From: Knoellia remsis
Lineage (GTDB): Bacteria; Actinomycetota; Actinomycetes; Actinomycetales; Dermatophilaceae
Direction: 5' to 3'
NCBI RefSeq assembly: GCF_003002895.1
Contig: NZ_PVTI01000028.1
Location: 1 to 47,327 of the forward strand
Length of the DNA stretch: 47,327 nucleotides
The notes under the pieces are model-generated. The model was not told the DNA's origin and did no database searches. It worked only from the letters and a program-made list of their open reading frames with translations. Each line of letters opens with the position of its first letter. Positions within the stretch are counted from its first letter, which is position 1. A program made the translations under genes and the position numbers. Shown one piece after another: positions 1-47,327 of the stretch.

Positions 1-217
1 CGTCGACCAGGTGGACGTTCACCCGGCCATGCCCGTGGACGATGACCCCACACGAGCGACACCCCATCGCCTCGGCCGCTGACTCCACCATCACGACGAG
101 CCGGTCACGGTCGTCGCGTTCGACGGCGATGACATGCAATCCCGGCAGGCCGACGAGGAGGTCGCAACGGTCGCAGTAGTCGCCACCGGCACGGCAGCAC
201 AACGTAGGCTCGGGCAT
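1..217 (-). CDS. ISL3-family transposase, N-terminal fragment cut by the window edge
   Basis: This is a transposase of the IS204/IS1001/IS1096/IS1165 (ISL3) group, which moves its element by a DDE-type cut-and-paste reaction. Only the first 72 residues are visible, read from an ATG at 217. They contain the family's N-terminal zinc-binding module: Cys pairs near residues 7-8 and 15-18, then the stretch LHVIAVE, then a CRSCG knuckle followed by GHGRVNVHLVD, which leads into the helix-turn-helix region. The catalytic domain lies beyond base 1. The codon pattern and Cys spacing make a shadow reading unlikely. Whether the full transposase is intact cannot be judged here. Confidence 0.75.
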   Translation of the reverse strand, partial: MPEPTLCCRAGGDYCDRCDLLVGLPGLHVIAVERDDRDRLVVMVESAAEAMGCRSCGVIVHGHGRVNVHLVD

Positions 218-339
218 CGTCGAGGTCCTTGCGTTCAGGAGAGGTAGAAGTCCCCTGATCTTCGAGGGCCTCGACCCTTCCCACCCTCAACCAGCCAACC
301 GGCGCGCCGCGCTCACCCCACACTCATCGGTGAAGAGCC
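1..339 (-). mobile_element. ISL3-family insertion sequence, one end (rest lies outside the window)
   Basis: The element holds the transposase start at 217 and runs rightwards to a likely terminal inverted repeat. On the minus strand the outer end reads GGCTCTTCACCGATGAGT (322-339), which resembles the GGCTCTTC ends I associate with ISL3-type elements. Homology of the neighbouring gene to type ISP enzymes begins at 341, immediately outside this end, so the boundary is set from two sides. ISL3 elements usually make 8-bp target duplications; bases 340-347 would be one copy, but the other end is not visible. Confidence 0.7.
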
Positions 340-340
340 G

Positions 341-1915
341 GTTTTCGCCATCGAAACCCCGGTCGTCATCGCCATGTTCGTACGTCAAGAAGGCACAGAC
401 CCCGACGTCCCCGCCGACATCAAGTACATCGACATCCCCGGCACCCGCGCGGAGAAGTTCGAAGCCCTGGCAAGCCTGACCTTGGAACAAGACGGCTGGG
501 TCGACGTACGAACCGACTGGACCGCACCGTTCACCCCCGCACCCGAGACAGCATGGGACGACCACCCTGCTGCCGACGACGTTTTCCCGTGGCGACGCAA
601 CGGCATCATGGCTGGCCGCAACTGGGTATACGCCCCCGAGACGGGCATCCTGGAACAGCGACTCCGTGAACTCGTCAACGAGGACAAGCCAGACGAGAAA
701 GCCCACAAGTTCGTCGAACATCTCCGGGGCGGACGGCGCGACCGTGGCGACGGGAGCCTGCTTCGCGTCAAGGAGCCACTCCCCGGCACTGACACGGAGC
801 AGGACACACAGAAGAAGTTCGACGACATCACCATGGTCACCGAGCCAAGATTCGTGCGGGTGGGATTCCGGGCGTTCGACCGCCAATGGCTCATCGCCGA
901 CTCGCGGCTCCTGAACCAGCCCAGCCCGACACTGTGGACTGGCCGAATCCCCGGTCAGGTGTTTGCCGTTGAGCTCCACTCCGAACACCCGGGCGCCGGA
1001 CCTGGGCTTGCCTACAGCGCCCTCATCCCCGACGTTCACTGTTTCCGAGGCTCCGGCGGCGGACGCACCCTGCCAATGCTTCACCCCAACGGTGAACCCA
1101 ACGTCGCCCCCGGCCTATCAGCAGCTCTGTCTCAGGCGCTCGGCGGAGAAGTCACTGGCGAGGATGTGTTCGCCTACGTCGCGGGCGTGGCCGGTCATCG
1201 CGGCTACGTCACCGAGTTCGACACCGAACTGCGTACACCAGGTGTCCGTATTCCAATCACCAAGGACCCCGCACTCTGGGCCCGGGCCGTGAGCCTAGGC
1301 CACCACATCATCTGGCTGCACACCTATGGCCAAGCAGGAAACCACCCTGAGGGCTACACCGACATCATGGCGAGCATCGCGCGCGAACTGCTTCCTGAGT
1401 ACGCGGTCCCCGTCGGTGGTGCAGCACCTTCCACCTACCGCTACACCCCGGCCGAAAAGGAACTCCACGTCGGTCCCGGCCGCTGGAACAATGTGAGCCC
1501 TGAGGCCGTCGGCTACACGGTCGGCGGCACCCAGGTCCTCGACTCCTGGCTGAACTACCGCACGGTCAATCCCGACAAGCGGCGCACCTCCCCCCTAGAC
1601 GACATCAACGCCACCGGGTGGAACTCCGACTGGAGCACCGAGCTGACCGAACTGATCGTCCTCCTCACTCAACTCGTCAAACTGGAGCGACCAGCCGAAG
1701 ACCTGCTCGCAGCGATCCTCGAAGCACCCCTGCTGACCAAGGAGGACTTGGTCAGCCTGGGCACCATCTGGCCTACGACCAACCGCGACCATGACCCCAA
1801 AATGCCTCTCGTCGGCGGCCTCTTGGGCGATGGGGGGAATCCGCTGCAAGCGAGCGACCAGCCACCTTCACTGGGGGACATTGCCCAGATTAATAACCAC
1901 AACGGACAGGAGTAG
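341..1915 (+). pseudogene. 5'-truncated type ISP restriction-modification enzyme (end of methyltransferase plus target-recognition domain)
   Basis: Type ISP enzymes (LlaBIII, LlaGI) are single polypeptides with nuclease, helicase, methyltransferase and C-terminal target-recognition domains. Only the last part is present. Residues from 341 (VFAIETPVVIAMFVR) look like the end of the N6-adenine methyltransferase domain. The rest shows hallmarks of the LlaBIII-type C-terminal domain: FDRQWLIAD, a GEDVFAYVAGVAG segment with GYVTEF, RIPI, and an HIIWLHTYGQ stretch. The reading frame is open back to 248 but has no start before an ATG at 374, which cuts into the conserved block, so the frame is broken by the IS end at 339 rather than naturally short. 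The stop at 1913-1915 is followed four bases later by the OLD-like nuclease, implying an operon. A truncated product could be made from 374 but would lack nuclease and helicase. Confidence 0.75.
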
Positions 1916-1919
1916 CCGT

Positions 1920-3833
1920 ATGCGGGTGAGCAGAATCGAGTTCAACGGCTATCGCCGCCTCGCGAGGACAGGCACCGGTATCGACGGCCCGTTGACCGCG
2001 TTCGTCGGGTTCAACGAAGCTGGCAAGTCAACGGTTCTACGTGGGCTGCGGTGGTTCGCTCGCGGTGGGAAGGTCACGTCCGTCGACTACAACCGAAGCC
2101 GGCCACCCGCGACGGACCGATCCGCTGTGGTGAAGGTGTTCTACGAATTGGATGACGACGACAAGACGGCCTTCGCTGACATCGAAATGGACAACCCACC
2201 AACGACGCTGGAGTTGTATAGGAAGCGAGATGGCAGCCGCATCCGCGTCTTATCTCCGCGTCCCACACGTCCGGCCAAGCCGTTCGAACTGGCACGCGTA
2301 CGGCTCGCCAAAGCCATCAGCACAAGGCTGGCTGCTCAGTTCGCTGCGGCCGCTGACGAAGACGAGCAAGACCCCAACGACTGGGCTGTCACTGTTAGCG
2401 AGGCGCTCGCAGCGCCGGACGAAGAATGGTCTTCGCAGTGGATTGACGCGGTCGAATTGCTCGCCACATGGCTGAGGGAGATCCCTACCGGTCGGAAACA
2501 GCCGCGCGACGCAGGGCTCGCGCAGATGCTCGACAACGTCCGCCACTTAGTCACCGAGGACCACCCGTCAGACTCTGTCTGGAGCGCGATCGCCGACCGA
2601 GTCCCTGACTTTGTGCTCTTTGAGGACGAAGACCGAACACTCGAGACGTCCTACAACTTGCAGCCCGAAAGCCGAGCTGTTTCACGGGCCGTCGAGCGAC
2701 TGCTCTTTCTCGCGGACATCGACCTCGACGACATGTGGAGCCACATCCAGACCGGCGACTCCACGAAGCGAGAGACCGCACTCGAGCGCGGCAACGAGCG
2801 CCTGCGCGCACTCTTCGACCAAGCCTGGAATCAGAGCCAAGTCACCGTCCGCTTCAACGTCAACGGCACCCTGCTCGAAGTTCTCCTGAAAGAACTCAAC
2901 GACAACGGCGACGTTACCAACATCGCCGAACGCAGCGACGGACTCAAGACCTTCGTCGCTCTCGTCGCGTTCCTCGCATCCAGCGGTCACAAGGTGCCGC
3001 CCGTCCTCCTCATCGACGAGGCCGAGACGCACCTCCACTATGACGCCCAAGCGGACCTTGTCAGCGCCCTACTCAAGAGCGTCGACGCTACCCAAGTCTT
3101 CTACACAACACATTCGCCCGGATGCCTGCCGAGCGACCTCGGCACAGGGATCCGGGTGCTTACCCGTGACCCCGAATTCGCCGACGCGAGCATCATCAAG
3201 AACAACTTCTGGGAAGGCGAAGGGCCCGGGTTCTCCCCATTGCTCTTCGCCATGGGGGCAGGCGCAGCAGCCTTCTCCATGTGCCGCAACGCCGTGTTGG
3301 CCGAAGGGGCATCTGACATGGTGCTCCTGCCGACACTCATCCGGAAGGCGACTCGGCTTGAGGACCTCGACTACCAGATAGCGCCCGGCCTCGCTAACGC
3401 CCATGGCTCCGGAATCCGCGTCGAGGAGGTCGCCGCCAAGGTCGTCTACCTCACCGACGGCGACAACGGAGGCAACGAGCACACGGCAGCGCTCAGGGAG
3501 GTCGGAGTCGACGGAAAGCGCATCTTCGGGCTCCCCACTGCGCACGCCGTCGAAGACCTCATCAACCGAGACGACTACCTCGCCGTGGCGAACAACTTCA
3601 TCAAAGCCATGGGACAGTCCCAACAGTTTGCCGCAACCGACATCCCCGATGGGATACCCATCGCCAAGGCCTTCACCGACTGGGCCAAGCGCAACAAGGT
3701 GCGCACCCCCAGCAAGGTCGAGATGGCGTACGTGCTTCTCCGCGCCGATGTCCGCCTTACCCAGACCGGGAAACGCGCCCTAGTCAGCCTGCACGCCAAA
3801 TTCACGCAGGCCTTCAAAGCGGAGCCGAACTAG
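1920..3833 (+). CDS. OLD-family-like nuclease: ABC-type ATPase fused to a TOPRIM domain
   Basis: This 637-residue protein combines an SMC/ABC-like ATPase with a TOPRIM nuclease domain, the architecture of OLD-family defence nucleases. Walker A is GFNEAGKS (residues 30-37). A signature-like SDGLKTF lies near 337. Walker B is VLLIDEAETHLH, with the Asp-Glu at about 366-367, followed by a switch motif FYTTHSPG. The TOPRIM part has the acidic residue in LAEGASDMVLLP (Glu near 462) and the DGD pair in YLTDGDNGG (near 513-515). The ATG at 1920 is preceded by GGACAGGAG. An upstream in-frame start at 1791 would overlap the type ISP gene heavily and is rejected. No UvrD-like helicase follows, so this is not an evident Gabija pair. 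Its target is unknown; co-operonic placement with a type ISP specificity region suggests an anti-phage role. Confidence 0.8.
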   Translation: MRVSRIEFNGYRRLARTGTGIDGPLTAFVGFNEAGKSTVLRGLRWFARGGKVTSVDYNRSRPPATDRSAVVKVFYELDDDDKTAFADIEMDNPPTTLELYRKRDGSRIRVLSPRPTRPAKPFELARVRLAKAISTRLAAQFAAAADEDEQDPNDWAVTVSEALAAPDEEWSSQWIDAVELLATWLREIPTGRKQPRDAGLAQMLDNVRHLVTEDHPSDSVWSAIADRVPDFVLFEDEDRTLETSYNLQPESRAVSRAVERLLFLADIDLDDMWSHIQTGDSTKRETALERGNERLRALFDQAWNQSQVTVRFNVNGTLLEVLLKELNDNGDVTNIAERSDGLKTFVALVAFLASSGHKVPPVLLIDEAETHLHYDAQADLVSALLKSVDATQVFYTTHSPGCLPSDLGTGIRVLTRDPEFADASIIKNNFWEGEGPGFSPLLFAMGAGAAAFSMCRNAVLAEGASDMVLLPTLIRKATRLEDLDYQIAPGLANAHGSGIRVEEVAAKVVYLTDGDNGGNEHTAALREVGVDGKRIFGLPTAHAVEDLINRDDYLAVANNFIKAMGQSQQFAATDIPDGIPIAKAFTDWAKRNKVRTPSKVEMAYVLLRADVRLTQTGKRALVSLHAKFTQAFKAEPN

Positions 3834-4101
3834 CGAGGCATAATCGGAGGCGACCGGTCGTCGGCGACCTTGTATTGGGGGCATTTCTCAACGTCACAGC
3901 GGATCAGCTCCCGGGAGCTTGTTTGCGACCGGGGGGTCCTTGGTGGTCGCCTGACGCAGGGACTGCCGGGAGCGCGGGCTCGCGCCGGCGAAGAAGCAGC
4001 CGGCGTAACCAGCGCGGATCCCATCGTCCTTCGGAAGGTGCCCCGGAGTCGTGCGCGACCGGGCCTTCCCCGCGCAGAGTCCTGCCGCGCAGTGGCGGCG
4101 C
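3834..4101. other. Intergenic stretch at the right border of the acquired segment
   Basis: No convincing gene is present. A perfect 14-bp palindrome AGCTCCCGGGAGCT sits at 3906-3919, 70 bases after the nuclease stop; it may act in termination but has no T-run. Open frames crossing this stretch are antisense to the DUF1905 gene or lack start signals. Confidence 0.4.
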
Positions 4102-4629
4102 TCAGTCGGCCTCGATGAGCTTGCCGCTCTTGGCCAGCTCGGGGTCCGTGCACGATGCGAGGTCGAAGCAGCACGGCCGGCGCTTGCCGTTCCGCAGCTT
4201 GTCGATGCTCACCTCGACGCGCCGCTCGCGCGTGGCCGGGTTCTTCGTCGCACCGACCCAGCGGACCCACTCCCAACGGGCCATCGGCGTGATGTCACTC
4301 CATGTGTCCTCAAGGTCCGGGGCGTCCGCGAGCGCCGCGCCGAGGTCGTCCGGGACCTCCGGCTCGGGCCAAGCCTTCGTCGGGGTGACGTCGACCGCGA
4401 CCGTGTCACTGGCAGCCAAGCCGTCCGCGCCGGGCAGCGCATCGGAGACGGCGATGAAGTGCCCCTTGCGGCCGTCCGGCTCGAGGACCGTCTCGAACTT
4501 CTTCCCGCCGAACGTCCCCTCGACGGCCACCTGGCCCCGCGAGGGAAGCTCCTGGCTCGCCGCGTCGGGCAGCTCGACGATGAGCCGCTCGCCGATTTGT
4601 CGCACCGTGCCGTCGAACGTGATCGCCAT
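4102..4629 (-). CDS. DUF1905 plus YdeI/OmpD-associated (OmdA-type) domain protein
   Basis: The 175-residue protein has an N-terminal DUF1905 beta-barrel-like segment (residues 1 to about 95), recognisable from FDGTVRQ, LIVELPD and the central GGKKFETVLEPDGRKGHFIAVSDALPG region. A C-terminal YdeI/OmdA segment follows, with EVPDDLGAAL, AWPEPE before it and KNPATRERRVEVSIDKL after it. Such proteins are common in actinobacteria and have been linked to bacteriocin protection, but no biochemical function can be given. The ATG at 4629 is chosen because the family begins here; the frame upstream to 4743 has no domain match. The C-terminus has a CCFDLASC cysteine-rich stretch, unusual for the family. 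It stands alone, convergent with the defence remnant. Confidence 0.75.
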   Translation of the reverse strand: MAITFDGTVRQIGERLIVELPDAASQELPSRGQVAVEGTFGGKKFETVLEPDGRKGHFIAVSDALPGADGLAASDTVAVDVTPTKAWPEPEVPDDLGAALADAPDLEDTWSDITPMARWEWVRWVGATKNPATRERRVEVSIDKLRNGKRRPCCFDLASCTDPELAKSGKLIEAD

Positions 4630-5059
4630 ACGCCCACGGTAGCCGCCGCCACGGGCCCCACACGGCATACGGAACTCACCGGCATACGGCCGATGACGCC
4701 GCAGACATGGAACAGCCCGCGGGCCTGCCACCCACACGACCACTGCGGTCGGGAGGAAGGCATGTGCAGGGGACGACCTGCACGGCCCGCGGGCTGCGGT
4801 GAGCTGCTGGGATTGCGCCGGTCGGCGCGACCTCGGCAGAGGTGCACGACTAGCGCGCAGTCACCTCACGCGTCCAATGAGAAATCACTTCCTGGACCAC
4901 CTCCCTTCCGTGTCCTTCGACGGTATGCCGCCCCGCGCACCTCTGCAACGGGTTATCCGCCGTGCCTCCGGACATGCAATAGGGCGCCCGCGCGGTATGC
5001 CGTGCGCGTGCCGCGGTGGTCAGACCCGCCACTGCATGTCCGCCGGTCCACCCAGGTAT
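4630..5059. ncRNA. Possible structured non-coding region with three successive inverted repeats
   Basis: This gene-free stretch upstream of arsR contains three separate inverted repeats. The first is CAGCCCGCGGGC at 4713-4724 with GCCCGCGGGCTG at 4785-4796, enclosing a nested hairpin GTGCAGG/CCTGCAC (4764-4770 and 4777-4783). The second is GCAGAGGTGC at 4836-4845 with GCACCTCTGC at 4937-4946. The third is CGGACATGCA at 4969-4978 with TGCATGTCCG at 5033-5042. Four CGGCATAC motifs lie here too. No known RNA family was recognised, and the direction is unknown. Confidence 0.3.
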
Positions 5060-5104
5060 TTGGCGGGATCGGCTGGCGTCGCTATCATCGACATATGGCG
5101 ATGA
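5060..5104 (+). promoter_or_regulatory. arsR-czcD promoter with overlapping palindromic operator; leaderless start
   Basis: A sigma-70-like promoter is visible: TTGGCG at 5060-5065, 17-base spacer, TATCAT at 5083-5088. Transcription would begin at about 5095, the A of the ArsR ATG, giving a leaderless mRNA; no ribosome binding site is seen. An imperfect 20-bp palindrome TCATCGACATATGGCGATGA (5085-5104) is centred on CATATG and overlaps the -10 and both candidate ATGs. It is a plausible metal-sensing ArsR operator. Confidence 0.6.
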
Positions 5105-5604
5105 ATCAGCAGGGACGGGCGGCCGAACCCGGCACCCCCGTCGACGAGCGCGCAGCCGCCGCCAGCGCCGCCCACCTCTTCCGGGCGCTCGGCGACCCCG
5201 GACGCATCGCGATCCTGCGTCACCTCCAGCTCGGCGAACACCGCGTCGTCGAGCTCACCGCCCACCTCGGACTCGCCCAGTCGACGGTCTCGACCCACTT
5301 GACCTGGCTGCGCGAGTGCGGCCTCGTCGAGGTCCAGCCCGTGGGTCGCTCGTCGGTCTACCGGCTGAGCCACCCCGAGCTGCTCGAGTGTCTCTTCGCC
5401 GACGCCGACCAGCTGCTCGAGGCCACCGGCCACGACGACCCGGACCACCACGACAAGCCGCAGCCGCCGAAGCGCTCGCGCACCCGCACCACGAGCCGCG
5501 CCCCGCGACGCGGCACGGCGCACGCCTCCAACACCACCCGGCCGAGCCGGCACACCACCCCCACCGACAGCACGACCACCGACACGAACCACAGGAGCTC
5601 ATGA
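5095..5604 (+). CDS. ArsR/SmtB-family metal-responsive transcriptional repressor
   Basis: This is a 169-residue winged-helix repressor of the ArsR/SmtB family, expected to release DNA on binding a transition metal. Residues 20-110 form the domain: AHLFRALGDPGRIAILRHL, then ELTAHLGLAQSTVSTHLTWLRECGLVEVQPVGRSSVYRL, which holds the recognition helix and wing. A histidine/aspartate-rich stretch (GHDDPDHHDK) follows and may bind metal. The last 50 residues are a Thr/Arg/Pro low-complexity tail longer than usual for the family. The start is set by the promoter; ATG 5101 is an alternative. The stop overlaps the start of the CDF exporter (ATGA), so the regulator very likely controls that exporter and itself through the palindrome at 5085-5104. 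Confidence 0.85.
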   Translation: MAMNQQGRAAEPGTPVDERAAAASAAHLFRALGDPGRIAILRHLQLGEHRVVELTAHLGLAQSTVSTHLTWLRECGLVEVQPVGRSSVYRLSHPELLECLFADADQLLEATGHDDPDHHDKPQPPKRSRTRTTSRAPRRGTAHASNTTRPSRHTTPTDSTTTDTNHRSS

Positions 5605-6506
5605 TGGGTAGCGGACACAGCCACAGCCACAGCGCCGCGGGGACGCACCGCTGGCGCCTCCAGCTCGCCTTCGGGCTGACCGCGACGTTCTTCGTCGTCG
5701 AGCTGGTCTTCGGCATCATCTCGCAGTCGCTGGCACTCATCAGCGACGCCGGACACATGGCCGCCGACGTCGTCGCGCTCGGCGCCGCCCTCGTCGCGAC
5801 GAGCATCGCCGGACGCAAGGACACGACCGGTCGCCGCACCTACGGCTCCTACCGCGCCGAGGTCTTCGCCTCGGGCATCGCCGTCCTCCTCATGATCGGC
5901 GTGAGCATCTACATCGCCGTCGAGGCCATTGGCCGCATCGGCGAGCAAGTCGAACCGACGAGCAGCACCATGCTCTGGGTCGGTGCCCTCGGCCTTGTCA
6001 TCAACGTCATCTCGCTGTCGCTGCTGCGCTCGGGCGCCTCCGACTCGCTCAACATCAAGGGCGCCTACCTCGAGGTCTTCGCCGACGCGCTCGGCTCGGT
6101 CGGCGTCATCGTCGCCGGCATCATGGTCGGCTGGACCGGCAACGCCTGGTGGGACACCGGCATCGCCCTCGCGATCGCGATCTTCGTCTTCTTCCGGGCC
6201 GTCGTGCTCGGCCGCGAGGTGCTGACCGTCCTCGGCCAGCACGCCCCGGCGGACCTCAAGGCTGACGAGGTCACGAACGCCCTCGCCGCCGTCCCCGGCG
6301 TGAAGGACGTCCACGACCTGCACGTCTGGACCCTGACCTCCGGCATGAACGTCGCCACCGCGCACCTGATGACGGGCAGCGACGTCGACGGTCACGACGT
6401 CCTCGACCGGGCCCGCGAGGTCATGAAGACCCAGTTCGGCGTCGAGCACGCCACCCTCCAGGTCGAGCCCGACACCCACAAGGGCTGCCAGGAGGTCGCC
6501 TGGTGA
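5601..6506 (+). CDS. Cation diffusion facilitator (CzcD-type zinc/cobalt/cadmium exporter)
   Basis: This is an inner-membrane proton antiporter that exports divalent metals such as Zn or Co. The 301-residue protein has six membrane helices between about 20 and 210 and a cytoplasmic C-terminal domain. The TM2 metal site appears as ISDAGHMAADV with His52 and Asp56. TM5 has the CzcD-style GAYLEVFADALGS, with Asp162. The start is histidine-rich (GHSHSHS), and GVKDVHDLHVWTL is the typical soluble-domain signature. A ribosome binding site AGGAG lies 5 bases upstream; ATG 5604 is an alternative. The overlapping arsR partner gives metal-inducible expression. Metal preference cannot be fixed from sequence alone. 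Confidence 0.9.
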   Translation: MMGSGHSHSHSAAGTHRWRLQLAFGLTATFFVVELVFGIISQSLALISDAGHMAADVVALGAALVATSIAGRKDTTGRRTYGSYRAEVFASGIAVLLMIGVSIYIAVEAIGRIGEQVEPTSSTMLWVGALGLVINVISLSLLRSGASDSLNIKGAYLEVFADALGSVGVIVAGIMVGWTGNAWWDTGIALAIAIFVFFRAVVLGREVLTVLGQHAPADLKADEVTNALAAVPGVKDVHDLHVWTLTSGMNVATAHLMTGSDVDGHDVLDRAREVMKTQFGVEHATLQVEPDTHKGCQEVAW

Positions 6507-6519
6507 GGTGACACCGGTC

Positions 6520-6596
6520 GACTCTGTAACTCAGTAACTTCCGGACTCTGTAACTCTGCAACTCACAGAGTTGCAGAGTCCGGAAGTTACAGAGTC
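6520..6596. terminator. Large bidirectional terminator hairpin between czcD-like gene and dedA
   Basis: The right arm (6568-6596) is the inverted complement of a split left arm (6520-6564) that contains the phrase GACTCTGTAACT twice. The stem overlaps the dedA stop codon at 6595-6597. The two genes converge here, so the hairpin can serve both. Confidence 0.7.
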
Positions 6597-7197
6597 AGAC
6601 GCTGGCGGTGCGGCGCCAGCTCCACGCCGCGACACCGGCCACGATGACGACGCCGAGCAGCACCGCCCCCACCGTGCCGAACCAGTCCACGACCTTCTCG
6701 TAGGACTTGCCCGCCCCATAACCCGCCAGCACCGAGACCACCGACCACGACCCGGCGCCGAGCAGGTCCCACAGCAGGAAGCGCGACCACGGCATACCGG
6801 ACATGCCGGCCATCGACGGCATGACCGAACGGACGAACGGCGTCCAGCGCCCCACGACGACCGCCACGCCACCACGCCGTACCAACGCCTCCTCGGCCGC
6901 TGCGAGCCGGGCCAGCCGGGCCGGCTGGGTGACCCGGCTGTGCAGCCGCGGACCGTAGCGCCTCCCCACGGCATACCCGACGTTGTCGCCGATGAGCGCG
7001 GCGGCGAGGACGACGACGACCACCCAGACGAGGGAGGTCCGGCCGAGCGCCGCAGCCGCGCCGGCAAGCACGGCGACCGTCTCACCGGGCAGCACCATGC
7101 CGACGAACAGGGCGCACTCGCCGAACACGACGAGCGCCGACACCGTGAGGATGAGCCACGGCGGCTGGTCGAGCAGCGTCCCCAGGAGGTCGGTCAC
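6595..7197 (-). CDS. DedA/SNARE-associated family membrane protein
   Basis: The 200-residue protein belongs to the DedA family of membrane transporters or scramblases, whose members include the undecaprenyl-phosphate recycling proteins. Four to five membrane segments are visible. The family motifs are FGECALFVGMVLPGE near 25-39, the acidic site in GDNVGYAVGRRYG around 70-82, and GRWTPFVRSVMPSMAGMSGM at about 115-135, which is the conserved arginine re-entrant motif. The ATG at 7197 overlaps the TGA of tadA (ATGA), so the two are translationally coupled and expressed from the tadA promoter. Which lipid substrate it moves is unknown. Confidence 0.85.
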   Translation of the reverse strand: MTDLLGTLLDQPPWLILTVSALVVFGECALFVGMVLPGETVAVLAGAAAALGRTSLVWVVVVVLAAALIGDNVGYAVGRRYGPRLHSRVTQPARLARLAAAEEALVRRGGVAVVVGRWTPFVRSVMPSMAGMSGMPWSRFLLWDLLGAGSWSVVSVLAGYGAGKSYEKVVDWFGTVGAVLLGVVIVAGVAAWSWRRTASV

Positions 7198-7694
7198 CGG
7201 CGCTCACCGAAGAAGTCGAGCAGCAGCCGCGACGCGTCCTCCTCGAGGACCCCGCCGACGACCTCGATGCGGTGCGTCGCCCGGCGGTCGCGCACGACAT
7301 CCCACACCGAGCCGGTCGCTCCGAGCTTGGGGTCCCACGCGCCGAGGACGATCCGGCCGATCCGCGCCAGCATCGCGGCGCCCGCGCACATGGGGCACGG
7401 TTCGAGGGTGACGACGAGGGTGCAGCCTTCGAGCCGCCACGAGCCCGTATGCCGTGCGGCCGCCCTGAGTGCCACGACCTCGGCGTGCGCCGTGGGGTCG
7501 GTGTCGACCTCGCGCAGGTTGCGTCCCTCGCCGATGACCTCTCCGGCGGGGTCGAGGACCACGGCCCCCACCGGGACGTCGCCCTCGCGACCGGCCCGGG
7601 AGGCGAGCTCGAGCGCGCGACGCATGGCGCCGGCATACTCCTCGCGCCGGGGCGTGGACGAGGGTCCGGAGGCTGGTCCTGCGGGACTGCTCAC
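7194..7694 (-). CDS. tadA: tRNA-specific adenosine deaminase (adenosine-34 to inosine)
   Basis: TadA deaminates A34 to inosine in tRNA-Arg(ACG), which allows decoding of CGU, CGC and CGA. The 166-residue protein has the zinc-binding and catalytic motifs HAE (His70, Glu72) and PCPMC (Cys100, Cys103), and the characteristic ending RLLLDFFGERR. Its tRNA substrate, tRNA-Arg with anticodon ACG, is encoded in the same window at 46826. The CGGCATAC octamer falls inside the gene (near 7447), where it makes an Arg-His-Thr stretch using the rare CAT codon. It is divergent from upp with only 16 bases between start codons, so the upp promoter must lie inside the tadA 5' coding region. Confidence 0.95.
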   Translation of the reverse strand: MSSPAGPASGPSSTPRREEYAGAMRRALELASRAGREGDVPVGAVVLDPAGEVIGEGRNLREVDTDPTAHAEVVALRAAARHTGSWRLEGCTLVVTLEPCPMCAGAAMLARIGRIVLGAWDPKLGATGSVWDVVRDRRATHRIEVVGGVLEEDASRLLLDFFGERR

Positions 7695-7710
7695 GCGCTA
7701 AGTTTCACCC

Positions 7711-8349
7711 ATGCGCGTTCACGTTGCCGACCACCCCCTCATCGCACACAAGCTGACGTACCTGAGGGACAAGCGGACGGACTCCCCGACGTTCCGACGG
7801 CTGGCCGAGGAGCTCATGACGCTGCTGGCCTACGAGGCGACGCGCGAGGTGCGGGTCGAGCCGTTCGAGATCGAGACGCCCGTGGCCGCCACGACCGGCA
7901 TCAAGCTCTCCAACCCCAAGCCGCTCATCGTCCCGATCCTGCGCGCCGGCCTCGGCATGCTCGAGGGCATGGTGCGCCTGCTCCCGAGCGCCGAGGTCGG
8001 CTTCCTCGGGATGCAGCGCGACGAGGAGACCTTCCAGCCGGTGACGTACGCGAACCGGCTGCCGGACGACCTCTCCGGCCGGCAGGTCTACGTGCTCGAC
8101 CCGATGCTCGCCACCGGCGGCTCGATGGTCGACGCGATCAACTACCTCCTCGAGCGCGGCGCCGACGACATCACCGCGGTGACTCTCCTCGCCGCGCCGG
8201 AGGGCATCAGCCACATGGAGAAGTCGCTCGCCGACGCAGGTGTGCCGGTCACGCTCGTCACCGGCTCGATCGACCAGCAGCTCAACGAGCTCGGCTACAT
8301 CGTCCCCGGACTCGGGGACGCCGGCGACCGCCTGTACGGCGTCGTCTGA
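7711..8349 (+). CDS. upp: Uracil phosphoribosyltransferase
   Basis: This enzyme converts uracil and PRPP to UMP in pyrimidine salvage. The 212-residue length is typical. The PRPP-binding loop is [17 protein letters not shown] (about 125-141), and the uracil-binding C-terminus is [15 protein letters not shown]. Leaderless translation is likely: TAAGTT at 7699-7704 lies seven bases before the ATG and no ribosome binding site is present. The gene is transcribed away from tadA. It is followed by an array of CGGCATAC repeats at 8422-8492. Confidence 0.96.
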
Positions 8350-8421
8350 CGTCACTTGGCTCCGCGCGCCGCGCTCGCTGTGGGTGGGGGTCAGCCCGGC
8401 GAGGCGACGCGTGGCCGCGCG

Positions 8422-8492
8422 CACACGGCATACGGCGGTGGGCGCACACGGCATACGAGTCGCACACGGCATACGGAACGACACGGCATACG
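8422..8492 (+). repeat. Four-copy array of the CACACGGCATACG element
   Basis: Copies are at 8422-8434, 8445-8457, 8463-8475 and (A)CACGGCATACG at 8481-8492, all in the same orientation, separated by 5 to 10 bases of unrelated sequence. They lie in the 290-base gap after upp. They form the densest cluster of the window-wide CGGCATAC motif. Confidence 0.85.
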
Positions 8493-8641
8493 CGCGCACC
8501 CGGCAACCGGAACGACACGCCGCAGCGCATCACGAGTCACACCAGTCACATCTGTCAGCATGTGGGGTGCAGTGTGGTCTCCGCGCGAGCGTGGCCACGA
8601 ACGAGTCGAGTGCTTGCCTTCGAGAGAGAGCGGACGTGTCC

Positions 8642-8812
8642 ATGCCCCCGGTCAAGAAGATCGTCACGTGGCTGATCGTCATCTTCCTGCTCTACGCCAT
8701 CGTGACCTCGCCGACCCAGGCCGCTGACATCGTCGGCAGCGCGTGGGAGGTCATCACCAACGGTGTCACCAACATCGCGCGCTTCTTCGACTCGCTCATC
8801 GCCCGGAGCTGA
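8642..8812 (+). CDS. Small single-pass membrane protein
   Basis: This is a 56-residue protein with a basic N-terminus (PPVKK), one hydrophobic segment (residues 6-23, IVTWLIVIFLLYAIVTS) and an amphipathic tail. I do not recognise the family. A GTG at 8636, two codons upstream in frame, is closer to the purine-rich GAGAGAGAG stretch at about 8622-8630 and may be the true start. The stop is five bases before the likely start of the PH-domain membrane protein, and that gene overlaps the next permease, so the three probably form one transcript. It is a plausible accessory subunit of the downstream membrane protein. Confidence 0.6.
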   Translation: MPPVKKIVTWLIVIFLLYAIVTSPTQAADIVGSAWEVITNGVTNIARFFDSLIARS

Positions 8813-8817
8813 CCTTG

Positions 8818-9729
8818 GTGCCGCTGGGGCGCGTCGACAAGGAGCTGGAGAGGTACCTCGTCCCCGGTGAGGAAGTCGTCGCCGTCGTCCGCCAGCACTG
8901 GTTCTCGCAGATCCGGCCGATCCTCGCGTTCGTCGGGCTGCTGTTCCTCGCGACCTTCGTCGAGGCCGAGGCGCCCCGCACCCAGGGCGGCGCCATCATC
9001 GCGAACATCTTCTGGTGGGCGGCGTTCGGGGGCGCCGGCTACCTGCTCTGGCGCTACCTCAACTGGCGGCACGACTGGTTCGTCGCGACCGACAAGCGCT
9101 TCCTCCTCTTCTACGGGTTCATCCGGCGCAAGGTCGCGATGATGCCGCTGACCAAGGTCACCGACATGACCTTCGACCGCTCGATCATGGGCCGGATCAT
9201 CGGCTACGGCACCTTCCTCCTCGAGTCGGCGGGGCAGGACCAGGCGCTCGGTCACATCGAGTACGTGCCCAACGCCGACCGTCACTACCGCGCGATCTGC
9301 ACCGTGCTCTTCGGCTCCGACGCTCCCGTCGACCCCGATGACGACTGGGACGACGGCGACGACGGGTGGGACGACGAGGGTCCAGGCGGATACGGCCCGG
9401 GCGACGGCGACCCTCGCGGGCGGGACCCGCGCGATCCTCGTGACACCTGGGACGACGGCTGGCAGGACGGGTGGGAGGACCCGCACGGGTGGCGTGAGCA
9501 CCTGGCGCGCGGCCGCGGTGGCCGCGGCGACGGCCGCGGTCGGCGAGGCGACGACGGGACCGGCGCGGACGGCATACGGAACCCTGTGCGGGAACGCCGT
9601 CCGGCACCGCCGCCGCACCGGACGTTGTATCGCAGCGCTGACCTCGTCGAGGCCTCGCGCTTGGAGGACACTGGCGAGATCCCGGTCATCCGGCCGCGGA
9701 CCAGGAGGAGAGGAAGGGGTCTGCGATGA
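8818..9729 (+). CDS. Membrane protein with bacterial PH domain (YdbS/DUF304-like) and acidic disordered tail
   Basis: The 303-residue protein has two membrane helices (about 35-55 and 60-80). A bacterial PH (bPH2/DUF304) domain follows: WFVATDKRFLLFYGFIRRKVAMMPLTKVTDMTFDRSIMGRIIGYGTFLLESAGQ is its core region, quoted here in part (roughly 85-140). After residue 165 the chain is Asp/Gly/Trp/Arg-rich and repetitive, so probably disordered. The GTG at 8818 is chosen because it precedes the first conserved block; TTG 8815 is possible. The tail includes a Gly-Ile-Arg stretch encoded by the window-wide octamer at 9570, using the rare ATA codon. The stop overlaps the ATG of the permease. Function is unknown. 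Confidence 0.75.
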   Translation: MPLGRVDKELERYLVPGEEVVAVVRQHWFSQIRPILAFVGLLFLATFVEAEAPRTQGGAIIANIFWWAAFGGAGYLLWRYLNWRHDWFVATDKRFLLFYGFIRRKVAMMPLTKVTDMTFDRSIMGRIIGYGTFLLESAGQDQALGHIEYVPNADRHYRAICTVLFGSDAPVDPDDDWDDGDDGWDDEGPGGYGPGDGDPRGRDPRDPRDTWDDGWQDGWEDPHGWREHLARGRGGRGDGRGRRGDDGTGADGIRNPVRERRPAPPPHRTLYRSADLVEASRLEDTGEIPVIRPRTRRRGRGLR

Positions 9730-11213
9730 GCGTCCTCAGGACGAAGACGATCGAGCAGTCGATCCGTGAGGGCGACGAGCCCGAGTACCAGCTCAAGAAG
9801 CGGCTCACCGCGCTCGACCTCACCGTCTTCGGTGTCGGCGTCGTCATCGGTGCCGGCATCTTCACCGTCGCCGGGCGGGCCGCCAACCAGCTCGCCGGGC
9901 CGTCCGTCGTCATCTCGTTCATCATCGCGGCGGTCGTCTGCGGGCTCGCGGCGCTGTGCTACGCGGAGTTCGCGTCGACGGTGCCGGTGTCCGGGTCGGC
10001 CTACACGTTCTCGTATGCGTCGCTCGGCGAGCTCGTCGCGTGGATCATCGGCTGGGACCTGCTGCTCGAGATGCTCCTCGGCGCATCCGTTGTGGCACAA
10101 GGGTGGTCGGCGTACTTCCAGATCTTCCTCGGCAACCTCGGCATCGAGATCCCGTCGGGGATCGCGCCCGGCTCCGGGTTCGACCTGCCCGCGCTGCTGC
10201 TCGTGCTCGTCCTGACGGCGCTCGTCAGCATGGGCATCAAGGAGTCGATGCGGGTCAACCTCGCGCTCGTCGCGCTCAAGGTGTTCATCGTGCTGTTCGT
10301 CATCTTTGCGGGCATCGGGTACATCAACGGCTCGAACTACTCGCCGTTCGTGCCGCCGTCGGGTCCGCCCGTCGACGTGACCCCGGCCGAGATGCCGTTG
10401 CTGCAGGCGCTCTTCGGTCTCGAGCAGACGACGTTCGGCGTCATGGGCATCTTCGCCGCGGCGTCGCTGGTGTTCTTCGCCTACATCGGGTTCGACGTCG
10501 TCGCGACGACCGCCGAGGAGGTCAAGAACCCGCAGCGCGACCTGCCGATCGGCATCATCGCGACCCTCGTCATCTGCACGATCCTCTACGCCGCCACGGC
10601 GATCGTCCTCACCGGCATGGTGCCGTACGACCAGATCGAGCCGTCGGGTGCACTGGCCGCGGCCTTCGACTCCGTCGGCAAGTCGGGGTACGCCACGTTG
10701 ATCTCGGCCGGTGCCGTGGCCGGTCTGACGACGGTGGTCATGACGCTCATGATCGGGGCGTCGCGCGTCATCTTCGCGATGTCGCGCGACTGGCTGCTCC
10801 CGAGCGGGCTCGGCAAGGTCAACCCGCGCACCGGCACGCCGCTGCGCATCACCATCGGGATCGGTGTGCTGGTCGCGCTGACGGCGGCGTTCACCCCGAT
10901 CGGCAAGCTCGAGTACATGGTCAACATCGGCACCCTCGCGGCGTTCACGCTGGTCGCGATCGCCGTGCCGGTGCTGCGGCGTCGCCGGCCGGACATCGAG
11001 CGCCCGTTCAAGGTCCCGTTCAGCCCGGTGCTGCCGATCGTGTCGGCGCTGGCGAGCTTCTACCTGATGCTGACGCTGCCGGTGGAGACGTGGATCCGGT
11101 TCCTCATCTGGATGGCGATCGGGTTCGTCCTCTACTTCGCCTACGGCTACCGCCGGTCCCGGCTGGCCGGCCAGCCCCGCGAGGGCGAGCTCCCGAGCAT
11201 GACCTCCACCTGA
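9726..11213 (+). CDS. APC-superfamily amino acid permease (cationic amino acid transporter type)
   Basis: The 495-residue protein has 12 to 14 membrane helices and resembles bacterial CAT/YfnA-type amino acid transporters. TM1 carries VFGVGVVIGAGIFTVAG, the unwound substrate-binding segment of APC proteins; TM2-3 hold YAEFASTVPVSGSAYTFSYASLGE. FFAYIGFDVVATTAEEVKNPQRDLPIGI in the TM6 region is also typical. The start overlaps the end of the PH-domain gene (ATGA), so it is the last gene of that operon. A 67-bp inverted-repeat element begins 25 bases after the stop and may terminate it. The substrate cannot be fixed from sequence. Confidence 0.9.
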   Translation: MSVLRTKTIEQSIREGDEPEYQLKKRLTALDLTVFGVGVVIGAGIFTVAGRAANQLAGPSVVISFIIAAVVCGLAALCYAEFASTVPVSGSAYTFSYASLGELVAWIIGWDLLLEMLLGASVVAQGWSAYFQIFLGNLGIEIPSGIAPGSGFDLPALLLVLVLTALVSMGIKESMRVNLALVALKVFIVLFVIFAGIGYINGSNYSPFVPPSGPPVDVTPAEMPLLQALFGLEQTTFGVMGIFAAASLVFFAYIGFDVVATTAEEVKNPQRDLPIGIIATLVICTILYAATAIVLTGMVPYDQIEPSGALAAAFDSVGKSGYATLISAGAVAGLTTVVMTLMIGASRVIFAMSRDWLLPSGLGKVNPRTGTPLRITIGIGVLVALTAAFTPIGKLEYMVNIGTLAAFTLVAIAVPVLRRRRPDIERPFKVPFSPVLPIVSALASFYLMLTLPVETWIRFLIWMAIGFVLYFAYGYRRSRLAGQPREGELPSMTST

Positions 11214-11238
11214 CCCGCCGCCCCGTTCCCCAACTTTC

Positions 11239-11305
11239 CCGCCCCATGCGAGAACCTTGAGTGACATGCAACTTCCGTAGTCGCACCTCACTCAAGGTTC
11301 CGCTC
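11239..11305 (+). repeat. Left 67-bp palindromic inverted repeat flanking the AbiEi/DUF559 gene
   Basis: Its 47-bp core (11253-11299) begins AACCTTGAGTGA and ends TCACTCAAGGTT, so it can itself fold into a hairpin. It is preceded by CCGCCCCATGCG. Together it is an inverted, near-identical copy of the element at 12363-12429, with only a few mismatches. It may double as terminator for the permease and for the nuclease-like gene. Confidence 0.85.
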
Positions 11306-11347
11306 CCCCCGGGCGTGCCGCCACCCTCTGACATTGCCGGTATGCCG

Positions 11348-12262
11348 TCACGCCGCCGTGAGAACAGCGCGCACCTTCCCCAGAGCGGCGCCGTTCTCGA
11401 GGTCGGCCCACGTGAGTCGGACGATGACGTAGCCCAGGCGACGCAAGGAGTCCTCGCGCTTCTTCTCCGCCCAGAGCACCGAGACGTCGTTCGACTCGTA
11501 CTTCAGTTTTCCGTCGAACTCGACGATGACGTTCGTCCCACGAACCAGAAAGTCGACGCGTGCCACGAAGTTGCCGTGGCCATCGCGAATCTCCACCTGC
11601 GGGTCCAGCTGCAGACCGCCCATCGACAGTGCCACGGCCGTCCGAGACTCGGCGACCGACTCGTGAAGGGGGTTCGTGAACCCCAACATCGCACGGCCCC
11701 GAGACCCGTTGCGGTTGCCGGCCATGGCTTCGACGGCGGCCGTGAGCTGGTCGAACGTGAGAAGTCGGTCGCGCAGGGCACAGTCCGCACTCACCACCCC
11801 TTGGGTGATGCCGTGATCCACGGTGTGCTGGGCGAGTGCGGTACTCACGTCGACGGCTGGCCCCAGTGGGGTCACGACGACGGTGTGGCCAGCGAGCTTG
11901 CGGACGCGCATGGCCTGCATTCCTGCGGATCGATGCACCGGCCGGAGGATGTTGGCCCGCGAGAGCTCGGTGCCCCAGACATCGACACCGTGTGCAATGA
12001 CAGCGCTGACACTGCACAGGACAGCGTCGGGGTAGACCAGTCGCGCACCTGCGGCTAGATGCTGATGCCACGCCGAAGGTGAGGTCTCGTCGACAAGTGC
12101 GCTCACGGCATACAGACCACGACCGGGGTGCACGAGGAGGCCGGCCTGCACAGCAGCCAACAACGCGAAGGGTGTGAGCCCGGCCTTCTCGGCCTGGCGA
12201 GTGGTGAACATGCCGTGCTGACCACGCGCGAGCTCGACCAGGGGTTCGGGAAGTTCGATCAT
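11348..12262 (-). CDS. AbiEi-antitoxin-like protein with C-terminal DUF559 (VSR-like endonuclease fold) domain
   Basis: The 304-residue protein starts with a winged-helix segment like the type IV antitoxin AbiEi: ELARGQHGMFTTRQAEKAGLTPFALLAAVQAGLLVHPGRGLYAV is its region, at about 10-50. It ends in a DUF559/VSR-like nuclease fold (about 210-300), with VARVDFLVRGTNVIVEFDGKLKYE giving the Asp...Glu-x-Asp-x-Lys active-site pattern, followed by RLGYVIVRLTWADL. Solitary genes of this kind are frequent in actinobacteria and uncharacterised; no AbiEii toxin partner is adjacent. The ATG at 12262 is chosen at the start of the conserved domain; in-frame upstream starts reach 12370. The gene is framed by two inverted 67-bp palindromic repeats, and two TTGTCCACA boxes lie in its upstream region. 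Confidence 0.7.
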   Translation of the reverse strand: MIELPEPLVELARGQHGMFTTRQAEKAGLTPFALLAAVQAGLLVHPGRGLYAVSALVDETSPSAWHQHLAAGARLVYPDAVLCSVSAVIAHGVDVWGTELSRANILRPVHRSAGMQAMRVRKLAGHTVVVTPLGPAVDVSTALAQHTVDHGITQGVVSADCALRDRLLTFDQLTAAVEAMAGNRNGSRGRAMLGFTNPLHESVAESRTAVALSMGGLQLDPQVEIRDGHGNFVARVDFLVRGTNVIVEFDGKLKYESNDVSVLWAEKKREDSLRRLGYVIVRLTWADLENGAALGKVRAVLTAA

Positions 12263-12311
12263 GCGGGCAACCTTGGGCACCGAGATGCTGGGCCGCCACT
12301 GGGCGTCGCCC

Positions 12312-12356
12312 CGCCTGTGGACAACGGTCGCGACTCGGCTCGCCTGTGGACAACGG
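12312..12356 (-). promoter_or_regulatory. Duplicated DnaA-box-like element upstream of the AbiEi/DUF559 gene
   Basis: The 16-mer CGCCTGTGGACAACGG occurs at 12312-12327 and 12341-12356. On the minus strand each contains TTGTCCACA, the actinobacterial DnaA-box consensus. Two perfect boxes 29 bases apart in a promoter region are unlikely by chance at this GC content. Binding by DnaA is inferred only. Confidence 0.45.
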
Positions 12357-12362
12357 GTGAGC

Positions 12363-12429
12363 GAGCGCAACCTTGAGTGAGGTGCGACTACCGAAGTTGC
12401 ACCTCACTCAAGGTTCCCGCATGGGGCGG
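12363..12429 (-). repeat. Right 67-bp palindromic inverted repeat flanking the AbiEi/DUF559 gene
   Basis: The 47-bp core (12369-12415) has perfect 17-base arms, AACCTTGAGTGAGGTGC and GCACCTCACTCAAGGTT, around a 13-base loop. Flanked by GAGCG on one side and CCGCATGGGGCGG on the other, it is the inverted partner of 11239-11305. The whole unit, repeat to repeat, is 1191 bp. Confidence 0.85.
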
Positions 12430-12434
12430 CGGGT

Positions 12435-12451
12435 CCCACGCTCAGCGTGGG
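12435..12451 (-). terminator. Short GC hairpin after pntB
   Basis: CCCACGCTCAGCGTGGG forms a short stem 48 bases beyond the pntB stop. A near-identical hairpin with G in place of the central A occurs at 36460-36476, so it belongs to a small repeat family. There is no T-run, so the termination role is tentative. Confidence 0.35.
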
Positions 12452-12498
12452 CAAGTTGGGGTGAGGACCCCGGTGTGGGCCGCGGGACGAAAGACGGG

Positions 12499-13917
12499 TC
12501 AGAGGGCGGAGAGGATGTCGCCGACGCGTTCCTTGGCGTCGCCGAACAGCATCTGGCTGTTGTCGCGGAAGAACAGCGGGTTCTGCACCCCGGCATAACC
12601 CGTCGCCATCGACCGCTTGAAGACGATCACGTCTCGGGCGTTCCACACCTCGAGCACCGGCATCCCCGCGATCGGCGAGCCCGGGTCCTCGGCGGCGGCC
12701 GGGTTGACCGTGTCGTTCGCACCGATCACGAGCACGACGTCGGTCTCGGGGAAGTCGTCGTTGATCTCGTCCATCTCGAGGACGATGTCGTAGGGCACCT
12801 TCGCCTCGGCGAGCAGCACGTTCATGTGCCCGGGCAGCCGGCCCGCGACCGGGTGGATCCCGAAGCGCACGTCGACACCGCGGTCGCGCAGCTTCTTCGT
12901 CAGCTCGGCGACGGGGTACTGCGCCTGCGCCACCGCCATGCCGTAGCCCGGCGTGATGACGACCGACTTCGCGTCCCGCAACAGCTCGGCCACACCGTCG
13001 GCGGTGATCTCGCGGTGCTCGCCGTAGTCGACGTCCTCCCCGAGCGAGACCTCCTGCCCGAAGCCTCCGGCGATGACCGACACGAACGAACGGTTCATCG
13101 CCTTGCACATGATGTAGCTGAGGATCGCACCCGAGGCACCGACGAGCGCGCCCGTCACGATGAGCAGGTCGTTGCCGAGCATGAAGCCCGCAGCCGCCGC
13201 CGCCCACCCCGAGTACGAGTTGAGCATCGACACGACGACGGGCATGTCGCCGCCGCCGATCGACGCGACGAGGTGCCAGCCGAACGCCAGCGCGATGACC
13301 GTCATCAGCACGAGTGGCACGACCGAGTGCTCCCGCACGAACCACACGAGCAGCAGCGCCGACACGACGAGCGCGGCGAGGTTGAGCCAGTGCCGGGCCG
13401 GCAGCATGAGCGGGGTCGACTTGATCCGCGCCGACAGCTTGAGGAACGCGACGATCGAGCCGGTGAACGTCACCGCTCCGATGAACACCCCGAGGAAGAC
13501 CTCGACGAGGTGGATCACCTCGGACCCGCCGGCCGCACCCGCACCACCCGCGCCACCGGCCCCGCCCGACGGCTCGAAGAACGAGTTGAACCCGACGAGC
13601 ACCGCCGCCAGACCGACGAACGAGTGCAGCATCGCGACGAGCTCGGGCATCTGCGTCATCTCGACGCGCCGCGCCCGCCAGACGCCGATCGCGCCGCCGA
13701 TGCCCATCGCGAGCAGGATGAGCAGCAGCGTCGACAGAGCCTGCGAGGACCGCGACAGCGTCAGCCACACCGTGGCAACCAACGCGATGACCATGCCGAT
13801 CATCCCGAACCGGTTGCCCTCCTCCGCGGACTCGTGCTTCGACAAGCCGGCCAGCGACAGCACGAAGAAGACCGCTGCGACGATGTAGGCCGCGGTGACG
13901 ACGTTGGTGGTGACCAT
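12499..13917 (-). CDS. pntB: NAD(P) transhydrogenase subunit beta
   Basis: PntB is the NADP(H)-binding and membrane subunit of the proton-translocating transhydrogenase, which uses the proton gradient to make NADPH from NADH. The 472-residue protein has about eight to nine N-terminal membrane helices (1-260), a glycine/alanine-rich linker near 120, then the NADP domain. Hallmarks are [57 protein letters not shown] and [16 protein letters not shown]. It starts six bases after the pntA stop, so the two are co-transcribed. Length and motifs are complete, and the membrane His and Asn residues can be expected to be conserved. Confidence 0.95.
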
Positions 13918-13923
13918 CGGCGA

Positions 13924-15495
13924 TCAGTCCTTCCGGAACATCTGGAGCATCCGGCCGGTGACCGCGAACCCTCCGAAGATGTTGATGCTGGCGACGAGGA
14001 TGGCGACGAACGCGAGCGCACGCACGACCACGTCGTCGGAGTCGATCTGGAGCAGCCCGCCGACGACGATGATGCCGCTGATGGCGTTGGTCTCGGCCAT
14101 GAGCGGCGTGTGCAGCGCGTGCGCGACATTGGAGATGACGTAGAACCCGACGATCACCGCGAGCGCGAACACCGTGAAGTGCCCGAGGAACACCGCCGGC
14201 GACGCCGACGCCACGAGCGCGAAGACGAGCGCACCGATCGCCATCGCGAGGTACTTGAGTCGCGGATCGCGTTGCTTCGCAACGGTTTCCGTATGCCGTC
14301 CGCTCGCCTCGGTGCCCGACTTCGCCGTGGCATCGGGGGCGCCTAAGCCGGTGGCGGCGGCCGACACCTGCACCGGAGGCGGCGGCCACATCACCTCGCC
14401 GTCGCGCACGACGGTCATGCCGCGCTGCACCTGGTCCTCGAGGTCGAGCGTGAGCTCGCCGTCCTTCTCCGGCGTCAAGAGCGCCAACAGGTTGACGAGG
14501 TTCGTGCCGAAGAGCTGCGACGCCTGCGTCGGCAACCGGCCGGGCAGGTCGGTGTATCCGAGGATCGTCACGCCGTTCTCGGTGACGACCTTCTCGTCAG
14601 CCACGGATCCGGCGACGTTGCCGCCGTTGGACGCAGCCATGTCGACGATGACCGAGCCCGGCTTCATCGACGCGACCATCTCCTCGGTGATGAGGCGCGG
14701 CGCCGGCTTCCCCGGGATGAGGGCGGTGGTGATGATGATGTCGACCTCGGCGGCCTGCTGCGCGTACAGCGCCTCGGCGGCGGTGTTGAAGTCCTCGCCG
14801 GTCTCCTTGGCGTAGCCGTCACTGCTGGGCGAGTCGTCGGCCCCGTCCGGGAGCTCGATGTGCAGGAAGTCCGCACCCATCGACTCGACCTGCTCGGCCA
14901 CCTCGGGGCGGGCGTCAAACGCCCGCACCACCGCGCCGAGTGACCCGGCGGTCCCGATCGCCGAGAGCCCAGCCACGCCGGCGCCGACGACGAGCACCGT
15001 CGCCGGCGGGACCTTGCCGGCGGCCGTCACCTGACCGGTGAACATCCCGCCGAACTCGTTGGCCGCCTCGATGACGGCGCGGTAGCCGCCGATGTTCGCC
15101 ATCGACGAGAGGACGTCGAGCGCCTGGGCGCGGGAGATGCGCGGCACCGCGTCCATCGCGAGCGCCGTCACCCCGCGCTCGGCGAGGGCGTCGACGAGCT
15201 CCGGCTTCAGCGCCGGCGACAACAACGAGACGAGCACCTGACCCGCGCGCAGCTTCTCGACCTCGTCGGGGCTCGGGGCGTTGATCTTGAGGATGATGTC
15301 GGTGTTCCACACCTCCGGGCCGACGACGTCGGCGCCGGCCTCGGCATACGCCTCGTCGGTGAAGCTCGACAGCTGACCGGCACCGGACTCGACGAACACG
15401 GCATACCCGAGTTTGATGAGCCGCTCCACGGTCTTGGGCGTGGCGGCGACACGCGTCTCGCCGGCCAACGACTCCTTGGGGACGCCGATGCGCAC
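13924..15495 (-). CDS. pntA: NAD(P) transhydrogenase subunit alpha (fused alpha1-alpha2 form)
   Basis: PntA carries the NAD(H)-binding domain and part of the proton channel. The 523-residue length equals the fused enterobacterial type, rather than the split PntAA/PntAB form of many actinobacteria. The N-terminus [18 protein letters not shown] and [20 protein letters not shown] with [10 protein letters not shown] define the NAD domain (about 1-375). A linker with low-complexity sequence follows, and then four membrane helices (from about 430). The start is GTG 15495, with AGGAGG eight bases upstream; longer in-frame extensions lack homology. The octamer near 14291 encodes Arg-His-Thr in the linker with a rare CAT codon. 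Confidence 0.95.
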
Positions 15496-15643
15496 TCGTG
15501 GACCTCCTCGTGGGGGGACATTCTTGGCGAACCTACTAGTCCCATCGCCCTCACCGCTTCTGATGTGAGCGCCACAACGAGGCGCGTCCGACTCGTGGGC
15601 ACCGCATCCCCGCACCATGCCTCGGGTTGGCTACGGTCGAGGT

Positions 15644-16141
15644 ATGGACGACGAGGTGCTGCTGTGGCTGGTCGGGGCGCTCGCCCTCGTGGTCGTCGTG
15701 GGAGCCTTCGTGTGGGTGCTGCGGCACCGCGACGACGCCGAGCGTGTCGAGGCGGCGCACTCCTACGAGGCTCCCGAGGTCACGACCACCGGCGGGCGTG
15801 CGCCCACGGCGATGTCGTTCGGCGCGGTCGACGGCGACGATGCGGTCGACGAGACCGTGCCACTGAGCCGCCTTGGTGGCGCGGGGTGGCGCGACAGCGA
15901 CCGCTCGCTCGCGCCGGAGACCACGTCGACGCCGTATGCCGGTCAGTCCGGTCCGCGGTCCGCCGACCAGCGAACGTGGGCTGAGGACCCGCGGACGTGG
16001 GCTGAGGACCCGCAGGCCTGGGCGGACGGTGAGGCGCCGGACTCGCCCGCCGAGGGTGGCCACCACGTCGCCGTCGAGGACACCGGCGGACGTCCGGTCG
16101 CCGACGAGGAGCTCGACCGCGAGCGCGGCGGCCACTGGTGA
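15644..16141 (+). CDS. N-terminally anchored membrane protein with repetitive acidic tail
   Basis: The 165-residue protein begins with a membrane helix (residues 5-27, VLLWLVGALALVVVVGAFVWVL) and a short basic anchor, followed by a low-complexity Asp/Glu/Thr/Ala-rich tail. Within the tail the DNA repeats the phrase GCGGACGTGGGCTGAGGACCC with small changes, giving three TWAEDP-like units near 120-135. I do not recognise the family. A TACGGT hexamer seven bases upstream suggests a leaderless transcript. It converges with the large repetitive protein at 16281, which has the same design (N-terminal helix, acidic repetitive chain). The two may be functionally related. Confidence 0.6.
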   Translation: MDDEVLLWLVGALALVVVVGAFVWVLRHRDDAERVEAAHSYEAPEVTTTGGRAPTAMSFGAVDGDDAVDETVPLSRLGGAGWRDSDRSLAPETTSTPYAGQSGPRSADQRTWAEDPRTWAEDPQAWADGEAPDSPAEGGHHVAVEDTGGRPVADEELDRERGGHW

Positions 16142-16183
16142 GGGCCGGCCTCGCCGCCACGCACGACCAAGGAGTCGCCGACA

Positions 16184-16225
16184 GACGACAGCAGGGTCCC
16201 CGCTGCGGGGAACCCTACTGTCGTC
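16184..16225 (+). terminator. Terminator hairpin for the 15644 gene
   Basis: GACGACAGCAGGG pairs with the complementary right arm ending CTGTCGTC around a GC-rich apex, followed by TCTCTC. It lies 43 bases after the stop codon. Confidence 0.7.
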
Positions 16226-16248
16226 TCTCTCGACTGCTGCTGAGAAGT

Positions 16249-16272
16249 GCACCCTCCAGTGGTGGAAGGTGC
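16249..16272 (-). terminator. Terminator hairpin for the 16281 gene
   Basis: GCACCCTCCA and TGGAAGGTGC pair around GTGG with one mismatch, nine bases beyond the stop of the minus-strand gene. Together with 16184-16225 it separates two convergent genes. Confidence 0.55.
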
Positions 16273-16280
16273 AGCCCCGG

Positions 16281-19046
16281 TCAGCTCTGCGAGGGGGTGA
16301 AGCCGGCGCGCTGGGCGGCCTCCTCGTCGTAGAACCACACGTCGGGCTCGGCCGTGTCGTAGCCGTTGGCGCCCGGGACCCGGTAGGTCATCGTGTCGCG
16401 GTAGGCCTGCACCGGGTGGTCGAGCGGCTGCGCGCGGTCCTCGAACGGGGCCGCGGAGCCGACGCCGTACCCACCGTCGCGGATCTCCTCGACCCCCGAG
16501 ATGCGTCGGATCCACGCGTCCTGGCCGCCGGGCCGCTGCTCGTCGATGTCGGCGCGGTCGTCGGTCGCCGTCGCACCCTCGCGGATGTCGTCGGCCGCCG
16601 TCGCGTCATAGGCCTCGCGCATGCTCGTCGAGTCCTCGCCCTGGATGTTGATCCTGTCGGTGCCGTCGGGCCAGTGCGCGGCGTCACCGCGGTCGGTGCG
16701 CTGGTCGCCGCCCGCGTCGCCGACGCGCTGGTCGCTGCCCGCGTCGCCGGTGCCGTGGGTGCGAGCGTCGCCGACGCCCTGGGTGCCGTCGCTGCCCTGA
16801 GCGCCCTGGTCGGCGGTGATGCCCTCACGGGTCGTGTCCGTCAGGTCGTCACGGGTGGTGGCGTCGCCCTGAGCGAACCCGCCGCCGTCACGGGTCGTGT
16901 CGGCGTGCGAGTCCTGGTCGTCGCGACGGTCCCGGTCACCCGTGGCCCACGCATCCCCGCCGGACCCCTGGTCACCACGCGCGTCCTGGTCCGAGCCGTA
17001 GCCGGCGTCCGCACGGTCGTCGCGCGAGCCGAGGCCGGCGCCGGCCGCACCAGCGGCGGCGCCTGCTGCGGCACCGCCCACCGTGGCCGAGCCGAGCCCG
17101 CCATCCCGGTCGCTGTGGCTGCCGCTGTCGCGACCGAAGTCAGCGTCCCCGTCGGTGGCGCGACCGAGGTCGCGGTCGCGGTCGACGTCACGGTCGAAGG
17201 AGCGGTCCTCGGGCACGCGCTCGTTCGAGGCGTAGTCCTCGGTGTCGCGGTCCTCGGTGACGCGGTCGCCCGAGTGCTGGTCGTCGCCGAGGCGGGCGTC
17301 CGCGTCACGGCGGTCGTCCCAGCCAGAGCCAGCCGTGCCGTCGCGGTGAGCACCCTCCGCGTCACGACGCGTCACGTCCTCGTCGCCGAGGTCATCCCGG
17401 GAGCCGTCGTACGTCGGGGAGACGCCCGGGCTCTGCGCCTCGGCCGGCAGCGGCTCGGTCGAGGCGTACTGCTCCGGGTCCCCGATGATCGCCATGTCCG
17501 AGTCGCCCTGCGCGCTCGCGTCGCCGCGGCGGTCGATGTCGGCGCCGGCGTCGGCTCCACGGTCGGCGCCGGCGTCAGCATCGGTGCTCCAGTCGGTCGA
17601 GTTCGTGTCGTCGGTGCGACGGACGTCGTCGCGCGCGTCGTCCTGATCCCAGGCCGACTGCTCGGTGGCGCCGGCACCGGCTGCGGGGGCGACCCCCGTG
17701 CCGGCACCAGCGGTCGTGTCCCAGCCCTGCGACTCGGTCACCGACTCGTCCTGGCGATCGTCGCGGCCGGGCTCGTCAGGGGTGGTGCGCGTGCTGTCGC
17801 TCATGTCGTTCTCCCATCGTTGGGTCGCCGACTGGCCCGAGCTGTCCCACTCGCTCGTGGCAGCCGCCGAGGACTGGACGTCGTCCACCGACGTGGACGC
17901 GCCGTAGTTGTCGTTGGTGCGGTAGGTCCCGGCGCCCTGGTAGCCGCCGGTGGTGTCGCTCGTGAGGTGTTGCTCGTTGCCGTATGCCGTCCCGCTGGCC
18001 TCGTCCTCGACGGCACCGGGGGTGCGCGACCGGTCGGCGCCGGAGGCGGTGTCGCCGTAGGCGGTGTCGCCGTAGGCGTTGTTGCCGGAGGCGGTGTCAC
18101 TCTGGACGTTGTCGCTATAGTCCGCCCCGGACGCCAGTCGTGCGGCATCGTCGCGGGTGCCTGCGTCGCTATCGGACTCGTGACGCCCCCGGCTCGCGGC
18201 GTAGGCGCCACCGGCGGCGACGGCACCACCGGCGGCAACCGCGCCGGCGCCCCACCCGGTGTCGCGACCCTCGTCGGGACGTTCTGCGTCCGTGGCGTCG
18301 GCGCGCCACGTGTCCTCACTGCGGGACTCGCGGACCTCGTCACGCCAGCCCTCGCCACCGCGGGTCGAGCCGGCCTCGTGACGGCCGCCCGCGACCGGCT
18401 GGTCCGCGCGCGTGACGTCCTCGTCCGCGCGGGTGACCTCGCTCTGCTCCCGCTCCCACGAGCTCGCCTCGCCGGAGGCGGACCGCTCCTGTCCGAGCGG
18501 GCGGTCGCTCCAGGAGGACTCGTTCGCATCCCGGTCCGGAGCCGCATCGCGCTCGAGAGCCGCATCCCGGTCAGCAGCGCCCGTCGCGGCGGGGGTGACG
18601 GGCCGCTGGACGCGCGTGTCCTCGACCGAGCGGACGTCGTCGTCGAGGTCCTCGGGCAGGGGGCGCGGGTCGTCGGCGCGGACCGTCACGTCGGGGTCGA
18701 GCTCGTCGGCGCGACGCAGCTCGGCCTGCTGTGCCTGACGGGCGCGCTCGACCTGCTCGCGCTGGAGCCGGGCGTCCTCCTCGACGCGCTGGGCCTCTCG
18801 TGCGCTCTGTTCCGCGTCGCGGGCCCGCTGCTCGGCCTCCTGCCGGGCGACGGTCGCGCGCTCGTCAGCCTGCTGGGCGAACGTCTCCTGACCACGCAGG
18901 TTCACCGCGCGCTCCTCGGCGGACGAACGCAACCGTGCCGCCTCGGCACGCTGCTCCTCGAGCTCACGCTGCTTGCTGCGCGAGAAGAACCACCACAGCC
19001 CGAAAAGGAGGGCGAGGATGACGAGGGCGCCGATGACGTACTTCAT
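16281..19046 (-). CDS. Large N-terminally anchored coiled-coil/low-complexity protein with sunset-like C-terminal domain
   Basis: The 921-residue protein starts with a membrane helix (MKYVIGALVILALLFGLWWFF) and a basic stop. A Glu/Ala/Arg/Gln-rich coiled coil follows (about 25-125), and then about 650 residues of Asp/Arg/Gly/Thr/Ser-rich repeats (DRDVDRDRDLG-type, TAYGDTA units). It ends in a compact region with YRVPGANGYDTAEPDVWF and EEAAQRAGFTPSQ, which resembles the so-called sunset domain found at the end of some secreted or stress-linked proteins. The ATG at 19046 has AGGAGC nine bases upstream and begins directly at the helix. The topology suggests a cytoplasmic or envelope tether. Long open frames on the other strand are composition artefacts. 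Function is unknown. Confidence 0.65.
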   Translation of the reverse strand: MKYVIGALVILALLFGLWWFFSRSKQRELEEQRAEAARLRSSAEERAVNLRGQETFAQQADERATVARQEAEQRARDAEQSAREAQRVEEDARLQREQVERARQAQQAELRRADELDPDVTVRADDPRPLPEDLDDDVRSVEDTRVQRPVTPAATGAADRDAALERDAAPDRDANESSWSDRPLGQERSASGEASSWEREQSEVTRADEDVTRADQPVAGGRHEAGSTRGGEGWRDEVRESRSEDTWRADATDAERPDEGRDTGWGAGAVAAGGAVAAGGAYAASRGRHESDSDAGTRDDAARLASGADYSDNVQSDTASGNNAYGDTAYGDTASGADRSRTPGAVEDEASGTAYGNEQHLTSDTTGGYQGAGTYRTNDNYGASTSVDDVQSSAAATSEWDSSGQSATQRWENDMSDSTRTTPDEPGRDDRQDESVTESQGWDTTAGAGTGVAPAAGAGATEQSAWDQDDARDDVRRTDDTNSTDWSTDADAGADRGADAGADIDRRGDASAQGDSDMAIIGDPEQYASTEPLPAEAQSPGVSPTYDGSRDDLGDEDVTRRDAEGAHRDGTAGSGWDDRRDADARLGDDQHSGDRVTEDRDTEDYASNERVPEDRSFDRDVDRDRDLGRATDGDADFGRDSGSHSDRDGGLGSATVGGAAAGAAAGAAGAGLGSRDDRADAGYGSDQDARGDQGSGGDAWATGDRDRRDDQDSHADTTRDGGGFAQGDATTRDDLTDTTREGITADQGAQGSDGTQGVGDARTHGTGDAGSDQRVGDAGGDQRTDRGDAAHWPDGTDRINIQGEDSTSMREAYDATAADDIREGATATDDRADIDEQRPGGQDAWIRRISGVEEIRDGGYGVGSAAPFEDRAQPLDHPVQAYRDTMTYRVPGANGYDTAEPDVWFYDEEAAQRAGFTPSQS

Positions 19047-19066
19047 CTTGAGGTGCTCCTGACCGT

Positions 19067-19101
19067 GGGAGTCGGGTGCGAGGCGCACCCGCATGACTCC
19101 C
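19067..19101 (-). promoter_or_regulatory. Interrupted palindrome in the leader of the large repetitive protein
   Basis: GGGAGTC-GGGTGCG and CGCACCC-GACTCCC form a nested inverted repeat around AGG, 20 bases upstream of the 19046 start codon. It could be a repressor site or a leader hairpin. No factor can be named. Confidence 0.35.
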
Positions 19102-19210
19102 CCAAACTACCGCCGACCTGCGCCGATGTGGGTTCTCGCGACGACCGATCCGGCGCGCACACGGCATACACAGGAACCTCCCGGGAGTAGGCCGTCCCGA
19201 CGCGGCCGGA

Positions 19211-20857
19211 TCACGCTTGCAGACCGAGCTCCTGGCTCGTGACCTCGCGCATCTCGACCTTGCGCACCTTGCCCGTCACCGTCATCGGGAACTCGTCGAC
19301 GATGCGCACGTAGCGCGGGATCTTGTAGTGCGCGAGCTTGCCCGTCGAGAACTCACGGACGGACTCGGCGGTCAACGGGGTGGCGCCCTCGCGCATGCGG
19401 ATCCAGGCGGCGAGCTCCTCGCCGTACTTCTCGTCGGGGACGCCGATGACCTGGACGTCCTCGATGTCGGGGTGCGTGTAGAGGAACTCCTCGATCTCGC
19501 GCGGGTAGATGTTCTCGCCGCCGCGGATCACCATGTCCTTGATGCGGCCGGTGATCTGGACGTAGCCGTCCTCGTCCATGACCGCGATGTCGCCGGTGTG
19601 CATCCACCCGTCGACGAGCACTTCGTCGGTCTTGTCCTGCTGGTCCCAGTAGCCGAGCATCACCGAGTACCCCTTGGTGCAGAACTCGCCCGCCTCCCCA
19701 CGCGGCACGGTCTCGCCCGTCGCCGGGTCGACGACCTTGATCTCGAGGTGGGGCATGACCCGACCGACGGTGCCGACCTTGCGCTCGAAGGAGTCGTCGC
19801 GGCGCGTCTGCGTCGACACCGGTGAGGTCTCGGTCATGCCGTAGCAGATCGTCATCTCCTCGATGCCGGACTCGATGAGCTTCGTCATCAGCGTTGCAGG
19901 ACAAGGGGATCCGGCCATGATCCCGGTGCGGACCGTGCTGAGGTCGTAGTCGCCGAAGCCCGGCAGCGACCACTCGGCGATGAACATCGTCGGCACGCCG
20001 TAGAGGCTCGTGACCTTCTCCTCCGACACCGCCTTGAGGGTGAGCTCGGGGTCGAAGCCCGGTGCCGGAATGACCATGACCGAGCCGTGCGTCGTGGCCG
20101 CGAGGTTGCCCATGACCATGCCGAAGCAGTGGTAGAAGGGCACGGGAATGGCGATCCGGTCCTCCTGCGTGTAGCCGCAGAGCTCGCCGACGAAGTACCC
20201 GTTGTTGAGGATGTTGCGGTGGCTCAGCGTCGCACCCTTGGGGAATCCCGTTGTGCCAGAGGTGTACTGGATGTTGATGGCATCCGTCGGAGACAGCTCC
20301 GCACTGACCATCTCCAATCGCTCGTCGCTGACCTCGTCGGCCCTTGCGAGCAGCGCGTCCCAGCTCTCGCCGCCGATGACCCACACGTCCTCGAGCGCCG
20401 GCGTGGAGCCGCGCACCTCGTCGATCATCGCGACGTAGTTCGACGTCTTGAACGACTCTGCCGTGAAGAGGCCGCGGATCCCGGCCTGCGTGAGGACGTA
20501 CTCCAGCTCGTGTGACCGGTATGCCGGGTTGATGTTGACGAGGATGACGCCCACCTTGGCGGTGGCGAACTGGGCGACCGTCCACTGCGCGCAGTTCGGT
20601 GCCCAGATACCGATGCGGTCGCCCACCTCGTACCCCGAAGCGAGGAGCGCCTTGGCGAGCCGGTCCACCTCGGCCCCGAACTCGGCATACGTCCAGCGGA
20701 TGTCCTGCGCCCGGTCGACGAGCGCCTCTCGGTCACCGTGCGCGGCGACCGTCGCGTCGAGGTTGGCGCCGATGGTCTGCTCGAGCAGCGGCGGCTCGGT
20801 GGTCCCGACGGTGTGCGAGAGGTTCGCGGCGGGTGCGGCCTGGGTCGACGTGGACAT
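19211..20857 (-). CDS. Fatty-acyl-CoA synthetase (AMP-forming, FadD/AcsA-like)
   Basis: This enzyme activates a carboxylic acid with ATP and CoA through an acyl-adenylate. The 548-residue protein carries the P-loop YTSGTTGFPKGATLSHRN (about 193-210), the A5 motif YGMTETSP, A7 GWMHTGDIAVMDEDGYVQITGRIKDMVIRGGENIYPREIE (quoted in part), and the catalytic lysine region GKVRKVEMRE near the C-terminus. It resembles medium/long-chain acyl-CoA ligases used in fatty-acid breakdown. The ATG at 20857 has GGAAGGAC seven bases upstream and matches the usual family start. It stands alone. The acyl-CoA dehydrogenases at 36.6-39.3 kb could act later in the same route. Confidence 0.92.
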   Translation of the reverse strand: MSTSTQAAPAANLSHTVGTTEPPLLEQTIGANLDATVAAHGDREALVDRAQDIRWTYAEFGAEVDRLAKALLASGYEVGDRIGIWAPNCAQWTVAQFATAKVGVILVNINPAYRSHELEYVLTQAGIRGLFTAESFKTSNYVAMIDEVRGSTPALEDVWVIGGESWDALLARADEVSDERLEMVSAELSPTDAINIQYTSGTTGFPKGATLSHRNILNNGYFVGELCGYTQEDRIAIPVPFYHCFGMVMGNLAATTHGSVMVIPAPGFDPELTLKAVSEEKVTSLYGVPTMFIAEWSLPGFGDYDLSTVRTGIMAGSPCPATLMTKLIESGIEEMTICYGMTETSPVSTQTRRDDSFERKVGTVGRVMPHLEIKVVDPATGETVPRGEAGEFCTKGYSVMLGYWDQQDKTDEVLVDGWMHTGDIAVMDEDGYVQITGRIKDMVIRGGENIYPREIEEFLYTHPDIEDVQVIGVPDEKYGEELAAWIRMREGATPLTAESVREFSTGKLAHYKIPRYVRIVDEFPMTVTGKVRKVEMREVTSQELGLQA

Positions 20858-20935
20858 CGGTGTCCTTCCGGAGGCGGATGGTGACGGGCCCACTCAACCG
20901 CGCGGACGGCATACCGGCAAGAGGGCCGGCTCCCC

Positions 20936-21169
20936 TCAGTCCCGCCCGCCTGTCGCGCGACGGAACCAGCCACGGATGCGGTCGATGGCGACGGCGTGGC
21001 CCACCTGTTCCGAAGTGGTGTCGCCCGTCAGCATCCCCAGGGCTGCCGAGGTCTGGAGCCGTTCGCAGCTCGTGCAGATCGTGCGCCCGGTCATGGTGCG
21101 GTGCTTCGTGCCCCGCTGCGGCTTGCGACACTGCTGGCAGGTCCACGTCGAGCTGAGACTGCTGGCCAT
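20936..21169 (-). CDS. Small zinc-ribbon-like protein
   Basis: This is a 77-residue basic protein with two Cys pairs, CQQC (11, 14) and CTSC (32, 35), spaced as in a zinc ribbon, followed by an alpha-helical tail ending WFRRATGGRD. I do not recognise a named family. It is divergent from the universal stress gene at 21274, and the shared intergenic region holds a 7-base-arm inverted repeat at 21205-21225. The reading frame keeps a high-GC third-position pattern, which supports real coding. Confidence 0.55.
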   Translation of the reverse strand: MASSLSSTWTCQQCRKPQRGTKHRTMTGRTICTSCERLQTSAALGMLTGDTTSEQVGHAVAIDRIRGWFRRATGGRD

Positions 21170-21204
21170 CCCCGCGCCCCCTTGGTCGTCGTCGTGCGTG
21201 ACTG

Positions 21205-21225
21205 TCGCACGATCCTCGCGTGCGA
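21205..21225. promoter_or_regulatory. Inverted repeat in the divergent usp / zinc-ribbon promoter region
   Basis: TCGCACG and CGTGCGA are separated by seven bases, in the 104-base gap between divergent start codons. It is a plausible operator for either gene. No consensus was recognised. Confidence 0.35.
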
Positions 21226-21273
21226 TGCTCCGAAGGTACCCCCGGCGCGCGCCGCGTGGGTAGGGTCGGCGTC

Positions 21274-22227
21274 ATGGCTGACAACGCTGACACCGTCTCT
21301 GCCGACGCGCGCGAGGGCGACGCCATCCCCGAGGGTGCGGTCGTCGTCGGGATCGGCAACAGCGACCGCGACGCCGAGTGCCTCACCTGGGCGGGCAACT
21401 CCGCCCAGCGGAGTGGGAGCCCGCTGCACATCCTGCACGCGCACGACCTCAGCGCCGAGCTCGCGGCGATCGACCCGGTCGCCGGCAACGCGATCTCGCT
21501 CGGGCCCGAGGGTGACATCGGCAACCGCAGCCTCCTTGAGCAGACGATGGCCGAGGCGCGCGAGCGCTGGCCCGACGTGCCGGTCACCGGCAGCGAGCCG
21601 TTCGTCAAGCCGGAGCAGGCGCTCGTCGACGCGTCGCGGGTCGCCCGTCTCGTCGTCGTCGGCGTGGCGCGCGAGAGCGTCCTGCAGAAGTTCGGGCTCG
21701 GCCGCCCGTCGCTCGCCGCGGCGATGCACGCCGCGAGCCCGGTCGTCCTCGTGCCCATGGGCGCTCGCACCGACGCCGACGGACCGATCGTCGTCGCCAT
21801 CGACGGCTCGGCCCACAGCGCCGCCGCCGCGGAGCGCGCGTTCTGGAGCGCGAAGCTGCGCGGCGCTCCCCTCGTCGCGGTGACGGTCTGGAACGTCGAG
21901 GTCGTCGACGGCATGGTCGTCACGACGCCCGACACGGACGCGTGGCGCCAGGTTGAGGCGAAGTACCGTGCCGTCGTCGACAAGATCATCGAGCCGCTCC
22001 GCGCGGCCAACCCCGACGTCGACTGCACCGTCGAGGTCCTCCACGGCTCGCCGGCCAAGGTCCTCAGCGAGCGCGCTGCCGACGCAGGCCTGCTCGTCAT
22101 GGGGACGCGCGGGCGCGGCGGCTTCACCGGCATGCTCCTCGGGTCGCAGAGCCAGAAGGTCCTCGAGACCGCGAGCTGCCCCGTCATGCTCGTGCACGCG
22201 AGCAGCGACAAGGAGACCCAGGACTGA
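21274..22227 (+). CDS. Tandem universal stress protein (two UspA domains)
   Basis: The 317-residue cytoplasmic protein has two UspA folds (about 20-160 and 170-312). Domain 1 begins AVVVGIGNSDRDAECLTWAG and ends SPVVLVP. Domain 2 begins IVVAIDGSAHSAAAAERAFWSA and ends with the nucleotide-binding motif MGTRGRGGFTGMLLGSQSQKVL, the ATP-binding G-x2-G-x9-G(S/T) pattern. Domain 1's counterpart (VVVGVARESVLQKFGLGRPS) is degenerate, so probably only domain 2 binds ATP. Tandem Usps of this length are typical of actinobacteria and respond to hypoxia or stasis. TAGGGT lies seven bases before the ATG, suggesting leaderless translation. The next gene follows with no gap. Confidence 0.9.
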   Translation: MADNADTVSADAREGDAIPEGAVVVGIGNSDRDAECLTWAGNSAQRSGSPLHILHAHDLSAELAAIDPVAGNAISLGPEGDIGNRSLLEQTMAEARERWPDVPVTGSEPFVKPEQALVDASRVARLVVVGVARESVLQKFGLGRPSLAAAMHAASPVVLVPMGARTDADGPIVVAIDGSAHSAAAAERAFWSAKLRGAPLVAVTVWNVEVVDGMVVTTPDTDAWRQVEAKYRAVVDKIIEPLRAANPDVDCTVEVLHGSPAKVLSERAADAGLLVMGTRGRGGFTGMLLGSQSQKVLETASCPVMLVHASSDKETQD

Positions 22228-22835
22228 GCGCGCGACGCGTCCGCGACCGGTTCCGCGGTCGCATCGCCGGCGTCGGCTCGACCTCCGGAACGCGCGTCGT
22301 CGTCGGGCGCTGGGACTCGGGCCCGCTCGGCTCCTTCACCGACCTCATGGTCGAGAAGGCGACCGGGCACCGAGTCCTCGTCGCCCCGGATGACGCGGTC
22401 GCGGCATACGTCTCCTCGACCTACGACTTCGACGAGGTGCGCATCGAGCCGGTGGCGGTCACGGGCGAGGAGAGGTGGGCGGTGCGCTCTCCGTCGGTGT
22501 CGCTCGACCTCACGGTCGGTCCTCGTATGCCGCTCGGCCGGCTCCTGCGTGCCGTGCCCCGGCCGCTCGGGGATAGTCCTGCGTGGGCGCGGCTCGTCGA
22601 CCCGGTCGCCGGCCTCGTCGTCCCCGGCGTGCGGACGGTGGGCACGGCGCTCGAGGGGCGGCGCGAGTACTACGGCGCGACCGACCTGCACCGGGTTGTC
22701 GCGATGGAGGGCAGCGTCAACGGTGAGCCGATCGGCGAGCTCGCCGACATCGACCCGCCGTGCCGGTTCGGGTTCTCGTCGACGCCGCGCACCCCGTCGG
22801 TGACGACGGTCGTGACGACCGTGGTCCGGGCCTGA
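22224..22835 (+). CDS. Conserved actinobacterial protein of unknown function, probable non-canonical CTG start
   Basis: The recognisable protein runs RGRIAGVGSTSGTRVVVGRWDSGPLGSFTDLM, quoted in part, then VLVAP, TYDFDEVRIEPV, LGRLLRAVPRPLG, GVRTVGTALEGRREYYGA and DPPCRFGF. I recall similar hypothetical proteins widely in actinobacteria. The first conserved block lies upstream of the only ATG (22347), and codons from 22227 to 22346 have strongly GC-rich third positions. No ATG, GTG or TTG exists in frame before it. A perfect AAGGAG (22210-22215) stands eight bases before a CTG at 22224 that overlaps the usp stop codon, so CTG initiation is proposed, giving 203 residues. The conservative alternative is ATG 22347 (162 residues). 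Confidence 0.55.
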   Translation: MSARRVRDRFRGRIAGVGSTSGTRVVVGRWDSGPLGSFTDLMVEKATGHRVLVAPDDAVAAYVSSTYDFDEVRIEPVAVTGEERWAVRSPSVSLDLTVGPRMPLGRLLRAVPRPLGDSPAWARLVDPVAGLVVPGVRTVGTALEGRREYYGATDLHRVVAMEGSVNGEPIGELADIDPPCRFGFSSTPRTPSVTTVVTTVVRA

Positions 22836-22888
22836 CCTCGGGGCCGGCCGCGTCACGCCGCACGGCCGCTGCACCTATCGTGGTCCGC

Positions 22889-23341
22889 ATGAACGACACC
22901 GCGAAGCAGCAGGTCAAGGACGCACTCCTCGCCCGAGCGAAGGAGCAGCTCGAGGCCTCGCAGACCAACGTGGGCAGCGAGCACGACGCCGCCCAGCTCG
23001 ACCAGGACTCCCCGCTCGACACCGGCGACGAGTCGCTGTCCGACGAGGCCGGTGACCTCACCGGCATCTTCGAGGAGGTGACCTCGCGCCAGGAGGACGA
23101 GATCTCACAGCTCGAGGCGCTCGACGTCTCTCCGCGCTCGGACGTCGGTCCGGGTGCGGTCGTCGAGTTCGGCGGCGCCCACTACGTCGTCGGCGTCATC
23201 GCGGATCCCTTCGAGGTCGCCGGGGTCACCTACGAGGGCATCTCGACCGACTCCCCCGTGTATGCCGCGATCGAGGGCAAGCGCGCCGGCGACACCTTCG
23301 AGGTCGCGGGCAAGGAGCAGACGCTCGACTCCGTGAGCTGA
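22889..23341 (+). CDS. GreA/GreB C-terminal-like protein
   Basis: The 150-residue acidic protein has helical N-terminal segments (1-75, including VKDALLARAKEQLEA). Its C-terminal half looks like the FKBP-like C-terminal domain of Gre transcript-cleavage factors: VGPGAVVEFGGAHYVVGVI, then GISTDSPVYAAIEGKRAGDTFEVAG. The long acidic-tipped coiled coil of true GreA is replaced by a shorter one, so RNA cleavage activity is doubtful; it may be a Gre-fold RNA polymerase regulator. TATCGT at 22876-22881, eight bases before the ATG, points to a leaderless transcript. The octamer at 23262 encodes Tyr-Ala with the rare TAT codon. Confidence 0.6.
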   Translation: MNDTAKQQVKDALLARAKEQLEASQTNVGSEHDAAQLDQDSPLDTGDESLSDEAGDLTGIFEEVTSRQEDEISQLEALDVSPRSDVGPGAVVEFGGAHYVVGVIADPFEVAGVTYEGISTDSPVYAAIEGKRAGDTFEVAGKEQTLDSVS

Positions 23342-23499
23342 CCCTCCTCCCCGTCACTCCCCCGATGCCGGGCACGCGCCGTATGCCGTGTGTCCGGCAT
23401 CGTGCGTCTGGCGCCTCGGCCATTCGGCCGAGTCGAAGGCGGCGAGTCCGGTCCTCCGGCCGATGTGGGGGCGCCGCCGGCGTCCATAGCGTCGCTGGC

Positions 23500-24102
23500 A
23501 TGACATCTTCCGTGAAGCGCGAACGCGCACTCGTCGTCCTCCCCCTCCTCATCCCCGCGGTGCTCGCCGGTGGCGTCGTCGCCGCCGAAGCCGGCTCCGG
23601 CGCCTGGCTCGAGCGGGACCTGCGTTCCGCGGTCGCCACCGTTCTGCCCGACGCCCGCGTCACCGACACCAACGTTCGCGGCCGTCCCTGGGTGATGAGC
23701 CGGCTCGACAACCGCATCTCCACGGCATACGTCGACCTCGCCGCCGGCGACGGCGTCGTCGAGCGGCGGCTCCTCGTCCAGGAGCTCGACCTCGACAGTG
23801 GCCGGGCCGAGCATCTGCGCTACTTCGTCACGATTCCGTATGCCGAGGGGGCGGCCGGCACGCCCGTCACCGACGAGGTGGGCGCGTTCACCGACCGGGC
23901 GAAGGTGAACGGGACGGAGGTGACCTACCGGGCGCGCCTCTCCGGTGGGGCAATTCGCGTGACGACGTCGTCCGGGCCAGCGCCGCGCAGCGTTGCTGCT
24001 CCCGCGCTCGACGGAATGGAGCTCGCCGGTGAGCCCTCCGCGACGGAGTCCGGGATCCTCGTCGAGCTCGTGAGCCGGGACGCCCGGATGGTCCGGTCCT
24101 AG
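23500..24102 (+). CDS. Exported LmeA/DUF2993-like protein
   Basis: The 200-residue protein has a short basic start (TSSVKRER) and one hydrophobic segment (ALVVLPLLIPAVLAGGVVAA), then a beta-rich exported domain: DLRSAVATVLPDARVTDTNVRGRPW followed by repeated strand-like segments. The pattern resembles DUF2993/LmeA phospholipid-binding proteins of the actinobacterial envelope, but the match is from memory and weak. The ATG at 23500 begins directly at the signal; TAGCGT at 23487-23492 suggests a leaderless mRNA. The stop is nine bases before a histidine kinase, and the three genes may share regulation or sense the envelope together. Confidence 0.55.
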   Translation: MTSSVKRERALVVLPLLIPAVLAGGVVAAEAGSGAWLERDLRSAVATVLPDARVTDTNVRGRPWVMSRLDNRISTAYVDLAAGDGVVERRLLVQELDLDSGRAEHLRYFVTIPYAEGAAGTPVTDEVGAFTDRAKVNGTEVTYRARLSGGAIRVTTSSGPAPRSVAAPALDGMELAGEPSATESGILVELVSRDARMVRS

Positions 24103-24111
24103 GCTGGTCCC

Positions 24112-25284
24112 GTGCGTCGTCTGCTCCCGTGGGTGATCCTCGGCCCGATCGTGCCGGGGGCCCTGCTCGACCTCGCCAGCGCCGCGTCGCCGGTGCTCTC
24201 CGTCGTGGGGGTCGTGATCGCGTGTGTCCTGGCGGTGGGTGCCGTCCGGGTGACCCGGTTCACCGGGCCGACCCTGCCGTCAGCGGTCGGCGTCGCGGCA
24301 CTGGGCTTCGCGCTCGTGGGAGTGGGCGCCGCGGCATCTCAACGGTGGTGGCTGCTGTCGCTGGCGTGGGCGCTCGTCATGGTGTCGGGCGTGCTTGCGG
24401 CACAGGCCCGTTCGACGCGCGACCTCGTCGTGGTCGCTGCCCTGGGAGTCGTAGCGGTCCTGGCCCCGTCGGCCTTCGAGGACGTGAGCCTCGCTCTCCT
24501 CCTGGTGATGGCGATGGCCACGGCCGTGGCGACCGCCGTCGGCGTCGGGCTGCTCGTCAGGAGCCAGCGTGACCGCGACGCCATCCTGCGGCGTGTGGTC
24601 GTCTCCGAGGAGCGCACGTCGATGGCGCGGGACCTGCACGACCTCGTCGCCCACGAGGTGACCGGGATCGTCGTGTTGGCGCAGGCCTCGGCCGGAGCGA
24701 CGAGCGACCCACGGGCCAAGGCTGTGCTCGAACGGATCGAGTCCTCCGGTCAGGAGGCGCTCGGACAGATCCGGGCGATGGTGCAGGCGCTGCGCGACGA
24801 GACGTCGGTCGGGCCGGTCGGCGCGAGCCTCGCCCCGACCGGCCGGGGAGCCGGGTCGTTGCAGCAACTGGTGGACGCGTTCGCGGAGTCGTCGGCGGCG
24901 ACGGTCACCGCGGACATCGACGACCTCGACCTGGAGCCCGCAGCCGACGCCGCCGTGCAGCGGCTCGTGGCCGAGGCGCTGACCAACGTGCGTCGGCACA
25001 GTCAGGGCGCGACCCGGGTGCGGGTCCGGGTGATGTCGGACCCCGACAGTGGCGTCGTCGCCGAGGTCGTCAACGACGCTGTCGGCAGCGGCGGCGTCGG
25101 GCGGGGCAGCGGTTATGGGCTCGTCGGGGTCCGGGAGCGGCTGGCGGTTGTCGGCGGCACCCTCGAGTCCGGTCTCGACGGCTCGGGTCAGTGGGTCGTG
25201 ACGGGTCGGATTCCGGTGCGGGAGAATGCTCGTGGGCGTTCGCGCCCTGACCCGTCCGGCACGCGAGGAGGTGCACCGTCATGA
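24112..25284 (+). CDS. Sensor histidine kinase, NarL/DesK type (HisKA_3)
   Basis: The 390-residue kinase has about six N-terminal membrane helices (1-150) with little extracellular domain, so it probably senses the membrane or an intramembrane partner. The phospho-acceptor is His176 in MARDLHDLVAHEV. The ATPase domain has EALTNVRRH (N box), VVND and GYGLVGVRERL (G2). The start is GTG, with TAGGCT seven bases upstream. The stop codon overlaps the ATG of the response regulator, confirming the pair. The preceding LmeA-like gene is nine bases away. The signal is unknown. Confidence 0.9.
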   Translation: MRRLLPWVILGPIVPGALLDLASAASPVLSVVGVVIACVLAVGAVRVTRFTGPTLPSAVGVAALGFALVGVGAAASQRWWLLSLAWALVMVSGVLAAQARSTRDLVVVAALGVVAVLAPSAFEDVSLALLLVMAMATAVATAVGVGLLVRSQRDRDAILRRVVVSEERTSMARDLHDLVAHEVTGIVVLAQASAGATSDPRAKAVLERIESSGQEALGQIRAMVQALRDETSVGPVGASLAPTGRGAGSLQQLVDAFAESSAATVTADIDDLDLEPAADAAVQRLVAEALTNVRRHSQGATRVRVRVMSDPDSGVVAEVVNDAVGSGGVGRGSGYGLVGVRERLAVVGGTLESGLDGSGQWVVTGRIPVRENARGRSRPDPSGTRGGAPS

Positions 25285-25913
25285 TCCGCGTGGTCCTCGC
25301 CGACGACCAGGAGATGGTCCGCATGGGCTTCGCCATGATCCTCGACGGTGCCGAGGACATCGATGTCGTCGCCCAGTGCGCCGACGGTGTCGAGGCGGTC
25401 GAGGCCATCCGCCGCGAGCGACCGGACGTCGCGCTGCTCGACATCCGCATGCCGCGGCTCAACGGTCTCGAGGTGCTGCGGCAGGTCGCCGACATCACCA
25501 AGGTCGTCATCGTCACGACGTTCGACCACGACGAGTACGTCGACCGCGCCCTCGCGCTCGGCGCCTCGGGCTTCCTGCTCAAGGACTCGGGACCCCAGCT
25601 GCTCGTCTCGGGGGTGCGGGCGGCGGCGTCCGGCGACGCACTCATCAGTCCTCAGCTCACCGTGCGGTTGCTGGAGCGGACTCGCGCTCGTGGCGTCGAC
25701 CAGCCGGTCGTGCCGGGGTTCTCCGACCTCACCGAGCGGGAGCTCGAGGTGGCCCGGCTCGTCGCGCACGGCCGGACGAATGCCGAGATCGCGAGTGAGC
25801 TCTTCATCTCGATGGGCACGGTGAAGTCACACCTCGCCTCGATCCAGACCCGGCTCGGGGCCCGCAACCGCGTCGAGATCGCGGCTCGGGTGTGGGAGTC
25901 CGGTCACGCCTGA
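25281..25913 (+). CDS. NarL/FixJ-family response regulator
   Basis: The 210-residue partner of the upstream kinase has a receiver domain with acidic Asp8-Asp9, phospho-acceptor Asp54 in LLDIRMPR, Thr80 and Lys101. The C-terminal LuxR-type helix-turn-helix (about 145-205) is LTERELEVARLVAHGRTNAE followed by MGTVKSHLASIQTRLGA. Phosphorylation is expected to promote dimerisation and DNA binding. It overlaps the kinase by four bases (ATGA). Target genes are not evident; autoregulation of the 23500-25913 operon is possible. Confidence 0.93.
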   Translation: MIRVVLADDQEMVRMGFAMILDGAEDIDVVAQCADGVEAVEAIRRERPDVALLDIRMPRLNGLEVLRQVADITKVVIVTTFDHDEYVDRALALGASGFLLKDSGPQLLVSGVRAAASGDALISPQLTVRLLERTRARGVDQPVVPGFSDLTERELEVARLVAHGRTNAEIASELFISMGTVKSHLASIQTRLGARNRVEIAARVWESGHA

Positions 25914-26014
25914 GGCGTCGACGCGGCATACCGGCCGAACGGCTGATCGGCCTGCGCGAGAACCGGTCGCACGGCCGATGTGCGGGCAGGGCCGGGTGAG
26001 CGAATGTTGTTGGT

Positions 26015-27013
26015 ATGAAACGTATTGCGACTCTCGACTCCCTCCGTGGTCTCGCGATCTGCGGCATCCTCGCCGTCAACGCGCCGACCGTCCTCCGCCT
26101 CGACGCGCCGCCCGGCGCGAACGCCACCCGCGAGCTCCTCGGCCTCGCCGTCCAGGAGCGGTTCTTCCCGCTCTTCTCGCTGCTGTTTGGCATCAGCTTC
26201 GGGCTCATCGAGCTCGGCGCCCGTCGGCGCGAACAGCCCTTCCGGGCGGCGCTGGCGCGTCGTCTCGGCTTCCTCTTGCTGCTCGGCGGGGCACACCAGC
26301 TGCTGCAGCCGGGCGAGGCGCTGCTGCCGTATGCGCTGGCCGGCTTCCTCGTGCTGCTGCCGGGCACGTGGGCGCCGTCGTGGGTCGCGGCGCTCGGCGG
26401 CGTGGCGCTCACCGTGACCGGTGTCGTCATGGGCGGCGGGACGGCGCTCGTGCCGGGACTGCTGCTCGCGGGGTATGGCATTGCCCGTCTCGGATGGGCG
26501 TCACGGTTCGACGCCCCGTCGCCGTGGGTGCCGCTCGGTGTGGCCGCGGCGGCGGGGGCTGCTGCTTCGCCACTGCTCGTCAGCCTCGCCGGTGACCCGG
26601 TCAAGCTCGGCTTCAGCACCTCGTCCGCCGTCGCCGGCCTGCTCCTCGCGACGACGTATGCCGCGCTCGTCTCGGCCGCGATGGCGACGCCGCTGCGCCG
26701 GGTCGTGGCGGGTGTGTTCGAGCCGTTCGGTCGGCTGGCGCTGACGAACTACCTGGGGGCGACGCTGCTGCTCCTCGCCACGAAGCCGTTCGTCGCCGGG
26801 TGGGGCATCGACGGGAGCTCCGCCGGCTTGGTGCGGATGCTCGCGATGTGCGCCGGGCTGCTCGTCGTGCAGTGGGTGGCTAGCCGGCTGTGGATCGCCC
26901 GCTTCGGTCAGGGCCCGCTCGAGCGACTGTGGCGCTGGATCACGTGGTACTCGCCCACACCTGCGCCGTCGAACGTGGCGAAGGACGACCGGGTCCTCCA
27001 GCCGACCACCTGA
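26015..27013 (+). CDS. DUF418 family membrane protein
   Basis: The 332-residue protein has eight to nine membrane helices. The start RIATLDSLRGLAICGILAVNAP and the end RFGQGPLERLWRWITW are signatures of DUF418 proteins (YeiB-like), related in plan to acyltransferase-3 type membrane proteins; function is unknown. It is monocistronic: an upstream gap of about 100 bases separates it from the response regulator, and a strong hairpin at 27023-27062 follows. Length and motifs are complete. Confidence 0.85.
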   Translation: MKRIATLDSLRGLAICGILAVNAPTVLRLDAPPGANATRELLGLAVQERFFPLFSLLFGISFGLIELGARRREQPFRAALARRLGFLLLLGGAHQLLQPGEALLPYALAGFLVLLPGTWAPSWVAALGGVALTVTGVVMGGGTALVPGLLLAGYGIARLGWASRFDAPSPWVPLGVAAAAGAAASPLLVSLAGDPVKLGFSTSSAVAGLLLATTYAALVSAAMATPLRRVVAGVFEPFGRLALTNYLGATLLLLATKPFVAGWGIDGSSAGLVRMLAMCAGLLVVQWVASRLWIARFGQGPLERLWRWITWYSPTPAPSNVAKDDRVLQPTT

Positions 27014-27022
27014 CCTGGAACT

Positions 27023-27062
27023 GTGCTGCAGGACGCGCGACATACCGCGCGCCGTGCAGCAC
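27023..27062 (+). terminator. Terminator hairpin after the DUF418 gene
   Basis: GTGCTGCAGGACGCGCG pairs with CGCGCGCCGTGCAGCAC with two small mismatches around a short AT-containing loop, nine bases after the stop. Bases 27063-27171 contain nothing else recognisable. Confidence 0.7.
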
Positions 27063-27171
27063 ACTTCCGCCTGAGCTCGTCACCGTCGCAGCGCCCGCAC
27101 CGCGTCCGCGCGGAATCATGGTGCAGATCTAACATCAGGTATTAGATTGGCACGGCCCTGCCGCTTGTCTC

Positions 27172-28083
27172 CTAGCGGTGTGGTGCGGGGTTGGCGCTGC
27201 CGTAGAGGCGAGCCTTGGCCTCACGGACCTCGAGCGTCACGGGGGTGCCCTCGACAGTGACGGTGCCAGGAATGGTCATCCACTGGCCCTGTCCGAACCG
27301 GAAACGCCCGCCGTAGACGGTGTCGACGCGCGTCGCCATCGAGCCCTTCTGCTCGTAGGTGTGCCGGATGTCGCCATCCGGGTACGGGCCACCCATCGAC
27401 TCAGTCGGCTCGCTGCTGTCACCATCGCCGTAGACGTAGGTGAACGAACGCACCACAGGCTGGATCTCGAGCCGGTAGCCCATGAGGTCGGAGACGTCGG
27501 TCTCGTCCGGGCCGACACCGGCCTCGGGCCACGTCGCCTCGAAGTACGTCGCGAGGTTGACCAGGGTGACGTTTCCGACCGGCTGGATCGACAACCCACC
27601 CTTGGCGAAGTCGATCTCCCGGAACGCCGTCATGACATTGGCCAACGTCGGCAGGTTGGTGCCCGGGATCAGCTGCGGCGAACACGTCAAACCCCACCCT
27701 TGCCACAGCCCCTCTGGGGGTGGCGCCAGCTGGTATCCGCCACCCGGCTTGGGCACCATCAGGCGTCGAAGCACCACAGCCTGGAACTGCCCGTTGTCGC
27801 AAGCACTCGCCGCCGTGCCACAACCGGAGTCGGTCGCCTCGTTGCCGGCCGCACAGTTGATCTGCGTCTTGTACTCGTAGTACGGCCGAGGCTTTGGTGC
27901 CGTCGCGGCCGCCGCCGCCTCGTTGAGCGCGGTCTTGATCTCCGAAGTCGTCAGCGTGACTGTCGCTCCATCTCCGGTTGTCGAACCGAAGCCGCCCCCG
28001 GGCGAGCCAAGAGCCGAGGCGGCGGGCACCCCACCGACCCACAGTATTGCTGCGAGGACCCACCAGAGTGCGCCCTTAGTCAT
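27172..28083 (-). CDS. Secreted protein of unknown function
   Basis: This is a 303-residue exported protein. A signal peptide (MTKGALWWVLAAILWVGGVPAASA) is followed by a mature part with paired cysteines (INCAAG, SGCGTAASACDNG, LTCSP) and beta-rich segments such as TLVNLATYFEATWP and a YVYGDGDSS stretch. I recall similar proteins next to DUF6318 lipoproteins in actinobacteria but know no function. Its ATG (28083) overlaps the last base of the DUF6318 stop codon, so the two are co-translated. Base composition is slightly lower in GC than in neighbours. Confidence 0.65.
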   Translation of the reverse strand: MTKGALWWVLAAILWVGGVPAASALGSPGGGFGSTTGDGATVTLTTSEIKTALNEAAAAATAPKPRPYYEYKTQINCAAGNEATDSGCGTAASACDNGQFQAVVLRRLMVPKPGGGYQLAPPPEGLWQGWGLTCSPQLIPGTNLPTLANVMTAFREIDFAKGGLSIQPVGNVTLVNLATYFEATWPEAGVGPDETDVSDLMGYRLEIQPVVRSFTYVYGDGDSSEPTESMGGPYPDGDIRHTYEQKGSMATRVDTVYGGRFRFGQGQWMTIPGTVTVEGTPVTLEVREAKARLYGSANPAPHR

Positions 28084-28700
28084 CAGAGTTCCTCGAGTCC
28101 GAGCACCTGCCATTGGTCGTTCACCCACCTCAGGGCGATGCCACGCTTACCTGAGGCCGCTGGAACCGTCTCCTTCGTCGGTTTTCCGTTCTGATAGAGC
28201 GTCTGAGCCTTCTCGGTCAATGTGAAGTTGATGATCACCTTGTCCGCCGTGACGGGGGTCGCCAAACCGGGGTTGACCACTTCCATCCCAGGAGTGAGCA
28301 CAGACCATTTCCCCGCGACGTACTCATCGATGACCTTCTGGGACTTCTTGCACGAGATGCAGCCCTTGTCGGCGTATGCCATCAAGTTGGGCGGAGTCTC
28401 AGGCGCCATCATCCCGCGGTTGAACTCGCTGAAGTAGAACTTGAGGAACGCGATCGCTCCTTGCTCGTCCCGCACAGTCGCCGCGGGAGGTGGTTCCGGG
28501 ACAGTGCCCGGCGTGCTCGGCGAGGCGGAGGCCGACGGGCTGCCCGACGCCGACGCACTCGGACTCGACGCCGACGTCGACCCCGTCGGGGAGGGCGACT
28601 TCGCCTCCTCACCACCACCGTTGCAGCCGGCCAGGGCCAGCACACCCACGGTCAGAACGGCCGCGCCGCGGCCCCACCTCGAAGTCACCGTTGCTCCCAC
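28083..28700 (-). CDS. DUF6318 family lipoprotein
   Basis: This is a 205-residue lipoprotein with lipobox LALAGC (Cys26), a Ser/Ala/Pro-rich spacer (about 35-72) and a C-terminal domain. The domain begins AAIAFLKFYFSEFNRGMMAPETPP-like and holds a GCISCKKSQ cysteine pair, matching the actinobacterial DUF6318 family (a nuclear-transport-factor-2-like shape is likely). GTG 28700 is used; GTG 28688 is an alternative. It overlaps the secreted protein that follows, suggesting a shared envelope complex. Upstream, TCCCTAC/GTAGGGA (28716-28734) forms a small hairpin or operator between it and alaA. Confidence 0.75.
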   Translation of the reverse strand: MGATVTSRWGRGAAVLTVGVLALAGCNGGGEEAKSPSPTGSTSASSPSASASGSPSASASPSTPGTVPEPPPAATVRDEQGAIAFLKFYFSEFNRGMMAPETPPNLMAYADKGCISCKKSQKVIDEYVAGKWSVLTPGMEVVNPGLATPVTADKVIINFTLTEKAQTLYQNGKPTKETVPAASGKRGIALRWVNDQWQVLGLEEL

Positions 28701-28845
28701 CCAGTAGACGAAGAATCCCTACCGAGTGTAGGGAACAACCGCCCCACCGCCAGTCGAGTTGTCCACAGGTGCAGCGACCGACACCACACGCGACCTCGCC
28801 GAAACAGGCGCGCGCACGGCATACGGCATCTGAAACCATGCGCAC

Positions 28846-30075
28846 ATGCGCCCCATCGTCCAGAGCAAGAAGCTGCAGCACGTCCGCTACGACGTGAGGG
28901 GGCCGATCCTCGTCGAGGCCCAGCGGCTCGAGGCCGAAGGGCACAAGATCCTCAAGCTCAACATCGGGAACACCGCACCGTTCGGGTTCGAGGCGCCCGA
29001 GGCGATCGTCGCCGACATGGTGCAGCACCTCCCCGACGCGCAGGGCTACTCCGACAGCCGCGGCATCTACAGCGCCCGCACCGCCGTCGCGCAGTACTAC
29101 CAGTCGCGCGGCCTCACCGACACCACCGTCGACGACGTCTACATCGGCAACGGCGTCAGCGAGCTCATCTCAATGGTGCTCCAGGCCTTCGTCGACGACG
29201 GCAACGAGATCCTCGTCCCGGCGCCGGACTACCCGCTGTGGACCGGCGCGATCAGCCTCTCCGGCGGCACCCCCGTCCACTACCGCTGCGACGAGGCGAA
29301 CGGCTGGAACCCCGACCTCGAGGACATCGAGTCCAAGATCACCGAGAACACCCACGCCCTCGTCGTCATCAACCCGAACAACCCGACCGGCGCCGTCTAC
29401 AGCGAGGAGACGGTCAAGGGACTCGTCGACATCGCCCGCCGCCACAACCTCGTCATCATGAGCGACGAGATCTACGAGAAGATCCTCTACGCCGACGACG
29501 CGGTCACGCCCGTGCACCACCACGTCGCGACGTATGCCGGTGACGACGTCCTCTGCCTCACCTTCAGTGGGCTGTCGAAGGCCTACCGCGTCTGCGGCTA
29601 CCGCGCCGGCTGGGTCATGGTGTCCGGACCCAAGTCGGCGGCCGAGGACTTCCTCGAGGGGCTGACGCTGCTCGCGAACATGCGCATGTGCGCCAACGTT
29701 CCCGCGCAGCACGCGATCCAGACGGCGCTCGGTGGCTACCAGTCGATCAACGAGCTCATCGTGCCCGGCGGCCGCTTCTACGAGCAGATCAAGCTCGCCA
29801 ACCGCCTCCTCAACGACATCCCCGGCGTGAGCTCCGTCGAGCCGCACGGCGCGCTCTACTGCTTCCCGCGGCTCGACCCGGAGGTCTACCCGATCGAGGA
29901 CGACCAGCAGTTCGTCATCGACCTGCTGCGCGCGAAGAAGATCCTCGTCACCCACGGCACCGGCTTCAACTGGTTCGAGCCCGACCACTTCCGCCTCGTG
30001 ACCCTCCCCGACGCCGAGGTCCTCACCGAGGCCATCGGCCGCATCGCCGAGTACCTCGAGACGATCCGCCGCTGA
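28846..30075 (+). CDS. alaA: PLP-dependent aminotransferase, AlaA-type (glutamate-pyruvate transaminase)
   Basis: This is a fold-type I aminotransferase predicted to interconvert alanine and pyruvate with glutamate. Of its 409 residues, the start QSKKLQHVRYDVRGPI is the distinctive AlaA N-terminus. INPNNPTGAVYS, SDEIYEKILY (Asp207, Tyr210), SGLSKAYR (PLP lysine Lys245) and GYRAGW follow in the expected order. A DnaA-box-like TTGTCCACA lies 79 bases upstream. It is followed after seven bases by two crcB genes, an unusual neighbour. Confidence 0.92.
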   Translation: MRPIVQSKKLQHVRYDVRGPILVEAQRLEAEGHKILKLNIGNTAPFGFEAPEAIVADMVQHLPDAQGYSDSRGIYSARTAVAQYYQSRGLTDTTVDDVYIGNGVSELISMVLQAFVDDGNEILVPAPDYPLWTGAISLSGGTPVHYRCDEANGWNPDLEDIESKITENTHALVVINPNNPTGAVYSEETVKGLVDIARRHNLVIMSDEIYEKILYADDAVTPVHHHVATYAGDDVLCLTFSGLSKAYRVCGYRAGWVMVSGPKSAAEDFLEGLTLLANMRMCANVPAQHAIQTALGGYQSINELIVPGGRFYEQIKLANRLLNDIPGVSSVEPHGALYCFPRLDPEVYPIEDDQQFVIDLLRAKKILVTHGTGFNWFEPDHFRLVTLPDAEVLTEAIGRIAEYLETIRR

Positions 30076-30082
30076 CGTCGGT

Positions 30083-30502
30083 ATGAGTACGAACGCGCCT
30101 GCGGCGCAGTCCGATTGGCGACTTCTCGGCGGAGTCGCCCTGGGTGGTGTCGTGGGATCCCTCGGCCGGTATGCCGTGGGGCTGGCTCTCCCTGCGACTT
30201 CCGGCGGGCTGCCGTGGGGGACGTTGCTGGTCAACCTCACGGGGGCGGCGGCGATGGGACTGCTCGTCGCGTGGCTCGTGGCGAGGCCGGGCGCACATCC
30301 GCTCGTCCGGCCGGTCGTCGGCGTCGGCGTGCTCGGCGGGTGGACGACGTTCTCCGCGTTCGCGGTCGAGGTGGTCACCCTGCTGGAGACGGGGCACGGA
30401 GGCGAGGCGGCGGCATACGTCCTCGCATCGTTCCTCGGCGGCGTTCTCGCGGTGACGCTGGGTTCCGTTGTGGGACAACGACTCTGGCGGGTTGAGGCAT
30501 GA
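30083..30502 (+). CDS. crcB: Fluoride channel subunit CrcB/Fluc (first copy)
   Basis: CrcB proteins form dual-topology dimers that let fluoride leave the cell. The 139-residue protein has four membrane helices and the family signatures GGVVGSLGRYAVG, WGTLLVNLTGAAAMG and GGWTTFSAFAVE, which includes the polar track. It begins seven bases after alaA, and its stop overlaps the second crcB by four bases. Two adjacent, slightly different copies usually form an obligate heterodimer. No fluoride riboswitch can fit in the seven-base gap. Confidence 0.93.
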   Translation: MSTNAPAAQSDWRLLGGVALGGVVGSLGRYAVGLALPATSGGLPWGTLLVNLTGAAAMGLLVAWLVARPGAHPLVRPVVGVGVLGGWTTFSAFAVEVVTLLETGHGGEAAAYVLASFLGGVLAVTLGSVVGQRLWRVEA

Positions 30503-30852
30503 CGGCGCTCTGGGTCGCGGCCGGCGCGGCGATCGGTGCACCGATGCGGTTCCTCGTCAACCACTGGCTCCGTACGCGCTGGGGCACCACCCCGGCCGCC
30601 GGGACGCTCGCCGTCAACGTCCTCGGGTCGTTCGTCCTCGGGCTGCTCGCCGGGGCCGCCGTCTCGGGCTCGTGGTGGGCCCTGCTCGGCATCGGGCTGT
30701 GCGGTGCACTGACGACGTTCTCGACGCTCGCGCTCGAGCTGCAGGACGCGTTCACCGGCGAGCGTGCGCGCCACGCTGCGGCGAGCGTCGTCCTGCACCT
30801 GCTGCTCGGCGTCGGTGCCGCCTGGCTCGGCTGGGTGCTCACCGCCGCCTGA
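30499..30852 (+). CDS. crcB: Fluoride channel subunit CrcB/Fluc (second copy)
   Basis: This is a 117-residue second Fluc subunit with four helices: GAPMRFLVNHWL, AVNVLGSFVLGLLAG with the conserved Asn, and GALTTFSTLALE. The opposite charge bias of the two copies would be expected for antiparallel partners. Coupled to the first copy by the ATGA overlap. The product should be inactive alone if the pair is heterodimeric. Confidence 0.93.
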   Translation: MTALWVAAGAAIGAPMRFLVNHWLRTRWGTTPAAGTLAVNVLGSFVLGLLAGAAVSGSWWALLGIGLCGALTTFSTLALELQDAFTGERARHAAASVVLHLLLGVGAAWLGWVLTAA

Positions 30853-30940
30853 CGGGACGGGCCTGTTCACGAGCACACAATGTGGCTACCCTGCGTCTAG
30901 AACGCCCCGAGCAGGGAGGGCGCTCCGGACAGGAGTCACC

Positions 30941-31906
30941 ATGACGACACCACCGCCCAGCAGCTACGCCGACCAACGCGCCTGGCAGGAACTCCAACGG
31001 TTCATGCCGCCGGAGTACCGCATGACCACGCCGGAGGACCTGCCCGCCGAGGAGGGCTGGGACTGGCGCGGCAACAACGTGCACCTCGAGCGCTATGTCC
31101 GGCCGGATTCGCCGGTCAAGGTGCTGCTGCACCACGGCGTGGGGACGAACGGCCGGCAGATGGACCTCATCCTCGGCCGCCCTCTGGCGCAGCGCGGCAT
31201 CGAGACCGTCGCCGTCGACAACCTCGGCTACGGACTGACCAAGCCCGCACATCCGCGCGGCTACTCCTATGACGACTGGGTCGACCTCGTCGTCGACCTC
31301 GTCGAGGCGGAGCGCCGTCGGGACGACCGACCGATTCACATCTACGGCCTCAGCGCCGGCGGGATGCTCGCCTACCAGGTCGCCGCCCGCACCCAGGTCG
31401 CGGGGAAGCCGGTCGCGGGAGTCATCGGCCTGAGCTTCCTCGACCAGCGCGAGTCGGTCGTACGCGAGGAGACGGCACGCTTCGAGCTCATGGGCAAGTA
31501 CGGCGGCAAGGCAGCCGAGCTGACGACCAAGCTCGGCGCCGGCTGGTGGCCGATGCGCATGACGATCGCCTCGAAGATGTCGGCCCTGCTCAACGAACCC
31601 GAGGCGCTGCGGGTCGCCCTGCGTGACAAGACGTCCGCCGGCAACACCGTGCCGACGAAGTTCCTCGACACCTACCTCAACTACGTCCCTGCAGTGGAGC
31701 CCGAGGACTTCACCGCGTGCCCGGTCATGCTCGCGGTCCCCGGCGCGGACCGCTGGTCGCCGGCATCGCTGTCCATGGGGTTCCTCGAACGGATCACCCA
31801 AGTGCCGGTCGAGGTCGTCACGCTGCCCCGCGGCAGCCACCTGCCCGTCGAGAAGCCGGCCCTCGACACGATGGTCGACGCCGTCGAGGAGTTCGTCCGC
31901 CGCTAG
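30941..31906 (+). CDS. Alpha/beta hydrolase
   Basis: This is a 321-residue soluble hydrolase. The oxyanion strand is LLHHGVGTNG, the nucleophile elbow is YGLSAGG with Ser138, a late Asp lies in VPGADRWSP, and the histidine is in PRGSHLPVEKP (near 302). A cap-like insertion lies between about 165 and 240. The substrate is unknown; lipase- or lysophospholipase-like activity is possible. The ATG at 30941 has AGGAG seven bases upstream. Longer upstream frames lack homology. Confidence 0.85.
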   Translation: MTTPPPSSYADQRAWQELQRFMPPEYRMTTPEDLPAEEGWDWRGNNVHLERYVRPDSPVKVLLHHGVGTNGRQMDLILGRPLAQRGIETVAVDNLGYGLTKPAHPRGYSYDDWVDLVVDLVEAERRRDDRPIHIYGLSAGGMLAYQVAARTQVAGKPVAGVIGLSFLDQRESVVREETARFELMGKYGGKAAELTTKLGAGWWPMRMTIASKMSALLNEPEALRVALRDKTSAGNTVPTKFLDTYLNYVPAVEPEDFTACPVMLAVPGADRWSPASLSMGFLERITQVPVEVVTLPRGSHLPVEKPALDTMVDAVEEFVRR

Positions 31907-31924
31907 ACCACCGCCAGTCCATCG

Positions 31925-32299
31925 CTAGTTCGGCTGCGGGACCTGCTCGGCCAGCCGGCTCGGCGCCTGGATGCAGTAGGAGTCGGTGAGCAGCTCGGCG
32001 AGCTCGTCCCAGTCGGTGTCGTCGTCGAGCAGCATCCCGACGACGTTGCTCCCCCACTCGGTGCGGAAGTACGGCGCGCCCATGTGCTCGAACGCCATGA
32101 CCTCGTCCGGGGAGGCCCGGAAGGTGATGCGGAAGAGCTGGTCCTCACCGCCGAAGACGTGCGCCACCGTCGCCGACCGCACCCGCCAGCGCACGCCGAC
32201 CCAGGCGTCCTCCTCGCGGCACTCCGGGAAGGCGGCACAGATCTGCGCGAGCCGCTCCACCCAGTCGGCAGGCACCTCAGGACGCGATGCGGACGGCAT
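31925..32299 (-). CDS. MmcQ/YjbR family protein
   Basis: This is a 124-residue member of the YjbR/MmcQ family, a fold related to the DNA-binding C-terminal domain of MotA-like or CyaY-like proteins; the role is unknown. Typical segments are ADWVERLAQICAAFPECREEDAWVGVRWRV, VFGGEDQLFRITFRASPDE, APYFRTEWGSNVVGMLLD and WDELAELLTDSY. The ATG at 32299 lies inside a CGGCATAC octamer; an upstream in-frame ATG at 32329 is possible. It is a single gene that converges with the alpha/beta hydrolase. Confidence 0.75.
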   Translation of the reverse strand: MPSASRPEVPADWVERLAQICAAFPECREEDAWVGVRWRVRSATVAHVFGGEDQLFRITFRASPDEVMAFEHMGAPYFRTEWGSNVVGMLLDDDTDWDELAELLTDSYCIQAPSRLAEQVPQPN

Positions 32300-32332
32300 A
32301 CCACCGAACCTAGCCCCGCCGACCGACATCCA

Positions 32333-34051
32333 TCAGCCGAGCAGCTGCGCAAGCCAGACACCCGCGAGGGTCAGCACTCCGGCGGCGAGCAGGAACGCGC
32401 TGGGAGCCAGCCGCGACTGGGGTGCCGTGCCGTCCGGAACGGGCGGCGCGGTCTCGACCGCTCGTTGGATGGCTGCTGCGAGCGCATGGTGGTCACCGTC
32501 CGGAGGCGAGACGTCGAGGACACTCTCGTCATCGAAGATCACCAGAGCCGTCTCATCGTCCACGCGGACGTCGCGCACCGCGCCCATGGGGCTCGTCACC
32601 CGACGAAGCACCGTCACGACGTCGAAACCGTTCTGCGACACCGTCGCTCGCGAGACCACCTGCTCCAGTCCCCATTCGAAGGCGCCAGCCCCTGCGAGCA
32701 CGACGGCCACCCCGGACCAGCCCACCTCGGGGTCCCACAGCAGCCAGCCGCCGAGGGCCAGGGCAGCCACGCAGACGAGACCGCCAAGGGCACGGCGCCA
32801 CACAGGGGGGACGATGTCGACCGGGAGTGGCATGGGCTCGCTGCCCGCGGGCACCGGGTCCGACCAGTCGAGCGGGTCGTCGGGGTCCCGGTCGAAGGAG
32901 TCGAGATCGACCTGCGAGTCCGGTGGCAGGGCGATGAGCGGCCCGGTGGGGAGTCGTATGCCGTCCGGTCCCGCGAGCGCGACCCAGCCGCCGTCGCGGA
33001 CGTCTCCGATGAGCATCCCCTCGGACGGTGCCGCCACCCGACGCGCCTCGGGTGTGTCGAGCAGCAGCGTCTCGTCCACGGGGAACTCGGCGAGCCCGCG
33101 GGTGGAGTCGAGCGCGACGACGCCGACGAACTCGAGCCCGTCGGTGAAGACCCGCACCGGGATTCCCGTCGTTGCCTGACGCGACTCGAGCACACCCCGG
33201 CGCACCCGCAGCGCCACGACCCGCTCGGCGAGGAGGGCCGCGAGGAGCAACGCTCCCACGCTGATGGTGAGCCACCACGTCCGGTCCGGAGGCTCGCCCG
33301 TCGGGTGGGTCCAGCCCGGGTCTCTCGGGTCGACGCGCAGCTGCACGACCTGACCCACGGGCGACTCGTCGAAGAACTCGACCTCGACCTCGGTGGGGAA
33401 CCCCTCGGGCCGGCGGTCCAGCCGAACTCGTTGCAGGTAGTCGTCGTCTGGCGGAGAGAGGACCGTCCCCTCGACGACCTCGCTGCGCGCCTCGTGCTCG
33501 GCGTCGGAGGCCAGCGCCTGCTCATACCCCCAGAGGGCACCGCCGGACAGCAGAAGGAGTCCGAGAGCAGCGGCCGCCATGAGACGGTGCGTTCCGTCCC
33601 AGTGCAGCGGACGCGAGGGAGCGTGTGGTCGCGGCGGCAACGGCACGCTCGCCGCGGCGGCGATGGCCCGCTGCCGGGAGCGGGCGCGCAGGAGCCGTAC
33701 GGCATACGCCACGTAGGCCGCAGCGACGATCGGCCAGGCGACATTCGCCTGCCACACGTCGTCATACGCGAGGTCGATGATGGCGAACACGACGGCGCAG
33801 GCCACGGCGACGTACGGGCGCCACCAGAGCAGGACGGCCGACCCGATGCAGAAGACGATCGCCACGGAGAAGAGTGGGTCCGGGCCGCATACCGTGGGGT
33901 CGGCCGTTGAGCAGGGTTGGGTGTCGCCGAGGACCGAGAACCCGAACGCACCCGCCACCAGAGTGACGAGCACCCACCGCAACCACCGCGGCGGCATCGC
34001 CGCGACCCACTGCCGGACACGCTCGTCGTCGAGGCCGGGGCGAGTCGTCAC
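32333..34051 (-). CDS. Multi-pass membrane protein of unknown function
   Basis: The 572-residue protein has about four N-terminal helices (25-125), one near 155, a soluble beta-rich segment with FPTEVEVEFFDESPVGQVVQLRVDPRDPGW (quoted in part), another helix near 265, a second soluble domain, two helices near 430-475 and a last one at the C-terminus. The segment with EVEFFDESPVGQ resembles DUF3592-like loops, but I am not confident. GTG 34051 is the only reasonable start. Its stop is 34 bases from the YjbR-like gene, same strand, so they may be co-transcribed. Confidence 0.6.
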   Translation of the reverse strand: MTTRPGLDDERVRQWVAAMPPRWLRWVLVTLVAGAFGFSVLGDTQPCSTADPTVCGPDPLFSVAIVFCIGSAVLLWWRPYVAVACAVVFAIIDLAYDDVWQANVAWPIVAAAYVAYAVRLLRARSRQRAIAAAASVPLPPRPHAPSRPLHWDGTHRLMAAAALGLLLLSGGALWGYEQALASDAEHEARSEVVEGTVLSPPDDDYLQRVRLDRRPEGFPTEVEVEFFDESPVGQVVQLRVDPRDPGWTHPTGEPPDRTWWLTISVGALLLAALLAERVVALRVRRGVLESRQATTGIPVRVFTDGLEFVGVVALDSTRGLAEFPVDETLLLDTPEARRVAAPSEGMLIGDVRDGGWVALAGPDGIRLPTGPLIALPPDSQVDLDSFDRDPDDPLDWSDPVPAGSEPMPLPVDIVPPVWRRALGGLVCVAALALGGWLLWDPEVGWSGVAVVLAGAGAFEWGLEQVVSRATVSQNGFDVVTVLRRVTSPMGAVRDVRVDDETALVIFDDESVLDVSPPDGDHHALAAAIQRAVETAPPVPDGTAPQSRLAPSAFLLAAGVLTLAGVWLAQLLG

Positions 34052-34110
34052 GCGCGCAACCTACCGCGCGCCGTTCCTCGCCGCGCGCCACTTCTCCAGG
34101 GTCGCAGACA

Positions 34111-34152
34111 CAGGTATGCCGCCCGCGCGTGGTGCGCGCGGACGGCATACCT
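34111..34152 (-). terminator. Terminator hairpin built from two inverted CGGCATAC motifs
   Basis: CAGGTATGCCG and CGGCATACCTG form the outer stem (11 pairs) and CCGCGCG/CGCGCGG the inner stem. It lies 46 bases after the subtilase stop. The outer stem is two copies of the window-wide octamer facing each other. Confidence 0.7.
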
Positions 34153-34197
34153 GGTCGTGCTGTTGCGGTGCACGGCACCGCGGGTGGAGCTACCGCG

Positions 34198-35934
34198 TCA
34201 CTGGACCACTCCGGCAGCGTTGACGATGCCGTCGCCGTAGAAGGAGTTGAAGTCCGCGGTGCCGACGCAGCGGGCCGTGAACTCGGCCGAGCGACCCTCC
34301 GGCTCGTACGAGCGGATGCCGCTCGCCGGGCAGGCGTGGTCGGTGGCCGTGTCCATGAGCAGCGACCGCGTCGTCGCCGGCGCCAGGAAGAAGGTGTCCG
34401 CGGACGTGCCCGACCCGTGGGCGCCGACCGCGAGCGCGGCGACACCGGCGGCGTGCGGGGACGCCATGGACGTGCCCTGGAACCAGGCGTAGTACGAGCA
34501 GTCGGACTTCTTCATCGGCTGACGACGGTCGGTGCACTGCTTGATGACACCGGCGTCGCGGCCCGGCTTGGTGATGTTGCCGTTCTTGTCGACCTCAGCG
34601 GACTCCTGCAGCGACGCGAGCGAGACCGTCGACAGGATGAGGTTGCCGTTGGTCCGGTACGTCTCCGTGCCGATGCCGTCGCGGTACCAGCCACCCGGGG
34701 CGGACACCTCGATTTCACCGGACGTCAGGTCGGTGGCGTAGTTGGAGTAGTCGGCCTTCTCACCGGTCGGGCCGAGCGCCGAGACACCGATGACGTTCGG
34801 GCCCTCGACGGGGAGGTCCCAGCAGGTCGCGTTGTCGATGGTGCGCGGGTGCTCCGTGCCACCCGGGTAGTCCGGGCTGGAGACGTCGGTGCGCGGGTTG
34901 CTCAGGTCCTCGTGGTTGTTGCCGAGGGCACCGACGAGCGTGACGTTCTTGGAGTTGGCATAGTTCAGGGCCCGCGTCATCGCCGCGATGATGAGGTCCT
35001 GCTCGGCCGCCTCCTCCGGGCTGTCCTCCGGAGCACCGCCCGCGCAGTTGTACAGCCACGGGTCGACGTAGAACGACATGTTGACGACATCGAGGCCGAC
35101 GTCACCGGCATAGGTCAGCGCGTTCGTGACCGGGCCGACGAAGAAGTAGCCGCTGTCCTGGCCGCCACGGATGTTGACCAGCTCGACGTCGGGGGCGATG
35201 CCGCTGATGCCGAAGTCGTTGACCGCTGCGCCGATCGTGCCGGCGACGTGCGTGCCGTGACCGTTCTGGTCGACATCGGCCGGGTCGACACAGCTGGCCG
35301 TGTCACACGGACCGTCGATGTCGGGCATGTCAGTCGTGAAGTTGCGCGACAGCTCACGGTTGAAGTTGGGCGCGAGGTCCTGGTGGTTGCCGTCGACACC
35401 GGTGTCGAGGACGCCGACGCGGACCTTGTCACCGGTCTCGGTCGCGCGCGCCTCGAAGGCGTTGACCATCTCGTGGCCCCACAGGAGGCCGTCGAGCGGG
35501 TCGCCACCCTCCGGCGGCGGCGGGGTGTACTTGAAGGTGCCGTTGGCGCGGGTCTTGTCGAAGACCTGCGGCTTCTCGACCGGGTCCGGACCCTTGGCGC
35601 GCTGCGGCGCCGTGCCGATGCTCCGGTCGTTCGCAGCGCCCTTGACGCCGTCGAGACCGCGGGCCTTCGCGAGCAGGCTGCTCGAGCCCTTGACCGTGAT
35701 CAGCCCGATGGCGGTGTTGACCGAGGTGACGTCGCCACCGGCCTTGCGCAGCTGCGCGGCCACGGCCTTGGCGTCGCTCGCCTTGTCGGTCAGGACGACG
35801 TAGCTGCCGCTCCCGGCCGCCTGGGCCGTGCTGGCAGACGGGGCGGCGGTCGCGGCTCCCGTCGCGGCCGACCCGGCGATCGCCGCGACGACGGCGGCCG
35901 TGCCGGCCATGGACAGCATGCGAGTTCGTCGCAT
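34198..35934 (-). CDS. Secreted subtilisin-like serine protease (peptidase S8)
   Basis: This is a 578-residue exported protease. A signal peptide (1 to about 40, ending ATAAPSASTAQA) is followed by an inhibitor-I9-like propeptide (about 45-105) and the S8 domain. The triad is Asp177 in VGVLDTGVDGNHQDL, His226 in NGHGTHVAGT and Ser489 in FQGTSMASPHAAGVAA. The oxyanion Asn is in GALGNN (near 339). Insertions with Cys pairs (CDTASC, CAGG, CTDRRQPMKKSDC) suggest disulfides. The ATG at 35934 has GAGGAGG directly upstream. The protein lacks a C-terminal membrane helix, so it should be released. A hairpin follows at 34111-34152. Confidence 0.92.
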   Translation of the reverse strand: MRRTRMLSMAGTAAVVAAIAGSAATGAATAAPSASTAQAAGSGSYVVLTDKASDAKAVAAQLRKAGGDVTSVNTAIGLITVKGSSSLLAKARGLDGVKGAANDRSIGTAPQRAKGPDPVEKPQVFDKTRANGTFKYTPPPPEGGDPLDGLLWGHEMVNAFEARATETGDKVRVGVLDTGVDGNHQDLAPNFNRELSRNFTTDMPDIDGPCDTASCVDPADVDQNGHGTHVAGTIGAAVNDFGISGIAPDVELVNIRGGQDSGYFFVGPVTNALTYAGDVGLDVVNMSFYVDPWLYNCAGGAPEDSPEEAAEQDLIIAAMTRALNYANSKNVTLVGALGNNHEDLSNPRTDVSSPDYPGGTEHPRTIDNATCWDLPVEGPNVIGVSALGPTGEKADYSNYATDLTSGEIEVSAPGGWYRDGIGTETYRTNGNLILSTVSLASLQESAEVDKNGNITKPGRDAGVIKQCTDRRQPMKKSDCSYYAWFQGTSMASPHAAGVAALAVGAHGSGTSADTFFLAPATTRSLLMDTATDHACPASGIRSYEPEGRSAEFTARCVGTADFNSFYGDGIVNAAGVVQ

Positions 35935-36047
35935 GGATTCCTCCTCCGTGATGGCGCGCCCCATTGCGCACCTGCACCTCAACCTAGCCACACCGATCAC
36001 CCCTGACCATCACTCGTGTGGACCAGATCCCGCCTATGCTCGCCCGC

Positions 36048-36416
36048 ATGCCCAGACGCCGTCAGACCGGTCCGATGCCGGACGTCTTCGAGACGTTCGC
36101 CCATCGGGTCGACGAGCACGGCGACGACCCGCAGGCGGACCCGACCCGTGTCGACCCCGGGCAGATCGCCAAGGGAGCGGGCGTCTCGCTCGGGCTGATG
36201 GTCCTCGCCGGCGTCGGGTTCGTGCTCGGCTTCTGGACCGGCACCCAGAACGAGCCCGACCTCGCCTACGACAACATCGTCTGGGAAGGCGTCATCAAGG
36301 TCGGGTTCGCGGCCCTCTGCGGCCTGCTCGCCGCCGCCGCACTGCTCGCGCTCGCTGCCCTCGCCATCGGCATCCCGTGGGCCCAGCGCCAGCGTCAGCG
36401 GCGCCGCGGGCACTGA
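36048..36416 (+). CDS. Small membrane protein with two helices, unknown family
   Basis: The 122-residue protein has an N-terminal cytoplasmic segment rich in Arg, Asp and Pro (MPRRRQTGPMPDVFETFAHRVDEHG) and two membrane helices (about 47-70 and 80-108), and ends in a run of Gln/Arg. ATG 36048 is chosen because TATGCT at 36035-36040 places a leaderless start there; in-frame ATG 36036 and GTG 36018 are alternatives. It is divergent from the secreted subtilase. No function can be assigned. Confidence 0.55.
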   Translation: MPRRRQTGPMPDVFETFAHRVDEHGDDPQADPTRVDPGQIAKGAGVSLGLMVLAGVGFVLGFWTGTQNEPDLAYDNIVWEGVIKVGFAALCGLLAAAALLALAALAIGIPWAQRQRQRRRGH

Positions 36417-36423
36417 GGCGAGC

Positions 36424-36490
36424 GGCCGGCATACGCTCTGCACACTGAGGCGCACGCGTCCCACGCTCGGCGTGGGCCGGCATACGCTCT
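36424..36490. repeat. 16-bp direct repeats around a short hairpin
   Basis: GGCCGGCATACGCTCT occurs at 36424-36439 and 36475-36490, 51 bases apart, each containing the octamer. Between them CCCACGCTCGGCGTGGG (36460-36476) forms a hairpin nearly identical to the one after pntB at 12435. Confidence 0.7.
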
Positions 36491-36536
36491 CGACCGCGTG
36501 ACGCGGGGCGACCGATCGTCCCCACCCCCGCACAAC

Positions 36537-36580
36537 ACTGATGACCGATAGGTGTGCACGCACACCTATCGGTCATCAGT
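36537..36580. terminator. Perfect 21-bp-stem bidirectional terminator
   Basis: ACTGATGACCGATAGGTGTGC is followed by a minimal AC loop and its exact complement. It separates the convergent small membrane protein and the acyl-CoA dehydrogenase, 14 bases from the latter's stop. Confidence 0.75.
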
Positions 36581-36594
36581 CTCGAACGAGCGAC

Positions 36595-37866
36595 CTACTT
36601 GAGCTGACTCGAGCTCATCCCGAGCAGGCGGCGCGCGACGACGAGCAGCTGGATCTGCTGCGTCCCCTCGAAGATGTCGAGGATCTTGGAGTCGCGCGCC
36701 CACTTCTCGAGCAACTCGCGCTCGCCGTAGCCGGTCGCACCCGCCAGCTCGACGCAGGCGAGGGCGACGTTGACGCACGTGCGCCCCGCCTTCGCCTTGG
36801 CCATCGAGGCCTCCATCGAGTTCGGCTTGCCGTTGTCGGCCATCCACGCCGCGCGCAGGGTCAGCGCGTGCGCGGCCTGGTAGTCCGCCTCCATCTGGAG
36901 CAGCTTTGCGGCCGCGGCCGACTGCGCGTATGCCGGCCGGTCCCAGTCGACGGTGACGTCCGCCTTCGCGAGGAGCTCGGTCGTCGTGTCGAGGCAACCG
37001 CGGGTGAGGCCGAGCGCCATCGCCGCGACGAGCGGGCGGGTGTTGTCGAAGGTCTGCATCGCGCCACCGAAACCACCCTCGATCTTGATCTCCGGGTCAC
37101 CGAGCAGGTCCTCGGCGGGCACCCGGCAGTTGTCGAGGTGGAAGGCCGCGGTGTCGGAGGCGCGGATGCCGAGCTTGTGCTCGAGGCGGACGAGCTTGAG
37201 GCCGGGGTTGTCGCGGCGCACGACGAAGCTCTTGATCGCCTGCTTGCCGAGCGAACGGTCGAGCGTCGCCCACACGACGACGAGCTGGGCGCGCTCACCC
37301 GACGTCACGAAGATCTTCTCGCCGTTGAGGACGTACTCGTCGCCGTCCTTGACCGCTGTTGTGCGGATGGCCCCGGAGTCGCTGCCGGTGTCGGGCTCGG
37401 TGATCGCCATCGCGGCCCACTGGCCGGCATAGCGCGCCTTCTGCTCGTCGTTCGCGACGGCCGCGATGGCGGCGTTGCCGAGGCCCTGACGCGGGATCGA
37501 CAGGGTGAGCCCGACGTCGCCGCGGCAGGTCTCGAGAATGGAGAGCACCGACGACATGTTCGAGCCGTTGCGGACCTCCTTGGTCGCCGCGTGCTTGCGG
37601 CCGGAGCCGACGGCGGCAACCTCGTTCTCACCCTCGGTGTCGTCGCCGTCGTCGGCCGCGCGCGTCGACGTCGAGGCACCCGCGCCCTGGCCGGCGCCGG
37701 AGCTGCTCAGCCCGTCGATGACGGCGGAGAGCAGGTCGAGCTCGCGGGGGTACTCGTGCTCGGCGAGGTCGTACTTGCGCGAGATCGGGCGGAAGCCCTC
37801 CTCGGCCATGCCGCGCGCCTGCTCGATGAGGGGGCGGAACTTCTTCGGAACCTCGAGATCGATCAT
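36595..37866 (-). CDS. Acyl-CoA dehydrogenase (first of a pair)
   Basis: This FAD enzyme introduces the alpha-beta double bond into acyl-CoA. Of 423 residues, the N-terminal helical domain carries an unusual low-complexity insert (about 55-95, Ser/Gly/Thr/Asp/Glu-rich), followed by AITEPDTGSDSGAI (flavin loop), LNGEKIFVTSGERAQ, FGGAMQTFDNTRPLVAAMALG and DIFEGTQQIQLLVVARRLLG, with the probable catalytic Glu near 400. The ATG at 37866 has AAGGA eight bases upstream. It follows a second, divergent dehydrogenase on the same strand after a 96-base gap containing two octamers. The two may form a heteromeric dehydrogenase, as known for steroid side-chain FadE pairs, but no substrate can be named. 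Confidence 0.88.
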   Translation of the reverse strand: MIDLEVPKKFRPLIEQARGMAEEGFRPISRKYDLAEHEYPRELDLLSAVIDGLSSSGAGQGAGASTSTRAADDGDDTEGENEVAAVGSGRKHAATKEVRNGSNMSSVLSILETCRGDVGLTLSIPRQGLGNAAIAAVANDEQKARYAGQWAAMAITEPDTGSDSGAIRTTAVKDGDEYVLNGEKIFVTSGERAQLVVVWATLDRSLGKQAIKSFVVRRDNPGLKLVRLEHKLGIRASDTAAFHLDNCRVPAEDLLGDPEIKIEGGFGGAMQTFDNTRPLVAAMALGLTRGCLDTTTELLAKADVTVDWDRPAYAQSAAAAKLLQMEADYQAAHALTLRAAWMADNGKPNSMEASMAKAKAGRTCVNVALACVELAGATGYGERELLEKWARDSKILDIFEGTQQIQLLVVARRLLGMSSSQLK

Positions 37867-37962
37867 GGGTCCAGTCCTTGGTGTGTATGCCGTGCGCTTG
37901 CGTGGATGTCGTTGTCGCGTATGCCGGTTCGTCACCTGCGGCTGCGGCCGCCGCGACGTGGG

Positions 37963-39288
37963 TCAGACGAGGAGGGTGCCTTCGAGGACACCGGCGCCGC
38001 GCAGATCGCGGTACCAGCGCTCGTTGTCGAACTCCTTGACGAAGCCATGGCCGCCGAGGAGCTGGACGGCGTGCGAGCCGATCTGGGCGGCGTGGGTCGC
38101 CGTGAGGGAGCGAGCCTCGGCCGCCACCTGGCTCGCGTCCTTGCCGGCGTCGAGCAGGGCCGCGGCGCGCAGGGTCGTGAGCCGCAGACCCTCGAGCTCG
38201 ATGGCGATGTCGGAGATCATGAACGCGACGGCCTGACGCTGCCCGATGGGCTCGCCGAAGGCCTTGCGCTCCTTGGCGTACTCGATGACCTGGTCGAGGA
38301 CCGCACGTCCCGTGCCGCACGCCGCCGCGGCCCAGGCGACCCGCGCCCGACGGACGGCGTCGCGGTGGTCGTCGGCCGACCCGAGCAGGTTGGCGCGGGG
38401 GACCGTGACGTCGGTGAGCACGACGCGGCCGGTGCGCGCCGCGCGCACACCCATCGCCGGGTCGTCCTCGATCGTGACACCGTCGGTGCCCGCCTCGACG
38501 ACGACGAGCCGGGCCTCGCCGCCGACCATGGCGGAGACGACGAAGAGCTCGGCCTTCTCGGCGTTCGCCACGAGCGCCTTGGTGCCATTGAGGACGAGCG
38601 AATCCCCTTGTGCCACAGCCGTGGTCGTGAGGTCGAAGGGGTCGAAGAGCGGCTGCGGCTCCTGCAGAGCGAGCGCCGCGGCGGCGACCGGCTCGTCGCC
38701 GGTGAAGTGCGGGAGGTAGGTCGCCTGCTGGTCCGCGTCGCCGTAGAGCGCGAGCGCGGTGGCGACGGCGGCCGTGGCCATCTGCGCGACGGCGATCCCC
38801 ATGTCGCCGCGGGCCAGCTGCTCGATGACGAGGGCACCGGCGACGGCCGAACGTTCCTCGGCGATGCCACCGAGAGGCTCCGGCACACCGACGAGGGCCA
38901 GGCCCATCTCCTGCATGGCCGAGGCGACCTCCTCGGGGACGGCGCGGTCGGCGTCGGCCTTCGGGCCGGCCGGACGGATGACCTCGTCGGCGAGCTCGGA
39001 CGCCGCCTGCTGCAGCATCTGCTGGTCCTCGGTCGGCGTGAGGTCGTAGACCCCGCGACGCTTCGGTGCGTCCGCGCGGGTGGCTGCACCGTTGCCGGAG
39101 ACCTGCTTGAAGGCCCGGCCGACGGCGACCTGCGCCTTGAACCCGTTGTGGGCGCCGCGGTTGAGGATCTTCTCGACGCGGCCGCGAACCTTGGGGTCGG
39201 CCATGACGGGCATGCCCCCGGCCTTGGAGAGGATCCGCAGACCGAGGCGTTGGCTGCGGTCGGCGAAGGAGGTCGGCGTCGTCGCCAT
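37963..39288 (-). CDS. Acyl-CoA dehydrogenase-like protein (second of a pair)
   Basis: The 441-residue protein has an extra N-terminal basic segment (about 1-75) before the usual domains: LTPTEDQQMLQQAASELADEVIRP, GLALVGVPEPLGG, LNGTKALVANAEKAELFVV, ERKAFGEPIGQRQAVAFMISDIAIELEGLR and a C-terminal HAVQLLGGHGFVKEFDNERWYRD. The flavin-binding TEP-type loop is degenerate (ALQEPQPLF), so it may be a non-flavinylated or structural partner of the first dehydrogenase. A promoter with TTGCCA, 18 bases, GATACT precedes it (39357-39386), with a palindrome over the -35. Confidence 0.85.
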   Translation of the reverse strand: MATTPTSFADRSQRLGLRILSKAGGMPVMADPKVRGRVEKILNRGAHNGFKAQVAVGRAFKQVSGNGAATRADAPKRRGVYDLTPTEDQQMLQQAASELADEVIRPAGPKADADRAVPEEVASAMQEMGLALVGVPEPLGGIAEERSAVAGALVIEQLARGDMGIAVAQMATAAVATALALYGDADQQATYLPHFTGDEPVAAAALALQEPQPLFDPFDLTTTAVAQGDSLVLNGTKALVANAEKAELFVVSAMVGGEARLVVVEAGTDGVTIEDDPAMGVRAARTGRVVLTDVTVPRANLLGSADDHRDAVRRARVAWAAAACGTGRAVLDQVIEYAKERKAFGEPIGQRQAVAFMISDIAIELEGLRLTTLRAAALLDAGKDASQVAAEARSLTATHAAQIGSHAVQLLGGHGFVKEFDNERWYRDLRGAGVLEGTLLV

Positions 39289-39356
39289 CGTGTGCGTCCC
39301 TTCGGGGGAGATCGTGGATGGGGACCGGCAGGAGTTATCCGGTACCGCTCGTCCCT

Positions 39357-39397
39357 AGTATCTGCCCAAAGACGCAAACTTGGCAAGGAGTAGCCAA
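39357..39397 (-). promoter_or_regulatory. Promoter and palindromic operator for the acyl-CoA dehydrogenase pair
   Basis: On the minus strand TTGCCA (39381-39386) and GATACT (39357-39362) are 18 bases apart. The palindrome TTGGC-N8-GCCAA (39380-39397) overlaps the -35, which suggests repression by a TetR- or GntR-type fatty-acid regulator. No regulator gene lies next to it. Confidence 0.45.
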
Positions 39398-39745
39398 TGG
39401 GACCTGCGTCGCAGGGCAAGCGGACCAGTGCGGGAAACAGTTCGGTCGAACCATGTCCCCGGGGACGCCGGACAGGGCACCATGAGGGAGCGATGGGTCC
39501 CCGGAGGTCAACGTCGGCCCGCCCGCGTTTCTGACAGCTTCTTGCCGCGGGCAGCGCAGCGATGGTGAGTGTTCGCGCCCCCAGCACGATGACAGCGGAA
39601 CTGGAGAGTCACCTTTCTTTACTCTCCTCGGTCTCACCAGCCTCCGGGCCCATCGCCGACCGGCCAGCCTCGTGAGCCGACCAGCGCTCGGCCCGACGCG
39701 TTCAGATGCATCGCAGTTCCAGCACAGATCCGGCTCGATCCCGGC
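39398..39745. other. Intergenic stretch without a convincing gene
   Basis: A 45-codon frame starts at ATG 39397 with AAGGAG seven bases upstream, but it has poor codon bias and sits over a minus-strand promoter. A weak hairpin (GGAGAGT/ACTCTCC, near 39603-39627) follows. Nothing else was recognised. GC is slightly lower than in the surroundings. Confidence 0.4.
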
Positions 39746-40615
39746 TCAGATCCAGAGCGACGTGCAGCGGATGTAGCCGCCGCCCTTGGCGAGTTCCTCG
39801 ACCTGCGGCGTGATGACGTCCAGCCCGGCCGACTCGATGTCGGCCCGCAGCTGCGGTGCGTCCGCGCTCATGACGACGGCCGTCCCGGTGGAGACGAGGT
39901 TGCACGCCATGGCCTCGCGCGCCTCCTTCTCGGAGATCTCGATCTTCTCGACGACGTCGAGCCCGGCGAGCAGCTCACGACTCTCCGGCGTGAACGCCTC
40001 GGGGCAGTAGGCGATGAGCCCCTTGCCGTCGCCGTCGGGCTCGCGCAGGACGGCGAGGGTGAGGTCGATGTCGTACCAGTAGCTGTCCGGCCAGCCGCTC
40101 ACCTCGTTGAGCGCGGGCGTGCCATCCGCGTCGAGCAACGGGAGCGTCCACAGCTGGACACGTTCGAGACCGAAGTGCTGTGCGGCATACGCGATCGCCT
40201 GCTCGTCCGAGCGGTAGCCCGCCCCGCAGAAGACGAGGTCACCGCAGACGAGCATGTCGCCCTGACCGCTGAACCGCCACGGTTCCGGGAGCTCGTCCAC
40301 GAGGTAGCCGATCTCGCGCAGCCGGTCGCGCGCCCAGGCCTCCTCGGACTGGCGTGACGGCGGCAGCTTGGCGAGGAGGGCACGGCCGTCCCGGGCGAGG
40401 GCCCAGTTGGCGGTGTACACACCGTCCTGGCTCGTCGGCGGCGCGTCGACGGTGACGATCTCGGCGCCGGCCCGGCGCAGGGCGATCTGGATGCCCTTGT
40501 GCTCGAGCTCGGCCTTGGCGGTGTCGACCGTCTCGCCGTCCTCGTAGTACGGGTTGAGCTTGTGGTCGTTCCCGAAGTGGTGCGCCGACGACATGAGCAG
40601 CGTCGAGTTCAGCAA
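39746..40615 (-). CDS. Dimethylarginine dimethylaminohydrolase/arginine-deiminase superfamily protein
   Basis: This is a guanidino-group hydrolase of the DDAH/amidinotransferase superfamily, 289 residues. Conserved segments are TSQDGVYTANWALARDG, FSGQGDMLVCGDLVFCGAGYRSD, and NEVSGWPDSYWYDIDL in place of the usual histidine block. The C-terminal nucleophile is likely Cys284 in GGGYIRCTSLWI. It may hydrolyse methylarginine or another guanidino compound to citrulline-like products. The start is TTG 40615, supported by AGGAGG five bases upstream; ATG 40594 is the alternative. It is a single gene behind a strong hairpin (40715-40753) that ends the upstream transcript. Confidence 0.75.
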   Translation of the reverse strand: MLNSTLLMSSAHHFGNDHKLNPYYEDGETVDTAKAELEHKGIQIALRRAGAEIVTVDAPPTSQDGVYTANWALARDGRALLAKLPPSRQSEEAWARDRLREIGYLVDELPEPWRFSGQGDMLVCGDLVFCGAGYRSDEQAIAYAAQHFGLERVQLWTLPLLDADGTPALNEVSGWPDSYWYDIDLTLAVLREPDGDGKGLIAYCPEAFTPESRELLAGLDVVEKIEISEKEAREAMACNLVSTGTAVVMSADAPQLRADIESAGLDVITPQVEELAKGGGYIRCTSLWI

Positions 40616-40714
40616 CGAGGCCTCCTGAGCCGGGCAGCACCCGGACCGAACGAGGCCCCGGCGGCGGGGCCGACCGGGGCGGGATCGGGCTTCACTGTAC
40701 TCGCCCGAAGCGCT

Positions 40715-40753
40715 CGGTATGCCGGCCGCGCACCGCGCGCGGCCGGCATACCG
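40715..40753 (-). terminator. Terminator hairpin built from two inverted CGGCATAC motifs
   Basis: CGGTATGCCGGCCGCGC and GCGCGGCCGGCATACCG form a 17-pair stem around a five-base loop, 12 bases after the stop of the minus-strand hydrolase gene at 40765. As at 34111, the outer stem consists of two octamers in opposite orientation. Confidence 0.75.
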
Positions 40754-40764
40754 GGCGACGACGG

Positions 40765-41589
40765 TCAGGTTGCGAGGAAGTCCAGCAGCGCCTCGTTGAA
40801 CTCGTCCGCGTGGCTGACGTTGACGCCGTGCGGTCCGTCGGCGATGACGACGAGCCGGCTGCCCGGGATGGCCTCGTGGGTGCGCTTGCCCGAACCCTCG
40901 AAGGGGACAGTCGCGTCCGAGTCACCGTGGATGACGAGCGTCGGCACGGTCACCGCGGCGAGGTCGTCGCGGAAGTCCGTCGCGCCGAAGGCGGTCATCG
41001 TCTGCAGGGCCGCGTTCTTGTTGGCCTGCTGCGCCATGTCGATGGCTTCCTGACGCTGCTCCTCGGTGACCTTGAGCTCACCGTCGGCGCTGAAGAACTC
41101 GGTGATGAAGGAGTCGAAGAAGGCGTCCCGGTTCGCGGTGAGGCTCGCGGCCATCTTCGCGGCCTCGGTCTTCTTGAGTGGTCCGTCCGGGTTGTCGCGT
41201 CCGTGCAGGAGGTAGGGCGGGACCGCGGAGGCGAAGACGACCGAGCGGATCCGGTCGCTGCCCTGCCGCGAGAGATAGCGCGCGACCTCCCCGCCACCCA
41301 TCGAGAACCCCACGAGCGTCGTGTCCTGCAGGTCGAGGTGCTCGACGAGGTTGGCCAGGTCGTCCGAGAGCTGGTCGTAGTCGTAGCCGGTGAGCGGCCC
41401 GTCGGACTCGCCGAACCCACGACGGTCGTAGGTCACGACGCGGTACCCGGCGGCCGCGAGGGCGGGCACCTGCGCCTGCCACGACCGCCCGCTGAGTGGC
41501 CAGCCGTGGATGAGCACCACCGGGCGGCCGTCGCCTCCGGTGTCCTCGTAGTGCAGGGTCACGTCGCCGGACACCGTGGCCTCGGGCAT
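40765..41589 (-). CDS. Alpha/beta hydrolase, non-haem haloperoxidase-like
   Basis: This is a 274-residue hydrolase of the chloroperoxidase/arylesterase group. Its features are VLIHGWPLSGRSWQ (oxyanion), YDRRGFGESDGPLTGYDYD, the nucleophile Ser96 in GFSMGGGE, Asp225 in HGDSDATVP and His254 in GPHG. Such enzymes are cofactor-free esterases that can also make peracids. The ATG at 41589 is followed by the standard PEATVSGDVTLHYED start. Single gene, divergent from the SRPBCC protein with about 150 bases between. Confidence 0.9.
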   Translation of the reverse strand: MPEATVSGDVTLHYEDTGGDGRPVVLIHGWPLSGRSWQAQVPALAAAGYRVVTYDRRGFGESDGPLTGYDYDQLSDDLANLVEHLDLQDTTLVGFSMGGGEVARYLSRQGSDRIRSVVFASAVPPYLLHGRDNPDGPLKKTEAAKMAASLTANRDAFFDSFITEFFSADGELKVTEEQRQEAIDMAQQANKNAALQTMTAFGATDFRDDLAAVTVPTLVIHGDSDATVPFEGSGKRTHEAIPGSRLVVIADGPHGVNVSHADEFNEALLDFLAT

Positions 41590-41737
41590 GGCGTTCGTCC
41601 TCTCTGGTGAAGGGTGGGGAGCGGATCATCGCTGTGGCCTTACCCGCCTGCCGCTGCGGGCAACCTTGCGCGGGCCCGGGCGCGCACCTGGGTCACCGCC
41701 GTCGTTTGTCGCCGCCCCTCGCGGGTATGCCGTCACC

Positions 41738-42310
41738 ATGCAACTCCTCCAGCGACCCGAAGTCTCCCGTCAGGTCGCCGCCCCCGCCGACGCAGTGTGG
41801 GACGTGCTCGCGGACGGCTGGTTCTATGCCACTTGGGTCGTGGGCGCCTCCCGCGTCCGCAAGGTCGACCGCGACTGGCCGGCACCCGGCGCACGCCTGC
41901 ACCACAGTGTCGGTCCGTGGCCCGCCGTGATCTCGGACTCCACCAGCGTCGAGGAAGCCGAGGCCCCGCGCCGACTCGTCCTGCGCGCCCGCGGGTGGCC
42001 GCTCGGTGAGGCGCGCGTCATCATCACCGTCGAGCCGGACGGCGCGAACCAGTGCACCGTCACCATGGTCGAGGACGCCATCACCGGGCCGGGCCGGCTC
42101 GTGCCGATGCCGTTGCGACAGTTGGGGATCCTCCCCCGCAACCAGGAGGCGCTGCGCCGGCTCGCGCTCATCGCCGAGGGCCGCCACCGCGAGCAGGTGG
42201 CCGAGGACACGGAGGCGGGCGAGAGTGCGGACCAGACCGGGTCAGGACGGCAGGACACGCGCCCACGCCGTGCGAAGAAGGCGCCGACGAAGAGGTCCGA
42301 GAGGACCTGA
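41738..42310 (+). CDS. SRPBCC (polyketide cyclase/START-like) family protein
   Basis: The 190-residue protein has an SRPBCC fold (residues 5-145): RQVAAPADAVWDVLADGWFYATWVVG, then GARLHHSVGPWPAVI, LVLRARGWPLGEARVIITVEP and MVEDAITGPG. A basic C-terminal tail (RPRRAKKAPTKR) is unusual. TATGCC at 41726-41731, inside an octamer, lies six bases before the ATG, suggesting a leaderless start. Its 3' end overlaps the convergent oxidoreductase by 69 bases. Proteins of this pair often sit together in actinobacteria, hinting at a lipid or carotenoid-like substrate handled by both. Confidence 0.75.
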   Translation: MQLLQRPEVSRQVAAPADAVWDVLADGWFYATWVVGASRVRKVDRDWPAPGARLHHSVGPWPAVISDSTSVEEAEAPRRLVLRARGWPLGEARVIITVEPDGANQCTVTMVEDAITGPGRLVPMPLRQLGILPRNQEALRRLALIAEGRHREQVAEDTEAGESADQTGSGRQDTRPRRAKKAPTKRSERT

Positions 42311-43852
42311 CGCCCGGAGGGCGGAGAGGGCGGCGTTCCAGCCGCAGGCGCCGTGCACTCCCCCACCCGGGTGGGCCGAGGCGCTCGCGAGATAGAGCCC
42401 GGGCACCGGCGTTTCCGGGCGGCCCAGACCCCGAGTGGGGCGCAGGACGAGCTGCTGGTGGAGAGCGGCGGTGCCGCCGTTGACCGCACCGAGGGACAGG
42501 TTGGGGTCGCTCGCCGCGAGCGCCGCGGGCGTCTGGACCAGCCGCTCCCGGCGCAGCGAACGGAAACCGGGCGCGGCCTCTTCGACCGCCGCCTCGACCC
42601 GCCGGGCGACCTCCTCGACGGCGCTCGCGTCGAGGGCGAACCGGCGCGGCACGTGCGTGTAGGCCCAGGCCGTCTCGGTGCCCTGCGGAGCGCGCGTGGG
42701 GTCGGCCGTGGCCATCTGTCCGAAGAGGGCGAACGGGGTGCGCGGCAGCCGGCCCGTCGACAGGTCGGCGGCAACGTCGACGAGGCCGTCGTGGTCGGTG
42801 CCGACGTGCACCGTCCCGGCGCAGCGCGCCTCCGGGGCCACCCACGGCACGGGTCCGTCGAGCGTCCAGTTGAGCTTGATCGTCGAGTCGTCCCAGTCGA
42901 AGCGGGTGAGGTCCTCGAGCAGTCGTCGCGGCAGGTGCTGCGGCTCGACGAGGCGGCCGTAGAGGTCCGGCGCGCTGACGTCGGCGAGCACGGCGTGCCG
43001 TGGTCGCAGCACCGTCCCGTCGGAGAGATGGACGGTTGCCGCGCGCCCGCCCTCGATCCCCACCCGTTCCGCGGCGACCCGGCAGCGCACCTCGACCCCG
43101 AGCGACTCGGCCCGGTGGCGCAGGGCGGCGGCGAGCCGACCCGCTCCGCCCTCGGGCACGGGGAACCCGACGTCCTGCCCGAGCATGACAAGCAGCCACC
43201 CGAAGAGCGCGCTCCCGGCACCGTCCGGCGGCAGGTCGCTGTGCATCGCGTTGCCCGTGACGAGGACGCGCGCTCCCTCTCCGCGGAACTCCTCGGTGAC
43301 GAACCTGCGAGCCGAGAGCGTCCCGAGCCGGGCGAGGTCGAGCAGCCCGGCTGTCCGCAGGCGGCGCGCGAGCTGCATACCCGGCCGCAGCGGCGGGAAC
43401 GGCGTGAAGAGCGCGTCGAGGAGCGGGTCCCGCATCCGCTGCCAGCCCGCGCAGAGCCGGAGCCACGCGTCACCGTCCCCGGGCGCGACGGAGTCGAACC
43501 CCGCGGCCGTCTCCTCGGCCGTCCCGCGGATCACCGCGCCTCGCCCGTCGGGGAAGGCGTGCGCGACGACGTCCGGGGCCCGCCGCCAGGTCAGGCCATG
43601 CTGCTCGAGGTCGAGCTCACGGATGACCGGGCTCGCCGCGGCCAGCGGGTAGAACGCGCTGAAGAGATCCGTGACGAACCCCGGCTCGAGCACCTCGGCG
43701 CTGCGGACCGCCCCACCGACGACGTCGGCCTGCTCGACGAGCACGACGTCCCAGCCGGCGTCGGCGAGACCGTTCGCAGCGACGAGCCCGTTCGGACCAG
43801 CACCGATGACGACGGCGTCCGGGTCGGTGCCGGCTCTCGTGGACGACTTCAC
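42242..43852 (-). CDS. Phytoene-dehydrogenase-like FAD oxidoreductase
   Basis: This is a 536-residue FAD-dependent oxidoreductase of the CrtI/NAD(P)-binding Rossmann group. The dinucleotide motif is DAVVIGAGPNGLVAANGLADAGWDVVLVEQADVVGGAVRS (quoted in part), then FSAFYPLAAASP, GLLDLARLGTL, GNAMHSDLPPDGAG, and a C-terminal FAD segment GLYLASASAHPGGGVHGACGWNAA. The GTG at 43852 is used; GTG 43870 adds six residues. It converges with the SRPBCC gene, overlapping it by 69 bases. The substrate is unknown; desaturation of an isoprenoid or lipid is possible. Confidence 0.85.
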   Translation of the reverse strand: MKSSTRAGTDPDAVVIGAGPNGLVAANGLADAGWDVVLVEQADVVGGAVRSAEVLEPGFVTDLFSAFYPLAAASPVIRELDLEQHGLTWRRAPDVVAHAFPDGRGAVIRGTAEETAAGFDSVAPGDGDAWLRLCAGWQRMRDPLLDALFTPFPPLRPGMQLARRLRTAGLLDLARLGTLSARRFVTEEFRGEGARVLVTGNAMHSDLPPDGAGSALFGWLLVMLGQDVGFPVPEGGAGRLAAALRHRAESLGVEVRCRVAAERVGIEGGRAATVHLSDGTVLRPRHAVLADVSAPDLYGRLVEPQHLPRRLLEDLTRFDWDDSTIKLNWTLDGPVPWVAPEARCAGTVHVGTDHDGLVDVAADLSTGRLPRTPFALFGQMATADPTRAPQGTETAWAYTHVPRRFALDASAVEEVARRVEAAVEEAAPGFRSLRRERLVQTPAALAASDPNLSLGAVNGGTAALHQQLVLRPTRGLGRPETPVPGLYLASASAHPGGGVHGACGWNAALSALRASGPLGPLRRRLLRTAWARVLPS

Positions 43853-43967
43853 ACCGGGATGTATGCCCACGAGCGGCGCCGCTCACACATCCGCGGCGCC
43901 GCTCGGCGGGTCCGGGTCCGCCGCACGACCGCGCTGCGACCGCGCCGCGACCGCGCTGCGGCCCGGG

Positions 43968-45345
43968 TCAGAACTTCGCGTCGTCGGGCAGGGTGTCCGC
44001 CTCGTCCTGGGCGTAGTCACCCTCGCGCTTGCGGGCCGCGCGAGCGATGAGGAACAGCACGGTCCCGACGACGATGTAACCCAGAGCGATGAGCCAGGTC
44101 TGGGCGCTCTGCTGGGTGAGCAGGGCGATGCTCGCGATGAGCGCGAGGATCGAGACGATGCTCGGCGTGCGGAAGTAGTCGTGCCGCACCTCGTCCTTCT
44201 TCAGCACGAGCACCGAGATGTTCGCGGAGATGAAGACGAGCACGAGCAGCAGGACCGTCGTGTCCGCGAGGAGGCCGACGTCGCCGATGAAGCTCATGCC
44301 GATCGTCATCGCGCCGATGACGAGGATGGCGACCCAGGGGGTGCGCCGGCTGGGCGCGACCTGCCCGAAGATCTTGGGCAGCAGTCCGGCCTCGGCGAGG
44401 CCGTAGGTCGCGCGGCTCGCCATGACCATGAAGAGCAGCGCACCGTTGCCGATGGCGACGAGCGCGATGAGGGCGAACAGCCACGGCGGGAAGGACAGGC
44501 CCGAGGCGTCGATGACCTCGAGGAGCGGCCCCTCTGAGGCCGCGAGCTGGTCGGTCGGCACGACCGCACCGGCGCCGATGGCGATGAGCAGGTAGACGAC
44601 GGCGGCGGTGAGGATGGCGCCAAAGAGGGCCTTCGGGTAGGCCTTGCTCGGCTCCCTGACCTCCTCGGCCATGTTCGCCGCCGCCTCGAACCCGAGGAAG
44701 GAGAAGAACGCGGTGATCGTCGCCGCGAACACACCCTGCAGCGGGGTGACGCCCTCGGCGAAGGTCGTGAGCCGGCTCGTGTCCGCGCCGCCGTCACCGA
44801 AGACGATGGCTGCGACGACGATGATGATGATGAGGCCGGTCATCTCGATGAGCGTCGCGCAGACGTTGACCGTGAGCGACTCCTTGACGCCGCGCAGGTT
44901 GATGGCGATGAGCAGCCCGATGAAGACAATCGTCACGACGGCCGACGGCCAGTCGACGAGGGCCTTGAGGTAGTCGCCGGCGAAGGCGTTCGCGAGCGCC
45001 GCCGACGTCGTCACTCCGGAGGACAGCATGAGCCAGCCGATGAGGAAGGTGACGTACGGCTTCTTGAACGCGCGCTCGGCATACCGCGCCGCACCACCGG
45101 CGTGCGGGTACTTGGTGATGAGCTCGGCATACGTCCCCGCCGTGAGCAGGGCGAGCACGAGGGCGAGGAGGAGCGGCGCCCAGATGGCCCCACCCACGTC
45201 GTTCGCCATGGTGCCGACGAGCGTGTAGATCCCGGCACCCAAGGTGTCGCCGACGATGAAGAAGAAGAGCAGGAGAGGGGTGATCCCCCCGCTTGAGCTT
45301 CGTCGCGGTTTCGCCCGAGTGGCTGACGTCGTTGTCGATGGCCAT
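43968..45345 (-). pseudogene. APC-superfamily amino acid permease with a probable frameshift near its start
   Basis: The main frame encodes a 12-helix permease (TM1 ITPLLLFFFIVGDTLGAGIYTLVG; FFSFLGFEAAANMAEEVREP in TM6) and is intact for about 440 residues. The natural N-terminus, MAIDNDVSHSGETATKLKRG starting at ATG 45345 with GGTGG upstream, is in a different frame and joins the main frame at a G6 run (C6 on the plus strand, 45285-45290). One G fewer would restore MAIDNDVS...LKRG-ITPLL. A GTG at 45353 allows an alternative in-frame start, but its leader looks random. Sequencing error, slippage or a true mutation are possible. The transporter resembles eukaryote-like APC permeases of actinobacteria. 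Confidence 0.7.
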
Positions 45346-45518
45346 GGACCCACCGTTTCACGCTCGGCGCGTGGGCGCCACAGTCAGGCGCCCCGTCGGC
45401 GTGCCGTGACCTGCGGTTTCGTATGCCGTCCGCCCGCCCGCGCATCCCGGCGCACCCGGGCGGGTACCCGGTGTCGTGAGGGCCCGGACCGGGTCCCGAC
45501 CCGGCACGAAGGAGAGTC

Positions 45519-45962
45519 ATGTCTGACGACAGCAAGGCCGCCAAGGACCTCGTCGAGACCCTGCGCGACGGAGAGCGCGGGTTCGCCGATGCTGCCCAGA
45601 AGCTGCGCGACAGCGACCGCGCCGAGTGGGCCGACGTGCTGCAGCGGTTCTCCCAGCAGCGGGCCGACTTCCGACGCGAGATCGTCGACCTCGGCCACGA
45701 CTACGACGAGGACGTCGACACCAGCGGGTCCGCCGCGGCTGCCGTGCACCGCGGGTGGATCGCGCTCAAGGACGCGGTCACCGGAGACGACGCCAGCGGT
45801 GTCCTCGGCGCGGCCGTGACCGGTGAGGACCACGCGATCAAGGAGTACGAGAAGGCGCTCGAACAGGACCTCAGCGCCGGCTTCCGCGATGTCGTGTCGC
45901 GCCAGCACCGCGAGGTCGTCGCTGCCCGCGACGAGATCAAGGCCCTTGAGACCCTCGACTGA
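45519..45962 (+). CDS. PA2169/DUF2383 four-helix-bundle protein
   Basis: The 147-residue acidic protein has four predicted helices, with ferritin-like pattern residues: LVETLRDGERGFADAAQKL, AEWADVLQRFSQQRADFRREI, AAVHRGWIALKDAV, VLGAAVTGEDHAIKEYEKALE and DVVSRQHREVVAARDEIKALE. It matches the DUF2383 family, often induced by stress. Some members are proposed to bind metal; the Glu/His residues needed are present. AAGGAGA lies six bases upstream of ATG 45519. A hairpin at 45997 follows. Confidence 0.85.
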   Translation: MSDDSKAAKDLVETLRDGERGFADAAQKLRDSDRAEWADVLQRFSQQRADFRREIVDLGHDYDEDVDTSGSAAAAVHRGWIALKDAVTGDDASGVLGAAVTGEDHAIKEYEKALEQDLSAGFRDVVSRQHREVVAARDEIKALETLD

Positions 45963-45996
45963 CCGGCGCAAACCCCACAGGTGACGTGGACGACGA

Positions 45997-46025
45997 AGGC
46001 CCCGACCGGCATACGGTCGGGGCCT
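45997..46025 (+). terminator. Terminator hairpin with GGCATAC loop (copy 1)
   Basis: AGGCCCCGACC and GGTCGGGGCCT pair around the heptamer GGCATAC. It lies 35 bases after the DUF2383 stop, and an almost identical hairpin occurs at 46774. Confidence 0.75.
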
Positions 46026-46056
46026 GTGTCGTCGGTGTCCGAGTGGGGAATCCGCG

Positions 46057-46668
46057 TCAGGAGAGCAGGTCCTTCATCGTCGCGATCTCCTTGGTCTGCG
46101 AGTCGACGATGGCGTTCGCGAGCTTCTCGACGTCGGGGTTCTTCGTCGTCTTCAGGACGTCCTGCGCCATGGTGACCGCACCCTCGTGGTGCTCGATCAT
46201 CATGGTGAGCCACTGCCTGTCGAACGCCGGTCCGGTGGCCTTCGATAGCGCAGCCATGTCCTCCTTGCTCATCATCCCGCTCATGTCGTGGTCCATCGGC
46301 GCCTCTGCGCGCGCACCCCACGACTCGAGCCAGCCGCGCATCTGCTCGATCTCGGGACCCTGCGCAGCGCGGATGTCGCCCGCCAGGGCCTTCACCTCGG
46401 CCGACGCGCCCGCGGTGTCCTTGAGGGCGAGGTCGGCCATCTCGATCGCCTGCTGGTGGTGCGGGATCATCATCTGCGCGAACATCACGTCGCCCTGGTC
46501 GGCGGCGGACGCCGAAGCGCCCGGCGAGCTGGACCCGGACGGTGACATCGACATGCCGGGCATCGACGAGTCCGAGTCGTCCGAGCCACATCCGGCGAGG
46601 ACGGCGAGCGTGAGGGCAGCGGTGACGCCGACGGTGGCGCGACGGGCGATGGCATGGGGACGAGGCAC
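46057..46668 (-). CDS. DUF305 lipoprotein (copper-linked)
   Basis: This is a 203-residue lipoprotein with lipobox LAVLAGC (Cys27), a Ser/Met/Gly-rich spacer (SSMPGMSMSP), and a DUF305 four-helix domain containing two His-His pairs: MIPHHQQAIEMADLAL and MIEHHEGAVTMAQDVL. Met-rich (MDHDMSGMMSKEDMA) segments suggest copper or silver binding. DUF305 genes are often in copper-resistance loci. The start is GTG 46668 with AGGGAG six bases upstream. A palindrome resembling a CsoR-type copper operator lies in its promoter (46703-46720). Confidence 0.85.
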   Translation of the reverse strand: MPRPHAIARRATVGVTAALTLAVLAGCGSDDSDSSMPGMSMSPSGSSSPGASASAADQGDVMFAQMMIPHHQQAIEMADLALKDTAGASAEVKALAGDIRAAQGPEIEQMRGWLESWGARAEAPMDHDMSGMMSKEDMAALSKATGPAFDRQWLTMMIEHHEGAVTMAQDVLKTTKNPDVEKLANAIVDSQTKEIATMKDLLS

Positions 46669-46702
46669 GGTGAGCTCCCTGAGGTGTCGAGATCGGTCGC
46701 CA

Positions 46703-46720
46703 TATACACTACCCGGGTAT
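46703..46720 (-). promoter_or_regulatory. Promoter of the DUF305 gene with CsoR-like palindrome
   Basis: On the minus strand ATACCCGGGTAGTGTATAT contains the palindrome TACCCGGGTA (46710-46719), similar to copper-responsive CsoR-type sites, and a -10-like GTATAT (46703-46708). Transcription would begin about 28 bases before the GTG start. The assignment rests on resemblance and on the copper link of DUF305 proteins. Confidence 0.45.
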
Positions 46721-46773
46721 CCCACTCACCGCACTCGCACCGATGCCGGCCTGGCGCGAGCGGGCACGACAGA

Positions 46774-46804
46774 AAGGCCCCGACCGGCATACGGTCGGGG
46801 CCTT
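46774..46804. terminator. Terminator hairpin with GGCATAC loop (copy 2)
   Basis: AAGGCCCCGACC and GGTCGGGGCCTT pair around GGCATAC, followed by TCTCCTCTGT on the plus strand. On the minus strand it lies just beyond the tRNA-Arg 3' end and should end that transcript. It matches the hairpin at 45997 except for one extra pair. Confidence 0.75.
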
Positions 46805-46825
46805 CTCCTCTGTCTCAACACAGAG

Positions 46826-46898
46826 CGCGCCCGAAGGGATTCGAACCCCTAACCTTCTGATCCGTAGTCAGATGCTCTATCCGTTGAGCTACGGGCGC
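46826..46898 (-). tRNA. tRNA-Arg (anticodon ACG)
   Basis: This is a complete 73-base cloverleaf. The acceptor GCGCCCG pairs with CGGGCGC, the D arm contains GCTC..GAGC, the anticodon stem-loop CTGACTACGGATCAG reads ACG, and the T arm contains GGTTCGAATCC. The CCA end is not encoded. A34 would be edited to inosine by the TadA at 7194. No other tRNA or rRNA gene was seen in the window. Confidence 0.97.
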
Positions 46899-47055
46899 AG
46901 GTCGCGCGTCTCGACAACACGTGTCGGCGCAACGATCGGCAAGCGTACCCGAGCACATCGCCCCACGAGAAATCCGTTGCCCCGGGAGTTGAGTCCATAG
47001 GGTTGGTGTACGACGACACCGGTGAGCGTGTCCCTACGCACGTAGGTGCGGTCAC

Positions 47056-47327
47056 CGCGTGATCCTTCGAGTGAACCTCTCACAGCACTCTCGAATGGAG
47101 CATCGCGATGACCGCGAACACCAGTATCGACCCTGCCGTCTTCCTGCACGACCAGCTCGCCCAGGCCAGCCCGGACCTGATGCGCGATCTGCTGACCACG
47201 TTCATCAACGCGCTGCTGTCGGCGCAGGCCGATAGCGTGTGCGGTGCCGAGTACGGCACCCGTAGCCCGGACCGCACCAATAGCCGCAACGGGTACCGGC
47301 ACCGGGACCTGGACACTCGCGCCGGCA
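47056..47327 (+). mobile_element. IS256-family (IS1081-like) insertion sequence, left end only
   Basis: The likely left inverted repeat CGCGTGATCCTTCGA (47056-47070) resembles the IS1081 end, and the transposase ATG follows at 47107. The element runs off the window. It lies 157 bases upstream of tRNA-Arg; bases 46899-47055 hold nothing else recognisable. The 8-9 bases before 47056 would be one copy of the target duplication. Confidence 0.7.
47107..47327 (+). CDS. IS256-family transposase, N-terminal fragment
   Basis: This is a Mutator/IS256-type transposase, of which the first 73 residues are visible: QLAQASPDLMRDLLTTFINALLSAQADSVCGAEYG (in part), then SPDRTNSRNGYRHRDLDTRAG, the typical N-terminal DNA-binding region of IS1081-like transposases. 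The DDE catalytic core lies beyond the window. The start is ATG 47107. The frame is intact as far as seen. Confidence 0.85.

Follow-up and report, generated by a model that had tools for sequence, protein, structure and literature searches.

Location of the octamer in the window

The window, by which we mean the whole analysed stretch of 47,327 nt of Knoellia DNA, starts with genes of a restriction enzyme and an ATPase and then carries copies of the octamer CGGCATAC, both inside genes and between them. By inspection the octamer is non-palindromic, as it differs from its own reverse complement. A preliminary description of this DNA had reported about 55 copies, with fewer than two predicted by composition; our exact count is 55 against 0.76 expected, and none of 100 dinucleotide shuffles of the window contained more than 4. 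The orientations given there were 32 and 25, of which the former is right (plus strand) and the latter should read 23 (minus strand). Its statement that most copies are extended was slightly too strong, the extension [AC]CGGCATACG being found in 24 of the 55. In the list below every line after the first stands for one copy of CGGCATAC.

1..4662, no copy; Type ISP restriction enzyme C-terminal domain and AAA ATPase genes
4663..4670, +, intergenic (first copy)
4680..4687, +, intergenic
4923..4930, -, intergenic
4995..5002, -, intergenic
6790..6797, +, gene 6595-7197(-)
6969..6976, +, gene 6595-7197(-), Tyr-Ala frame
7447..7454, -, deaminase gene 7194-7625(-), Arg-His-Thr frame
7631..7638, +, intergenic
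8426..8433, +, intergenic, direct copy 1 of 4
8449..8456, +, intergenic, direct copy 2 of 4
8467..8474, +, intergenic, direct copy 3 of 4
8484..8491, +, intergenic, direct copy 4 of 4
9570..9577, +, gene 8818-9729(+), Gly-Ile-Arg frame
11340..11347, -, intergenic
12106..12113, +, intergenic
14291..14298, -, transhydrogenase gene 13924-15495(-), Arg-His-Thr frame
15342..15349, +, gene 13924-15495(-), Tyr-Ala frame
15399..15406, +, gene 13924-15495(-), Tyr-Ala frame
15934..15941, -, gene 15644-16141(+), Tyr-Ala frame
17982..17989, -, gene 16281-19094(-), Ala-Tyr frame
19162..19169, +, intergenic
20519..20526, -, gene 19211-20857(-), Ala-Tyr frame
20683..20690, +, gene 19211-20857(-), Tyr-Ala frame
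20907..20914, +, intergenic
22402..22409, +, gene 22347-22835(+), Ala-Tyr frame
22525..22532, -, gene 22347-22835(+)
23260..23267, -, gene 22880-23341(+), Tyr-Ala frame
23381..23388, -, intergenic
23723..23730, +, gene 23512-24102(+), Ala-Tyr frame
23838..23845, -, gene 23512-24102(+), Tyr-Ala frame
25924..25931, +, intergenic
26656..26663, -, gene 26015-27013(+), Tyr-Ala frame
28817..28824, +, intergenic
29532..29539, -, gene 28846-30075(+), Tyr-Ala frame
30169..30176, -, intergenic
30411..30418, +, gene 30224-30502(+), Ala-Tyr frame
32294..32301, +, intergenic
32956..32963, -, gene 32333-33865(-), Gly-Ile-Arg frame
33700..33707, +, gene 32333-33865(-), Tyr-Ala frame
34114..34121, -, intergenic, hairpin left arm, RNA fold z -8.7
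34143..34150, +, intergenic, hairpin right arm
36427..36434, +, intergenic
36478..36485, +, intergenic
36928..36935, -, gene 36595-37866(-), Ala-Tyr frame
37885..37892, -, intergenic
37919..37926, -, intergenic
40183..40190, +, gene 39746-40615(-), Tyr-Ala frame
40717..40724, -, intergenic, hairpin left arm, RNA fold z -5.7
40744..40751, +, intergenic, hairpin right arm
41725..41732, -, intergenic
45077..45084, +, gene 43968-45242(-), Tyr-Ala frame
45125..45132, +, gene 43968-45242(-), Tyr-Ala frame
45421..45428, -, intergenic
46007..46014, +, intergenic
46785..46792, +, intergenic (last copy)

At the genome density of the octamer, the copy-free stretch 1..4662 has a probability of 0.014. The GC content of bases 1-4000 is 0.636, and the stretch is probably foreign DNA.

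Abundance and strand symmetry

The excess is also seen in a count over the whole Knoellia genome, whose 3.57 Mb hold 3277 copies (1655 on the plus and 1622 on the minus strand) and 276 copies of the same octamer read backwards. In 447 kb of this genome CGGCATAC is the top over-represented octamer, with 454 copies against 4.2 expected when the motif is masked, and the excess of its one-mismatch variants is modest (336 versus 236).

Chi-like recombination sites, KOPS and architecture-imparting sequences (AIMS) are octamers with leading-strand skew which are likewise over-represented genome-wide, and a polar chromosome signal of this sort would agree with the abundance of CGGCATAC. The strand distribution speaks against it: the two genome counts are balanced (p 0.58), twenty stretches of the own genome carry 200 plus and 199 minus copies, and in a one-contig congener 125 copies lie on the leading and 126 on the lagging strand (p 1.0). 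The last figures refute the polar versions of such a signal, which we consider extremely unlikely, and bear out the non-polarity proposed in the preliminary description.

Copies inside and outside genes

The 447 kb were divided by gene calls from a purpose-written script, which placed 279 of the 454 copies within genes and 175 between them; the octamer is four times denser outside called genes (2.88/kb) than inside (0.72/kb). In 20 synonymous-codon shuffles the genic copies numbered 14.9 (maximum 26), so the observed 279 are a 19-fold excess, which supports the earlier view that selection or biased insertion acts on DNA and not on protein. All six frame and orientation classes are enriched; the spread is uneven though, since Ala-Tyr and Tyr-Ala frames hold 231 of the 279 genic copies. 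The individual readings cited for the window were found again, namely Gly-Ile-Arg at 9570 and 32956, Arg-His-Thr at 7447 (deaminase gene) and 14291 (transhydrogenase gene), and Ala-Tyr or Tyr-Ala at 22402, 23260 and 26656. Within the 447 kb, genes of atypical make-up do not as a rule have a lower motif density: the least typical fifth has 0.81/kb, and the lowest genic density, 0.26/kb, belongs to genes with the highest GC3.

Pairs, hairpins and flanks

Short dispersed sequences may also be hairpin, terminator or REP/MITE-like repeats spread by transposition. Such an origin would agree with the arrangement of some copies, as 26 of the 48 pairs lying within 60 bp are inverted (22 are direct), of three window stretches that were folded, two give strong hairpins with CGGCATAC copies as arms (34114..34150, RNA fold z -8.7; 40717..40751, z -5.7), and 44 of the 175 intergenic copies share a flank (at least 16 of 20 alike) with another copy. 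Close pairs are just 48 of 442 neighbouring pairs, however, and the genic majority lies mostly in tolerated frames and has alike flanks (the same threshold) in only 6 left and 2 right cases among 38,772 pairs. This near-absence of shared flanks refutes a mobile repeat for the genic copies, and we regard it as very unlikely as a general explanation. The possibility of remnants of one longer repeat, raised beforehand, is therefore answered in the negative for genic copies and partly in the affirmative for intergenic ones; the inverted pairs described earlier do exist, some as strong hairpins, yet their number barely exceeds that of direct ones.

Conservation and distribution

Sites of CGGCATAC are kept across species. 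Against ten relatives, genic sites were conserved in 43 of 78 pairwise comparisons (other 8-mers, 24-30%) and intergenic sites in 22 of 33 (other 8-mers, at most 14%). This conservation, together with the codon shuffles, also bears on an artefact of codon or composition bias or of the Illumina P7 adapter. In favour of an artefact, the adapter contains CGGCATAC, and CGGCGTAC is somewhat common in other actinobacteria (17 versus 9.2 in one control family). Against it, the 447 kb contain the adapter extension ACGGCATACGAGAT a single time and AAGACGGCATACG not at all, and synonymous shuffles fail to give the observed counts. An artefact is by these three lines refuted for Knoellia, and its probability is practically nil.

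At a density of 0.2/kb or more, CGGCATAC is carried by all 8 Knoellia congeners and, among the 27 further Dermatophilaceae genera in the sample, by 12. In 22 genomes of the same order from other families CGGCATAC is at background, and in 290 genomes of other families of the class it reaches about 0.05/kb or less (table read by eye). Several Dermatophilaceae genera low in CGGCATAC have one-letter dialects instead: CGGCATCC in G024 and G033, CGGCATTC in G020, CG[GTC]CATAC in Flexivirga-like genomes, CGNCGTAC in G030 and, more weakly, CGCATACC. The pattern CGGCATYC occurs 3647-3984 times per genome in G024, G033 and G020; the family's remaining 25 genera have about 350-1350 copies. The related motif CGNCGTAC is enriched also in Nocardioidaceae and Enemella, so it extends further than the preliminary description envisaged.

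Candidate uptake machinery

The same Knoellia genome has a comEA-comEC operon and a chromosomal tad cluster adjoining a release-factor gene. ComEC, found in 57 of 58 genomes, fails to tell motif-bearing from motif-less ones. The tad cluster includes a TadF-like minor pilin for which we use the label TadE2.

Matches to TadE2 at E <= 0.001 are found in 50 of the 58 genomes, and scores of at least 186 bits in 19 of 20 motif-bearing versus 3 of 8 motif-less genera (Fisher p 0.003, post hoc and uncorrected for relatedness). Most genomes of other families without the motif have TadE2-like proteins of lower score (171 bits or less). G010, G018 and G035 have a strong TadE2, yet no motif was found in 40-80 kb samples of them; the congeners G003 and G008 and the other-genus G033 keep the motif without TadE2. 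Type IV pilins (PF07963) had matches in none of nine Knoellia genomes, and the TadE2 model matched no solved structure at E <= 0.001.

In the source genome tadA of the tad cluster is split by an insert, with residues 83-381 of the congener protein in one place, residues 64-82 about 6.8 kb away and two tyrosine-recombinase genes in between. Within the 20 kb examined of congener G005 only tadA residues 196-381 are present. The tad cluster seems to be damaged or missing in at least four of nine Knoellia genomes that keep the motif, which requires the losses to be recent.

Interpretation and proposed mechanism

An abundant protein that binds the chromosome or modifies DNA, such as a nucleoid protein or a methyltransferase (the latter suspected for the cyanobacterial octamer HIP1), might have the octamer as its site, which would then be maintained for regulation, repair or chromosome structure and not for uptake. 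Any DNA-level constraint would account for its excess, non-polarity and conservation, and its persistence where the tad locus is lost or split agrees with this too. What such a site explains poorly is the one-letter change between sister genera and the association with a pilus gene. Each change of dialect would mean thousands of structural sites rewritten without a drive. We know of no protein site of this class that is a non-palindromic octamer at 1/kb on both strands, with dialects in sister genera and a link to pilus genes, and we hold this explanation to be unlikely.

The best reading appears to be a convergent DNA uptake sequence (DUS) system in Actinomycetota. Nearly every sequence-level property of a DUS that we examined is present: excess on both strands without polarity, DNA-level selection, intergenic enrichment, conservation, restriction to a family and dialects. 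On the gene side comEA-comEC and a Tad-pilus locus accompany them; on the other side, the motif persists in some genomes, among them the source, whose tad locus is broken or missing. Further findings that speak against a DUS, or fail to support it, are the strong TadE2 of three genera whose samples gave no motif, the lower-scoring TadE2-like proteins of other families, the ubiquity of ComEC, the copy density of atypical genes, the near parity of inverted and direct pairs, the modest excess of one-mismatch variants and the lack of a solved structure matching TadE2. We hold it likely that in Knoellia and many other Dermatophilaceae the octamer CGGCATAC forms the core of a DUS, with a Tad/Flp pilin as candidate reader. 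The Tad pilus is probably what reads the putative uptake motif, and TadE2 is by association the best candidate receptor. A literature search on Dermatophilaceae found no uptake or transformation data, and we infer all three elements, i.e. transformation by the cells or their recent ancestors, uptake preference and the reader protein.

In the mechanism that we propose, free DNA with the octamer would be preferentially bound by a Tad/Flp pilin, TadE2 being the best candidate, pulled in and passed through ComEA and ComEC as a single strand, which would undergo recombination with the homologous chromosome. Since the DNA that recombines would come preferentially from motif-bearing fragments, copies born by mutation would be favoured and lost ones restored, and the motif would therefore build up to about one per kb where the sequence tolerates it, that is between genes and, inside genes, mainly in Ala-Tyr or Tyr-Ala readings. 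A change in receptor specificity would shift the entire genome to a new dialect.

A wider proposal, which we find quite possible but somewhat short of probable, is one ancient uptake-sequence system, CGNC[A/G]TAC with one-letter dialects, in at least two Actinomycetota orders (Dermatophilaceae; Nocardioidaceae/Enemella; perhaps two more families). Its reader would be the TadF-like tip pilin of a Tad/Flp pilus, and drift in the specificity of this pilus would have turned whole genomes to new dialects. It would be the first self-DNA recognition in Gram-positives and the first via a Tad pilus.

Self-recognition uptake tags have so far been described in two Gram-negative families only. If the DUS reading is true, these Gram-positive bacteria would be the third case, with a motif and a pilus of their own; the device would then have arisen more than once and would not depend on an outer membrane. 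A broad set of environmental actinobacteria would be marked as naturally transformable, now or recently, the right octamer on DNA would be a direct handle to transform them, and the graded series of dialects would make receptor-signal co-evolution observable.

Comparison with known systems

The Neisseria-type DUS is, as here, a short non-palindromic motif in many copies. PMC12616744 describes ComP and within-family dialects a few nucleotides apart, and dialects are thus common to that family and to the Dermatophilaceae motif. Motif, phylum and pilus are different here, where a Tad/Flp minor pilin is proposed as reader, and the CTG core that is essential in the Neisseria DUS is missing from CGGCATAC.

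Micrococcus luteus has Flp/Tad-pilus-dependent transformation according to the main text of PMC4322843, where the term 'uptake sequence' has no occurrence. Like Knoellia it has comEA-comEC and a tad cluster of the order tadA-B-C-(flp)-tadE/F-tadG, and to the eye TadE2 is similar to the N-terminus of M. luteus TadF printed in PMC6370729.

The Pasteurellaceae USS are also short and highly enriched, with two types in the family (AAGTGCGGT and ACAAGCGGT). Haemophilus USS flanks are AT-rich, whereas the upstream flank of intergenic CGGCATAC copies is GC-rich, about GGNGNGCGGA. HIP1 of cyanobacteria (GCGATCGC), for which a methyltransferase is suspected, is likewise an octamer of very high genome density; it is palindromic, while the Knoellia motif is not and changes between dialects.

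Abundance of the octamer and the level of constraint

In the window the octamer CGGCATAC was present in 55 copies (32 on the plus and 23 on the minus strand), as against 0.76 expected and at most 4 in any dinucleotide shuffle. The whole genome of Knoellia remsis (3,573,222 bases in 62 contigs) carries 1655 copies on the forward and 1622 on the reverse strand; the reversed-letter control of the motif gave 276. In 447 kb of this genome, comprising the window and twenty 20-kb stretches, 454 copies were counted, with 4.2 expected when the copies were masked, and no octamer ranked higher than CGGCATAC in a third-order Markov model or against a synonymous-codon null. One-mismatch variants showed a modest excess (336 vs 236).

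Within genes 279 copies were found, the mean being 14.9 and the maximum 26 in 20 shuffles which preserved proteins and codon pool. Most of them (231 of the 279) are read as Ala-Tyr or Tyr-Ala; enrichment extends to each of the six frame/orientation classes (3 vs 0.1 up to 132 vs 6.0), so that the constraint must act on DNA. Density of the motif is 4 times higher outside called genes than inside, genes being called by a custom hexamer script and not by a published caller, and a GC-rich flank resembling GGNGNGCGGA lies upstream of intergenic copies. The preliminary description had proposed about 55 copies on both strands, selection or biased insertion acting on DNA rather than on protein, and a count against a Markov background; the first was reproduced exactly, the second is borne out by the frame classes and the third placed the motif at the top in the 447 kb. 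Codon bias as a cause, in Knoellia as in Nocardioidaceae, was ruled out by the synonymous shuffles. An adapter or assembly artefact was also ruled out: the P7 adapter contains CGGCATAC and is not its source.

Layout and conservation of the copies

The own twenty stretches hold 200 plus-strand and 199 minus-strand copies. In twenty evenly spaced stretches of G002, a congener assembled as one contig of 4.16 Mb, 125 copies fell on the leading and 126 on the lagging strand; chromosome halves were distinguished by GC skew and position, and strand totals were added by hand. With nearly equal counts in both genomes, polarity signals were rejected, in agreement with the earlier claim that the motif is not strand-polar. 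The inverted pairs claimed at the same time stood only in part: two such pairs, among three window stretches folded, form strong hairpins, but there is no clear preference, since 48 of 442 neighbouring pairs lie at most 60 bp apart, 26 of them inverted and 22 direct. Four direct copies at 8426-8491 gave no strong hairpin on folding.

Orthologous sites, whose conservation had been proposed as a check, retain the motif more often than other 8-mers do. Across ten relatives, in pairwise comparisons that are not independent of one another, genic sites were intact in 43 of 78 (24-30% for other 8-mers) and intergenic sites in 22 of 33 (at most 14%). The first 4.66 kb of the window, which is devoid of CGGCATAC, has lower GC and encodes a Type ISP restriction domain and an AAA ATPase; a general depletion of the motif in foreign genes was looked for and not seen.

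Distribution and dialects in Dermatophilaceae

By the aminotransferase at 28846-30072, the closest named relatives are Knoellia species and one genome with the title Janibacter sp. HTCC2649, identity being 93-95% for the six best loci. We therefore assign the window to Knoellia, in the family Dermatophilaceae/Intrasporangiaceae. All eight congeners searched carry 1971-2982 copies of CGGCATAC each, and of the 27 other genera in the family, 12 have at least 0.2 per kb. The motif does not rise above background (no more than 167 copies) in 22 genomes of the same order from other families. Of 296 genomes drawn evenly from the class, own included, it is high solely in Dermatophilaceae (three of five other members), the remaining 290 genomes having about 0.05 per kb or less.

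De novo sampling of genera poor in CGGCATAC revealed dialects, i.e. octamers differing from it by a letter or so. Genome G020 contains 75 copies of CGGCATTC in 87 kb (3.0 expected); CGGCATCC was counted 75 times in 100 kb of G024 (7.7 expected) and 57 times in 60 kb of G033 (5.7 expected). In raw counts uncorrected for genome size, CGGCATYC occurs 3647, 3916 and 3984 times in these three genomes and about 350 to 1350 times per genome in the other 25 genera of Dermatophilaceae. In G011, in G012 and at two Flexivirga loci the dialect is CG[GTC]CATAC. CGNCGTAC is abundant in G030, where CGGCGTAC (33 vs 6.5) ranks, alongside a local repeat, within the first six octamers, and G031 is rich in GGCGTACG (46 vs 8.2). 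Signals were weak in G009 (CGGCATCC, 29 vs 7.6) and in G026 and G027 (CGGCGTAC and CGCATACC); in the 20-80 kb sampled from each of G010, G014, G016, G017, G018, G021, G022 and G035 no motif was found.

CGGCATYC also occurs 1697 times in 3.8 Mb of G055 (same order, family f19), the highest count in the 22 other-family genomes of the order, the next being 1189. CGGCATAC is absent from Janibacter loci L026, L029, L030, L031, L040 and L052 and from Marihabitans locus L012, and an unrelated octamer, CCCCTTCG, is abundant in them (83 vs 12.3 in 124 kb of Janibacter); this octamer may be a separate signal of similar type.

A probable related motif beyond the family

CGGCGTAC was counted in 46 named genomes. 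Copies number 471-3653 in the 18 whose titles name Nocardioides, Marmoricola, Nocardioidaceae or Enemella and in the unassigned MAG AUS1, and 91-865 in the other 27; the overlap of ranges is due to a single MAG at 471. It is the top octamer of 30 pooled Nocardioidaceae-type loci (341 vs 88.5 under the codon null), where CGACGTAC, CGCCGTAC and CGTCGTAC are likewise high. Every frame class is enriched there, and intergenic copies number 40 vs 5.9; unlike the Knoellia motif, CGGCGTAC is no denser between genes (0.41 vs 0.66 per kb). Its counts vary widely over the 296-genome draw, even inside one family (f45). The ratio to the codon expectation in single-genome samples was 1.2-1.9 for families f37, f35 and f22, 2.1 for f53 (11 vs 5.2) and about 3 for f29 and f32; at 8.7 kb, sample G185 was too small to be included. 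Judged from these counts, CGGCGTAC outside Dermatophilaceae is probably a related motif, weaker and broader than that of Knoellia. Near the aminotransferase gene, 23 Nocardioidaceae-type loci among L033-L079 carry two or three copies of GTTTCACGTGAAAC, which resembles the chromosome partition site parS.

Candidate uptake machinery and the tad cluster

The own genome has a comEA-comEC operon (locus L129), with ComEA bearing SLBB and helix-hairpin-helix domains, and a tad cluster (locus L199) adjoining a release-factor gene (PF03462/PF00472). Products of the cluster are as follows.

tadA, T2SSE
tadB and tadC, T2SSF
71-aa protein, no Pfam family matched
TadE protein
TadE2, TadF-like, PF07811 slightly below cut-off
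TadG-like protein, PF13400

Gene order is identical to that of the Micrococcus luteus tad clusters, and transformation of M. luteus requires both of these and ComEC (PMC4322843). In nine aligned TadE2 sequences two cysteines are invariant. The AlphaFold2 model (mean pLDDT 85) has a pilin-like layout, with a long N-terminal helix followed by a helix and three strands, and the cysteine loop lies between the first two strands; a fold search with it returned no solved structure at E <= 0.001.

The own tadA is split: relative to the protein of the congener, about 6.8 kb separate residue 82 from residue 83. This slightly lowers the odds of the uptake-sequence reading and of its extension to further orders. 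The insert (L199:13153-19944, contig C3) carries two tyrosine-recombinase genes, and past L199 base 12032 there is no CGGCATAC. In a 20 kb stretch of congener G005 (L218) tadA residues 196-381 alone were found.

Association of TadE2 with the motif

As discriminating genes we rejected ComEC (57 of 58 genomes, own included), TadE (PF07811, 57/58), the Flp pilin PF04964 (20/58, own not among them) and the Type IV pilin PF07963 (12/58), as well as a TadG-like alignment (49/58), whose pattern resembles that of TadE2. TadE2 at 186 bits or more occurs in 19 of 20 motif-bearing genera vs 3 of 8 others (p 0.003, post hoc and uncorrected for kinship), the dialect finds G009, G030 and G031 and the weak G026 and G027 being counted as motif-bearing. 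The first table, omitting the ambiguous G026 and G027, gave 14/14 vs 6/12 (p 0.004), and 14/15 vs 6/11 (p 0.054) once G033 was counted as motif-bearing. Without the weak calls G009, G026 and G027 the result is 16/17 vs 3/8 (p 0.006), and with these as motif-lacking 16/17 vs 6/11 (p 0.022). Knoellia was entered once, as TadE2-positive (7 of 9 genomes are positive). Motif classes were refined after TadE2 was known, hence all these p values are descriptive.

Most motif-less genomes of other families have weaker TadE2 relatives, scoring up to 171 bits, and the motif is kept without TadE2 in congeners G003 and G008 and in G033. A split or incomplete tadA, or a missing TadE2, in motif-bearing genomes may mean that competence was lost recently and the motif has stayed. 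In a tree of 20 TadE2 sequences, read without a formal test, one clade (support 93/98) unites three CGTAC-type genomes, two CGNCATAC genomes, G034 (with CGGCATAC) and the motif-less G018.

Probable reading as a DNA uptake sequence

The sequence-level properties of a DNA uptake sequence (DUS) that were tested were all found, save a clear preference for inverted pairs, and the pattern of CGGCATAC strongly suggests that it works like a DUS. We consider it likely that CGGCATAC is a DUS core in Knoellia and many Dermatophilaceae, with the Tad pilus as its candidate reader. That one ancient system spans at least two orders, the specificity of its TadF-like tip pilin having drifted, seems to us conceivable at somewhat below even chances. 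The Neisseria DUS shares the letters GCCGTC with extended Knoellia copies (on the opposite strand), probably by coincidence, because CTG, essential in the Neisseria DUS, is absent from the Knoellia motif. Among the titles and abstract openings listed by a literature search, there was no report of an uptake sequence in actinobacteria.

Other repeats and the contig end

An intergenic tandem repeat (about 66-75 bp) contains the palindrome CCAATTGG, and many of its units also carry a single copy of CGGCATAC. It lies at contig ends and inside contig C1 (L091:47-520, L092:287-430 and, in L085, C1 around 93217-93370); in 447 kb, about 25 sites match CCAATTGG (50 on two strands vs 1.3 expected). A second dispersed short element is centred around CGACTGATTGC, e.g. 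at C1 27440, 124475 and 163997 and at L092 6049. For ACTGATTGC, 33 copies were counted in the 447 kb, with 0.1 expected, and of 14 copies displayed 11 are intergenic. At 47108-47326 of the window, at the contig end, lies the start of a Mutator-family transposase, and the contig probably breaks at an insertion element.
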